In this document: piece by piece, positions 1 to 64,000 of the stretch
Layout of the letters: each line of letters starts with the position of its first letter
Numbering within the stretch: position 1 is the stretch's first letter
From: Dysidea avara
Taxonomy: Eukaryota; Porifera; Demospongiae; Dictyoceratida; Dysideidae
Reading direction: 5' to 3'
Length of the DNA stretch: 64,000 nucleotides
Assembly: GCF_963678975.1 (NCBI RefSeq)
Contig: NC_089279.1
Coordinates: 26,770,004 to 26,834,003, forward strand
Position numbers and translations under genes: made by a program
The notes under the pieces: model-generated
The model's input: only the letters and a program-made list of their open reading frames with translations
Database searches by the model: none
Told to the model about the DNA's origin: nothing

Positions 1-482
1 GTGATCATGCCACATTATATAAGCTACATACATGGAAAAGTGATTACCAGTTCTGTATGTGTTCTTACAAATGCACAGTTAACCACTGCACACTAGTTAC
101 AATGCCTTAGTTACTTAACAAGCCACATTATCTGAAATGATGTACCCACTATACTGTTTGCTGAGGCAGCAGTTTCACCTCAAATGATGTTGTCTTTGTC
201 TCAGAAATTCAGTTTACAGCACAACTCAGCATCTGTCTTATCAGGAGCTCCGGACTTTGTGAGCTCCCGGTCTCCGTCCCTATCCTTTAATAGTAAGATC
301 AGATGGGTTGCACTGAATTGATCTGCCAGATTGAAACTTCACAAAATGTAGTATCTAGGGTCTGTACATTCCACTCCTTGTCCTTACTCACAATGATTGT
401 CACGAGTAACAATTTATGCTCACAACAAAGCCATGGAGAGTGGAAATTTGACTGAAATTATACTTGTGAGAATCCGAGAATC
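1..482. other. Non-coding stretch
   Basis: No supported gene. AT-rich sequence without long open frames, splice-bounded exons, tandem repeats or recognisable transposon termini. Confidence 0.4.
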
Positions 483-788
483 ATGGCCATCGTCTTAAAT
501 TTCGTCAGAAGTATCTGTGGTTTCCTTTTCCTACTTCTTTTCTTTAAAATACACGAAACAACTTCACTGCAAAGACTGAATACGCCGGAGAATACGCCAT
601 GCGCATGGCATAGTAGCCCCATTCAAAATGGCGGCCGAAAAGTGGGCGTCGTTTTGGAAAGAGTCTATTGCAAAACCGACGAATTCAATTGCAAACGGGA
701 CGAATTCAATTGCAAAAGCGATGAACTCAATTGCAAACGGGACAAATTCAATTGCAAAGTCGCCGAATTCAATTGCAAAAACCTGTAA
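483..788 (+). CDS. Hypothetical 101-residue ORF with heptad repeats
   Basis: An ATG-initiated frame starts with a hydrophobic stretch (about residues 8-22, rich in F and L) that could be a signal peptide or membrane anchor. It ends in about five copies of a seven-residue unit like RDEFNCK, encoded by a 21-bp tandem repeat. Each unit carries one cysteine, so the tail would be regularly spaced in Cys and charged residues. I do not recognise the protein. The frame may exist only because a repeat whose period is a multiple of three stays open. No neighbouring exon or poly(A) signal was identified. Confidence 0.25.
   Translation: MAIVLNFVRSICGFLFLLLFFKIHETTSLQRLNTPENTPCAWHSSPIQNGGRKVGVVLERVYCKTDEFNCKRDEFNCKSDELNCKRDKFNCKVAEFNCKNL
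667..782 (+). repeat. 21-bp tandem repeat, about 5.5 units
   Basis: Units begin at 667, 688, 709, 730, 751 and 772 (last partial). Each starts ATTGCAAA and contains GAATTCA or a one-base variant. Because 21 is divisible by three, the repeat stays in frame in the overlapping ORF. Confidence 0.85.
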
Positions 789-1278
789 CTGATCTGGAAA
801 ATCAGTACACCTTAATAATCACTGCTGGTTGGTCCATGATATGATGTACAGGTTTCAGTGTATTTGAGTAATTATTTTTTAACCAGGCATGCACCCATAA
901 ATTATGTTTGTCTGCACCGTCTGGGAAATATTACTTGTCTTACAGTACAGAACTTGCTATGTTGTTTACAACTTCTACTAGTGACAAGAAATGAGTTAAG
1001 TCCTACACAACAATGAAAACTAAGAAATGCTAGTTATTAGTCATAATACGATTTTAAAAATGTATATGCATTTTCCCAGTACAACAGTCCACTGAGTGCA
1101 ATGCCAACACACTGGTGCTACTAATGGGTATTCATAGTATAGGGCATGCTCACAGAGGTCCCAACACACCACAAATATGTTAATTACTACTAACCCACCC
1201 ATGAAAAACATTTTCTGCATGGAATTAAGAATTCTTGACAATATTACAACATTCATGTTTGTGCCTGTAACTCACTTC
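789..1278. other. Non-coding stretch
   Basis: No supported gene. A 71-residue minus-strand frame here (1041-1256) is hydrophobic and low in complexity, with no family signature or splice signals. Confidence 0.35.
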
Positions 1279-3090
1279 CTAAAGCATCCGGTGCAGGACA
1301 AACTTCATAGTCTCCTGGTCTAGGCCTTTTCCTTCCAGACTTTTTCTCTTTGGAGCTACAGAGTTTTTTCTCAGCTGTGTTAAGCTCAGTTTCGTCTTGG
1401 GAACAGCTTCACAGGTCACGCCAATACTTAATTTTGCAGCCAAAATATGGTAACATGAAGTAGATGAAGCACATGAACATGATTCTTTAGGATGCAATGT
1501 TACAACATGAGGCTTGTTAGTCCCCATGACAGAGAATGTTCGCAAATTAGAATCTAAACTGATTTTACGTTGTTCAACTACACATCTTGCTCGTTCTTTC
1601 TGGGTTAATTGCTCTAAGCATCTATCCTCTTTCTTATCACTCATTGATTCACTTACACCAACATTAGCCATGGTACATTTTCCCTTAATACGCTGAACAA
1701 TTTCTTTAGGGTGGTAAATTTGCTGATCTGAATTGAAAGGTAGCTCTGCTTCCATAGCAGCAATTGATGAAAATCTTGAATGAAGATTGTAATTCCCTAA
1801 ATTCCGTTTGCCACGTGAAATTTCTATGTTGTAGTACCCTTGAAGATTGTAAAGGGCTAAAGCCATGCAATCAATAGGAGCTTCACGCCATTCCACAAGT
1901 TGCTTTAAGACATAATTCAAACCCTCAGCCTGGTTGTTTGTTACACCACTAAATGGGCTATATACTCCAAGTGGCTCGATTGCCCACCGTGCAATAGATG
2001 TGATGTCTAGGGCAATGTGGTTACAGTAGTATTGATAAAATGCTGCACTCCATTTTTGGGCCATGTGCAAAAGCTCAGCTTGATACTCTGCTTGTGATGG
2101 TAGGTGAAAAAGGTCCTTGACATCTGACAAATAGATACCCACATCCTTTGAAGGAGCACCATGCGCTCGAAGTCAGCGCATTGCATCACAAAAAACATGA
2201 TTCCAACACTGCAGATTTGTAGAAGATTGTAGGTGTGAAGCTATGGTATTAACAATACCCTGCTCTTCATCAGTCACGATTGGGTTTGTAGTACTCTTCA
2301 AGCCAGGTGCTAACTTGCAGCACACATCAAAAAACTGATCATGAACAGACTGATACTTTCGTTCATGTAAGACAATCCCTACTGGTATGGCGGGACACTC
2401 TTTAAAAAGAACATGGCGAAATGACAAGACAGACACATAGAAATCACCGAGTTGAAAAGTTGTGTCATAGGAAAGTAATTGGGCACTTGGAGAATCAACC
2501 AACAGAACACGGTCCAACTCATTAAACAAAACCTTGTGCCCACAAATGCAGATCAAATCGGGATGAGTATGAATGGAATGAATAAAATCAGGCAAATCAA
2601 TCGCTAATTCATGAAGGTTAATGATACCATCATGTGACAGACGAAAGTCTTCCAAAATATGACAGCGGATATTTTTCACTTGTTTGATGTTGCGAGGTTG
2701 TTTCACCGACAAATGTGTTGATGGAGGAACTTTTGTGATTTCATCTCTGTAAGCTTTTATTGGAGTAGCCACCTTACATTCTTCTTCTAAAGTTTTCAGT
2801 ACAGATGGACAAGTTCTTACATAGCTCCTTTGGGAATTCGTAGTGGCATTACCATGTGGAAAAGGTACAGCAGCCTTTTCATCTCCCAAATAATGTATCA
2901 CAGTGGTCATGTTATCACTTGGAGGTAACAGATTATAAGCATGCTTAATAAACACATTTGATGGACCATCAGGCAGACTGATCCGGAAGTATGATTTCTT
3001 GACTTGTGGGTCTGTCTTTGGCAGTTTATGGACACCTTGATTTACCCATCTGTACTGATCACATCGCCAGTCACCTGTTAGGACAGTCAA
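1279..3090 (-). pseudogene. MULE-type transposase, one in-frame stop
   Basis: Two adjacent minus-strand frames (3090-2173 and about 2172-1279) are the same reading frame split by a single TGA at 2173-2175. The first part carries YDTTFQLGDFY and later VTDEEQGIVNTI, as expected around the two catalytic Asp residues of MULE transposases. The second part has TNNQAEGLNYVLK, matching the region of the third acidic residue. It then has a SWIM-type zinc finger, CSC followed by CYH near the C-terminus. The stop lies where this family commonly has Trp (after DAMR, before LRAHGAP), so a TGG-to-TGA change is likely. No ATG is obvious at the 5' end: the frame opens just after CTAACAG, so an upstream exon is possible. 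No terminal inverted repeats were found, so it could be a domesticated gene that later broke rather than an intact transposon. Confidence 0.75.
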
Positions 3091-3548
3091 ATTATCAATG
3101 AAATATATGATGATACTTTAGTAGAGCAGCATAGTGCAAAAGTTGTGTACTTTTTGATACGATTAAGTTGTACTCTTTGTGATATATATATTAATTTTGA
3201 TATAGTGCCATCACAACTTTGACCTTTGGTGACCTTTACAGACATTTTTGTATTGAAATTTTAATTCATCATTTTTTGTCTTTGAGGCATCATTTTGCAT
3301 TATGGCGCAGTTAAATCAGCTTCACATTACAGGTGCTGCTTGGCTTTCATTTGAAGTTAATAGGTGATTACAAATAAATTACCTACTGATTAATTTACAC
3401 CCAAAAATTAAAATTATAAAAATGATTATAACTTTTGTAGTGGAATGAGCTGTACATCAAACAAATTAGTTTTACATAAACACTTTTAATGTGATTCCAT
3501 ACGTGCAGGTTTAAATGGTGGAGAATAATACCTCTTGGGATTTTAAAT
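3091..3548. other. Non-coding stretch
   Basis: AT-rich sequence upstream of the MULE-like frame. No exon or repeat was recognised. Confidence 0.35.
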
Positions 3549-3718
3549 ACTAGTTAAAGCACCGCCAAGCATACAATATGGAAATAAAAGCACGAGGATG
3601 TGGGTGAGAGACTAATATTATAATGGCACGAGGCAAAGGCGAGTGCTATATTAGGCTTGAGACCGTGCCCAAGTGCTTTTATTTCATATAGTACAAGCGT
3701 AGCGGTGCTTTAACTGGT
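3549..3718. mobile_element. Foldback MITE, about 170 bp
   Basis: The ends are near-perfect inverted repeats: ACTAGTTAAAGCACCGC at the left and, read on the other strand, ACCAGTTAAAGCACCGC at the right. Complementarity continues inward around AAATAAAAGCAC, so most of the element can fold into a hairpin. TTTAAA occurs at both flanks and may be the target duplication, but it overlaps the ends ambiguously. Confidence 0.65.
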
Positions 3719-4387
3719 TTAAAGTGCTATCTTGTCGTCATTGTTTGGAGCAGTATTCATTTTGTGAACTTGAACCACGTTGGTTTTCAGCCATCAGACA
3801 ATTGGTAAGTGTATATGTAGTACAGGTGCAGTAGTAAAACAAACAAATAGTATCTTTTTGGCTACTTTTGGCTATTAGAAATGTTGCGCATGTGATCTTG
3901 TTTTTGGGAAATAATGGTTCTTTATTTTCCAATCAATGCATAACTGTACCTTATTGTGACGCAAATGGAAAATGTAGCATGCTTGAATGCGTTATGGAAA
4001 ATAAAGCTCTTTTCGCTTTGATCTCACCCACTTTTTAAAATGTTACTGCAAAAGGGCTATTAAGGTATTATAATATAACAGCATTATTATTTATGTGGAA
4101 AGTTTCATCATTGTATCACAAAGTACACAAAATACCTACTTTTTGCATTGTACCATTCTACTAACTACAAAAGGTCCTTTATAAATCTATATGAATTGCA
4201 ATAACCACTTAATTTCATTACTATAACTCAAACTAACTGCCTAAATACATAGAAGCACTTTCTCAACTCCTTTAATTGATTGTCTATATATACAGAGTTA
4301 TCATGCTTTCTAAGTTATAGTTAGAACAAACTGAGGTTTCTACACGATTTAGCAACCAGATGATGATGTGGTGAGCACTAACTACAA

Positions 4388-4423
4388 ATTAATTACCGAG
4401 GCTGCAGGCCAAGGTAATTAATT
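4388..4423. repeat. Short hairpin
   Basis: Arms ATTAATTACC (4388-4397) and GGTAATTAAT (4414-4423) are perfect inverted repeats around a 16-nt loop. No wider element was recognised. Confidence 0.4.
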
Positions 4424-4514
4424 ATGGGTAGCCAAGCCAACATCGTTAGAGGGCGCTAAATCACACAGAAACCTTGTTGGCACACTCTAAGTAGTTTAGA
4501 AACTTAAACTAGCT

Positions 4515-5037
4515 ATGGCACTTCCAAATGATGTAAGGAAGCTTTATCACTCCTGCAGTGGCCAGAACTGTGAATGGCGAAGACAAAATCCAGTTGGAAA
4601 GTTTATTTCAGCCCTCAAGTGGAGTTGGAAGTGAAGTAGTGAAGCCAAAAAGTGTAGAAAGGTTTCTCTGCTGTGTGGATGAAGACTTTATCATTACAAA
4701 GAAGTGAGTAAAGTACTTGACGAAATCGAATATCTAGAGGGAAGCCAGTGAAAACAGTATTAGTCAAGGTGTTAGTGATGTTTGTACACACCTAGAACCA
4801 ACCAAGCAGTTAGTGGCAACAGTGAAAGGCAACGTGTGTATGGTTCACCCAAATCACAAGCAGCTATTGAAGCAGTGGAATTTGGAATACCAGAAAAGAC
4901 TTGTCCTCCAAAAAAAAGAAAAGGGCAGTAGGCAGTGGGAAGATTGGGCGAGTAATAGGAATCAGAGACTGTTAGCTGGTGAGAAACCATTTAGCTGCAA
5001 ATATGAAATGTTAAGTGACCAAGAGATGAACTTTTGA
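4515..5037 (+). pseudogene. Unrecognised coding relic
   Basis: Several adjoining open segments in shifting plus-strand frames give protein-like sequence. One frame (about 4539-4701) reads through ITPAVARTVNGEDKIQLE and SVERFLCCVDEDF. A second (4813-5037) reads KQWNLEYQKRLV and GEKPFSCKYEML. No single frame covers the region and no clear splice pairs join them. It looks like a decayed transposon or host exon set. I cannot name the family. Confidence 0.25.
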
Positions 5038-6782
5038 CTCTGTCAGTTTGTTCTAGAAATTCAATGTCATGATGGGAAGCCTGCTGTTGATCAATCTGTA
5101 TACAGCCAGTTCTTCAGATAACAGGAGGTACTAATATTACTAGTAACTTTGGATCAATGCCAAAACTTCAGTGAAACTGAATTAATTTTTTAGTTTGTAG
5201 TGTGACTTGTACTGTTTACTGATTTTAGCTATGTACCAACTATTGCATGTCTATAGGAACATGTAATTGGTGTTTGTTTGATCAATTAGTTTTAAACAAC
5301 TGGGTTTGTTTGATCAATTGACTATATACTAGACCACAGGTTACCAACTAGTTGGTAACCCCAACATAGGATTTAGTAACCTTATTAAGCCTCCAGACAT
5401 CAAAGTGCTTGAAAATTGTTGCTTTTGGTCCTTAAAAGTGTTAACTTCTCCCCATTGTATTTAAATGACAAGGAGTATATAAGTAGCAGTTGGGAGAATG
5501 GGATGACATACTGTAGACTTTAAAATTCTAACAACAGAGCCTTTGGTAATCTGGTGATGACATTATATCATGTGACTAAGGTAATGCATGGTTTAATCAC
5601 TAAGTAATGGTCAGGATTGTACTGATTTAGTGGGGATCTACATACTCTGAACCAAACCCCTTAACTCCCTCTTCCATGCTATGGCACCACCCATTTCACA
5701 TTCATGATTCTTCAACTGTTAGTGGATGAAAGGTTGAGGGGATTGGAATAGGTAGACACAATAAAGTTGGTTTCCATGGCTTCTGCTGCTGTGTAGTGTA
5801 GTTGTGTGACCAGTTTGACTGGTTTACCTACTTAGTTGTTAACACTATTTTGTCGTTTGTCTCCACCTTCCCATGGGCCTAATGCATAGTGTGAATATTT
5901 TCATTCTTAGCATCACTCATTCAGTCAAGAGAATGTTCTGGAATGAACTGGTTGACATAGGAAAAAACCCCTATAACCACTGTAGATTCAATGCAGAAAT
6001 GGGAATTTAAAACCACAGAATGTATAACACACACATACACACACTATACTCTAGAGAATGTGCTGGCTGTATGCATGGCAACAGATTTATATTTTATTTT
6101 AACGACTAATAAATTTGAAACAATAAATTTGTAGCTTGCAAGAATTTCTCTCATACAACCTGACAATATAGCTTGTAAAACCATGGCTGAAGCAGACTAT
6201 TATAGCCAGAAGTGTAGGGCACACCCCTTGTTATTTTTTCTATTATCCATTTTTACATTCTAAATGACTAAACTATAGTGTATAACACATCAAAGGAAAG
6301 GATAATGAAGACAAATTTTAAAACTAATTGTACACGCTCTCAAATGACTATTCTAAAGCTCCCTTATGCATGTCACCATGGGACTTAAGACTGCCATCCT
6401 CTTGACTATCAATTCAATTACTGAAAAGCAAAGTGGCCATTCATTTATTTATTTATTTTCCAAAAATGTGCAGCCTCAGTTTGAGCATTCTACTAGTTAT
6501 ACAGCATTACAAATCCATGCCAGACACCCATAGAAACCGTATCTGCACGTACGCGTGCACATGCACATAATGGTATAGCTACATACATATAAATTGGCAT
6601 CAACTGAATGAACATTGATGCATGGTTTAAGGTACACCAAGTAGACCATTTTTTCCTAAGCTAGCTTAGTAGCCGATTAGCTATATAAAAACATGCTTTT
6701 TCGTCCCAGCGACTGAGCTGTTAATAGCTGCCGGATAGCTTAGAGCTACACAAATTAGAGCACTCAAATAAAAGCTACTTAC
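5038..6782. other. Non-coding stretch
   Basis: No supported gene. It holds a perfect 22-bp palindrome at 5339-5360 and short TTTA and ACACAC simple runs (about 6010-6050 and 6440-6460). It is probably intron or flank of the two-exon candidate that starts at 6783. Confidence 0.35.
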
Positions 6783-7101
6783 CTCTTTGCCTTTCAGAGT
6801 CACTTTGATAAACATAAATTTCGCCACCTTTGGGGTTATTGGGAGGAAGTGTAGTTATGTAATCCACTGGAGGATTTAAGTAGACCTTCAGTGCTGGTCA
6901 CTGTAAAGTGTTAATAATAAATAAATAATAATAAAAGTAAAGATACAACCTCAGATATCTCCGGAGGAGAACAACGAATATCATAGACGGGAACGGTCAT
7001 CCCTTCACTCTGAGTCAGATAACACAGAATCGTAGTGCAGGTGGAGCTCACGTGGGTGTACCAGTTATCTCGTGCGCCGGGCCCGCGTGTTGGCTCACCC
7101 T
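6783..7101 (-). CDS. Two internal exons of an unrecognised gene
   Basis: Two splice-bounded minus-strand exons are visible. The upstream exon is 7101-6950: acceptor TTTTAACAG, 152 nt, only one frame open, reading through ARDNWYTHVSSTCTTILCYL and GMTVPVYDIRCSPPEISE. The downstream exon is about 6885-6783 and reads VYLNPPVDYITTLPPNNP then GGEIYVYQSDSERQR, ending at donor GAG|GTAAGT. The first exon ends in phase 0 at GAG|GTTGTA. The second is in phase if the acceptor is CTGAAG at 6886. An alternative acceptor (ACAG at about 6901) would introduce a stop. The exons are locally GC-rich against AT-rich surroundings, which supports coding. I do not recognise the family; start and end exons were not found. 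Confidence 0.5.
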
Positions 7102-7420
7102 CTGTTAAAATTATACTCTTAGCTAATCATGAAAGCTTATATCAACAACTCGGGCAACAAAGTAAATGTATGGCAAAAGGCTACACCTACAAACTAGAGG
7201 GCGTGTGAACATAAGCATGTATAGCTCCGAGTGATATTGCATCTCATTATAAAAATCCGCCCAGCAGCCGGGTTAGACTACAACACTACGCAGCATTCCG
7301 TTCCGCAAATTAGTCCATCATTCCGTTCCGTTCCGTAGAATAGACCCCACCGTTCGTAGCTGCATTGGTATGGGCTGTCTTGTGGTGTAGTTTGATTCCA
7401 GAAGATCTGGTAGAACCAGT

Positions 7421-8132
7421 CATAGGCGGAGGAAAGGGGAGGGTGGGATGAAGCCCCCCTCGGTCTGCTGAGGGGGATATATTATATTATTATTATTATT
7501 GATTAGCAAAACCCATTGGGTAAATCGCTAATGTACAAAAACAAAATTTTAGTGTCTGCATTTTGCAAACGGTTCTTGAAAGTAAGTAAGTCTATATTGT
7601 CAAGATCTTCCATATCTAAATTGTTTCAGTCTGGTATTGATCTTGGTAAGAAAGAGTTACTATATCGATTTGTTCTGGCATACAACTGTAATAGCTTCAA
7701 GGGATGGTTTGCCCTGGTACTTGTTACAGGAGATAACACTGGCAGATACTGATTTGGAACATAAATTAATTTGTTTACAACAGCATCAGACGTGCCTGTT
7801 TCCTACAATCTTCCAGTGTTATCACGTGAAAATATCCTTCTTGGAGTGGGACTGAAAGCCGTGACCAAGATAGAGATACTCTAATAGAGCAGTCACTCTA
7901 ATAAAGCAATGACAGTATTAGAGCAGTGTGTAGTGAGCTATGTAGGGATTTTTATGTAGTTTATCAGTATAAATTCGTAGCTGGTGAGGTGGGAAGCTAT
8001 TGTCAGCTGGTTGCGACCTTTTTTTTTTTGGTCTCACCTTATCAAACCAGAGACAATGTAGTGCTTTGGTTCCGTAAGTCTGGATCCACCCCTGGTCAGC
8101 CCCCCTTATATCAACTACTTCCTCCACCCCTG
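7421..8132. mobile_element. hAT-type non-autonomous element (GGCGGAGGAA family)
   Basis: The left end is CATAGGCGGAGGAAAGG. The right end read inversely is CAGGGGTGGAGGAAGTAG. It is flanked by exact 8-bp duplications GAACCAGT at 7413-7420 and 8133-8140. It lies inside the LINE. It is about 712 bp, twice the other copies at 22966 and 49604, because about 350 bp after the left end has no counterpart there. The remainder matches them, including AGATACTCTAATAGAGCAGT, a TTTTATGTAGTTTATCAG block and a T-run followed by GGTCTCACC. Confidence 0.85.
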
Positions 8133-8283
8133 GAACCAGTATTGAAGCTGACATAGTTCAGGATATTGAATTTCTCTGTAGGAGTTTTAAGTGATTTGAT
8201 GAAAAAGAGGATGTCAGATATTTATATAAATGGCAACATACCAAGTTGGGTCAATCTAGTCCTGTAGTCTGAAGTGTAATCAG

Positions 8284-8717
8284 TAGAGTTGTACCGACAG
8301 TTGGATCGGTAATCGGTAGAAGCCGATAATTAGCTGTTTTACCATAATCGGAATCGGTTGTAATGGGCTGTAGCCAGCAGATTATTAGTCTATTCAGCTT
8401 CAGCTGCTGCAGTTATACCACTAGAGGGCTGGTGTCAAAGGCTCTGGTATGTACTTGGGTAATTTGTTTATGTTTTGTGGTAACCACAAAGATAAACAGT
8501 GATGGTTCAGGCCCTAGCCCACTTGTCTGACTAGCAACTTTGATTGAGATAAGTGTACAATTTCACAGAATTGGCTTTACTAGCTCTACTTCTAATGGAG
8601 TGTGCACAAGTATAATTGTAGAGACCTACAATCGGGTATCGGTTAACTATCAGTAAAACAGGGTAAAATATATCGGATATTGGGTTTCCCTAAAAAGTGG
8701 GAATCGGTGCAACTCTA
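8284..8717. mobile_element. hAT-type MITE (GTTGCACCGAT family)
   Basis: The ends are TAGAGTTGTACCGA and, inverted, TAGAGTTGCACCGATT. Exact 8-bp target duplications GTAATCAG lie at 8276-8283 and 8718-8725. The interior is rich in ATCGG/CCGAT words. It has no coding capacity and is inserted in the minus-strand LINE. A second family member is at 34330-34951. Confidence 0.88.
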
Positions 8718-9955
8718 GTAATCAGAGAGTATGAATTTAGTAGCACTCCTTTGTACGTTCTCAATTAATTCTATGTCTTTCAACAAATAAGGTCTCCACA
8801 AAGTGGAGCAGTATAGCAATTTAGATCTCACTAATGATATGTATAGGGATTTTCTAGCCTGAGGACAATGCGAATCATTGAATACTCTGCATAACAGTCC
8901 AAGTGACTTGTAGGCATTAGAGGAAATCATTTCATAATGCTTTTTCCATGACAATGAGTTAGTAAAAATAATCCCTAGGTCTTTGCAACTGGGTGATTCA
9001 TTGATTATGTAGTCATTTATGATGTACTGAGAGTTGAATTTACGATGGAAGCTCATGAATACAAATTTAGAGAGGTTAAATGACAGATGATTGTTAATAG
9101 TCCATTTAAATAAAAGAGTTAAGGTCTTCTTGAAGCTGCTGTTTGTCCAGTATGGAAATGATATGCTGAAAGCACTTTGTATCATCTGCAAATTCAAGTA
9201 GTTGAGATATGATGGTAGATGGCAGATCATTTATATAGATCAGGAAAGCAAAGGACCCAGAATGCTTCCCTGGAGAACACCAGAGATCACAGGTAGGCAA
9301 TCTGACAGGTGGTTTCACACTGGGATCTGTTACTTAGGTAGCTGTTAAACCAATTCCATAGAATTCCTGTGAATCCTACAGTATGTTCCATAATTTAACC
9401 AATAATTCATTGCATGGCACACTATCAAAGGCTTCCTGAAGTCAATGTAGTTGGTGTCTATTTCTTCCCTCGAAGTGATTAGCTGATGAAAGTACAGTAG
9501 ATGAGAAGTTGTTGAGTTGAAGTGTTACTTTGAAAACCAAATTGATGCGGAGTGATGGAAGGAGCTATTGTACCTATCACTTTGTCATAAACTAATCATT
9601 CTAGCACTTTAGAGATGACACAAAGGAGTGAAATCGGTTGGTAGTTGGCAACAGAAGTTTTGTCTCTAGATAAGAACACAGGAATTATTGTGTGTTTTCC
9701 ATTCAGTGGGTAAGTTTCTGCTACATAAGCTAGCTTTGAAAAGGTGATGGATGGGTAAAGCAAGGGTAAAAGCACAGTTCTTAAGATGACAGGTGCGATG
9801 TTGTCAATTCCTCTAGCCTTGTTTGGATTGAGGTTATTGAGAGCATCTATCACTTCTTGCTCTGTGAAGTAAATCGAGTCCAGATGATTTACAGGAACAG
9901 TTAAATGAGTTGTATCAGGTAGACAGTAGTCACTTGAGGTAAAAATGGAATAAAA
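8715..9955 (-). pseudogene. LINE reverse-transcriptase fragments
   Basis: These are the RT-coding remains of the split minus-strand LINE. From 9955 downwards come the FTEQEVIDALNNLNPNKARG segment, the RT palm start YQPISLLCVISKVLE, a gap with frameshifts, then IYINDLPSTIISQLLEFADD carrying the catalytic FADD at about 9190-9200. The post-RT region KDLGIIFTNSLSWKKHYE follows, ending KFILSDY at the hAT insertion. At least two frameshifts separate the parts, so no functional polymerase is encoded. Confidence 0.8.
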
Positions 9956-10904
9956 GTACTAATTAAAAAGTTCAGTTTTACCAAGGTCAGCATCAGCTGT
10001 AGTAGCGTTATGATGAAGTCGAGGGGAAAGGACGCATGACTGGGTGAACTCTCTAATAAATTTAAAAATTTGGATCATTACTGGTAGAAAAGTTGTATCA
10101 AGACACACGGTAGTGTGTCGTGCGGCCCAAGAAGCCGGCGCGTAACACCCGTGAGTATATTGACAGGAAGAAAGAAAACGCAATTTTCGCACCTCCGTAG
10201 CTCTGTGCTTCCTTGATGAAACAAGACGATTTTTTCTGTGGACATGCCCTCCAACTGCAGCACTCCACATTCCAAATTTGAACGAAATCGCTTCGCGCGT
10301 TCCCGAGATATGCGACTTCAAAAATTGGCTCAGTTTCTTCGTTTTTTTTTTCTTCTTATTTTTCTTTTTCTTGTCGCACACTTACAAAAACTGCTATAAA
10401 ACTCGAACGCCATATCCGATTGCCTTGAAATTTGGCAAAAAAAAGGGGGATATAAAGGCGCATCTCGGTACCAACTTTGGCTGGAATACGATAAACAGGC
10501 AAAGCGTTATGAGCGATTATTCACGAAAAATAACACCAATATGTTATCACGCCTACAGGGTAAACCGCGTATGGGAAGAAGCTGAAAATCGGTGGGTGAA
10601 TAGGTTAACTATTGAACCTCAAACCTTTTGTGGTTTGAAAGAAATCGAGCTAAAAACCAGGAAGATACAACGAAAAAACCAACAGTGTGTAACAATTACG
10701 CAATCGAGATCAGCTAATAAAAAAACGACTGCTTGCCACGCCTACCAGATAAACCGCTTAGGGTAATGCTTTGAAAATCGTTGTACAGATGGAGTAATCA
10801 TCTTAGAAAGGCTCATCTATGGTGTAGAAGAATCAGACTTAAAGCCACGGAGTTATAACACGAAATCCAACTTGATGCAGCAAGTGCGAGATCGAGATAC
10901 TCTA

Positions 10905-13348
10905 ATAGAGCAGTCATCCTAATAGAGCAGTCACCCTGAAGAAAATTCAAGAGATCAGCTAGAAATAAGAAACCTGTATAGAGATCAGCTACACACAAGT
11001 CACCCTGTAGAGAGATCAGCTAGAAGAAGTTACCTTGTAGGGAGTTCATGCAACTATGGAAAGGGATAGTTCAGCTAGAAAAAATCACCTTGTAGAGTTC
11101 AGCTACAAAGAAACCACCATGTAGAGAGTTCAGCTACAAACAAATCGCCCTGTGGAGAGATCAATAGAAGAAGTTACCTTGCAGAGAGTTCAGCTACAAA
11201 GAAACCATCATGTAGAGAGTTCAGCTACAAACAAATCTCCCTGTAGAGAGATCAGCTAGAAGAAGTTACCTTGTAGAGAGTTCAACTTCAAACAAATCAC
11301 CCTGTAGAAAGATTAGCTAGAAGAGGTCACCTTGTAGATAGTTCAGTTACAAAAAAACCGCCATGTAGAGAGCTCAGCTACAAACTAGTGACCTTATAGA
11401 GACATCAGCTAGAAGAAGTTACCTTGTAGAGAGTTCAGCTACAAAGAAACCATTCTTTAAAGAGCTCAGCTGCAAACAAACCACCTGTACAGAATTCAGC
11501 TACAAATAAATCACCCTTTAGAAAGATGAGCTAGAAAAAGTTACCTGGTAGAGAGTTCAGTTACAAAGAAACCACCATGTAGAGAATTCAGCTACAAACT
11601 AGTGACCCTGTAAAGACATCAGCTAGAAGAAGTTACCTTGAGAGAGTTCAGCTACAAAGAAACCATTATTTAAAGAGCTCAGCTGCAAACAAATCACCTA
11701 TACAGAATTCAGCTACACACAAATCACCATGTAGAGAGATCAGCTAGAAGAAGTTAACTTGTAGAGAGTTCAGCTACAAAGACCAAATCATTTAGAGAGT
11801 TCAGCTTCAAACAAACCACCATATAGAGAGTTCAGCTGCAAAGAAATCACCCTGTATAAAATTCTGCCACGAACAAATTGCCCTGTAGAAAGATCAGTTA
11901 GAAGAAGTTACCTTGTACAGAGTTCAGCTACAAAGAAACCATTTTGTAAGGAGTTCAGCTGCAAACAAATCACCTGTACAGAAATCAGCTACGAACAAAT
12001 CACCCTGTAGAGAGATCAGCTAGAAGAAGTTACCTTGTGGATAGTTCAGCTACAAACAAATCTCCCTGTAGAGAGATCAGCTAGAAGAAATTACCTTGTA
12101 GAGAGTTTAGCTACAAAGAAAACACCATGTAGAGAGTTCAGCTGCAAAGAAATCACCCTGTAGAAAATTCTGCCAGAAACAAATTGCCCCGTAGAAAGAT
12201 CAGTTAGAAGAAGTTACCTTGTAGAGAGTTCAGCTACAAAGAAACCATTCTGTAAAGAGCTCAGCTGCAAACAAATCACCTGTACAGAATTCAGCTACAA
12301 ACAAATCACCCTGCAGAGAGATCAGCTAGAAGAAGTTAACTTGTAGAGAGTTCAGCTACAAAGAAACCATCATTTAGAAAGTTCAGCTACAAACAAATCT
12401 CCCTGTAGAGAGATCAGCTAGAAGAAGTTACCTTGTAGAGAGTGAAGCTACAAACAAATCACCCTATTGAAAGATCAGCTAGAAGAAGTCACCTTGTAGA
12501 AAGTTCAGTTACAAAGAAACCACCATGTAGAGAGTTCAGCTACAAACTAGCTACCTTGTAGAGACATCAGCTAGAAAAGTTACCTTGTAGAGAGTTCAGC
12601 TACAAAGAAACCATTCTGTAAAGAGCTCAGCTGCAAACAAATCAGCTGTACAGAATTCAGCTACGAACAAATCATCCTGTAGAGAGATCAGCTAGAAGAA
12701 GTTACCTTGTAGATAGTTCAGCTACAAACAAATCTCCCTGTAGAGAGATAAGATAGAAGAAATTACCTTGTAGAGAGTTCAGCTACAAAGAAACCATTCT
12801 GTAAAGAGCTCAGCTACAAACAAATCACCTGTAAAGAATTCAGCTACAAACAAATCACCCTGTAGAGAGATCAGCTAGAAGAAATTACCTTGTATAGAGT
12901 TCAGCTACAAAGAAACCATCATGTAGAGAGTTCAGCTGCAAAGAAATCACCCTGTAGAAAATTCTGCCAGAAACAAATTGCCCTGTAGAAAGATCAGTTA
13001 GAAGAAGTTACCTTTTAGAGAGTTCAGCTACAAAGAAACCATTCTGTAAAGAGCTCAGCTGCAAACAAATCACCTGTACAGAATTCAGCTACAAACAAAT
13101 CACCTGTAGAGAGTTCAGCTACAAACAAATCTCCCTGTAGAGAGATCAGCTAGAAGAAGTTACCTTGTAGATAGTTCAGCTACAAACAAATCTCCCTGTA
13201 GAGAGATCAGCTAGAAGAAGTTACCTTGTAGATAGTTCAGCTACAAAAAATCTCCCTGTAGAGAGATCAGCTAGAAGACATTACCTTGTAGAGAGTTCAG
13301 CTACAAAGAAACCATCATGTAGAGAGTTCAGCTGCAAAGAAATCACCA
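10905..13348 (+). repeat. 2.4-kb minisatellite array
   Basis: About 79 tandem units of 30-31 nt. Two main variants alternate: one contains GAGATCAGCTAGAAGAAGTT, the other GAGAGTTCAGCTACAAA. The linkers vary (ACCTTGTA, ACCATCATGTA, CACCCTGTA), giving a higher-order pattern of several units. Occasional units have a deleted base or a CAGCTGCAAA variant. No open frame runs through it. The short array at about 18255-18550 is the same family on the opposite strand. Confidence 0.92.
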
Positions 13349-13614
13349 CTGCCCAAATTTCAAGGCAATAGCTCTTTCCAATCTGAAGTTATCAATTGTC
13401 AAAGTTGGCAAATTGGATGTGTGTGGAAGGCCCCTTTTCACAAATCCGGTCACATATGTATTATATATATAATTTGTACATTTACTGATAAAATATTTAA
13501 AGTACATCTACATCTTTTCGTCTTCCTGTAGTAAAGAAAAAAAACATAGGTTAAAAAAGTCCCAAAGCTGGCCATAGGCCGGCTTTGGGGTATACAAATA
13601 CAAAAAGAAATGAA
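13349..13614. other. Array flank
   Basis: Sequence between minisatellite and foldback. It contains GCCCAAATTTCAAGGCAA (about 13350), an approximate inverted match of the word at about 10418-10435 on the other side of the array. So part of this flank may be an inverted arm of the same element. No gene was seen. Confidence 0.4.
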
Positions 13615-14008
13615 ATCTGATCCAAAACAGCCAAGCTGTAAAAAAAGTGTGCGGCCCTCAGAAAGGCTATGGTGAAAAAAGATGTGAAATCCAAGGTGGC
13701 AGCCAAGAAATGGCTGTGATGGTAGGTTAATGGTAAAAATTTTAATAACGACAATTCAGGTGAATTTTTGTGCCGCCAAGAAATGGCTGTGATGGTATGT
13801 TAATGGTAAAAATTTTAATAACGACAATTCAGGTGAATTTTTGTGCCGCTTCACAAAATTTACCTGAATTGTCATTATTAAAATTTTTACCATTAACCTA
13901 CCATCACAGCCATTTCTTGGCTGCCACCTTGGATTTCACATCTTTTTTCACCATAGCCTTTCTGAGGGCCGCACACTTTTTTTACAGCTTGGCTGTTTTG
14001 GATCAGAT
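13615..14008. repeat. Large foldback (inverted repeat)
   Basis: The left arm (about 13615-13769) and right arm (about 13854-14008) are near-perfect reverse complements, beginning ATCTGATCCAAAACAGCC and ending with its inverse. A partial direct copy of the inner left arm (about 13773-13850) forms the centre. Frames on opposite strands encode the same peptide, which simply reflects the palindrome. Confidence 0.9.
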
Positions 14009-14400
14009 ATAAGATTCTGTTCATATCTAGATTTGGCTGCAATGCTGTCAGGTTGGAAGGATTGTTGAGCTTTTGATAATCATTGAAAGTTATTAGCTGT
14101 TGGATTTTAGTATATTTGCACTGAATAGTACAAAAACACTTGAGAGAGTTATGTAACTGAGGAGTAAGCCAGGATGGAAATTAACGGGTACGTATCCTTG
14201 TCTTAGGGATAAATAGATCCATACCAGACATGATATAACTCCTCAGGATGTGCCATATTTCTTCAACATCAGATGAATTGTAAAGTAGATTAAGGTCACA
14301 GTTAAGTAAGTATTCGTTAAATCCATGATAGTCACCTCTGTTAAAATTAAATACTTTCTTGATGGTTGAGGATGGCACAGGAAGTTTAAAACTAGCCGTG

Positions 14401-14629
14401 AATGTTATTAAGCCTGTGTTCCACTATGAAACCTACACTAGTTTATAAATTAAGAAAATGTTTTAACTTGTTTTTATGAAATTCATATAAAAGTATTTAA
14501 TGGTCTGTATTATTATGTTTGTTATGAAGTCTCTCTGTATACGTTGCTGGTACACAAACAGAGTTGGGGTCATTACTCTAAAAATGTAACTAGTTACACA
14601 TATGTACATTACACTATGTAGTGCGCATA
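14401..14629. other. Non-coding stretch
   Basis: No feature recognised upstream of the LINE 5' end. Confidence 0.3.
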
Positions 14630-15040
14630 TTACTTTCTGAAAAAGTTAACGTGTTACACATTACTCACTACTCTGAGGGCTGGAACTAGTAATAATATTA
14701 CATATTACATTTGGGCATAATAGGTAAAATTTCTGAGCAGTGCAGCATATATAGCATAGCTAAAATTTTGAACATAATAGGCAGGTCCCTACTAGTTTGT
14801 AGCTTTATTTGTCAAACTAGCTAGCTAAAGTTACATATTACTTACTGAAAAAGTTAACGAGTTACACATTACCCACTACTCTGAGGGCTGTAACTAGCTA
14901 GTAATAATATTACATATTACATTTGGGCATAATAGGTAAAACTTTTGAGCAGTGCAGCATAGCATAGCTAAAATTTTGAACATAATAATAGGCAGGTCCC
15001 TACTAGTTTGTAACTTTATTTTCATTGTCAAACTAGCTAG
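14630..15040 (+). repeat. Tandem duplication, about 208-bp period
   Basis: Two direct copies share AAAGTTAAC, ACTCTGAGGGCTG, ATTTGGGCATAATAGG, GAGCAGTGCAGCAT and GGCAGGTCCCTACTAG. The right part resembles the end of the hAT element at 43755-44194 (GAGCAGTGCAGCATAGCATA and GGGTCCCTA), so the duplicated unit probably derives from that family. Confidence 0.8.
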
Positions 15041-15087
15041 CTATACTGAGCTATATAGCATCACGGTCTTTCAAAGTGCTTCAGCTA

Positions 15088-15345
15088 TACTCTTAAAGCA
15101 TTTTACCGGCCACTACTCTTTTAAATGTTTTATGCTCTTAAAGCATACGTTTTATACCCTTAAATCGGTTTATGCTCTCTAAAGCGCTTTGTGCTCTTAA
15201 AACTCTTAAAGCACCTTATCCGGAATCTTAAAGCGTTTTATCATCTTATAAAGCACTTTATTATCTTAAAGTGTTTTATCATCTAAAAGCGTTTTATACT
15301 CTTAAAGCGCTTTATCACCTTAAGCATGTTAAAGTGGTTTAAGGT
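15088..15345 (+). repeat. Degenerate tandem repeat, about 20-24 bp
   Basis: At least ten diverged units resembling CTCTTAAAGCGCTTTATCAT (AAAGC/GCTTT cores separated by TTATCATCTTA-like linkers). The unit is itself partly palindromic. Confidence 0.75.
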
Positions 15346-15435
15346 TGACCGCACTTTAAATAAATTTTAAGAAAACTCAAAAGTGCTGCATTAACGAGTA
15401 CAAAATGCAAAAACATAAAAGCACGAAATTTTGAA

Positions 15436-17530
15436 TTAATGGGTAGCCTTATAGTGCTTTAAGCTTAAAGCGTTTTGAGGTACTGACGGGCACTTGATCC
15501 TATTTCTCCCCCAGACCCTGATGCTGACACTCTTGCAAGCACCTATTCCGGCATAAACGTTCCAGACAAGAGGCACTAATTCCTGTGGGTATGACGTCAG
15601 CACAGCAGTTATATTACTAAAGGAAAAGTATAACATGTCATGAGGTAAGAAAAAATTTATTTGTACCCACTCCAACATTTGCATACAGCTCCATGCAATC
15701 TGTTTCTTATTTTCCACCCTAAGAATGTTGTCACCTGATGAAGCAATAGAAGCAGAAATGCATTGTGACTGCTATAAAGTTCTTAGTTACCTGACTATTG
15801 ACAATACCATTGTCAGAGTCTACAGGCATTCTAACTGTCTACAGATCTAGAGTTCCTCTTTTGTCTTCAATTTACTCTCTGTACCAATATAATACAATAT
15901 AATATAAACAAGTTTATTTGCATATAAACTAACTTTTGATAGTTTATTTCCATAAGTAGAAACTATGAGGACTTGTATGCCTTCAGTCTCCTGGATGAGT
16001 TCACCGATGTGATCACAGAGACACCATCTAAACTGAAATCTCGACAGTAATTCTCCAAGAATACTGAATATACCTTGGGTCTGTAACCATTTAATCAGGT
16101 AGAGTCGCTGCCACTGAACCATATTATTCAAATAAAATCAACATATGCATAGCTACTCTAAAATAACAATCATACATTTCAACAGAGCAGTCGTCATGCA
16201 TACGTGTGTCAAACAGTAGCTAACCATACATGAAAATATACACCTAAATAAGTAAAGCAACTACTCCATGTATTTCAGAACTTGAAACCAAGTGAGCAAA
16301 ATTTCTAGAACTAACCCTGGACACACACAAAAGCAAACAAAAGCAAAGCCTTCAGCTGTAATGCTAGTATGGTCATGCCTACCCAGTGAACAAGCACAGG
16401 AGTCAGTGCAGGCAAATCCTAGGACTAGTAACCCCACAGGAGGCTGTACCATATCCCACAGGTGAAGGTGCAGGCACCCGAAGTCTCACCTACACACACA
16501 CACACATACACACTGTACAATATTATCTAGCATACTCCGATTTAATATCATTTAAAATGGTTATCCATATCACTGTGTGAACAGTCTCCTCCACCTGATA
16601 CTACCGTGCACACATACCCTAGTCACAGCTATCATTGAAATCTATATTAATGTAGTTAAGGTAGGCCATTAACAAAGTTTATCAGTGAGTTATATTCAGC
16701 ATTAGGTGATAGTACAACCATGCACCTGCTTAGTTGTGAGAACGTTAATTGAGCATGTACAGTGTATCTTAGGATTAATCTAAAATTTCAATACCACTAT
16801 ATATGAACCCATAAACAATAACTATATCTGTATACATCTGCTGATTTGCATGACTGCTTTTGAGGTATACTGCATGGTCCATAGTTCTATTAAATGAAAA
16901 ACAATCTGGTTAATCAAGTGTTTTGAATATAGGTAATTAGCCGGACTAAATTTGGATATCAAACTGGTCTAGCCAGACTGATTTTGTTTGACTAAATGGC
17001 TGGACCATTATTAGCATCTAAATGGGTCTACCTATAGGCATATGTAAATAATTATTATAGCCAACTCCAGCTAGCTCCTGTTTGTATAATAAAAGCCGTA
17101 GAGCAGAATAGCAAGTTATATTAATGTAGCAAATAGCTAACATGCAGTTTTAAAAGATTGCATACAGTTACCCTCTACTGTAACTAGACAGAAACCGGTG
17201 TATCATTAACACTCACCTGCAGTACTTCAGTGGCTACCAAGGGCTGAATGGCTAGTTGCACCATTGCTAAGATGTACTTATATTACAAAAGTGCATGACT
17301 GCTCCAAGCATAAGGCCACTCTAAATAAAGACTCTGTTTCCCATCCTCCACTGGGCATACATTTATGCAAGCGAGCAGTCCATTTCCATTATAAAATTGG
17401 TAGCTTTTCCTGAGCATAGCCAGCATAAAATTAAGTTGCAGGTAGAACAAAATGTAAATTTGTAGAGACTCAATGCACACTGACACGTGAGCAGACACAT
17501 TATAAAATTGAAACTGTTCAGTATGCAAGA
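15436..17530 (-). CDS. Cluster of possible exons, unrecognised gene
   Basis: Several short minus-strand segments look exonic. 17270-17223 reads MVQLAIQPLVATEVLQ and ends at donor CAG|GTGAGT. About 16480-16380 reads WDMVQPPVGLLVLGFACTDS. About 16318-16265 reads LVLEILLTWFQVLKYME. About 16108-15930 reads WQRLYLIKWLQTQ and FRWCLCDHIGELIQETEG. 15700-15480 reads QIAWSCMQMLEW then, after a possible 50-nt intron, ITAVLTSYPQELVPLVWNVY. The composition suggests a helical-repeat protein. WDMVQPPVGLLVLGFACTDS weakly recalls part of FANCI, but the flanking exons do not follow that order, so I make no assignment. Phases do not all join cleanly. Some segments may be chance frames. Confidence 0.3.
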
Positions 17531-18250
17531 AAAAACGAAAGAATTATAATATTATTAGTGACACGGATGCAGGCAGTGGACTGGAACAGAGAATTTATTT
17601 GGAGTGACCAAAGCAATGCAGTTTCATTGTAGATGCATGCATGAAGTTAGTCAACACGGACCAAATTTAAATTCGATTGACTAAGATTCAGCCAAACTTT
17701 CATTGGATGCCAAAGCTGGTTGACTGAAAATGGCCCAGCTGGGTCTGGGTATGAGACTGATGGTATTCATTATCAACTCTAACAGTTACACAACGTATAA
17801 AGGAGCTTGGAACAAGGCTTAGAACCGAACCAGAGTTTATTTAACCCACACTTGTCACGGGGAGTTATAATTGTAATCTATGGTTTCCTGAAACCGTTGC
17901 TTATCAAATACTAAGAACTCACTCTGTGCTTCAGTTTACTCGACTCGTCATGATCCTTCAACCTCTTTCCCTCGAGAGTTTCTAACAAGCTCCCAAACCC
18001 ATCTCGCATCCAATGCTTTTGTATGCGCCTATTCATAAACGCTCCACATAAGAGGTGCTTATCTTCCCATATAAGAGGCGCATATCTCTGAGCGAAGGCG
18101 TCATGGTATGCTCACAGGGTATGTTATTTCATACCAATATGTTAGTGTGATATGCTAACGTTTTTAGTATGTAATGCATGCAGATCTGTTTCATACCTTC
18201 TAGTGTAGCAACTCAGTATACAATGCATACAATTTTGGTATGAAATGCAC
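17531..18250. other. Non-coding stretch
   Basis: No supported gene. TATGCGCC and its relatives recur at about 18010-18110, and GGTATGAAATGCA-like words at about 18150-18240, next to the inverted family X copy. Confidence 0.3.
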
Positions 18251-18254
18251 TCAG

Positions 18255-18550
18255 GCTTTTTAACAGTGTTGTAGCTGAACTCTCTCCACAGTGACTTGTT
18301 TGTAGCTGAACTCTCTAGAGAGTGTAGCCAAACTCTCCACAGGGTGCATGACTTGTTTATAGCTGAACTCTCTTCAGTGTGACTTGTAATGTTCTGATTC
18401 TTCTGAATCACTACAGCGATATATCTGTAGCTGAACTCTCTATAGGGTGACTTGCTTCTTGCTGAACTGTCTATAAGATTAACTGTTTGCGGCTGAACTC
18501 CCTACAAAATAACTTGCAATGTAATAGAATTCTACAATGGAGTAAATAAA
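18255..18550 (-). repeat. Short minisatellite, inverse of the 2.4-kb array
   Basis: About eight degenerate units with GTAGCTGAACTCTCT, the reverse complement of AGAGAGTTCAGCTAC in the array at 10905-13348. Confidence 0.8.
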
Positions 18551-19430
18551 TAGCTAAATTCTCTATTAGGGTGACTGTTCTATTAGAGTATCTCGATCTC
18601 GCATATGTTACACGTAGTTGGCTTTGGAATCATAACTCAGTGGTTTGTAATCCGATTCTTCTGTACTACAGCAAGGACTTTCTATGATGATTATTCCAGC
18701 TACACACCGATTTTCAGCTCACTGCTCTAAGCGGTTTGCCTAGTAGGCATCAAAACTAATAGTTTTTTATTCATAAAAATCGATCGCGTAATTGTGACAC
18801 AGGTTGGGTTTTGTGTCATATCTCGATGGCCTTTAACTGGATTCCTTTCAAACCGCAACAAGGCACTCCTACGGTAGTTACTCCATCTACATAGCAATTT
18901 TCAGCTCATTCCTAGGGTCCGCAATCCGAAAAATCAACTTCTACAAATCAATCCCCCTACCATTGTGGGATGTTCATTGTAGTATCCCATTGCTTGATCC
19001 ACCATGAAACCGGAGGCACGATTGTTGTCTTCACAGAAATATCGTTTTCAGCATTTCGCAAGATGCAAAAATTATTTTTAAAATTTCGTGCTCCACACAA
19101 AGGACCGGATGAAACTTGCTGCTTAGCCAAATCGTATCCAGAGTTGTTGTAGTTGAAAAGTACGCACAGAAATAAGTATCCAGAGTTGTTGTAGTTGAAA
19201 AGTACGCACAGAAATAAGTAAATGATCTGCTGGGTGCCCGTTGTTTTCTTTGAAAAAACAGGAAAGGAGATGCGAAGTTTCGAATTCAAACTTCCCTACC
19301 GCCCAGGGTAAGAGAAGCCAACTCTTCCTCATAGTGTTTCGATACGGTTGGGTGCATAGTCTGTCTATGCTGTTAGCTTGGAAAAGATCTGAGACTTCTC
19401 ACCATCTGGGTGACGAGCGTCAAATTTTTC

Positions 19431-19904
19431 TGCAGCATCAAAGAATTGTGTCGCGCTTTCTAGCCATTTCCAGCGCTTCTGCAGCCACAACAATCATCAA
19501 TTATAAACTTAAACTATGGCAAAAGATGTCCCTGAATGTTTGGTAACAGCGGTTGTCAATTATTATTTCATCCACGGTTTCCACGCCTCGCTCTAAGCTA
19601 TGCATCCAGGGAGGCAGCAAAATCGTCCAAATTTGACTTCACCCCTCACGCTCCACAGCAGCTTCAAGTTTTCACTAGATCACATTATGCTGCAAAACAT
19701 CCAAAAACAAACCGAAAAAAGCACAAAATCTTTCATTTTTGATTCGAGCTGGGTGGAGCTCCTGGTGAGCTGCTGGTATACTGCACCATATGAAATCACA
19801 GAAACACCAACTACTACTACTACCAAACGTTTTGATCCATCATTTATCATCATTCTAAACAAAATTAAGTGACCAGTGTGTCATCAGAAGTACTGGAAAG
19901 CACT
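19431..19904. other. Central region of element A
   Basis: The unpaired centre between the inverted arms. Frames of 60-101 residues on both strands lack family signatures, so it is most likely non-coding. Confidence 0.4.
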
Positions 19905-20393
19905 TTGGTACCATTGACGCACGAAAATTTTGACGTTCTTCACCCAGATGGTGAGAAGTCTCAGATCCTTTCCAGACTAACAGCTAGACAGACTATGCAT
20001 CCAACCTTATCACATCATTATGAGGAAGAGTTGGCTTTTCTTGTCTTGGCTGGTAGGGCAGTTTGAATTCGAAAATTTGTGTTTCGTTTTCTGCTTTTTT
20101 AGAGAAAGCAACCCTGTGCCGGTGTCACAGTGATATATGTTTCCCCGGGTAACGTGTTTCCCGCACACATATCCCTAGGGATCCGTGTTTCCCCGCACAC
20201 ATATCACTAACTCGCTAGCGACCTACAAGTCACAGTGATATGTGTTTCCCCGGGTAATATGTTTCCCCTTTATAATTGCTTATTACTGTACGTACTTTTT
20301 AACTACATTAACTCTAGATAATACCTAGCTAAGTAGCAAGTCCTATCCTGTTCTTTGTGTGGAGCACGAAATTTTAAAAATAATTTTTGCATC

Positions 20394-21360
20394 TCAGGGC
20401 CCTTGTTGTTTATATTATATGTTAATGACATCCCAGACCTTATTGAAAGTAATGTAAGAATGTTTGCTGATGATACAAAAATTTATTCTGTTATTCAGAG
20501 CTTTGACGATCACCTTAGACTGCAAAGTGATGTTGACCGATTGTTGCAGTGGTCTCACACATGGTTGCTTCGGTTCAATATAGCTAAATGTAAGCTGATG
20601 TGGATTGGTAACTCTGCTTCGTTCACCTACTCTATGCTGGACAGTTCCAACAACTTACCCTTTGAAATCACAGAAGTGCAAGAAGAAAAAGATCTTGGTA
20701 TTTGGTGCACTGAAGACTTGAAACCATCTCTACAGTGTCGTAAGGCTGCAGCAAAAGCTATGCAAGTTCTTGGTTTGCTAAGAAGGTCCTTCAAACTTTT
20801 TTCTGTTGACTTGTTGACTTTTTTGTACAAAATGTATGTCAGACCACACTTGGAGTATTGCATCCAGGTCTGGAGCCCTTACTTGGCGAAAGATATTGAT
20901 CTCCTAGAGAAAGTACAGAGACGTGCCACCAAGTTATTACCTAGTTTATTTGATTTACCATACGAAACTCGTCTAGAGAGACTTGGTTTATATTCACTGT
21001 ATTGTAGACGTCAAAGGGGAGATCTAATTGAGACCTACAAGATATTGAATGATTACTATGACATCAACCCTACCTCATTTTTCACTTTGAGTAATACGGA
21101 TACCACCAGAGGTCACCACCGTAAACTCTTTAAATTTCGATCTCGGCTGCTAGTGAGGCATAATTTTTTCACCAACAAAGTAGTTAATTTGTGGAATTCT
21201 CTTCCAGCAGATGTTATTTCTGCACCAACCGTGGCATTGTTTAAGAAGAATCTTGATGATTTATGGAGAACAACAAGATATGGACACTCTCAAAGGCCTG
21301 CGGCCTAGCTTGACAGTCTTGTACTGCCAAGCAATTTTTGTCCATTAATAATAATAATAA
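20394..21360 (+). mobile_element. 5'-truncated LINE with an open 3' RT ORF
   Basis: The insertion starts inside the RT domain (GPLLFILYVNDIPDLIESN, then the catalytic FADD in MFADDTKIY). It continues uninterrupted through the post-RT region: EKDLGIWCTEDLKPS, LYKMYVRPHLEYCIQVWSPY, EKVQRRATKLLPSL, NLWNSLPADVI, to a stop at 21306-21308. The 3' UTR ends in AATAATAATAAT, a microsatellite tail typical of CR1/L2-like elements. About 305 residues remain open, so this copy is younger than the others here. It cannot move, because the endonuclease and the first RT motifs are missing. The first dozen residues of the frame (MCGARNFKNNFCI) come from element A. Confidence 0.88.
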
Positions 21361-22275
21361 TAAATAATAGAAATACTAAAATCGATATTTCCGTGAAGAC
21401 AACAATCGTGTCTCCGGTTTCATGGTGGATCTAGCAATGAGATACTACAATGAACAACCCACAATGGTAGGGGAGTCGATTTGTAAAAGTCGATTTTTCG
21501 GATTGCGGACCATATCATTCCTTCAAGCGGTTTACCCTGTGGGCGTGACAGACCTTCGATAGGGTCCGCAATGCGAAAAATCGATATCCTCCAATCAACT
21601 ACCTAACTATTGTCATGTGTTAGGCTAAGTGTAACTTGAATAACACCAGCGTGGCAGCCAAGTTTGTTACTTTCTTCTGGTAGAAAACGATACAAATGTC
21701 TTAAAATCACGTGATTTTTCGCTGCAGCGGTTCGTAGGGTTCTTCGTATGCCACGATATTCACTCTCCACATTGTTCAAGTAGTCTATCATCAACTCAAA
21801 GTATTGGTGGTTTGATTTTATTGGTCAGTTTCTGGTGGCAGCGCGATCTGTGCAGCTTTTTGACGACAGACAAAATGTTTCTTCCTCTGGAGCACAGGAC
21901 AAGCAGAGCAGCAACTGCGCCATGGGTCAGCAATGACCAGTACTAGGTAAAGTACCTGCATGCGGAGTATGGTTATAATTGAAGCTTGTTAGCCATCTGG
22001 CTGAGCCATCTATATGCTGAAATTCGGCCAAAATGACGCGATTTTTGCAAACAAATACCAGAATGGTTGATACATCAGTGAGACAGTCTCCAACAGCAAG
22101 GATATGAAGCTTATAAACACCTAACAATACGGCTATTTCGCCCAGTAAACGCATAGAGCAATCCAGTGCATGAAATAGGCACTCACGTGATTGAAATTCA
22201 AATTGCGGAAATACCCATGAAATCGATTTCATTTCTGAATAGGAACCATGCAATGTGCTCCTTTTGTAAATATTT

Positions 22276-24160
22276 GTGTTAATTGTTCACTCAGGCGTGG
22301 TCTGGGCCAGTGCAGGTGTGTTTTGTACTATGATCGCTCCTGTATTGCAGACCATCTATTCCCAATCTTTAAAACATGCTACTCTCCCTCAGGATTGGTT
22401 GTTAGCTAACATCACCCCTGTCTTCAAGAAGGGAAATCGAAGTTCTCCTGCAAATTATAGACCAATCTCACTAACATCAGTCCTTTGTAAAGTAATGGAA
22501 CATGTTATTTTTCACCATATAATGTCCTTTTTTACATCACTAAACACCGTTAAATCCTCTACAACAATACATGGATTCAGGCCCAACCACTCCTGCCAAA
22601 CACAACTAGTTAATTTTATAGATGAGATCCAACGATCTATGAATAGCCAGCAACAGACTGATTTATTGTTTATAGACTTTTCTAAGGCTTTTGACACAGT
22701 TCCTCACAAAAGACTATTAAACAAATTAAAATTCTATGGTACACGAGGGCCTCTTCTTCAATGAATCTCTTCCTGGCTAACCAAACGATATCAAAGGGTA
22801 ATTGTTGATGGAGAATCATCTAGCGCAACAACTGTTAAGTCTGGGGTACCACAGGGTACTGTACTAGGCCCCCTTATGTTTCTTGTATATATTAATGACA
22901 TAAATGAAAACATTACATCTTCAGTTCGATTGTTTGCTGATGACTGTTATTTACAAGACTGTTACCAGTGGCGGAGGAAGTAGTTGATATGAGGGGGGGC
23001 TCTGCTGAGCTGACCCAGACTTATTTCTATAGTTTGGTAAGGTGAGACCAAAAAAAAAAAAAAAAAAAAAAAAAGGTCACAACCAACTCACAAGAGCTTT
23101 CCATCTCACCAGCTACCATTTCTAGCTGATAAACTACATAAAAATCCTTACATAGCTCGCTACACACTGACTACTTTATTAGAGTGACTGCTCTATTAGA
23201 GTATCTCGATCTTTGTCACGGTTTTCAGCCCCACTCCAAGAAAGATAATTTCATTCTGAGGGGGGGCTAAGCCCCCCCCTCAGCAGACCTAGGGGGGGCT
23301 TTAGCCCCCTAGCCCCCCCCTTTCCGCCGCCTATGACTGTTACAACACCGCAAGATTCAAAGCAGTTACAGGAAGACTTACATAAAATATGTGAATGGAC
23401 TCACAAATGGCAAATGAAAATAAATGTTGAGAAATGTGCTGTGCTGAGGTGTACTCGTTCCCTGAACCCCATACAATATACGTATACCTTATCAGGTCAT
23501 AATGTCGATATAAAGAAGTGCCATACATACTTAGGTGTAGCGATTGATAACACTATGTCATGGTCATCACATATACAAACAGTAAGTAACAGAGCAACCA
23601 AAGTGCTAAATTTTATTAAACGAAACCTAAACAACTGCCCATCTGATACTAAAAGAACAGCGTATTTAACATTGGTTCGACCAATTATGGAATATGCCGC
23701 CCCAGTTTGGGATCCGTATTATAACACTGACATTTATAAGTTAGAAAAGGTGCAAAGAAGAGCTGCTCGATGGATTTTATCAGATTATTCCAGAAATAGT
23801 GTTACGTCATTATTGTCCTCTCTTAGTACCTACATTACAACAACGCCGTCAGTCATCAAGATTAACACTATTCTATAAAATAATTAATAATACACTACCG
23901 ATCTCCATCCCCTCACATTATCAAAGAACTCAATTTTGTACCAGGAAACATCACCCCAATCATTTCATTCTGCCACAAGCAACCCTCAACACCTATAAAT
24001 ATAGTTATTATCCTAGAACTGTTAAAGACTGGGATGAGTTGCCAATTAATATAATAGAATCAAGAAACTTGGATGAATTTATTTACGTACTTAACCTTCA
24101 CTACTGTAATTAATTATCAAATTGCATGTATGTATGTATGTATTTGATTGTACCATTTGG
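22276..24160 (+). mobile_element. LINE fragment with RT, broken by an hAT element
   Basis: Collinear non-LTR RT motifs: QDWLLANITPVFKKGNRSSP, YRPISLTSVLCKVMEHVI, TDLLFIDFSKAFDTVPHKRL, then a TGA at 22762-22764 where Trp is expected, SGVPQGTVLGPLMFLVYIND, and RLFADDC. The hAT 22966-23335 is inserted just after FADD. The post-RT part continues LHKICEWTHKWQMKINVEKC, HTYLGVAIDNTMSWSSHI and MEYAAPVWDPYYNTDIYKLE, with a frameshift near 23800-23880. The 3' end lies at about 24120-24230. It is inactive. Confidence 0.85.
22966..23335. mobile_element. hAT-type MITE (GGCGGAGGAA family), nested in a LINE
   Basis: The ends are CAGTGGCGGAGGAAGTAG and, inverted, CATAGGCGGCGGAAAGG. Exact 8-bp duplications ACTGTTAC lie at 22958-22965 and 23336-23343. 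It is inverted relative to the copies at 7421 and 49604. It contains a run of about 24 A, the word GAGTGACTGCTCTATTAGAG and G/C-rich ends. Confidence 0.92.
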
Positions 24161-24224
24161 GGTTTTCACCCCCTGGGCAAACCAGCTGACTGCCCAGTAC
24201 CTAATCTTAAATCTTAAATGATGG

Positions 24225-25400
24225 TATTATTATTATTATTATTATCAATTTTTCCAAAGATGGGTAACACAAAAGGCAATACTGCCTGTACAAGGTGATC
24301 CCCAACACAGAACATACATTCACATGTACAATTACACACAAACAAATACAAAAGGAACATGAACTACTTAATAATTACAAAATCAATAAACCTAATTACA
24401 AAAAAAGATAATGTTTTAACCTAGTCTTAAAACTGCCAGCAGTCCTTTGAGATAAAATTTCAAAAGGAATTGAGTTCCAAAGAAAAGGTGTAGTCACAAA
24501 AAATGAGTGCCGAAATGCGTTGATAGTTGACAACGCAAGATTTAATGTCAAAGCATGCGACCTCGTAGCCAATGTGTTAAAATGAAAATACCTTGAGAAA
24601 TTGATGGCAGTTCTTTTATGATAAATGGAGTAGAGGGTCCAGATAGATATATAGCTTCGACGTGTTTTAAGTGAAGGCCATCCCAGTTCACTGATGCAAA
24701 CCGACGACGACTTAGACCATTTTTGAGCAGCTGCATCCCAAAAGCTTTTAATCCAGCGTGCAGCTCTATTTTGCACCAATTCCAACAAACTAATATCCTG
24801 TGCTGTGTACGGCGCCCACACTACGCAAGCATATTCAAGGTAGGGTCTAACCAGTGCTTTGTAAGCACTAACTTTAGCTGCTTGGGTACAACCAAACATA
24901 GCACGGCGTATACGGTTCAGGCACTTAGTAGCTTTACTGACTACATATCGACAATGATCATTCCACCTAAGTTTTGAGCTGATTACAATGCCAAGATATT
25001 TAACTTTCTGTGACCATGGAATTGGATGAGATCCAATAAAGTACTCAAAGTTGATTGGATGGCGTTTATTAGTGATGTTAACTGCTTCACACTTCTTTAA
25101 TAAGCAGTGGCAACAATCATGGCATTCTAAGGCTCCAGCCCAATCATGTACAGCCTCAAGTAAGAGATGAGTGGTTGAATGATGGTTACGAAAGCCAAAT
25201 TGTTGAGCACTAATCAAGTTATTAGATTCTAAAACTGCAGTTAGTTCAGAATGGATTATACGTTCCATAGTCTTGATAACAATAGATGTTAAACTGATAG
25301 GTATCGTAGGAAGAGTCTTAGACTGCTGGGCTAGTCGAGATGCTGAACCTAACGAACACAAACTGATTGTCTTGCACTTGATTCCAAGTGATTTTAAGGT
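24225..25400 (-). mobile_element. LINE fragment, internally deleted RT
   Basis: The minus-strand frame 25403-24396 joins an N-terminal RT piece (TIPISLTSIVIKTMERIIHS, LISAQQFGFRNHHSTTHLL) directly to a post-FADD piece (KKCEAVNITNKRHPINFEYF, KYLGIVISSKLRWNDH, ALVRPYLEYACVVWAPYTAQ). The catalytic FADD block is therefore deleted in frame. It ends at the C-terminal FLWNSIPFEILSQRT. The 3' tail is the TAA/TTA microsatellite at 24228-24246. The related relic at 26540-26740 is from the same LINE family. Confidence 0.85.
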
Positions 25401-26076
25401 CATTGGAATAGATTATAGTTGTATTTTTGGAGATTTGAATATCAATCACGTGAGTGCCTATTTCATGCATTGGACTGCTCTATGCGTTTACTGGGCGAGA
25501 TAGCCGTATTGTTAGGTGTTTATAAGCTTCGTATCCTTGCTGTTGGAGACTGTCTCACTGATGTATCAACCATTCTGGTATTTGTTCGCTAAAATCGCGA
25601 CATTTTGGCCGAATTTCAGCATATAGATGGCTCAGCCAGATGGCTAACAAGCTTCAATTATAACCATACTCTGCATGCAGGTACTTTACCTAGTACTGGT
25701 CATTGCTGACCCATGGCGCAGTTGCTGCTCTGCTTGTCCTGTGCTCCAGAGGAAGAAACATTTTGTCTGTCGTCAAAATGCTGCACAGATCGTGCTGCCA
25801 CCAGAAACTGACCAATAAAATCAAACCACCAATACTTTGAGTTGATGATAGACTACTTGAACAATGTTGAGAGTGAATATCGTGGCATACGAAGAACCCT
25901 ACGAACCGCTGCAGCGAAAAATCACGTGATTTTAAGACATTTGTATCGTTTTCTACCAGAAGAAAGTAACAAACTTGGCTGCCACGCTGGTGTTATTCAA
26001 GTTACACTTAGCCTAACACATGACAATAGTTAGGTAGTTGATTGGAGGATATCGATTTTTCGCATTGCGGACCCTA

Positions 26077-26508
26077 CCTTCGACCTTATTTTACGCAAAT
26101 AATCGATCATAACTTGGTGAATGTTCATCGGATTCCTACCACACTTGGTACTGAGATTCGCCTTAATGAGCCCTTTACGTGCGCCAAATTTCAGCCCAAT
26201 TGGAGCACGAATTCGTGTTTTATGGCGGATTTTGCAAAGTGTGCGAAAAGAAGAAGAAAAAACGAAGAAAAAATCCCAAACTTTGGCCGATCGTATCTCG
26301 TAAATTGATGGAGTGATTTTCAAATTTGGAATGTGGACTCCCCTACCTAGCCGGCACATCTGTAGCAACTTTGGTTTTAATCGGATAAGGAATCACGGAG
26401 CTACAAAGGTGTGAAAATCGCGTTTACTTTCTTCATGTAAATATACTCACGGTGTGGGGCGCCGGCTTCTTGGGCCCACGACATACCGTGTGTCTTGATA
26501 TTCCGTCA
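26077..26508 (-). repeat. Family X terminal part
   Basis: The outer part of copy 2 next to element B. It contains CTTTGGCCGATCGTATCTCG, a purine-rich GAAGAAGAAAAAACGAAG run, and the terminal CCGTGTGTCTTGATA. The corresponding part of copy 1 is about 10096-10500 in inverse. Confidence 0.65.
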
Positions 26509-26539
26509 AGTGGTTATAACAAAGGTGAATAATTAAATT

Positions 26540-26740
26540 TGTGGTGCTTTCGGTATACACTAACACTACACAATCGCATCCACTGACTTTGCAGACTTGA
26601 TCTTCTTCCATCAATGCATTCAGATATTCCTTCTACGTGAATATACACCATTTGTTTGGAACTCAATCCCATATGAAATTTTGTCCTTACCATGACGCTT
26701 ATTTAGATCAAGGCTCCGATGTTACTTGTTTAACTGATGT
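26540..26740 (+). pseudogene. LINE 3'-end relic
   Basis: It encodes SSSINAFRYSFYV and PFVWNSIPYEILSLP in adjoining frames. These match the C-terminal STINAFRHSFFV and PFLWNSIPFEILSQR of the LINE at 24396-25403. The rest of that element is absent. Confidence 0.65.
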
Positions 26741-27289
26741 CTCTCACTTATTGATTCTTGTTTGCTGTTTCTGTTTGTAGCTATAGTTAATGTTTCTGTA
26801 TTGCTTTATGTACTGTGTATGTGTTTTGGGGACCACCTTGAACAGGCTATAAGCCTTTTGTGTACCCTGGCTTTCTTTGGATAAAATTGAATAATGTGCA
26901 AATCGTTTCTTACAAATCACTTTGTTTCTCTTCTTACCTTTTTCAATAAACTGTCCGTCCTTCGCTGGGAAACCAAAAAAACCTAATTGCACTCTTCGCC
27001 CCTGGTAGTAGCAACAGCTCAAGTTCATTGTCGGCCATTTTGATTATTGTTATGCGCATGCGCATAATGACCGATAATTGAATTGAAGATATTGTAATCT
27101 AGATATTATTTAATATCTAGATAATCGGTAATATCAAGATTATCGCACACCTCTAGAAAAGATCTAGATACTCTAATACAACAGTCAAAATCTAGATACT
27201 CAAATAGAGCAGTCACAGTATTCAGAGAAACAATGTAGCAAGCTACTTAGTAGCTACAAACGTGTAGTTAAAAATCTGTATATATAAAG
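26741..27289. other. Non-coding stretch
   Basis: No gene. ATCTAGATATTATTTAATAT-like palindromic AT sequence at about 27095-27130 and two copies of the ACTCTAATA-CAGTC word at 27161-27215 suggest a decayed hAT-type element. Confidence 0.4.
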
Positions 27290-27590
27290 CTGAAAAGCTG
27301 TCTGTCTGTCTGTCTGTCTGACGGTCACGCTGCTTGCTCACCAGACTTGGCGCGAATCGACATAGTCTGTGCTGATAATGAAGCGCTCATCATCCGCCTA
27401 CTCTAAGATTGTTATCACGAGTTCATGCGTGCTTCCGTTCGGTCTCTACAGCGCGTAGAAGGCCAAGGTGTAGAGAAAACTTAAGCAACATTCCTTTGAA
27501 AACCACAGCACATACTGTTCAAGTGGTAGAACGCCTGACTAGCGTGTAAGAGGTCGTGGGTTCAAATCCACGTGTTGACAGATTTTTTTC
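27290..27590 (+). repeat. SINE with tRNA-Ala-like segment
   Basis: Starts with a CTGT tetranucleotide run (27299-27320) and ends in a tRNA-like block followed by a T-run (27584-27590), a possible pol III terminator. Degenerate relatives follow at 27610-27930 and 28880-28980; they share CTACATTCCTGTCAAAACCA or a close variant (TTCCTTTGAAAACCA here). The tRNA-like part lies at the 3' end, which is unusual for a simple SINE, so the true unit borders may differ. Confidence 0.55.
27517..27582 (+). tRNA. tRNA-like (Ala, AGC) relic
   Basis: The D arm (AGTGGTAGAACGC), an anticodon arm with loop CTAGCGT (anticodon AGC) and the T arm with GGGTTCAAATCC are in correct order and spacing. The 3' acceptor side TGTTGAC does not pair with the 5' side CACATAC. 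So this is more likely a tRNA-derived repeat head than a working tRNA gene. Confidence 0.4.
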
Positions 27591-27609
27591 TTTCTACTCA
27601 GTACCTTTT

Positions 27610-27930
27610 TGTGAACACCTTTTTAAAACACGACTTTTAGCTCATCATATCTTGGCATGCAAAGCACGTATCGAGGCGGGACTTTAGCGACATTAAACGC
27701 CCATCATCTGGCAACTCGAGTGTTGTTGTAGCAAATCAATACGTGCTTTTGTTCGCTCTTTATAGGGCGATGAAGGTACTGGTGTAGGGAAGGATCACTG
27801 AAAAGTTGAGCTACATTCCTGTCAAAACCACTGATAAACAACTGCGGCGATTTGTGCACCTCCCTTAACCCCAAGTTATTATAACCAGCCAGGGTTCAAT
27901 CCCCACCTAGGTCATAACTTTTTTTCACTT
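27610..27930 (+). repeat. Degenerate SINE relative
   Basis: Ends in CCAGGGTTCAATCCCC, a B-box-like element, followed by a T-run. Shares CATTCCTGTCAAAACCAC with the copy at about 28950 and a similar layout with 27290-27590. Confidence 0.45.
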
Positions 27931-28990
27931 TTGGGACCTTTTTGATGCACCTTTTTGCTCTATCTGTTCCATGCAAGTCTTCATCTACAAACTCTTATGA
28001 TCAGTTTTTCAGCACTGGTACTGAATTACCTCACATAATAGGGACTCTTATAGCACTTTTGGGACAGGGTAGACAAATTGCCAACATATTTGTCCATCTG
28101 TGTGTTGGTCCAGTGTGTTCTATTAGAGTAGGTAAAAGCTTCTTTCACCAGTATCCAGAATATCTACATCTTTGTTTTAAGCACATAGGTGTGCACTGAC
28201 ATGAAAAACTGTTTGTTCAGACTTACCTCAATACTGCTGTAGTAATAGGCAGCTTGCATGATTGAACAAATACTACTGTGCATCTGAAAAATGATAATAC
28301 TGGAACCATGCAGATCCATAGTTTACACCGAGGAACTGCATCTGACCTGGCACAACTGTTTCACTATCCTGCTTACATGCTTTCACTCTAAAGATTCATA
28401 CATTACCTTATTGGTCAATTACACTGCAGGTGTTTCAAAACTGGGTTTTTGTATGGCAAGAGGTATATGTGTCACTGCAACATCAGAACTGAAAGTGCAT
28501 AGGACAAGTTCTGAACTTTTGCTTGCCATGCAGTAACTATAACTGCAAATTGTGTTGACTTTAAATTATGCTCAAGTTCATTTCTCTTTGTGACAGTCGG
28601 TAAGGTAAACATCAAAATGTAGAAACTGAAACTGTACCGTGTGTACACAACCTGTATGTAATGTAGGGTATACTGTATACAATTGCCTTAGCTCGCATAC
28701 AGTTTAACTAATTAGCTAGCCTTGCATGCATGCTTCACTATAAATTATTATGTACTGCATAAGGATCATGTACTTTAAAGCACTATCGACATACATGCTA
28801 CACAGCAAATATAGGACACTAATATTTATGCTTGGTTCCCAATATATTAATTATTGTTGCATTAGTTCTCATGTAAAGCAGCAAAGGTTCCGTTTGTTCT
28901 ATACAGCACGTTGAAGTCACTGGTAGGGAAGATGCAACTGAATAATTAAACTACATTCCTGTCAAAACCACAAACAATAAACTTTAGTGT

Positions 28991-29160
28991 TTTGCATCAT
29001 TAATGACATAAGAAAACCTCATGCTCTTTAAAAAATGTGACATCACCATGTACCCTACATAGCTACATTAGCAGTGCTGGTGTTTAATGCTTAGTCCCTC
29101 TTCGTGGCATTAAAATGTTTAATGTGGAGATGGTCCTGCACATAGGGCAGGTACCAATGC
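28991..29160. other. Non-coding stretch
   Basis: No gene recognised in the flank between SINE-like and hAT-like relics. Confidence 0.3.
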
Positions 29161-29360
29161 TAGTAAGGAGATATAGGGCAGCTATTGTCAGCAGGTAGTT
29201 ACCTTTTTTTTCTTTGGTCTTCAGCTTACAGCTGGCCTGGCCCCCTCACTTTTTGGCCTGCTCCACCACCCCTGGCATAGGCAGTGGAGCCCCCCACTTT
29301 TATGGGACACTGTTTCCAAGAAAAGATTGAGATACTCTAATAGAACAGTCATGATCTGGA
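29161..29360. mobile_element. Two abutting partial hAT-type copies
   Basis: A right-half copy (GGGCAGCTATTGTCAGCAGG, T-run, CTGCTCCACCACCCCTG ending at about 29272) is followed directly by a left-half copy (CATAGGCAGTGGAGCC, then GAGATACTCTAATAGAACAG). This is the GGCGGAGGAA family in permuted order. No target duplication was found. Confidence 0.5.
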
Positions 29361-30173
29361 TACTCTATTACCAAATTAAAAATTTTACATTCCTTAATTT
29401 TTTGGTATGGAAAATATTGTGCTATCTATTAGAATCATTTTAATGCAAACCACACCTCAATCGGTGGCTCCTGCCAAAAGATACTTGCAAAAGAAGTCAG
29501 CAAAGTGGTGATTTTTGTGTACTACGTTTTTAGAACTTTTCTGTACATTAGCATGGCACCAAGCACAATATCCAAAGTGCCATAAATTTAAATATGAATC
29601 TCCTAAAGACATGAAATTTTTTTTTCGCCACATAAACCACTTAATGTAGTAAAATGCATGGGCTAGGTAAGACCTCTCAAGAGTGACCACTCTTTGTAGA
29701 ACGACCACTTGTAATATTAATGTTTGAGTCAGTAATTTGTTAAGAATAGCATAAGTTCTGTTAAATCAAATTATATACAGGTGTTATTTACAGATGATTA
29801 GCTAACTAGTGACATTGTATTACAGAGTGACCTTTGACATTACAGGGCACAATTAACAATTACTTTGCAAAATTTGACAATCAGATTCCGACATATTATG
29901 ACTGGTACTCTTCAATATTGTAAGGCAGCAATTTTTTGATACTACTTCACTTTATTTGCCACAATTAAAGTACAGAAGATAGTAATTATTATATAATATG
30001 ATGAAATCATTGTAGAAACAATAAACTGCTCAGCCTAGAATTAGTCATGCAGCTGCAACAAAATGGACAATAACAGTAGTGTGCATATCAGAACATCACA
30101 ACAGGTAGTAGTGAAGCCTTACACGGTTGGTATCGGCAATTGCCACTGAACACTGCTTTTACTAAGTTATGCA

Positions 30174-30640
30174 TCACCTTAATTGCGTGCTATAAAGCAA
30201 TTCCGCGCAATGCAACAAACTGCTCACTTTCAAACTATACTTGGATTGATGTGGATGGATGTCTTGAATGCAAGGATGGTTGTAACGCAGAATTCTAAAG
30301 TGTCCTAGTTGGTGCTGTACTCTTTCACAAGACAAATTTTTGTCATTCACCACTACAAAACATCTTTTTGTCAAAAAGCCAATGCCAAAATCAGAATCAG
30401 CGTATCTACTTTGCCTAGTATCACTTCTTTAAGCCTTACAGGTCACAGAAACTTGTGGAAAACTCGACTACAAGTGGTGCCGTAAAATCCTGTGTTTTCC
30501 CATACTTTGCGTCGTACAGAATTTTGTATGGACTCCCATTGGGGAATTTTATTTCTCCAACTTTAATTTCATGTATTTCAATAAATACTGGATGAAATTT
30601 AATTCGATAAAGTGCATTACGAAGCATTGGCTACTACGTA
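30174..30640 (-). CDS. Unrecognised protein-like frames
   Basis: Two close minus-strand frames look protein-like. 30627-30436 reads HPVFIEIHEIKVGEIKFPNG and AKYGKTQDFTAPLVVEF. About 30410-30180 reads RYADSDFGIGFLTKRCFVVV and ILRYNHPCIQDIHPHQSKYS, ending near GTGAGC. They are in different frames about 25 nt apart, too close for a normal intron, so a frameshift is likely. No family was recognised. Confidence 0.28.
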
Positions 30641-30779
30641 CTAGAACAGCAGTTCGTGAAACCTTTGTTGAGGGGGTGTAATTTGATTAGCAAATGTAGA
30701 TCTATATGTGAAAAATCGGTATATAGGCACAGTATTCAGAGAAGCAGTGTAGCAAGCTACTTAACTATGTATGTGTATT

Positions 30780-30896
30780 TATAAATATAATTAGTGGAGA
30801 GCAGCTATTGTCAGCAAGTAGTGACTTTTTTTTGTCTTCAACTTGCTGGCCTGGCCCCCTCATTCTTTGGCCTGCTCCACCGCCCCTGGAATAAAG
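30780..30896 (+). repeat. Partial hAT-type repeat (right half)
   Basis: GAGCAGCTATTGTCAGCAAG, a T-run, and CTGCTCCACCGCCCCTG at the end match the right half at 29161-29272. Confidence 0.5.
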
Positions 30897-31172
30897 TACT
30901 AGCCACAAGTTTTCCAGTGTGATTCAATTTTGAAACTATACTTTCTGCAGAAAGCTGCAATATAGATTCTCAAACAATGCTGTATCCAGTTAGTGGTTGG
31001 ATAATTAGCCAAATAATTGCAAAAAGCTGCCATACTTATGAAGTGTCCTCACAATGTCCATTCAACTATTGTCTACCTCAATTTCCACATCTGAATCTCT
31101 CCAATCCTGACTCTCAGTGTGAGTTTAAAAGGACTGGTGTGTTGTGTGGAAGATGTAAAGTAGGTCTCAGTA

Positions 31173-31774
31173 CAGTGGACCCTTGCAAATCCGACCCTCT
31201 CTAATCCGGATCCTCAGATAATCCAAACGGGTCAGGTAGCTAGTAAAAAATAAATCTAATTAACGCCCAGCAATAAACGCGTTTTTAGCGAGGTTAAAAA
31301 GTTGAGGATATGGCTGAAGAAAAGCGACCTTGTCAATTGAGCAAAAGTTTACTATATTGAAAAGGATTACTGGAGGAGCAAGTTTAAGCAACATTGCTAA
31401 AGAATTATGGTATTGGCAAATCAACTGTAAGTGACATTAAAAAGAATGAAGATAAGCTAAAGTGAAGAAGTGACTAGACTAAGTGTTATTCACACCAAGT
31501 GTTTCACTTGGTATGAATGTCAAGATGAGTGCACTACCCCATCACTTTCAGTAATGCCAAGCAACTTACTCTTGACACTTACTTTCATTCAACATAACTC
31601 CAATAATGTATACACTGTACTGTAAAACTTTATGTATGTGAAGACCTCTTATATACTTATTTAGTCAATAAAAACTTAAAACACAGTGTTAATTGATGAT
31701 TCACAAATCCGAACGTTTCAGTAATCTGAACAGCCTTTGGTCCCAGGGGAGGTCGGATTTGTGTGGGTCCACTG
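31173..31774. mobile_element. Pogo/Tigger-like element, about 600 bp
   Basis: The ends are CAGTGGACCCTTGCAAATCC and, inverted, CAGTGGACCCACACAAATCC, flanked by TA on both sides (31171-31172, 31775-31776). The interior around 31360-31460 keeps a remnant of a pogo-type N-terminal helix-turn-helix: frames read ITGGASLSNIAKE and, shifted, GKSTVSDIKKNEDKLK. It is internally deleted and inserted in coding sequence. Confidence 0.85.
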
Positions 31775-32166
31775 TACTATGCTTGGTACTTTTCAGTGTA
31801 AACAGTACTCCAGTTACTATCTATTTCTCCTGTTACTTTTTGTCCTTGTGGGCATTGACTTTATTTTGCTTCTGTTTATTTCTAATGTCATTGTTGTTGA
31901 TGGAAGCATAGTTTTTTATGTGAACATTGTGAGTATTTATGGCCCTATGTTCTTCCCCAGGTATGCACTGACAAAGTATGTCTATGTACTAACGTCATTT
32001 CTTAACCTTGATTTGGGTGTTGAAGTGTGCCTTTACAATGGTATGGATGACTATGCTAAAATGTGGCTACAACTGATATTTCCCATTTAACATTACTCAT
32101 CATAACAAGTCGATAGTTACTCTGCTAGAACACAGAGACTCACTGCACACACAGAGCCCTACCAGT

Positions 32167-32586
32167 TAGGCTTGCACCAATTATGCTGGCATAATTTCGA
32201 GCATAATAGGCTAGCAAAAGCATCAAGCATTATGCCAGCATAATAGGACGATTTTCAAGATTTTAAATTAAATTTGCAATGCACATGCCAAAACTACAGC
32301 AAAACGTGAACACACTATATACATGCATTTCATATCAAGAAAACATACAATTTATTGTTTCTTGGCTGATTATTTACACTTCATGGAAAAAATCAAGATA
32401 CTCTAATAGAGCAGTCACTTACTCTAATACAACAGTCAGGAAAGACTGATACACTCTAATAAAACAGCCAACTCTAGAGCATAATCTTAATTTTGAAAGC
32501 ATAACTTTGAGCATAATAGGCTGAATTTTTGAGCACTGCTCAAAAGCTTAATAGGCTATTTTCAAAGCATGATTGGTTCAAGCCTA
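32167..32586. mobile_element. hAT-type MITE (GCATAAT-rich family)
   Basis: The ends are TAGGCTTGCACCAATTATGC and, inverted, TAGGCTTGAACCAATCATGC. The flanks CTACCAGT (32159-32166) and CTGCCAGT (32587-32594) match at 7 of 8 positions. The interior has GAGCATAATAGGCT repeats and three copies of the CTCTAATA-CAGTC word, like the element at 43755-44194. Confidence 0.82.
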
Positions 32587-32930
32587 CTGCCAGTTCTTGC
32601 CACACTATTTCTATTGTCCTATACTAAAATATTACATACTGTATCCAGTGTCTTGTTCCTTTATTCTATAATAACTAGTCTTCCCAGTAAGAACAGTAAA
32701 CTAGTGTGGTCAGTTGATACAGAAGTTCAACTCTTTGGACCGAAATTCATTGCTTTATTTATTGTGTGTCTACTTTTATTCATGATGCTATTACCATTCA
32801 ATATGATTCTAATATTTACAAGGACCTTGTCACAATTCAAATGTATAAATCGTTTCAAGCCACTACTAGATGCTAATCAAGGTCCATATATAAGGGCAGA
32901 TTCTATTATTGGACTGGTTTACAATTAGCT

Positions 32931-33404
32931 ACTGTTAAGAGCAGTGTTTTATGGAATATCAACTCTTGATAAGAACACTAATATGATGATAGGTAACCTT
33001 ATACTTGGTAATTTTGAGTGTATTTTTTGTTTACACTGACCATTCAAACAAAAAATTACCAAGAGCTCATGTTACGTTTTAATCTTCAAGCACTTTTCAT
33101 GGTACACCACTTCAAACTCCATTGCAGTCAATACACTAGTTGGTATAGCTGTAACACAGTTTATCATCTTGGCTCTATATATCAGATGAAGTTATGTAGG
33201 CAAGTTAAAAATCATCTCACCAAACTGTTTGCAAACTTGGCAACAGAAAGATTTTTTTCGCTTTTTCAAACCACATGCAGCCTGTCAAAGCCAAACATGC
33301 TATAGCATTACAGAATTCAGTACCAAAAACTGCATATAACTACAAGGAATTTCAAGAGCCACTAATAGAACAAGGCTATTGATTAACTAAAACCGACACC
33401 ATTA
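32931..33404. other. Non-coding stretch
   Basis: Downstream flank of the membrane-protein relic. A 95-residue plus-strand frame at 33018-33305 has no family signature. Confidence 0.3.
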
Positions 33405-33600
33405 TTTTTATTAATTTATTAAGGCTTTACAGCACAAGTGCTGAAGGTCTGTAGAACGCCTGGTCCTACAGCCTGTTTAAAGTTGTTACATAAGTGTGTT
33501 TGAAAAGGTGGAAAAAGAAGAAAAAATCCATGACTGGACCTGGGCAGCCTCGAACTTGCAGCCATTCAATTAACACTCAAACACTTACAGGAGTCTGCCA
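33405..33600 (-). repeat. tRNA-derived SINE
   Basis: On the minus strand a tRNA-like head with B-box-like GCAAGTTCGAGGC (about 33557-33545) is followed by a purine-poor linker. The tail CAGACCTTCAGCACTTGTGC ends in TTAATAAATTAATAAAAATA. Related tails occur at about 60600-60650, 60880-60940 (inverse) and 62738-62780. Confidence 0.6.
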
Positions 33601-34329
33601 GGTGGTCAGGATTATTTTAAACTGCTCGATATTAGCTACATTAAAAGTTTTGCTCGCACACTGTTGACTTAAAAGCAATAGCAAGCAACTGGCTATATTT
33701 TTCCTATAATTATTCTGTAACAGAAAATATTCTACATTAAGTTTCATTCTATAGATACAAGAAGCTTTGTGTAGCTCGTAATGATATATGTACGTATTCT
33801 GTTTGTGATTGATATGGATGGGTGACAAGAGCTCTCTTGTCTATCATTAGCATTTTATCATAGCACTGCATAATAGGGATCTTGGAAGTTAGGGCTTTCT
33901 TGTCAAAGAATATCACCCAAAAACCAGCATGACTTTTCTTTCATGACAACTTGGCAGCATTTAGGTTAGGCATATATACCCAAGACCACAAATGTGTTTA
34001 CAGCTACGTATCTCAAACTCTTCCAGCCAGTCTTTATACAATTTTTTTGCTGTTGTTTAACAGAATTCTCTACTAACTGACTGCTATGCGCTTAATTTTT
34101 TTGTTCAGTTGATGTCACTTAGGCCAAGATGTGCCTTTCCACCACCTGCAGCAACTACAATGCATGCATCATGGACTTGCATTTACTGAATGCTTCATTG
34201 TTTTCCACTACTAGTGCATATGTAGGTGTTTATTCACAATAACACGTCATGGCTACAGAGGCAGTTCTTGTGCTGTTCTGTGTTGTTTGTAATAATTGTA
34301 TAATAGGTAGATATGTTATGGTTTATCAT
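33601..34329. other. Non-coding stretch
   Basis: No gene or repeat boundary recognised. Confidence 0.3.
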
Positions 34330-34951
34330 TAGTGTTGCACCAATAATCGGTTGAATTATCGGTAACAACCGATATTAGTTAATTTTACAAGTATCGGTAT
34401 CGGCTACGAAGCGGAAATAATTTGCCGATTAACCAAAACCCACAATCAATCGTTAAATTTACGGCAATGAACAGGTGAAAGTAAAGAAGGTGGTGAATAT
34501 AGCAGTAAGTGGTTTGTTGTAACTGTTTTGTAACTGTTTTGGCTTGTTTGTTTGCACAAGTATGGTTGCAAGGCTATAGTAGGCTGTGTATATTTATCAG
34601 CCGCCCACGCAATTAGTCGATCACTCTTCACAAAGGGTCTGTAGTCCCACTAAAAACACTGTTTGATAAGCTTAGCTGTTGTATAACTACTTGGCTTCCT
34701 TTTCCATGAAAGGAGATAGTAGCAAAACTGTATAAAACATTGTAAGAATGGGCCGCCCACGCAATTAATTACATTGATTACATTAGCATTACAAATGCAG
34801 TTTATACACATAAACATTAGGTGATTTTCTGCTCCTCCTCCTCTGTTCTGAAGAATTGAAGAATATTGGTAAATATCGGCATATCGGTTACAGGAATAGG
34901 CAAATAATCGGTACCAGCAAATGTGAAAAAATGCATATCGGTGCAACACTA
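34330..34951. mobile_element. hAT-type element (GTTGCACCGAT family)
   Basis: The ends are TAGTGTTGCACCAATAATCG and, inverted, TAGTGTTGCACCGATATGC. Exact 8-bp duplications TTTATCAT lie at 34322-34329 and 34952-34959. The interior has ATCGGTATCGGC near one end and a duplicated CCGCCCACGCAATTA word (about 34600 and 34752). No transposase remains. Confidence 0.9.
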
Positions 34952-34959
34952 TTTATCAT

Positions 34960-35377
34960 ACAGTATACGGTTACCGTAGTACTGTATATTAGGGATACAC
35001 CCATCTCACATGACTTCCCCTTCCCCTTTTGAGTACTGTTCTGTGCCCCTGAAGTAAAGTATCCTAAAGTGAAATGAAACATATCTAGAAATTGTGACAG
35101 ATCCCTAGGCCACTCAAGTTCTGGCCAAACACCGCATTTGGTGCCAAGGCCAGTCCATCTAAGTAGGAAGAAAGTGTTAAGGTTACTATCCAGTTAGGCA
35201 CTGGAGGATGATAAAGCTACTGTACAGTTGTAGATCTAAAAATAGTGTATAGTACATTAACAATGCATAATATACCACACAGCAAAAAGTGGATTTCCAA
35301 TAGTTTCACAAAACACAAAAACACAGGTAACTAATTTTGGGGTAGAAGGATGCATTCATCAATTCTTTTTCATAATC
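34960..35377. other. Non-coding stretch
   Basis: No supported feature between two hAT-type elements. Confidence 0.3.
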
Positions 35378-35382
35378 ACATG

Positions 35383-35801
35383 CAGGGGCGGATCCAGGAG
35401 TTGGCAAGGGGAGGGGCACAAACAGGCTAAGTTGTAGATTGTTGGGTAGAGCAGACTCTCTTGTAATTTTGATCACTCCTTAGTAGGTTGATTTTTGTCA
35501 TGGCCTTTGCAGATGGTTGCGAAGTCTTAAGAATCTGTTAAAAGGCTATGAAAGTCTTAACACCGGCAATACGATAATTATTTTTAGAGGCGCTTAGTAC
35601 GTACGAAGGTGCTGGATGACAGTTTGATAGTTAGTTTTAACAATAAATGGAGGTAATATGCAGTTTCCATGAGTTATATAGATTGAGTTTGGTCTGAGAA
35701 AATGTATAATATTTCTACCAAAAGAAGTACTGCTCTTCCACAGAGGGTGTGGGAGAAGGGGGGGCATTTGCCCCAAATGCCCCATCCTGGATCCGCCATT
35801 G
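35383..35801. mobile_element. hAT5-like MITE (GGCGGATCCAG family)
   Basis: The ends are CAGGGGCGGATCCAGGAG and, inverted, CAATGGCGGATCCAGGATG. The flanking duplication is 5 bp, ACATG, at 35378-35382 and 35802-35806. A second member with a 5-bp duplication is at 48751-49060. Confidence 0.87.
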
Positions 35802-35927
35802 ACATGAAACATTTAACATACCTAATAGATAACTTAAGTTTGATATCAACCAATTCACTAAAGGAAATGACTTGTGCATGCAAAGATTAAAGGGCTTCTA
35901 CTAAGATTGGTAGCTACATTCTCACAA

Positions 35928-36125
35928 CATTGATCGCCACTGAACAAGAGGTATATTAATTGATGCCAAGAAGGTGGTAGACAAGTGTACAAGAAGTCAC
36001 GGTATATATCTGCGCACTATTCAGGAATATTTGGCCTCACTAACATTGATAAAGTATCACCCACCACCCATCATGTACACTGACAAGTAAAACTGTTTGC
36101 CGATGGCATGACTACTGTGGCTATT
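35928..36125 (+). pseudogene. Relic of a lectin last exon
   Basis: DNA from ATCGCCACTG through GATGCCAAGAAGGTGGTAGA and CAGGAATATTTGGCCTCAC matches the middle of the last exon of the tandem lectin genes (compare 61937-62080). Frameshifts, a stop where the Trp of HWTGG is expected, and missing ends make it a fragment. It marks the left edge of the lectin cluster. Confidence 0.75.
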
Positions 36126-36599
36126 TACATGAACCTTGTACAGTAGCTTTTACACATTATAGCTTATGGGACAGTTCAAGGAGTTTTGCATGAACATACC
36201 ATAATGAACATGCCATGATGAACATGCCGTAATGAACATGCCATAATGAACATGCCATCATGAAGACTATGCTCAATCCCATTATATCAGGAGACTCAGG
36301 TGGCCAATGAAAAATTTTCTAGATGTACATAAGGTGTTCTAAAAGTGATACTTTCAGCCTCAGTGTGTAGATACACCAAATGAAACTCTAGGGGGTCTCA
36401 TGCTCCTCTAGGAAACTTTACTTTTGAGATGCTATTTGGAGGCTATGTAGGTGCTAGTTATCTGACAGTGTTCAGGCAATGTTAGATCAGACCAATTTTT
36501 CAAATTTTATGTATGTTTTTTTTTCATTTTAGTTAGAAAGTGGCAAGGCTCTTGCCTCACTTAATTGCTACTCTGATGCTCTTATATAATCATTGCACT

Positions 36600-36790
36600 T
36601 TATCACTACCCTGCCAGGGACCACTTACCAAAAGCTTAAGCCTGTACAGCAGAGAATAAAAACTTAACACTAAATCTATGTTAACTGAATGCAGAAAAAA
36701 TCCCAGACCAGGTGACTTGAACCACAGACAGTTTGCAGTCTAGCTACCTGATGAGCCACATGGGATCCAAGATTTCTTATATTACTATGC
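36600..36790 (-). repeat. tRNA-Cys-like SINE relic
   Basis: On the minus strand a tRNA-like head reads GTGGCTCATCAGGTAGCTAG (A box region), anticodon loop CTGCAAA (GCA) and GTGGTTCAAGTCAC (B box), followed by GGGATTTTTT. The body continues to about 36600. The acceptor stem pairs only partly, so it is a SINE rather than a tRNA gene. Confidence 0.55.
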
Positions 36791-36950
36791 CTGCAATGCT
36801 TAGCACATTCCATCTACCACACATTGCTAGCACTGCATGTATAGAAACCTTTAAAATACTAAACTAACAACTCCTACATGCACACCAACTCCCTAGTAAA
36901 ACCAAACAAAGTAACCATTGTTCAATTGTAGTGTATCTTTGACAGTCAAC

Positions 36951-39900
36951 ATGAAGTTACCAGTGGCTCTTCTTGTAGTAGTGCTGCTTAAATTGAGGTA
37001 AGGAATTTATTAGCAACTATGGTATAGTATTGTAACAAACAAACTTTACAATAAAGTCAAGCTACAAGAATAGATTCACAAGATGAAACTGTTAGCAAGG
37101 TATATGATTGTTATGTGTTTAATAGTAACACACCATGCCTCACTCTATTATAGCGTTCCACTACCACTACTCCTACTAAACAGTGTACTCGTGATAATGA
37201 CGCAGAAAGTGTTTACAATCCAGCTAATCCTTCAGTTATTTGGATATGTAAGAACACAACATGGACCCCATTTGAGTAAGTTAACCACCTACAAGAGTGA
37301 CTTTAACAAAACTTATACAGGTTGGTAGCATCAGCTGGGAAAACTAAGGAACAGAGTGCTACAAACTGTAAACAGATTAAAGAAGAATTGTCTACTACTG
37401 ACAAATGTGCCAACCAACGTACTGAAAGTGGTGTATACTGGGTACAGGATATACAGGTGTGTTGTGATAGTTACTAATCAAGAGTGAATACTATATATGT
37501 GAAACAGAAAGTGCATGAGTATAATGGCAAATCTTGGCCTGCGATTTGGCATTGATATTTCATAACCACTACTCAGAGGAAAACTAATATGATAAAACAT
37601 TATTATAGGCATTCAATGAGTCATCAGATATGATTTATATAGCAAAGAAATGCAACCAGATTTGAGATCAGTAACCTGGCTTCCACACACACAAAATTAA
37701 ACTCACATTTTAACCAGAAATATGAATGGATTGCTGGCCTAATACACTAACATAATATTATTCCACTCTATCTTTTCTTCACAACCAGTGAGTATAGTTC
37801 CTGTTCCAGACCTTGTGAAAGCAATGAGTGGAGGTTTGGCACTATTAAATGCCCATGCATAGCTTTAATATGTTGGAATGGTGTGTAGTGAGCTGTAAAG
37901 CCTTGAAGAGCTGGCCAATTCTGATTTCCTTCATTTGGGAGTGATTTTATTGCAAAGAGGGTTTATGGAGAGCCCAAATTGGATCTCTAAATTCCATTAG
38001 TTTTCTCACTTTGTTTTATAGACTACTGTACTATATTAAGCCCACCCAAAACAGTTTTGATATCAGAAACTTATACACTCACACAGTGATCATGATAGCT
38101 AATAAATAGATAAATAATTGGTACAAATTTTAGCTTTATGCACTGTGAAGTTACTACAACTGAAATGATAACCTGAAACTGCCATACGTATGCTAATAAA
38201 GGTTCATATGTCAAAGTCAGGTTTTGTCAAATTTGTTGATATTTGATTGATATTCATTGATTCATTGTTGACTTATTAATTTTTGGGACTAACCAATTTT
38301 GATAAAATTAATTTTACTGTTGTGAAGAGGCTGTCCTTTTTTGGAGACATAATACTAATGGTAGGGACCTCGGATCAGAAATTGTCCTTTACAAAGAGGT
38401 TTATGTGTTCTTTACATGCATGGAGGGTCCTTTAACAAACGTTCCACTATAGACCAATTATTTTCATGTCGCCTCTGATAATCTTTGCCAGAGGATGATG
38501 AAATCAATGTTCTGACTAATAGGGTGGAAATGTTAATTTCTGGCACTTGAAGCACAAAACAACAAGCAAATATCAACCATGCACGCTGTTAAATGGTGTC
38601 CATGTTACATATAACAAATGTTGGTAGGTAAGTAGAATTCTAAGGAATGAGAAAATAACAGGAACGAAATGTGAGAAGGGGGACCAACTGCAGAAAATGC
38701 TTGATAAAAGTCATCATGTCAATATATAAATGGATTTTCTCTGCAGCATTTCTGGATGCCTAGCCAGTATATACTGGCTAACTTGTTGACTGTCAGTAAC
38801 AGTGTGAACAGATATTTCCTTTTCTTAAAATATTTGGATCTTCTACATGTTTAAAGTTTCAGAGAAGTACCTTTCTGTGTATGTATATAGTTCATAATGT
38901 TCACCTGTTACTTCAGGGTAGAAGCCACATGATGGGGTATGCAGCAGTATGCCTGTTGAGCTGGATGCTATTAGAGTTCTGTCACTTTTTGCTTATTAAG
39001 TAAATGTTCAGAGTTATGTATAGCTAGGTGGTATAGTATCTACAATTCTTAGTAGTTGCTAACTCTGTAATTTATTGCTGAATTATAACTTAACTTTGTG
39101 ACATGACTCTGGATAAGTGATAAAGCTACACTGTAAAGCAACAAAATGTTCCAGGCGTACATGATGTAACTGTCAGCATGGTTATGTTAGCTGATTTTTG
39201 CTTTACAAATGTACAAAGACTGCAAATTAAAGAAGTTTTAATTACATGAGGGAGTAGGATAACTAACACATAAAATTGGAAAAAAGAACAGAGAAATAAT
39301 GACACTAGTAAATTGCTGTTATCAGACTTCTAATTTAGCTCTAAAAACACTATTGGTTTTGATCTATTCTCTCAAATTCTTGACTGTTTTATTGGAATAT
39401 TGCAGGGTGACTGCTCTATTAGAGTGCTTCAAATGTTTTATCAATGCTGCTAAGAAGCATTTTGGTGTAAAATCAATTCCATATAATTATTGACATGATG
39501 GTCTCTATAGAGGAATGACTGGATTTATAATTTAACCATTGGTTCCCATATTTTATTCTGTTCAACATAAGCCCTATGACTCTTAATACTTAATGTTTTT
39601 CTCAACAACTTTTCAGTACTACTGTAGTGACTGATATCAATGACATTACAAATAGAGTTATGAAAAATTTGAATATCAGTATGATTTTAACTATTATTAG
39701 CTACACTCACAACATTTTTTGTTTTCTTTACTACCTTGCTGGATAGCTACACCATTAGGTGCAGAAGTCAAAGATCATTGTATGTAGCTATGCATTTCTT
39801 AATGGTGCTTATAAGTTAACAGTCACTAGCTATATTGGATATATAACTAAAAATATTTCAAAAGTCAAAACTGTATAACAAAAAAAATTGGTAGCTATAG

Positions 39901-41201
39901 GAAACCAGTGTTTAAACTATCAGTACTTTGTTGAAGCCATTCCTTCATATTGGTAATACACACATACAACTACCATAATAGCACATCGTGTTATTTCATT
40001 TACAAGATTAAAAAAGACAGCTCTTGACTGGCTGTTTACTTTTATGATTTTAACTATATGTATACTTGATAAATGGAAGTTACATCACCCATGAATATTT
40101 CTGCTCCTACATCAAAAATTCTCCTACAGTAGAATCATTGAACAAGTCTGAAGTGATGTAGTAGTCACATACTTTTGTCAGTTGCTTCCAGTATTTTGGT
40201 GTTTGGCTTATTAATAAAATATCGCAGCCACCAATTATCACATGATACATGGTGGCTTGGTTCTACTGATGCAGGGTTCTGCGGTTCTCCTATATTTTTT
40301 TTTACAATAGGACCACTGATATGTACAGTCAACTTATAAGGTTTGAAAAACTGCGGGTTCCTGACTTAAAGTCACAAAATTTGTACAGCTATCTGATCAA
40401 TCATAGTATAACCTGATTCACACCTCACATTAATCTTCAGTTGGAGGTTACTCTCGAAATGAGGAAAAACTGGAACCCAAGTTTACTTTCTTAGATTTGG
40501 ATCAATATATGGTACAACCTCCCAATAAACATGCATTGTATGTCAATTCATCGCTAAGTCCATGTGTTTGAAAGACCATATGATGCACAAATTTACAAAA
40601 TTTTTCTTACCAAATCTTATTGAGTGCTCTTGATATATGGTATATTTTTCAGATCTACTGTGATATGAATACCAGTGGTGGGGGATGGACTCTTGTTTGG
40701 AAACACACTTACATGAAATACAAAACACTATACAAAAACATGTTCTACTACTCTAAATATTACCAATCGTGTGCCATGAATGATACTGAACAGGGATGGT
40801 GTAACATACCGAACAAAACTCGTTTCAACCCCACTGAACAAATGATAGTAGCATATCACAAAGGAACAATAGTTTATGCATATAAAGGTTATTTCAATCG
40901 CAACATCGATTACCACTGGACTGGAGCTATACTACTTGATGCTAAGATGGTAATAGATCAGTGTACAAGAAGTGACACTACAGGAGCAACACCAGCTCCA
41001 TCTGTACATACTACAGGAATTCTGGGCCTCAGCTTTGATAAAAAATCGCCCAGTAACCATTATGAGAATTGTGATACCTATCATGAAGGAACAACACTGA
41101 CAGCCCCTAAAGAATGCCGATGGCACAATTGCCGTCTTCCTTCCTCTATTTCTAGCAAACAAACAGACACTGATATGGCTGTGGCTATATTTGTCCGTTA
41201 G
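36951..41201 (+). CDS. Secreted fibrinogen/intelectin-like lectin 1 (five exons)
   Basis: Exons: 36951-36997, 37057-37099, 37154-37275, 37321-37456 and 40653-41201, all with GT-AG introns in phases 2, 0, 2, 0. They total 897 nt, or 298 residues. Exon 1 is a signal peptide (MKLPVALLVVVLLKL). Exon 3 carries a two-cysteine module (KQCTRDNDAE, VIWICKNTTWTPF). Exon 4 has NCKQIKEEL and ESGVYWVQDIQ. Exon 5 continues IYCDMNTSGGGWTLVWKHTY, the classic opening of fibrinogen-related and intelectin domains. Then come WCNIPNKTRFNPTEQMIVAY, YFNRNIDYHWTG, the Cys-rich KECRWHNCRLPSSISS and terminal VAIFVR. Seven cysteines lie in exon 5. A secreted carbohydrate-binding role is inferred from the family; ligand residues cannot be assigned here. 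The 3.2-kb intron 4 contains no recognised gene. Confidence 0.88.
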
Positions 41202-42211
41202 CTGTTTTTGTTGAGCTAGCAACTGCTGTTGATCTGTGTAAAAGTAACATTGAAATGTGTACAATGTAAAGTATATTGTGTGTTAAACATTTATTTAGGA
41301 TATAGTTGAATTTCAAACTTGGGTCTAGTTTGTACTGTACATCTCAATCAATGCAGTGACTATTCAAACTCCACTATCCAATGCTCAAAAATGATGCTTA
41401 AGCTCATACTTTTAAAATTGATTGTTTAGTGCAGCTATAGCTACTATTCAAGATACATAGTAAATACAGCTGCTGATTAAATAAATGACAGCTAGCTAAA
41501 TATTAGCCACAGACAAATTGAGCAGACATATGATTATTGTGTGCTGTACTCCATGATTCTGGCTATGTAACAAAGAGAAGAAACTGAACATTAGTTGAAA
41601 TTGCCACTTTACTTGCAAACAACTATATTGGTGATGTGTATAGCTCCATGTTCGCTTGGTAAGTAATATCTGAGAGGAGTAATCATGCAAACACGCAATA
41701 TCAATATTTTCTTTTATATATCGCACAGCAGTTGCCATTTGGCCACTTGTTATCATGCTACAGTTTGTTATCACATAGAATATAAGCACTATTTTTATGA
41801 TTACAATTTAATCTATATTGGTACATTTGGGGTCACCCAGAGGAAGGGGGGGAACTGGGGGATTTGCCCTACATGATGAGCAGCTGAAAAGTTTTTCTTA
41901 AATTTAGCAAACCAAAAATAATACGTTGATCAGTACTCAATTAAAACACTTATCACATAGTGGAAGGTCAGAGTTGAGCAATTCAAAGGTTAACACACAG
42001 ATACTGTATACAGGCACATGTTTGTACTGTATTAGTTCTCCAGCCACATGCTTGTCTGCAGTCAGAAATGGGTCCAGAGTTTTAAAATGGACGATTCCAC
42101 TCTTCCTTTGGAGCATGGTTTATTGTAGCTTCAGTCTAGCTACCTGATAGTAGTAATATATATAGTTCATAAAACAATGTACCATTGTTAACTCTTACCA
42201 CTAAGCCTTTA

Positions 42212-42448
42212 CACTGCTTGAAGGTTCTTAGTTTACTAATTTGTTAAGATGCCTTACTGTAGTTATACTGATAGTAAAGTGTCAGTAAACTTAAGTATAT
42301 GGAACATAATTATTTTACTAAGTTTTAAACTCTCAGTAAAACATCAGTGAATGCGGGTTTACTGAAAAATTACTAAAATAACAAACAATTAACTGTTCCA
42401 TATACTGGGGGTATACCACTGTAGTAAACTAAGATACTTCAAGCAGTG
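42212..42448. mobile_element. PIF/Harbinger-like MITE, copy 1
   Basis: The ends are CACTGCTTGAAGGTTCTTAG and, inverted, CACTGCTTGAAGTATCTTAG. The flanks are 3-bp TTA at 42209-42211 and 42449-42451. It is a non-coding 237-bp element that shares its interior with 53660-53910. It lies between lectin genes 1 and 2. Confidence 0.8.
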
Positions 42449-42539
42449 TTAGAAATGTACTGAAGCCCAAAACAATAATTATTTTAGAGGTGCTTATTAA
42501 TATGCATAAAGATCTAGTAGATATACATGATTTTGCAGT

Positions 42540-43020
42540 AAAGAAAGGTAAAATGACTGTATTGTCACTTAAGTCAACAGCATGACAATGTAATCTTTCA
42601 TTGCGGAATAGAAATTCAATAACCTATTAGAAACAGATCATAAACAAATACATGCAAAGACCACATTGCCATCCTAAAAAGTTTTAATAGTATTTATTTC
42701 ATTGCATATTTGGTAACAATTTCTTGACTTTCACAGGAAACTGCAAAAATGTTAACAGAGCTAGGCTACCCAAAGAAACAACCAACAACAAAGTGATACA
42801 CAATGTAGTTATGATCTCTATTTTTCTATTTATAGCGATCTGGACATAACCAAAATAATTCAATACCAAATACCCAATGATCCGTCCACTGTCCATTGAT
42901 CATGCTACATACCAGTGTGGGAGGCTCAATTGACTAAACAGCTGCTGCACAAATTCCACCCATTGGCCCATCGTATAGCCAAACAAAAGGACTAAATATT
43001 TTGGTAGTAGTAGTAGTAGT
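42540..43020 (+). promoter_or_regulatory. Conserved upstream block of lectin gene 2
   Basis: Segments match DNA upstream of lectin gene 4 and an orphan copy. TCTTTCATTGCGGAATAGAA (about 42594) recurs at about 56950, and CCATTGGCCCATC (about 42959) resembles CCAATGGCCCATC at about 58675 upstream of gene 4. It ends about 50 bp before the ATG and probably holds the promoter. No TATA box position can be fixed. Confidence 0.4.
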
Positions 43021-43047
43021 AGTATTTGAGTGCCTTTTCTTGTCAAC

Positions 43048-46000
43048 ATGAAGATAGCAGCTCTACTTATTGTAACAGTGCTGTTTACATCAAGGTACAT
43101 AAGAGCATTTAAAATTGTACATACTCAGTATAGTTTTACAATTAGCCAAACTACAGCATCAGATCCACAAGATGGACTAGTGTCAGCTGTCAGCAAGGTG
43201 AATATATACATTACTTGCATGTGGTATGCAGGAAGACAGAAGATTGCATATAGAATAGATTATTACGTATTTCTGTGTTTAGCGTTCCACTGTTCCTACA
43301 AAACATTGCACTAGTGAAAATGATGCAGAAAGCATTTACAATACAACTGATCCTTTAGTAATTTGGATATGCAAGAGCAAGATATGGTCCCCATTTGAGT
43401 AAGTTAACTAGCAAAAGAATTAAATTAAACAAAGCTTGTATGTACAGGTTGGTACCATCTGCAGGAAAAACTAAGGAACACAGTGCCACAAACTGTAAGG
43501 AAATTAAAGATTTGTTGTCTGCTACCAATTGTACCAGATCTCCTGAAAGTGGAGTGTACTGGGTACAGCATATGCAGGTGATTTATAAAATATAGACATT
43601 AGGGCCAAGAAATGTAGTGATTATAATTAATTAGATTGCACACTATCTATAGCTCTACAATTTCTTTAGCTATAGTGACCTCTTGTGGGCTACAGAATGA
43701 TTTCCATGTTATGTCAAGTCTCTGCTTCATGCTTGTTTTATTTGAGGACAAAAATAGGGACCCGCCGATTATGCTAGCATAATTATGAGCATAATAGGTG
43801 CCTGAAAGCATTAAGCATAATGCTAGCATAATAGGTAGAATATTTGTGTAATAGTATGAATTCTAGCTTATTAAAATAGTTTATCACAGAAAGATCGATA
43901 TACTCTAATAGAACAATCAGTAACTCTAATAGAACAATTAAATAGCTGACTGTTCTATTAGAGTATATCGATCTTTTCTGTGATATGCAGTAAGTTAGTG
44001 TTTCAGCCACTTATCATTTATCCATAAACTGAAAATTATTAGCAGAGCATGAGAACTGAGGCATAAATAATTGAGCATAATTTGAGCATAATAGGTAAGT
44101 ATTGAGCATAAATTTGAGCATATAATAGGTAAATTTTTGAGCAGTGCAGCATAGCATAATAGGTAAAATTATGAGCATAATCGGCGGGTCCCTAGACAAA
44201 AAGAATGTAGGAATGTGTCTTAAACTAGCCAAGAGTAGTATGATGGGGTTTATCGAGGCTACAAATATAGAGAACTGAACATCCACAAGAAAACATTGGA
44301 TTTACAAACCATAATATAGAAACTGTTCTAACCTTCCCTGAAGTGGTACAAATGTAAGTAAGATTTATCATGCCTTCATTTCTCGTTTTATTTGAGGACA
44401 GAAATGCATGGCAGCCTATGGTGCTAACAAACATTTTGATTGATTTTATTGAAACAACCTATACAAAAAATGAAACAGAAACTCGTGGCAACATAGAAAC
44501 CATGCATGCCCAAGGTGCAAGCCATCTTGTATAGATTGGAAACCTAAAATGAAAGCTACCATAAATAAGTTTCCTTGTTTCCCATCAACTTAAGAACAAT
44601 CAGGCAATGAACGTGGTCAGCTACACCCCATGCCATAATATTATTATTTGGTGATCCTTCAAAACGACAATGCACTGTCCACTAGTTTCAAACAACAGAC
44701 TAGCTACAGTGGATGTTTTGATTTTAAGCATTTCATAAGTGTAGCTAACAGAAAGCAACAAAGCACTTTCCCAGACATGAAGTAGCATAGTAACACTTTT
44801 CATAGAAGTTTGGATCCTAAAAATGCCTCCCAGTAAATACAGTGGCTTTGAGTTCTATACTAGTGGCTGACTGCTCTATTAGAGTACCTCAATCTGTAAT
44901 GCAAACTAAAGACAAAGTTGTATACAGGCAGGTGGCACTGTGGCAGGAAACAAGGAATTAATAAACGTGACCGGGCCTACAAAAATAGGGCATGTGGACA
45001 CAAACTACACCCCATCACATAACATGTCATATCTCAGTATTGGGATAGAATATTTTCATTCTGTAACTTGTATTGTAAAGCCAACTGCATGGTGAATAAG
45101 TGCTCAAAATTTCACGGCTACAGAGTCATGGAATACAACGTTATGACACATCAAAGTTTGAAAAAGTAGGCAATTTTAATGTGCCCACATCAGGCCACAT
45201 GCCCTATTATCGCAAGCCCAATCACAAATGTTACCTATAATTGTGAGAATTCAATAATTATTTTTCATTTTACCAGCAAATACACTACTTGTATGAAAGA
45301 TACAGTACAGATGTTGCTAGCTGCAGTACTTGATGTTAAATAAGTGTTCCTGTCAGCACTGAACAAACTTTTACTATATCCACAGAGTTACTAGGGAATA
45401 AAGTTGCACAAATTTTAGTTCTTGAGCACTCTAGTATTAAAACGACACGACAACAGAATGGACTCGGTGTAATATATCCTGAAGAAGCCTTCACACAATG
45501 AGAACTATGGTTTAGTGTGAAAATAAGCCACCATATATGCTACATATTATGACATGTCCCTACAAAAACACAGGTTACTGACTCACCATGCAGGTAGTGT
45601 AGGATAACATGACAACACCATGCTTGTGCACTTCATTTACCACCAACGCATTTCTTATACAGATCTACTGTGACATGACAATTGATGGTGGAGGATGGAC
45701 TCTTGTTTGGCAACACACTTACATGAAGTACAATCCACTTTATACTAACATGTTCTACTACTCTGACTACAATCAACCTTGTGTCAAGGATGCTAGTCAT
45801 CAGGAATGGTGCAATGTACCTAACAAAACTCGTTTCAACCCCACTGAACAAATGATGGTAGCATATCACAAAGGAACAATAGTTTTTGCATATAAAGGTT
45901 ATTTCAATCGCAATATTGATTACCACTGGACAGGAGGTATACTACTTGATCCTAAGAAGGTAGTAGACAAGTGTACAAGAAGTAATGGAGTTCCACCAGC

Positions 46001-46205
46001 ACCATCTGTGCAAGTCTCAGGAATATTTGGCCTCAACTTTGATAAAGCATCACCTACCAACCATTATCTCAACTGTAATACATATATGACAGGATCTACA
46101 CTGACAAGTCAAAACGATTGTCGGTTTCGTGACTGTGGCCTCCCATCTTTTATTTCCAGCAGAGCACAAGACACTGACATGACCATGGCTATATTTGTCC
46201 GTTGA
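43048..46205 (+). CDS. Secreted fibrinogen/intelectin-like lectin 2 (five exons)
   Basis: Exons: 43048-43094, 43146-43197, 43283-43398, 43448-43577 and 45663-46205, with the same phases as gene 1. They total 888 nt, or 295 residues. Signal peptide MKIAALLIVTVLFTS. The module reads CTSENDAESIYN and VIWICKSKIWSPF. Exon 4 has NCKEIKDLL and ESGVYWVQHMQ. Exon 5 opens IYCDMTIDGGGWTLVWQHTY and runs through WCNVPNKTRFNPTEQMMVAY and YFNRNIDYHWTGG to terminal MAIFVR. Intron 4 (2.1 kb) contains an hAT-type element at 43755-44194. Exon 5 is closest to that of gene 4. All splice sites are canonical and no frame defect is seen, so the gene is likely active. Confidence 0.88.
43755..44194. mobile_element. 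hAT-type MITE (GCATAAT-rich family) in lectin 2 intron
   Basis: The ends are TAGGGACCCGCCGATTATGC and, inverted, TAGGGACCCGCCGATTATGC (identical). Exact 8-bp duplications GACAAAAA lie at 43747-43754 and 44195-44202. The interior has GAGCATAATAGGT repeats and a central palindrome made of two inverted copies of the GATATACTCTAATAGAACA word (43892-43975). Confidence 0.93.
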
Positions 46206-47222
46206 TCATATGTAGTGGTATTTGCTATTTTTCAGAGTATTGACAACTGCTGTAGACTATAAAAATTGTTGTGTGTTTAAACTTGTAAGATTAAATGTGT
46301 TACAGGCATGCTTATGCATCTTCACAAAATGTCTGTAGTTATGCTTTTTATGTAAATCACCACTATGTTATTTAGGAAATGAAGGACATATACAGTACTA
46401 CAATTTGAGTCTGCACTATACACATTCAGATTTACATGTTATAGCAATTCAGCCGACAGCTGTGCAAAACAACATTCTCGATGAAGTGTTACTAGCTGCA
46501 CATAAATCTTATGAGCACCTCTTAGTATCCCTTTTATTACAACATTAAATATCATCCCAGTGCTACATTTAGCTTAGTCTTCTATATAAGGCTGTGCTTA
46601 CTGTGAGTACTGAGATACAAAGAGATAATATTATATGGAATTATGGATCTGCATTTCTAAATGTTACCAATAATTAAAATGAGCTACGTAGTAGAATAGA
46701 ATGTATGCAAAAACAGCCAATGGTGCAACCTTTGTAGCTTGGGTAAACAAGTTGTGAAATCAAAGGCAGCAGCCAAGAAATACTCAAAATGTTGTTTCAT
46801 TGTAACATAATAGCTAGTAAACCCATATGAGCTAGCTGCTCATACAATTGACTAAGTTAACTCAACACAACTGAACTCTGAATATATGAAATGGTAAAAG
46901 GCTATGCATGTTTTTTGTGTCTGTACTTTGTTCACTGATCATGCACTCTCTTTTGTATTGCATAACTCTCACACATGCACAACTATAAATAACCAGAGTG
47001 GTATATCATTCAGTTGTGTTGAGTTAACTTAGTCAAAAGCACAAGCGACCTCTGCTACATTTGGCATAGTACACAACCATAATTCTAAGTGTCATGCAGG
47101 TGTGGTACAAAACAGTCTGTGGGTGCAAACTAATGATAAATACAGGGTGAGGTAAACAGAAAACACGATTACAATGTCACACGTATACATAATAAATAGT
47201 CATATTCTTACAAAATGTTTGC
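46206..47222. other. Intergenic stretch
   Basis: No gene. Opposed TTGACTAAGTTAACTCAACA (about 46849) and its inverse TGTGTTGAGTTAACTTAGTC (about 47014) form a ~185-bp inverted-repeat-bounded block, a possible MITE. GAGTTAAC lies near the ends. Confidence 0.45.
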
Positions 47223-47400
47223 CAAACATCCAATATAACTGAAGCTAATGTTCCATCAGTTATCTGGATATGTAAGAGTAAGGAACAGAGTGCTACAAAT
47301 TGTAAACAAATTTAAAAAGAATTGTCTACTACTAACAACTGTGCCAGCTGACCTCCTGAAAGTGGTGTATACTGGGTACAGGATATGCAAGTGTGTTGTC
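47223..47400 (+). pseudogene. Lectin relic, exons 3 and 4 fused
   Basis: The end of exon 3 (VPSVIWICKSK) runs directly into exon 4 (KEQSATNCKQI, stop, KELSTTNNCAS, stop, PPESGVYWVQDMQ). The intron and both exon edges are deleted, not spliced cleanly. Following DNA (to about 48060) matches intron 4 of lectin gene 1 (about 37457-38590). So this is a genomic duplicate that decayed, not a retrocopy. Confidence 0.8.
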
Positions 47401-47649
47401 ATATTTACTTATAGTAGTGATTTGGGGCAAATATTTGAAGCAGACAGTGCATGAGTGTAATCGACAGACATTTGAAATTTTAAAAGTATTTCACATTAAT
47501 TTTTTGGCCTGTAACTTGGCATTGTGGGTCTATTATTTATAGGAACATTATTATAGGCTCTCCATTGTGTGAAGATGAGCCATCAGAAGCAAATTTACAA
47601 AAAAAATTAAAATCTATAAAAGCGGGCATAGCAAGAAAAGTCTACAAAC

Positions 47650-48060
47650 TATAGTGGAACCTGGACACTTTGAGACCAATTGGTTTTGACAAAATTTTAC
47701 TGTTATAAGGAGGTAAAATTCTGAGATAAAATTGTAATGGTAGAGGTCTATGGGGACATCAGAAACTGTCCTTCATGTAGAGGTTAAATGTACAATGTTC
47801 TATACATGGATGGCCCTTTAATAGATGTTCCACTTCAATTCTCTTCAGCTAAACCTTTACCACTGGATGATGAAATCAATGATGTTTTGAAGGGTAACTG
47901 TTAACCTTAATTGTACATTGCTGGCATTTGAACCACAAAACAAGTATGCATCAGCCATGCTGTGTGCATACCACAATAAGTAGAATACTAGGGATGGAAC
48001 AGGAATGGAATTCAGAAGGGGAACGACTATGGAAAATCCCTGATTAAAGTCATCAGTTGA
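47650..48060 (+). repeat. Duplicated copy of lectin 1 intron 4
   Basis: Order and wording match 38280-38590: ACCAATTTTGATAAAAT-like, GTAATGGTAG..., TTTACATGCATGGA-like, GATGATGAAATCAATG, GGCATTTGAACCACAAAAC. The CTATAGTGGAACCTGGAC start and GATGTTCCACT end suggest an old TIR element was already in the ancestral intron. Confidence 0.6.
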
Positions 48061-48545
48061 CACGTACAGGTCAATTTTACTAGCACTTACTATTCAACAA
48101 AACACTCTAATTGAACAACCAGGTTTATATTCAGATAATCAAGGTGCTCACATAGCAGAGATAACTTAAGATCTACTGTATTCATAGACTCTGTTACGTC
48201 CCTTGTTTAAGGTGCATTCATTGCTGTGATCCCTAGTGGTTCTTAAACTATCATGCGTGTTACATTCTTAAAATTACGTATCTTGAGCTATGGGAAAAAA
48301 ATATTCACTGTGTAGTTTTATATGTAAATGGTTCACTCTGTGCCTATGTTTTACATGTAATGCAGAAAACTGTGAGCTTATGAGACACACTAAAAACAGC
48401 AAAAGGAAACCAATGTGTGGTTCAAGAATTGCAGCTCCTTTAAATAAACTGTTAACTAAACTGACCACTCCTACAGACATTCCTAATATTACCACAAACC
48501 AATAAATGAACTATTGTTATTGTGCTGGATTTTGTGATTGTCAAG

Positions 48546-49344
48546 ATGAAGTTACAAATAGTTGTGTTGCTTGTTGTGACAGTGCTCTTCAAAATAAGGC
48601 ATTTGATAAAGCAGTAGTAATGACATCTTTTAATAAAGCCAAGCTACAAGCTCAGATCAACAAGATGCACTGCTATCAACTGTAAGCATGGTGTGTGTAG
48701 TGAGACAAAATAGCTATTTAGCAGTATTTTGACAATATAATGTATGTTTCCAGGGGCGGATCCAGAGTTCGGAAAGGAGGGGTGCACTTTGCTGAAAATT
48801 TGAAGAGCAAAAAAAAAGTCACAGCAATAATGGCTACCCTTTACCAAATGTATTTACTATAGACTATATAAAGATCCTTATTCAGATCCTTATTCACAGC
48901 TTCGTAGTTAAGCTACACTGCCTCATGAACACTGTGACCGCTTTATTAGAGTGACTGCTCTATTAGAGTATCTCGATCTTGTATGCAATTTTTTTTGAAA
49001 GATGTGAAGGAAAGGGGGGGGGGCACGTGCCCCCCCCGCCCCCCTCTGGATCCGCCACCGGTTTCAGTCACCATGATAGCATTCCACTACTCCCACTAAA
49101 CAGTGCACTAGTGATAATGAAGCAGAAAGTGTTTACAGTCAATTGGACATGTAAGAGTACAACATGGACCCCATTTGAGTAAGGTTAACCTTAAAGAGTG
49201 ACTTTAACTAAACTTATACAGGTTGTCACCATCCACTGGGAAAACTAAGGAACTTATAGTGCTACAAACTGTTAACAAAATTAAAGAAGCATTGTCTACT
49301 GATTGTACCAGTCCTCCTGAAAGTGGAGTATACAGGATATGCAG
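48546..49344 (+). pseudogene. Broken lectin paralog (exons 1-4)
   Basis: Exons 1 (48546-48598, MKLQIVVLLVVTVLFKI), 2 (48639-48690), 3 (49080-49178) and 4 (49222-49344) are collinear with the intact lectins. Intron 1 has a GC donor (AATAAG|GCATTT). Exon 3 lost about 20 nt between VYN and the Trp of VIWICK, shifting the frame to a stop. Exon 4 has a 2-nt insertion after KEL and lost eight nucleotides at GVYW. An hAT5-like MITE sits in intron 2 and a larger hAT lies just after exon 4. No last exon follows before gene 4. Confidence 0.85.
48751..49060. mobile_element. hAT5-like MITE (GGCGGATCCAG family)
   Basis: The ends are CAGGGGCGGATCCAGAG and, inverted, CGGTGGCGGATCCAGAG. 5-bp flanks GTTTC lie at 48746-48750 and 49061-49065. 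It contains GAGTGACTGCTCTATTAGAG and a long G-run facing a C-run near the right end. It lies in intron 2 of the broken lectin. Confidence 0.87.
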
Positions 49345-49603
49345 GTGTGTGAGCATTAACATTAAAGAATGCAGGCGCGGTTTTAGGGGGGTTTCTGGGG
49401 TTTCCGGAAACCACTCAGAATTTTTATGATTATTGTAATTAAAGCACACTACGCGACATTTGATTTTACTCCATGTGCCACGTGGCAGAACTGTTAGAAG
49501 AAGATGAGAAGCAGTTTGGCGAATACAGAAGCTCAAAAAGCCTGACTGAGGATAGGTAAGTGATCTGTGTATATTACTTGCCAAGGAGAGCTAGACAGTA
49601 GCT

Positions 49604-49925
49604 CATAGGCGGCGGAAAGGAGGGGCTAGGGAGCTGAACACCCCCTCGATCTGTTGAGGGGGTCACGCCGAAATTATCCTTCTTGGAGTGGGGCTGAAAA
49701 CCTTTGTAAAGATCGAGATACTCTAATAGAGCAGTCACTCTATAAAGTAGTCACATTATTAGAGCAGTGTTTAGTGAGCCATGTAAGGATTTTTATATAG
49801 TTTATCAGCTATAAATGTGTAGCTGGTGAGGTGGGCAGCTATTGTCAGCTGGCTGACCTTTTTTTTTTTTTCATTTATCCACTCCCGGTCAGCCCCCCTC
49901 ATATCAACTACTTCCTCTGCCACTG
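49604..49925. mobile_element. hAT-type MITE (GGCGGAGGAA family), nested
   Basis: Starts CATAGGCGGCGGAAAGG and ends, inverted, CAGTGGCAGAGGAAGTAG. Exact 8-bp duplications CAGTAGCT lie at 49596-49603 and 49926-49933. The interior has GATCGAGATACTCTAATAGA and a T-run, matching the copies at 7421 and 22966. Confidence 0.92.
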
Positions 49926-50259
49926 CAGTAGCTACCCTTTGCATGGATATCCATGCGTGAGTCCCTATGCCTAGTGAAATAGCAATTACAATTATACAGT
50001 GTGGCTTTGTGAAAGAATGTTTTTTTTTATAGCAAGGCTAGTGACTTCATTAAATATAGCTAGATGCAGCTCATTACAAAGAATTGTGAGTTATCAAATG
50101 CTGCTAGCTAATTGGAGTAGTGTGTTCAAATGCTCAACCTCAGCGTTAGCAAGTACCAACTACGTAGTCATGCTTAGTATTGCAAACAACCAAGAATGAG
50201 GTGTTTACATTATTACGCTATAGGATATAGTGCTAGCAGTTAATCTTGTGCATGTCTGT

Positions 50260-50700
50260 AGGTTCTGATGTTTGTGAGGGCAGTCAGGAGAATATGAAAA
50301 AAGAGATTGTTTGTGTGATCATAGACTCAGATGACAGTTCTGATGAAGACATAATTGAAGTATCTAATGAAGCGACAATTGAAGACATGGGTGCAAACAA
50401 GGACTGCATTAATTCTTAAGATTGTTCGAGTACTATTCTACTGCACCACCTTTATAAACCCTACTAGACCAAATGATTTTAGTTCATATATTGGTGAAAG
50501 GTTAAGTGGTCACAAGCGGCTGAATGCAATTACCAATCATTTTAAGCCAACTAAAGGTACTTGCTTTCCATCACACACAAATATGGGAAAAAGCAATCCT
50601 TTGTTTATGCTTGGCTTCATTGGTTTAGCACTGATGAACATCCATCGCCATAATAGACATTGACAAAGTGATAACTATCTTAGCTACAAAACATTCCGGG
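50260..50700 (+). pseudogene. Possible hAT transposase N-terminal remnant
   Basis: Frames inside the 1.7-kb hAT read an acidic IIDSDDSSDEDIIEVSN segment, then SSYIGERLSGHKRLNAITNH and FKPTKGTCFPSHTNMGK, and in a shifted frame KQSFVYAWLHWF. The last parts resemble the start of TTF-type zinc-finger domains of hAT/ZMYM-like transposases (FPT...GK...F...W..). Stops and shifts interrupt it. The assignment rests mainly on the enclosing hAT ends. Confidence 0.4.
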
Positions 50701-51405
50701 TGCATGAAAATGGAGAATATTAATAATTTTTACTTTTATATTGTTGTGTAGCTACGGTACTTTACTACCTCTGTTGTACATGTATCTCTTATAAGAAAAT
50801 AAGTTGTTTTATTCAGATTGAATAGAATTTTTTACACTTTGTGAGCATAGTGAGATGCCTGAAAATGCATTCAGATTCAATCTCAACTATCATAATTTTT
50901 AAAATTTCCTCGGGGGGCATGCCCCCAGACCCCCCTAGAGAGCTCATGCTTCGCATTTCGCTGAGTGCACTTCGCGCACTATGCGGTGACTCCAGTGTGC
51001 CACCCTTAAATCACCTGATTATCAGTGTGCAAATCATACACTATGGTCCACAATTTTTTTTGGAAACCACTCAGCAAAATCTCTAGAATCGCCCCTGAAA
51101 GAATGGCACCATGATTCCATGAAAATCTGACTGCTTGTCAATTACTGTTGACATGCTGTATGTTAGCTTATGGAATGTTAGCGTAGAGCATTTTTCAAGA
51201 GAACAAAATTGCAAATACTTACTTCAAACCTATTGCTCCGGATAATGCAAAGTAGGTGGAACCTTAATTATGAAGGTTTATTTTATGAAAATGCATTGAA
51301 TCACACAAATGGCACAGGTTTCCACAAATGTGACTGTTTCTGGGGAAACTGGTCTTATTTTTAAGCATTGAAAAATGCCGGTTTAAATTCAGAGTGTTGA
51401 ATTGA

Positions 51406-51830
51406 CTCCTTGGGTTCTTAAAAAGAAACCTTCATTAGATCTACAAACAATTGCTCTTATAGAATATTGTTCAGCCATCTGGGATCCCTATCATCAGACA
51501 AGTATCAGTAAACCAGAAATGATTCAACGCTACGCTGCTCGTTTTGTTCTAAATATGCAATGGCATAGATCTAACCTAAACCATGATAGTATCACAGATA
51601 TGCTAACCTACCTTAAATAGCCTGCGCTTCAAAACAGAAGAACAGATAATTTCTAGACTCACTTGACTTTTCAAGAACTTACCAGTAATACCTGATCACT
51701 GCCTACCATTACCAACTACAGTGTCGTACAACATCACTCAATTACAATCAAGAGTTACAGGTGTTCCTTTTACTTAGAACAATTATTCAATGCAACTCTC
51801 TACCTATTCCATATTTTTTGAAGCCACTCA
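51406..51830 (+). pseudogene. LINE post-RT fragment
   Basis: IEYCSAIWDPYHQTSISKPE and MIQRYAARFVLNMQWHRS match the ...YC..WDPY...D..LE..Q.RAARF... region that follows the RT domain in the LINEs at 22276 and 24396. Later frames are broken and no 3' tail was identified. Confidence 0.7.
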
Positions 51831-52440
51831 TTATATTTACTGGTGTGAATGAATTAAACCAAGCACCTGAAGCAATAGCAACGGACATTATGACTTGACC
51901 AGGTCTCTCCATTAGAAACCTTTGAAAAGTTGGATTTAAATGATTTGAACACACCCACATCCAATGATTGTAAAATGTGTGTTGTATGACCTGGCAAGCA
52001 TAGTAAATATATGTTGTTTTCACAAGCTAATTCAATCAAATTAATTGAAATATGAGAACCATTGAAGTAACAATACTGGCCTTGCAGGTAGGATGTTGTT
52101 TAGAAAGACTATGGACCATTGCAAATATATATCACTATTGATCCACCTATTTTTACTGTGTGTTGGATACACAATCATCCTTTAGGGAGTCTGGCACTTT
52201 TTGTTTTCGTGGATATACAATCATGGGAGACAGGACTTTACCAGCAGCCGATACACATGACAACACTGTGTCTGTGTCTTTCCCTTTTCAGCTGAAGTGA
52301 CAGAATACACATGACGTTGGCCTAATTGAGCCAACACCTTCCCCTACCTGTGCACAACACTGATACCAGTTTCATCAGCATTAAATAATTGTATTAGCTT
52401 GTTAGTTAAATTAAACCTGCCCACCAAGCTTTGCAAATAA
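51790..52440 (-). pseudogene. Pogo/Tigger-type DDE transposase relic
   Basis: Minus-strand pieces in order: ADETGISVVHR (first catalytic Asp region, about 52375-52340), AAGKVLSPMIVYPRKQKVPD, YFNGSHISINLIELACEN, LLCLPGHTTHILQSLDVGVF (the second conserved block, with the downstream acidic position region), and PVNIMSGFKKYGIG. Several stops and shifts intervene. Terminal repeats were not found. The family call is from the conserved LP.HT..LQ.LDVGVF motif. Confidence 0.7.
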
Positions 52441-53030
52441 ATTTGATATTGCTAGTAGCAGACACAGCTCTGGCGAAATGAAGGGGCTGTGGGGCAGTGG
52501 CTAAAATAACTTCTTTTTTTTACAACTAGCTGAACTTAGATGGTGGGAAGGTGGGGAGGGTACACGTGTATTTGAAGTAAGTATTCTTGTGCTGTATATT
52601 GCCATGATTGTTCAAACAGTTAAAATAAAGAGAGGGCTTAGTGCCAGTAAAGAGGAAAACTGTAAGGGTTTCTGACTAACTATAGTGGGATCTGGAGAAT
52701 AAAGCTACTCGCCCAGGGAAAATTTTGAAACATAAGTGTGCCAAGGTTGAATTTGGAGACAATTTGGGACATGATTGAAATTTTGTAGAAAATAGCAAGT
52801 TGAGTGACAAAATTTGAAAACAAGAACATAAGAAATATGTACATGCAAGCCTCATTTTATTGGATTTTAAGGAAATAGTGAACTGTAAGAAAGAAATTTG
52901 TTAACCAGATTGTAAGGCAATTTTTAAGCAAAGAGAAGACCAGAAAATGGAAAATTTTTGAAAATAGCTATCTCACGATTGGATCCTGAGGTACTAGTCA
53001 AATACTAGTAGAAAAGTTAAGATGCACAAC
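52441..53030. other. Non-coding stretch
   Basis: No supported feature. Confidence 0.3.
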
Positions 53031-53034
53031 ATGC

Positions 53035-53430
53035 TTTAAATGGCTTTGTAAAGAAGGATATCATCTGCAAAATTATTGTCAGATCTCACTTTCGATGTTA
53101 GTAGCTAATGATGTCATTGATATAAATTAAGAAAACAACTGGTCCAACACTAGATCTCACATTGCAAACCCAACAGATGAGCACAATAATAATGTAATCA
53201 GAGAGAAGTAGAAAGTTGTCTTTAATTTAATCATCATTGACTAGGGCAGTGAATTTCATGAGGGTTAAGATTAGGATTCAGTTATGACAGACAGAATGGT
53301 AAAGCATTGGGAGTGCCCACAAGTAATTGAATTTAATGGGGGTGTTAACATTACTGAAGTCTTGACAAAGCCATGAACTATCTTATGAAACAATATGAGT
53401 TTCAAGGACGTTCTTCATTCACGTGTTGGC
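53035..53430 (-). pseudogene. Degenerate LINE RT relic
   Basis: On the minus strand GPVVFLIYINDII (about 53135-53095) is followed after shifts by NNFADDILLYKA (about 53080-53045). These are the adjacent RT motifs around the catalytic Asp pair, as in the other LINEs here. No other parts are clear. Confidence 0.55.
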
Positions 53431-53659
53431 CAGTTGAGTTGCTGGTATAAAGTTCAAGTACTTGTCATTATGTACTTAAGTCATATACTAAACGTATGCA
53501 ATATTACAAAAAAGTGTTTTCATGGCTAAAATTACTCATTATATACCATACAACATAATGTTATACAACACAATCTAATTCATCATGGCTTCCATTTGTA
53601 CGTACGAGTCTAGCATTAGTGTCTCCAGGCATATGATATGGGATCATGCCAGCAAATAC

Positions 53660-53910
53660 CACTGCTTGAAGGTTCTTAGTTTACTAATTTGTTAAGCTGC
53701 TTTACTGTAGTTGTATCCAGTTATATTGATAGTAAAATATCAGTAACTTTAAGTATATGGAACATAAAATTAATTAATTGATTTACTAAATTTTAAAGTA
53801 AAACATTGGTGAATACGGGTTTACTGAAAAACTACTAAAATACCAAACAATCAACTGTTCCATATACTGGGGATATACCACTCTAGTAAAATAAGAAACT
53901 TCAAGCAATG
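53660..53910. mobile_element. PIF/Harbinger-like MITE, copy 2
   Basis: The ends are CACTGCTTGAAGGTTCTTAG and, inverted, CATTGCTTGAAGTTTCTTAT. 3-bp TAC flanks lie at 53657-53659 and 53911-53913. The interior matches 42212-42448, for example TAAGTATATGGAACATAA and AACTGTTCCATATACTGGGG. Confidence 0.8.
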
Positions 53911-53913
53911 TAC

Positions 53914-54771
53914 TACCAACTTCCTGGCCTTCTGCTGCAATCTGGTCTTGTGCTAGTAGTTTGATATAAACTTATTGTTATATAATATAACAGTGGAAAT
54001 TCATTTATCTGGGACTATGTGGTGTTGGGATAAGTGATAAGTAGCTAATTTGCTCAACAACATTATGTACACAAGCAGCTAGTCACTTAAAATGAGCTAG
54101 TGTACATTACCATTCTTTTACTGGTTTATTTTTTCTTGTGGTTAATAGCAGGAGACCATAAGTACCACAAGATGCAAATTTGCACCTTGTGGCATTTATG
54201 GCTCATGTTAATGGTGCACAGCTAAAATGAGATTCCACTGTCTGACAAATTAGCATACAGATACAATAAGACCCTCGATTATCCAAACAGTAAAAGTGAC
54301 TGCTTTATTAGAGTATTTCATCATTAGGTGAATGTTCCATCATAGATAATATACCCCCGTTCCATTAGAGTAAGTGTATGTTCTATTAGGGTTTACTTTT
54401 ATGATTTAACTGGTGCACAAGTGTCAAATAATAGAGGTCCTACTGTTGCCAATACTGCCATAATATTTTTCAATGTGACATTACAAAACCGACAGACTTA
54501 TAATTTTAAGCAAAACCACAATACTTACCAGACAATAATCAAGGCTTACAACATTAAAAAATTAATATCACAAAAGTTGTGGCATTAGATTGTGTCATAT
54601 TAGAATCTTTGGGACTGCTCATTTCTCCTCAATTCCCAATTACATTCATAGTATACAAAAACTCTCCATATTATGATGTCTACACCACACACACATGCAC
54701 ACACACTTTTATTATGCTACACACCAACCATAACACCATGAAGGCAATACTATACAGCATAGGTCACTTAC
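53914..54771. other. Non-coding stretch
   Basis: No gene. It includes one dispersed GACTGCTTTATTAGAGTATT word at about 54299-54318. Confidence 0.3.
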
Positions 54772-54871
54772 TCTAGACACTCCACCATCATCTCCAGTAG
54801 CTAGTATGACTTGTGCAGTACGTGCACTACAACAAGCAACAATATTATTAACATCAAAGGATGACTTGTCT
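54772..54871 (-). CDS. Isolated exon, possibly WD40-like
   Basis: Acceptor (ATTAGAGAG) and donor (AGA|GTAAGT) bound about 100 nt reading DKSSFDVNNIVACC, then VILATGDDGGVSR. The ...ILATGDD.G.V.. wording is typical of a WD40 strand, but one short exon is weak evidence. It lies 22 bp beyond the NUP93-like relic. That is too close to be spliced to the preceding piece, but it might instead be a diverged terminal part of the same gene. Confidence 0.35.
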
Positions 54872-54893
54872 CTCTAATAAACATCAGCAATAC

Positions 54894-55718
54894 CTTAGTT
54901 CAGCATATTATTGAGAATGCAGAATACTGATTGTAGCTAGTAAGACATCAGGAAAACTTCTACAGACCTGGAAACACAACCACAACACTCAATGTAAAGA
55001 TTATTTTTGTACGATTTTAAACCAAGACATGCAGTCATACAAAAACAGTACACACGTTTATTAACATCATCATCATAATTTCTAAATGATGCCAATTTTA
55101 AGTCAACAGTTTCATCATTTAGTGGTAGCAAGTTCAGTTATGTGATGACCTGAAATGGAGTATAAAATCTAGCTATAATTATATATATAAATGTAATTCT
55201 AAGGGTTTAACACTTTCATACAGAATCTTCTGCAAACTATTATGCAGCTATTTGAGATTCACGTATGCTGTCCTTTGGGTAATACATAAGATGTGCATAC
55301 AAGGGAGACATACATCCAGAGCCACTTCTAGTTGTCCAGCATGATACTGATCAAAGAACTGCATGAGATCCAGTATTAGAGTGAATGTGTAGATAGTGTG
55401 TTGACTGGCATTAGTATCAGTGATACGATATCTGTATTGGAATAAACACTCACAATTAAAAGTTACTATGTAAAACTTGTGTACCTTTTTTTTGGTGGAT
55501 GAGAGAGTCCATAGGTGCCTACGTTTAGACTGTGCAGTGTTAACTGCGGAAACAACCTTTAACAGTACCAAACACACTTCATAAGTTGATACATACAAAA
55601 GTATGCATATGTACATATACACATGCGTACATGTATCCATGCACTCACTCTCTCTCACACTGCACGCACATGCAAGCACGCATGCACACAACCTTCACAT
55701 AAATACACACTCACTACA

Positions 55719-55754
<36 letters not shown>

Positions 55755-56578
55755 GCACACACACACAAACACACATGCATACGTACACACACAAATCTGA
55801 CATAGCAGTTGTGATAGTATTTCCATTACTTTTTCCATGATCTTATCAATCACTCTGATAATCAATCCTCCCAATACAGTACACATACCTTAGTTTGCAA
55901 GTGTATGGCATCCTCATAGCAACCTTGTTTCTCTGTGTCCTTAGCAATCTCATTGATTATTACAGATGTGTCCACACCAAACTTGTCTATTTAATCCGGC
56001 CTCCTACTACCATCTGGCTCCATCCTTCCCAATAGCATCTCAAACTATACCAATGGCATTCACATATAGCCTATATCTAGTCTACCAACACATAAACCTA
56101 TACACTAAACTACCTCAAAATGACACATTGAATCTAATGTGCTGTGATAACAAAGACATATGTCTGTAGTACCAGCAGTTTCAAAAATACAGTAAAAAAT
56201 TGGCTGCTTCTGAGACAAAACACTCTTTTAGTTCATGTAATACCACATAACTGTATTTGGGGACACACTGGACCTGACCACTATAAACTATAACTTATTT
56301 GAAATCAGGATACTCTCCAGTACTAAGTCACTAACAGAGGTAGTGAACAAGTCTCTATCATTATAGCTCCAGTAATACCACTACAATAGGAATATATGCA
56401 CATTACATAAACCACAATTAAATGTATAACACAACAAAGCAGTGATATATCCATGAACAAGTAATAGTATATTGGATGGCTTCTCGAGGGTCAGTCAGAG
56501 TGAATTTGCTGACATAGGTATGCACAATACAAGCAAAGTTTAGTTGTTGTATTTTTCCAGGACCATCATTATGTGTAA
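54894..56578 (-). pseudogene. NUP93-like nucleoporin pseudogene (C-terminal exons)
   Basis: Minus-strand exon-like pieces follow the order of the NUP93/Nic96 C-terminal region. 56578-56469: HNDGPGKIQQLNFACIVHTY, LTDPREAIQY. 56380-56314: YYWSYNDRDLFTTSVSDLVL. 56044-55889: FEMLLGRMEPDGSRRPD, stop, IDKFGVDTSVIINEIAKDTE. 55576-55485: VVSAVNTAQSKRRHLW. 55431-55314: TFTLILDLMQFFDQYHAGQL. 55147 to about 55070: stop, then LNLLPLNDETVDLKLASFRN. 54967-54894: FPDVLLATISILHSQ, then stop. In-frame TAAs at 55991-55993, 55138-55140 and 54908-54910, together with weak donors, argue for a pseudogene. NUP93 is a scaffold subunit of the nuclear pore inner ring. No intact N-terminal part is in the window. Confidence 0.75.
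55717..55793. repeat. (CA)n microsatellite
   Basis: An interrupted CA run within the NUP93-like relic, between exon-like pieces. Apparent long frames across it are low-complexity. Confidence 0.95.
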
Positions 56579-56929
56579 CTGTGAGGAAAGAAAGGTAGTA
56601 ATATCCTATAAAGATAGTAATATCCTATAAAGGTAGTAATATCCTATAACGTTATAAGCACCATGCACGAAGCCCTCAAGCACAAACATCAGTTGAATTT
56701 CCTTGTTTGGGGCATATAAGAAACAGATAGCTGAAGAATCCCTACATATGAACATATTTTCAGGCTTCTAGATTTCTATTTAGTGCTATGTACATCAAAA
56801 TACAGTGCAGTTACAACACATGTTACAAATCTATAGCTTACTATAGTAGCAACTCACTAGAGTGTGGCAAGACTGACTGAGTGACACTGAGTAGCCTATA
56901 GCTCCAAGTCATGTAGTGTAATGGCAAAG

Positions 56930-57220
56930 TGGACAGTATGACAATGCAATCTTTCATTGCGGAATAGAAATTCAATAGCCTTTTAGAAACAGATCATAAA
57001 CAGCTATATATCGACACCCCATCACATTTTCTTAATCTGCAATGGGATAGCAACTACCATCCCATAGAGCATTTGGATGGCCATCACAGGGACTAGACAG
57101 GTTGCTGAAGTGCATAATTACTAACATCATTCAATACCTAACACCTCATGTTCCATCCATTATTCATTGCTTACACTTCATATCACACATACCGCTCAAT
57201 GACCTATCCTAAAAACTAAA
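56930..57220 (+). repeat. Orphan copy of lectin upstream DNA
   Basis: 56937-57004 (GACAATGCAATCTTTCATTG... GAAACAGATCATAAAC) matches 42581-42655 upstream of lectin 2. 57128-57210 (CAATACCTAACACCTCATG, TTCATTGCTTACACTTCATA, CAATGACCTATCCTAAA) matches 58565-58690 upstream of lectin 4. No lectin exon follows, so it is either the remains of another paralog or a duplicated promoter region. Confidence 0.6.
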
Positions 57221-57940
57221 ATCAAACAAGAGATATGCCTTGGTTAAACACCATGGCTACTACTATTAGCCTAGTGACAAAATTTAATGTGGCTACTATA
57301 CAAGGGTGGTCACTAATCGAGGGCAGCTCTTAAGTATGACAATTATTCGGTAAAAGGAAGAGCCAATAACTTTAGTATATTTTAGCACAAAGAAAACAGC
57401 AGATGAAAAGTATGACTTCCTGTCACACGATGCAGAAAAATAGTATTCTTTCCTTACTACCGAATAACACTGCTGAATAGTCTACTTTCTAACGCCCAAT
57501 AATAACTCATTAAATCAAGGACTGCAAATTCTAATAATAACCACAGCAAGGGTGGTATTTACGTATATTCTATCTTTAAGTGAACAGTACAGCAATTATT
57601 CAAATGCGGTGACTACACTGTATTAAAGGTGCAGTGTTTACCAAGGAGATACAGTACATACTGTTTGGGTAGTTGGAAAATGTGGTCATAGACACAGAGT
57701 CATGGAGTCTTATATTTGCGTCAACACAATTGAAGTCTTGTTATAGTTGGTCTAAATAGGGTATAGTCTCAGCCATATCAGCCAGCAAAAAGCTACCCAA
57801 TCAACACTATAGTTTAGGATATGCAATACATACCTCATGTAGTTAGTATGAGATTGTAGTTGCTACAATAGCATTTAGAGTACAAATTTTCAGCATGGTT
57901 ATTAGTATCTTGGGGTTAAACTTGTGGCCATATCAGTAAA
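57221..57940. other. Non-coding stretch
   Basis: No supported gene between the orphan upstream block and the zinc-knuckle relic. Confidence 0.3.
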
Positions 57941-58270
57941 ATGTCATATTTGTGCAACACTAAATGGCCATGCCCTTACTGTGAGGCTAAGAACCACTAT
58001 CCAGACAACTGCCCCCATTTGTCTTTTGTGACAGCTCTAGACTACCAAATCACCCAAATCACAGAACATGCAGTTACAATACGCAGTGGTTATAACAATG
58101 GACAGTGCACCAGATTAATGCATATACGTTTCAACACATCTGCCTCACATGCAAGGGTTTTATCCTTGCATCTCCTGTCTTGACAAGAAACAGGCCACCC
58201 AAAACCAGTGAGGCCATTTTCAGGCCACGACGACCATGAGTGCAACCAACCCAGAACTAACAGGGCACAG
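57941..58270 (+). pseudogene. Zinc-knuckle relic, possibly retroelement gag
   Basis: The frame from 57941 contains CPYCEAKNHYPDNC, an exact C-x2-C-x4-H-x4-C zinc knuckle. Just downstream, in shifting frames, HICLTC and SGHDDHECNQP may be remains of further Cys/His knuckles. This is the pattern in gag-like proteins of BEL/Pao and similar LTR retrotransposons. No protease, RT or LTR was found, so the class is inference. Confidence 0.45.
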
Positions 58271-58549
58271 TGAAGCTGCTTGGCCAGGTAAGATTTACCA
58301 TGATGCAAAGTCTCAGCCTATAATCACCCCTGGGTAAGAACTTGCATGCACTCTAGATATTTACTTCCATATGTAGCATGTGTAGAATGTAGCTGCCATA
58401 TTAGAATTCCAGAGTACAACTAGTAGGGCAGTTATGAGGGTTGACTGTTATTTCAGTCAAGTACATGGCCATGACAGTCCTCCCAAGTCTCTTACTTTCT
58501 TTCCATTTACCCATAATGTACATGTATAGTAATATAATGTTCACATGGT

Positions 58550-58758
58550 CCAGTATCTAGTGCACAACTAATACCCAACACCTCATGGTCATTCACTATT
58601 CATTGCTTACACTACATACCAGTCTTCAGTGCCTCAATCAACTAAACTGAATACACCTACACACATACCACACCCAATGGCCCATCCTAAACCAAAACTA
58701 TATAGTTCTATTGTATTGCAGAAATTCTTTAGTCTCTTTAGTGGTCAACATCATTAAC
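58550..58758 (+). promoter_or_regulatory. Conserved upstream block of lectin gene 4
   Basis: Shares ACCCAACACCTCATG, ATTCATTGCTTACAC and CCCAATGGCCCATCCTAAA with DNA at 57110-57220, and ACTACATACCAGT and CAATTGACTAAAC-like words with 42880-42970. It is positioned directly upstream of the signal-peptide exon in genes 2 and 4, as expected for a shared promoter region. Confidence 0.4.
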
Positions 58759-61700
58759 ATGCAGTTAACAGTAGTTCTTCTTGTTGTAGCAGTGATGCTT
58801 GAATTAAGGTAAAAAGTTGGAACAATGAAAACAATTGTAATTAATGTCATATACCTAAAGCCAAGCTACAGCACCACGTCCTAAAGACAGACTACCATCA
58901 ACTGTCAGCAAGGTACATTTATTGAATTATAGCTATACCAAGATGCATATATATATATATCAAATTAAAAGGAACAATTCTTTACAGCGTTCCACCACTC
59001 CTACTAAACAATGTGCTAGTGATAATGAAGCAGAAATTGTTTACAATCCAGCTAATCCTTTAGTCATTTGGATATGTAAGAATACAACATGGACTCCATT
59101 TGAGTAAGTTAACTATGCAAGAATGGCCTTAATAAAACTTATACAGGTTACTGTCATCTACTGGTAAAACTAAGGAACTTAGTGCTGTAAACTGTCAACA
59201 GATTAAAGAAGCATTGCCAGTATCTGCTGATACATGTGCTCCTGAAAGTGGAGTGTACTGGGTAAAGGGTATGAAGGTGTGTGACTTGTAAATATGCATA
59301 GTTATCAATATTTAAGAATTCATATAGCCTCATTAAACCCTAATATAAACACATCATGAAAGTTAGGATTTTAAGTTCAAATAGGGATCATAGAAATGAA
59401 AAGTAATGAAACATGTCACCTATATCTGCATCTACACTAGTGAATTGAAGGTAGCATTGAAGTAATAATGTGTAACATGAAGCCTTACAACTTGGTATAG
59501 ATACTTTGATACGTAGAGATAACTGGAAGCACACAAAAGATGCTACACATGAGATGCGCTATTCCCGATCAGCATATGTATGTACGACAAAGCATATGGT
59601 GATCTTGGTACAACCTACAACTGTACCAGTACTAAAAAATATGATATGCATTCATGATGAAAGACAAAAGATGTCTTATATACTAAGCCAATTCTCAGCA
59701 CAGTAAGCATACCTCAAGGAAGAGCCTACTATCAAGTTCACAGACTCACCTACCTGACTCAGCTAGAACAATCTAGTGGAAGTAGCGAGTATTTTTTCAC
59801 ACACGCAGTGCTGTACCTCACATACTATATAGCTAGTCTGTAATTAGGCTTGCAGCACTTATGAGCTTCTCTTTACAATGACGAAATCAGATAGCTGTCA
59901 AAGTACATAGCCCATAGAAACCACAATTTTGTAAACAAAGCCTGGCAGCTTAATAATATGTCTCCCCACAACTTTTTTGGCGAGTATTTTTGGCAAAAAA
60001 CATGAAGAGCATTTACCTAAACAGTAGTGCTACACAATTTACATACACCATGAAACCTTCAAATAATGCTTTGTAGACTGGTCTGGGTGGGAATAGCATA
60101 GCACACAGGGTTTTAGTGTTTTCCTTTTGAATGCATCATCAAATCCTTCATTCTACTGTTTGCGCAATGTCAAAGCATCTTAAGAAAGAAACCTTTAATA
60201 GTAACAAATTTTGTTTTCACTCAGAGAAACCTGTCATGTTATTGCAGAGGTGCAAAACCAGCTTATAACCAGTGATGCTTACTAGTTTCCGATCCCGGGG
60301 AGTATAATCTATGACACTATACTATACAGAGGTGGATCCAGCGTTCTCTGAGGTGGGACTCCCCCTAAAGTTCACATATGTGATTCAGTATGGTTCTACC
60401 CACACTGGTCGGCAATGGCTCAAAGACCAGTACCTCTAAAAACTTACCAGTACCTTCTTAAATCTGACCAATACAATTCATACATACATCATTGATGCAC
60501 ATATTATTCTGATGTATCATTCTAATACAACACATGGCATATCGGTTCATGTTAACTTTGGGACACCACTCAGGAATTCCTGGACAGAATCCTGTCTACA
60601 GACCTTCAGCACTTGTGCTGCAAAGCTTTAATAAATAAATTAACTAAAAATACAGCTGTGGCATTCCCATACATAAAAAGTGCCCTTAGACAATTTTAAC
60701 AAGCATGTGTAACCTAATTGATCTACAATGCTATTTGTACAGCATATTAGGCTATCATAGATCTAGCTCACCCCTCTCTTAACAAACTCACTAAATTGAC
60801 ACAATAAAGAGCTCTACGCCCTACCTGACCTTCTCCATATACTTATAATGTATATTGTATATTTTTAATTATTAAGGTTTTACAGCACAAGTGCTGAAGG
60901 TCTGTAGGACACCTGGTCCTACAGCCTGTTTAAAGTTGTAACTTTTTTGAAACATAATTCATAATAAGTGACCTCTATAATACCACATCAAAGGAAAGAC
61001 CTGCAAATACATATGAGACTATAATTGTACCGCAAAACACAAAAGCAATGTAGCTGTTTTGCATAGTTTTACACAGCCCTCCCTATACACACAGAACAAT
61101 TCATAAACACAGCCAATCATTTACTGTACTTAAACCACAGGTAGTGTCATACAAAAAAAATGATGAATGATATCAATTTTATTCTTGCTTGAAAGAAAAC
61201 ACTAGTCATTAACATGCTACACCTTGGGCTGTCAGTAAAACGCAAGGAACACAAAGGAGGACAAGAATAAATCCATGATGTGTGTATTGTACATACAGTA
61301 TGGTAAGGGCACCATCTGGCTGAAGCGATGCAACCTAACAGTGAAAAAATCAAGTCCATAGTCTTAGCTATTAATGAGTTACACTTGTCTGAAGGTACTA
61401 ATATGTCAGTACATATGTCAGTCAGTATAAAATAATAACTTATTGGAAGCATTTCAGATCATGCTGAGGGAAATTTTGGGCTTGGGTTATATTTACGTAA
61501 CCAATACTGCCAAGGAGCCATGATGGGTCATATTCGGGTCAGTGGGTCATGGGTCATTGATGTTGACCAACTTTACCCTGATTCATATATGAACTTTTGG
61601 CCAACACATTTTGCCTTAGCAAGCCATAAAAATGAACTGTACTTGTTTTCTTCATGTACTACCAACTACACATTTCCACAGATTTACTGTGATATGACAA

Positions 61701-62233
61701 TTGATGGTGGAGGATGGACCCTTGTTTGGAAACACACTTACATGAAATACAAAACACTGAATGAAAAGATGTTCTACTACTCTGACTACAATCAACCTTG
61801 TGTCAAAAACGCTAGCTATGAAGAATGGTGTAATGTACCAAACAAAGCTCGTTTCAACCCCACTGAACAAATGATAGTAGCATATCACAAAGGAACAATA
61901 GTTTATGCGTATAAAGGATATTTTAATTGCAACATTGATCGCCACTGGACTGGAGGTATATTACTTGATGCCAAGAAGGTGATAGATCAGTGTAAAAGGA
62001 GTAGTCTTAATGGAGTTCCACCAGCACCGTCTATACACCACCATTCAGGAATATTTGGTCTCACATTTGACAAAGCATCACCCACCAACCATTATCTTGA
62101 TTGTGATACATATCATCAAGGATCTACACTGACAACCCCAAAAGATTGTCGATGGCTCAATTGTGATCTCCCTTCTTCTATTTCCAGCAGGGTACATTAC
62201 ACTGATATGACCATAGCTATATTTGTCCGCTAA
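58759..62233 (+). CDS. Secreted fibrinogen/intelectin-like lectin 4 (five exons)
   Basis: Exons: 58759-58808, 58861-58912, 58988-59103, 59147-59276 and 61682-62233, with phases 2, 0, 2, 0. They total 900 nt, or 299 residues. Signal peptide MQLTVVLLVVAVMLEL. Exon 2 reads SQATAPRPKDRLPSTVSK. The module reads QCASDNEAEIVYNPANP and VIWICKNTTWTPF. Exon 4 has NCQQIKEALP and APESGVYWVKGMK. Exon 5 opens IYCDMTIDGGGWTLVWKHTY and ends MTIAIFVR. Differences include NCNIDRHWTG where genes 1 and 2 have NRNIDYHWTG, adding one Cys. An ATG at 61520 upstream of exon 5 is in frame but lies in intron sequence before the TTTCCACAG acceptor, so it is not used here. Intron 4 carries SINE tails. Confidence 0.88.
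60545..60651 (+). repeat. SINE tail
   Basis: CTGTCTACAGACCTTCAGCA then CTTGTGCTGCAAAGCTTTAA followed by TAAATAAA matches the 3' part of the SINE at 33405-33600. It lies in intron 4 of lectin gene 4. Confidence 0.6.
60870..60950 (-). repeat. SINE tail, inverted
   Basis: TTTACAGCACAAGTGCTGAA followed by GGTCTGTAGGACACCTGGTC matches 33428-33470, same orientation as that minus-strand SINE. The tRNA-like head is missing. Confidence 0.65.
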
Positions 62234-63587
62234 CTGCTAACCAGTGACTTTTGCTGAACAATTGACTGCTGTTTACCCCCTCAACTAGTGCTGTGTGTGA
62301 TATTTCTTCTCTGCAATCTGCATTGAACCATTCATTTAGTCAAACTGTAATCATATTGCATTAATGTTCTAGGCTAATTCAACCATATAAATAGTGGTAA
62401 AAATTTGCAAATCATTGTCAAAAAGTTAAATCCATACTGGATAATGAATTGATCTTCTACTATAACTTATCATAAATATTAGTGAAAAACTGATCAACCA
62501 ACATCTCATACAGTGAGCATGTAAATCTATCATTAACCAATTCATGCAAGTACTACTTACACACTCTATCATTTCCAAGCTCACAATGGTACAACACATT
62601 CATGCATGTATTATGTTAACACTAACTGATTCAAATTGTTTGTTGTGACAGCTACAACATTTGGAGGTAGAGGAATAAAAAGTGACCTTTCTATACGAAC
62701 ATGTTATGATACATCTTTAACCAGGTTGTACAATCACAGACCTTCAGCATTGTGCTGTATAGCTTTAATAAATAAAATACTTGAGTCTACAGTGGACTCT
62801 ATGCATACAGATTATCTGTGTACTGTAGTGTACCTCAAAATAGTGACTGTTCTATTAGAGTATTTTGTCACAAATGCTTGTAATTGAACAGAACCCTGTG
62901 CAAATAAATGTAACCAGATTTTACAGAACTGATTCAAATCACACATCAGGTAAAATCAAACTAACACCACCAGTGAGTAGCTACACTACCATACAATTGG
63001 TTTTGACCCTCAATATTACTCAAGGGTGATTTAAGAGACATCTTTTCTGGGTGGTATGGTGAGCTTGACTGATAGTTTCTGGCCTTGTGAAAGACCTGGC
63101 TTGACAAGAATCAGTGGTGTACTTGTGGATAGCCTGCTATGGTTGTCCAAACATTTTCTGTGTTCATTTTGCTGCATATTAACCACTAAGGAGCCAGCAC
63201 AGCCCTGTAATCTTGTGCCTGGACTTCAATTGTAGTCTGCATTCATTTTGAAGTCTATCTCTTCCCCGTCCCACCACCCTCTGCCTCTTTGTGAGCACTA
63301 TCACTCGTCAAACTGGTCAATCTTATTTGGTGGGAAACTTTACAACCTGCTATATATACGTAAGTACTGGAGGTGATCTGAAAGGTAATAGATTGATGCA
63401 TTGTAAATTTCATACATGTGCTCACTATCCTTGGCTAGTTATAATGCCATTTATCTTGATTGAAACTTAAATGTGCAATTTTTCAAAATCCAGTCACACG
63501 TTGGCTTTGTTTATTTAAACAATTTTTTTGTATTATGATAAAAACAACATGCAATAAAACTAATATATAGTGTACTATATTAAAACT
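62234..63587. other. Downstream flank of lectin 4
   Basis: No gene was recognised. It holds a SINE tail relic at 62738-62780 (ACAGACCTTCAGCATTGTGC) and one dispersed GTGACTGTTCTATTAGAGTA word at about 62842-62861. Confidence 0.4.
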
Positions 63588-63668
63588 ACACACACACACA
63601 CGCATGCACATATGCACACACGCACATACACACACACACACGCATGCACACCGCGCACACACACACAA
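63588..63668. repeat. (CA)n microsatellite
   Basis: An interrupted CA/CGCA run. The Cys/Val-rich minus-strand frame here is low-complexity. Confidence 0.95.
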
Positions 63669-64000
63669 TCATCGATTACTGTTAGCTACCATACAAATGT
63701 AACCCTGTGAATTTTTGTGTTTTAACAGACTTGTAAATCGTAGTGCCATGAATAAAAAAGATTGGCCATATGAATATACAGTTTAAAGGAACTTGTGAAA
63801 ATGAAGTCAGTATGACTCATGATCACTACTCACCATAATCTTCCAGTAACATCTTCCATAGTTGAAATAGTGTTAGAGTATCAGAAGACTTGGCACCCTT
63901 AAAAGTGCAGCTAACTCAACTGTGCATGTGCAAGTAAAAGATGTGAACACTTATGGGCCTAACAAGTGTACATAGGTAACGTACAAGTACTCTAGTTGAA
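63669..64000. other. Non-coding stretch
   Basis: Nothing recognised to the window end. Confidence 0.3.

Follow-up and report, generated by a model that had tools for sequence, protein, structure and literature searches.

How animals without antibodies come by many recognition proteins is an open question, and it is raised for a sponge by a 26-kb gene cluster within the window (the whole 64-kb stretch of DNA analyzed): what would a tandem family of small lectin-like proteins recognize? Rebuilding the three genes predicted to be complete (A, B and D, starting at 36951, 43048 and 58759) gave five exons each, with all junctions GT-AG, cumulative intron phases of 2-0-2-0, and spliced products of 298, 295 and 299 residues, respectively (stop left out), in agreement with the original prediction of 295-299 residues. 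Each product has an N-terminus that is hydrophobic by eye and is predicted to be signal-peptide-like. These genes, a broken copy (C) and two relics all lie on the + strand, as follows:

35926..36106, + strand: exon-5 relic (sequence match to exon 5)
36951..36997, + strand: gene A exon 1, with start codon, signal-peptide-like; GT donor, phase 2
37057..37099, + strand: gene A exon 2 (spliced model)
37154..37275, + strand: gene A exon 3 (spliced model)
37321..37456, + strand: gene A exon 4, encoding the first part of the GGGWT domain (spliced model, profile match)
40653..41201, + strand: gene A exon 5, carrying the main domain and the stop codon (spliced model, profile match)
43048..43094, + strand: gene B exon 1 (spliced model)
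43146..43197, + strand: gene B exon 2 (spliced model)
43283..43398, + strand: gene B exon 3 (spliced model)
43448..43577, + strand: gene B exon 4 (spliced model)
45663..46205, + strand: gene B exon 5, the genome-search query (spliced model)
45951..46202, + strand: fast-evolving C-terminal part of gene B exon 5, codons 97-180 (codon analysis)
47274..47390, + strand: exon-4 relic (sequence match to exon 4)
48546..49344, + strand: broken copy C, exons 1-4 only, with in-frame stops and without exon 5
48750..49061, + strand: 312-bp insertion in intron 2 of copy C, with 18-nt inverted ends
58759..58808, + strand: gene D exon 1 (spliced model)
58861..58912, + strand: gene D exon 2 (spliced model)
58988..59103, + strand: gene D exon 3 (spliced model)
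59147..59276, + strand: gene D exon 4 (spliced model)
61682..62233, + strand: gene D exon 5 (spliced model)

Copy C had been predicted to be broken, and it is: exons 1-4 are recognizable, exon 1 is followed by a GC donor, exon 3 is shortened, in-frame stops are present, and no exon-5 match (E < 0.5) was found between copy C and 61682. The inverted ends of its insertion are 89% complementary. The relics expected at 35.9 and 47.2 kb were recovered as exon-5 and exon-4 fragments, respectively, and an apparent exon-3 tail is visible by eye directly 5′ of the exon-4 relic. An Rfam scan of the whole window at the gathering threshold gave no match.

Chance can be excluded as the source of this gene structure because other copies in the genome repeat the exon order. 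Exons 3, 4 and 5 are ordered on one strand in 36 of 37 copies examined; introns 3 and 4, as placed by script, are both GT-AG in 33 of 36 copies, and not in the other 3. Only 15 of these 36 copies have trustworthy models of exons 1 and 2, low-scoring script models being left out; they are the three window genes, three other copies of group C8, and nine copies of group C11 that have a common exon-1 start of their own. C8 (which includes the window genes) and C11, about 60% identical to each other, are the two groups analyzed here. Across the genome, there are at least 46 near-full-length copies of exon 5, 38 of them uninterrupted, plus 26 partial matches, a mixture that supports the predicted birth-and-death clustering. 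No relative was found in the viral contigs searched, and no description of the family in a sponge was found among the literature matches listed (titles and abstract starts).

The original prediction assigned these proteins to fibrinogen/intelectin domains, and profile searches divide that assignment. The spliced products of A, B and D score 18.4, 16.6 and 15.8 bits against Pfam Fibrinogen_C (PF00147), and their exon-5 frames 19.1, 16.3 and 16.8 bits, all under the gathering cut-off of 22 bits; the sub-threshold similarity is confined to 20-40 residues around GGGWT. By contrast, A, B and D exceed the 30-bit cut-off of NCBIfam GGGWT_bact (NF040941), a short domain for which four bacterial relatives score 62.8-74.4 bits, with 37.1, 35.7 and 31.8 bits. 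PDB searches with exon 5 (phmmer and hmmsearch) gave matches essentially at the GGGWT end, and the best profile match among solved structures is to intelectins (hhalign probability 94.5, E 1.6e-8, 193 columns, albeit with many gaps and a two-sequence template). The Fibrinogen_C label falls away, the GGGWT label stands, and the resemblance to intelectins is tentative. Judged from its sequence, the remainder of exon 5 beyond GGGWT is a different domain, present in bacteria and weakly intelectin-like. Genes A, B and D, and in all likelihood the rest of the family, are overlooked when annotation relies on Fibrinogen_C at its cut-off.

It is accordingly highly improbable that these are canonical fibrinogen-related immune proteins of the FREP or ficolin type. 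Besides the missed Pfam cut-off, the best PDB matches of the family profile cover its first 17 residues only, a few weaker ones extending to position 57, and hhalign places the family against FReDs in the wrong register, with a probability of 4.6. What speaks for canonical FReDs is a common start, at least 150 true Fibrinogen_C matches in the same genome (six frames; 150 of 496 candidates scored), and the bacterial relatives, which, when aligned alone with two FReDs by hhalign, reach a probability of 69.5 across 163 columns.

The evidence for diversification comes from exon 5, which in both groups is split into a conserved part of about 96 codons and a final part of about 80 codons containing sites with dN/dS well above 1. 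The dN/dS check proposed for this exon was run between paralogues with codon site models (M1a versus M2a), and it located omega > 1 at defined C-terminal sites in C8 and C11. For the whole exon, 2dlnL was 92.6 with an omega of 8.3 in nine C11 copies, and 54.3 with an omega of 6.0 in 13 intact C8 copies, including A, B and D; the optimizer is rough, and another run of the same tests gave 88.6 and 36.8. Null simulations without recombination had maxima of 5.2 (20 runs) and 6.5 (12 runs). No selection signal was found in the first 96 codons alone (2dlnL of 0.10 for C11 and 0.02 for C8), and when the C-terminal part was given a separate tree, 2dlnL was 44.5 for C11 and a weaker 12.1 for C8 (p 2.4e-3). 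With whole-exon trees, nine sites were selected in C11 and eight in C8, seven of the latter in columns common to both groups. Five selected columns, corresponding to gene B codons 106, 136, 142, 151 and 159, coincide between the groups (p 2e-6; 1.8e-4 within C-terminal columns); with the C-terminal tree, sites with P>0.9 number five in C11 and three in C8, and exact coincidence is limited to one column. Exons 3-4 are not strongly constrained, with a pooled dN/dS of 0.34 in 14 C8 copies and 0.68 in 12 C11 copies. Retroelement-style or adenine-targeted diversification is not supported: the variable codons use all four third-position bases, much as the rest of the exon does.

Interpretation of these tests is complicated by gene conversion, which can inflate site-model statistics. 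Conversion between copies and synonymous saturation might mimic an excess of replacements in a C-terminal part that is merely relaxed, and several observations would fit: dS also climbs in the C-terminal half in C11 (from 0.02-0.13 to 0.21-0.43), the simulations lacked recombination, and the C-terminal tree yields fewer sites. Such an artefact is nonetheless quite unlikely, given that residues between the selected codons remain conserved, that the five columns coincide in such diverged groups, and that the C-terminal part is still significant on its own tree in both.

A probable trace of conversion is seen in C11, where a core that includes introns 3 and 4 is homogenized and the flanks have diverged. 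The median difference is 2.2% in intron 3 versus 26.6% in the 300 bp that precede exon 3, intron 3 is the less different of the two in 55 of 55 pairs, and a Sawyer-type permutation test gives p 0.0005. A homogenized core is not clear in the window's own array, where the median difference in intron 4 is 54% and intron 4 is lower than upstream sequence in only 5 of 15 pairs. A bolder proposal, which we regard as doubtful, is that an early-branching animal carries a germline constant/variable repertoire within a single exon: conversion would keep the scaffold near-identical, introns too, while a C-terminal cassette is shielded and driven apart, in a domain common to Myxococcota and possibly transferred between kingdoms. 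With its sharp border between the homogenized core and the diverging end, the C11 cluster is a natural setting in which to test how a gene is partitioned by conversion and selection.

The reading we favor, and consider probable, is that these tandem genes belong to a large family whose small, secreted, lectin-like products are diversifying at a putative ligand site. Each protein would comprise a hydrophobic N-terminus, a short Cys-bearing linker (exon 3) and one GGGWT (intelectin-like) domain (exons 4-5). Purifying selection would hold the first half of exon 5 constant, and in C11, gene conversion would homogenize the stretch from exon 3 to mid exon 5, introns included. The last ~80 residues would then carry a handful of strongly diversifying positions, presumably in surface loops, that most likely form the ligand pocket and give each copy a different target, with glycans of microbes or symbionts the likeliest. 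Diversifying selection at defined positions fits the predicted recognition repertoire; its immune role we infer.

Tandem arrays and diversifying selection, both present here, are equally typical of allorecognition and fertilization proteins, so the variable residues could be tags of individual or species identity and not detectors of microbes. Self/non-self or gamete recognition is nevertheless unlikely, since many paralogues with a partly constant scaffold suit a repertoire better than a single polymorphic marker. A further alternative is that these secreted proteins would serve in mucus or matrix, in adhesion or in capturing prey, with dose or substrate driving their diversification: in the bacterial relatives L055 and L056, the domain sits C-terminally on long proteins with MopE repeats (and TSP3 repeats in L055), an adhesin-like setting. 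The concentration of selection on few positions suggests specific, changing partners, which makes a non-immune role very unlikely. For the favored repertoire, candidate recognition positions can be named codon by codon, in two copy groups, on small proteins amenable to production and assay.

Among known systems, ficolin, FIBCD1, tachylectin-5A and the snail FREPs share the opening motif NC...SGVY...YCDM..GGGWT with this family, which differs from them in the middle of the domain and in failing the Fibrinogen_C cut-off. Snail FREPs are likewise expanded and diversified; their architecture includes IgSF domains, none of which were seen in the window family. The FIBCD1 acetyl pocket S1 includes Tyr405, His415, Tyr431, Trp443 and Ala432, with Tyr405 four residues after Cys401 and His415 one after Cys414 (PMC3908420). 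Selected sites 142 and 159, both variable here, lie four residues and one residue after conserved cysteines, a likeness of spacing alone. The nearest full-length relatives, in searches of sequences other than animal protein databases, are Myxococcota proteins (44% identity). L055, L056 and L057 are 40-44% identical over the whole exon-5 domain, with all seven gene B exon-5 cysteines aligned; unlike the window genes, they carry the domain as the C-terminal part of proteins of 679-1168 residues, as a single full-length copy in each of three genomes.

Vertebrate intelectins (X-type lectins; PDB 4wmq, 4wmo) align along the whole domain at SCKEIK, GGGWTLV, VPNK, a GCNT loop and the final R, whereas the sponge proteins are much shorter, without the long inserts that follow GGGWT in intelectins. 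In this weak alignment, site 142 falls in the intelectin CNTEHHC loop, and of the two positions opposite E-H, the calcium/ligand residues of intelectins, one is Tyr in most copies and the other is hypervariable. SpTransformer of sea urchins and tachylectin-2 of corals, presumably unrelated proteins, are comparable as diversified innate recognition families, and coral tachylectin-2 is reported, in the accessible text, to be under positive selection. The intelectin-like genes of the placozoan Trichoplax H2 are described, in the accessible parts of their reports, as clusters whose short products have a single domain and, in most cases, a signal peptide; this domain is fibrinogen-related but hard to detect, and the proteins are classed as intelectins and thought to be defensive (PMC6321704, PMC12013895). 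The sponge genes resemble them, by description only, in clustering, in short single-domain products and in a similarity to fibrinogen-related domains that is hard to detect; those parts of the placozoan reports describe no constant/variable split or selection, whereas the sponge family has both.

Genes in the window (C8:26770004-26834003, on one contig of a searched eukaryotic genome of 550.8 Mb in 108 contigs) were rebuilt by splicing. The original prediction of three complete five-exon genes, a broken copy and two relics was borne out, with all borders of the complete genes being GT-AG.

Family copies in the window
36951: gene A, five exons, GT-AG borders, cumulative phases 2-0-2-0, 298 residues spliced
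43048: gene B, five exons, GT-AG borders, cumulative phases 2-0-2-0, 295 residues spliced
58759: gene D, five exons, GT-AG borders, cumulative phases 2-0-2-0, 299 residues spliced
48546: broken copy, exons 1-4 present with in-frame stops, exon 5 missing
Intron 2 of the copy at 48546: insertion with inverted ends
35.9 kb: exon-5 relic
47.3 kb: exon-4 relic

Intron 4 of gene B also carries an insertion (43755-44194), with perfect 21-nt inverted ends and an internal 31-nt hairpin. Elsewhere in the window, 1279-3117 and 20337-21308 hold weak minus-strand MULE transposase and SWIM matches and a reverse transcriptase fragment, all under Pfam cut-offs. A run of plus-strand open frames at 30923-32928, one with a weak DUF7630 match under cut-off, is possibly a set of exons of a membrane protein gene.

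Exon 5, which encodes the main domain, had at least 70 matches in the genome when gene B was the query, and at least 72 with a copy from a second contig, C11. With the C11 query, 46 of the 72 matches covered nearly the whole query (38 uninterrupted, 7 with stops, 1 frameshifted) and 26 were partial, some being pieces of one same copy. The uninterrupted copies lie on C11 (15), C8 (13), C3 (6) and C10 (4). Those on C8 form a single clade (13 rows, support 100/99), and the same-strand clustering predicted for the window proved to be part of a single-strand array on C8 from 26.52 to 26.86 Mb. Among 37 copies examined, 36 keep exons 3, 4 and 5 in sequence; with the borders set by the script, introns 3 and 4 are both GT-AG for 33 of these and not for the other 3, and models of exons 1-2 were trusted in 15. 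Two near-alike copies 100 kb apart (C8, 27.584 and 27.685 Mb; exon 5 the same at 528 of 543 bases), each with inverted relics 2-4 kb downstream, represent either a segmental duplication or an assembly duplicate. In C11 copy 7420 (locus L027), a long AGC repeat ahead of exon 3 replaces the usual intron 2 sequence.

Exon 5 diverges unevenly along its length. In 20-codon windows, nine C11 copies had dN of 0.00-0.02 and dS of 0.02-0.13 to codon 100, and 0.11-0.23 and 0.21-0.43 beyond it; for 13 C8 copies, dN was 0.05-0.12 and 0.19-0.33, respectively. For exons 3-4, pooled dN/dS was 0.34 (14 C8 copies) and 0.68 (12 C11 copies), so that firm purifying selection is established in the opening half of exon 5 but not in these two exons. 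Among 11 C11 copies, median differences were 26.6% in the 300 bp upstream of exon 3 (two copies being unalignable there), 4.2% in exon 3, 2.2% in intron 3, 3.9% in exon 4, 6.7% in intron 4, 2.8% and 17.7% in the first and last parts of exon 5, and 38.3% downstream. All 55 pairs were less divergent in intron 3 than upstream, and 54 of the 55 were so in intron 4; a Sawyer-type permutation on nine of the 11 copies (the two with unalignable upstream sequence dropped) gave p = 0.0005. The window's own array is more divergent than C11, with a weaker constant/variable split. Across nine C8 copies from it (26.5-26.86 Mb), 35 of 36 pairs differed less in the first part of exon 5 than in its last part, and 34 of 36 differed less in intron 3 than upstream, but a homogenised core is not demonstrated in this array because intron 4 was lower in only 5 of 15 pairs.

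Evidence for diversifying selection came from codon site models (M1a versus M2a, own implementation, F3x4, IQ-TREE trees). For whole exon 5, M2a was favoured in C11 (nine copies; 2dlnL 92.6, omega 8.3, 6% of sites) and C8 (13 copies; 54.3, omega 6.0, 3.5%), although the exact values are soft, the same comparisons having come out at 88.6 and 36.8 in a previous fit. Simulated nulls reached at most 5.16 (20 runs) and 6.54 (12 runs), and the first 96 codons alone gave 0.10 in C11 and 0.02 in C8. On whole-exon trees, nine columns in C11 and eight in C8 (seven of them shared columns) passed P>0.9. Out of 174 shared columns, the two groups have five of these in common (p = 2e-6; within 71 C-terminal columns, p = 1.8e-4), namely codons 106, 136, 142, 151 and 159 of gene B exon 5, and two further pairs adjoin. 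Copies differ at the five, which change between Gly, Trp, Lys, Arg, His, Tyr and further residues.

These data are consistent with a putative secreted lectin repertoire diversifying at a candidate binding site, which we consider the probable reading; the scaffold would be kept and the pocket varied. Interpretation is complicated by the effect of gene conversion on site-model tests. With its own tree, the C-terminal part retained a signal (2dlnL 44.5, p = 2e-10, for the last 80 codons in C11; 12.1, p = 2.4e-3, for the last 84 in C8), and five and three sites passed, with one adjoining pair and one coinciding column, codon 159. This shrinkage of the overlap to one column slightly raises the odds that conversion, saturated synonymous sites and a relaxed C-terminal part produced the signal as a statistical artefact, which we regard as improbable. 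It slightly lowers the odds of the lectin repertoire, as well as those of a germline constant/variable repertoire within one exon, with a converted scaffold, a shielded C-terminal cassette and a domain possibly transferred to or from Myxococcota, a proposal that is rather doubtful.

The predicted fibrinogen/intelectin-type identity of the domain needs amending. Spliced A, B and D all scored under the Pfam Fibrinogen_C cut-off and over that of NCBIfam GGGWT_bact. An 18-protein exon-5 profile matched fibrinogen-type PDB chains mainly over profile residues 1-17, some to 57 (best E 0.015); nearer animal relatives may well exist, since the animal comparison covered PDB chains only. Among bacterial and archaeal genomes there were six loci: three from Myxococcota MAGs (L055, L056, L057) align with the whole of exon 5 and are 40-44% identical to it, a fourth does so at 29%, and two matched the exon-5 start only. 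BLASTP of gene B against L055 gave 79 of 179 identical residues. The full-length domain (E 1e-15 or better) is rare in the class of genome G003, because only 2 of 52 genomes, the sources of L055 and L057, carry it. By hhalign, whose two-sequence templates make the figures rough, the family plus the three bacterial domains matched intelectins with probability 94.5 (193 columns) and two ficolin-type fibrinogen-related domains (FReDs) with 4.6, in the wrong register. The bacterial domains matched the family with probability 100 and, again roughly, intelectins with 85.5 (144 columns) and FReDs with 69.5 (163 columns); FReD against intelectin gave 77 (32 columns). In the Myxococcota proteins the domain is C-terminal, preceded by MopE and TSP3 repeats in L055, MopE repeats in L056 and a P_proprotein match instead in L057, where 1483-3519 weakly matches (16.2 bits, cut-off 60) the N-terminus of Bdellovibrio mosaic adhesive trimer fibres.

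The same genome, probably a sponge's, also has at least 150 canonical Fibrinogen_C matches over cut-off on many large contigs (150 of 496 candidates scored), which is a second expansion. According to excerpts of PMC6208332, microbial molecules raise some Dysidea avara Fibrinogen_C genes and lower others; genes of the window type, being under that cut-off, may have gone uncounted among them. In FIBCD1, an FReD protein, an excerpt of PMC3908420 places acetyl-pocket residues Tyr405 and His415 at Cys401 + 4 and Cys414 + 1, with the two cysteines bridged. Sites 142 and 159 of gene B exon 5 have the same offsets (Cys138 + 4, Cys158 + 1), and hhalign places site 142 in the intelectin CNTEHHC loop, an agreement in spacing and loop with known pocket residues that is suggestive only. 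A parallel comes from the placozoan Trichoplax H2: its intelectin-like genes number 31 and lie mostly in clusters (PMC6321704, in part), and secretory epithelial cells express some of them (PMC12013895, in part).
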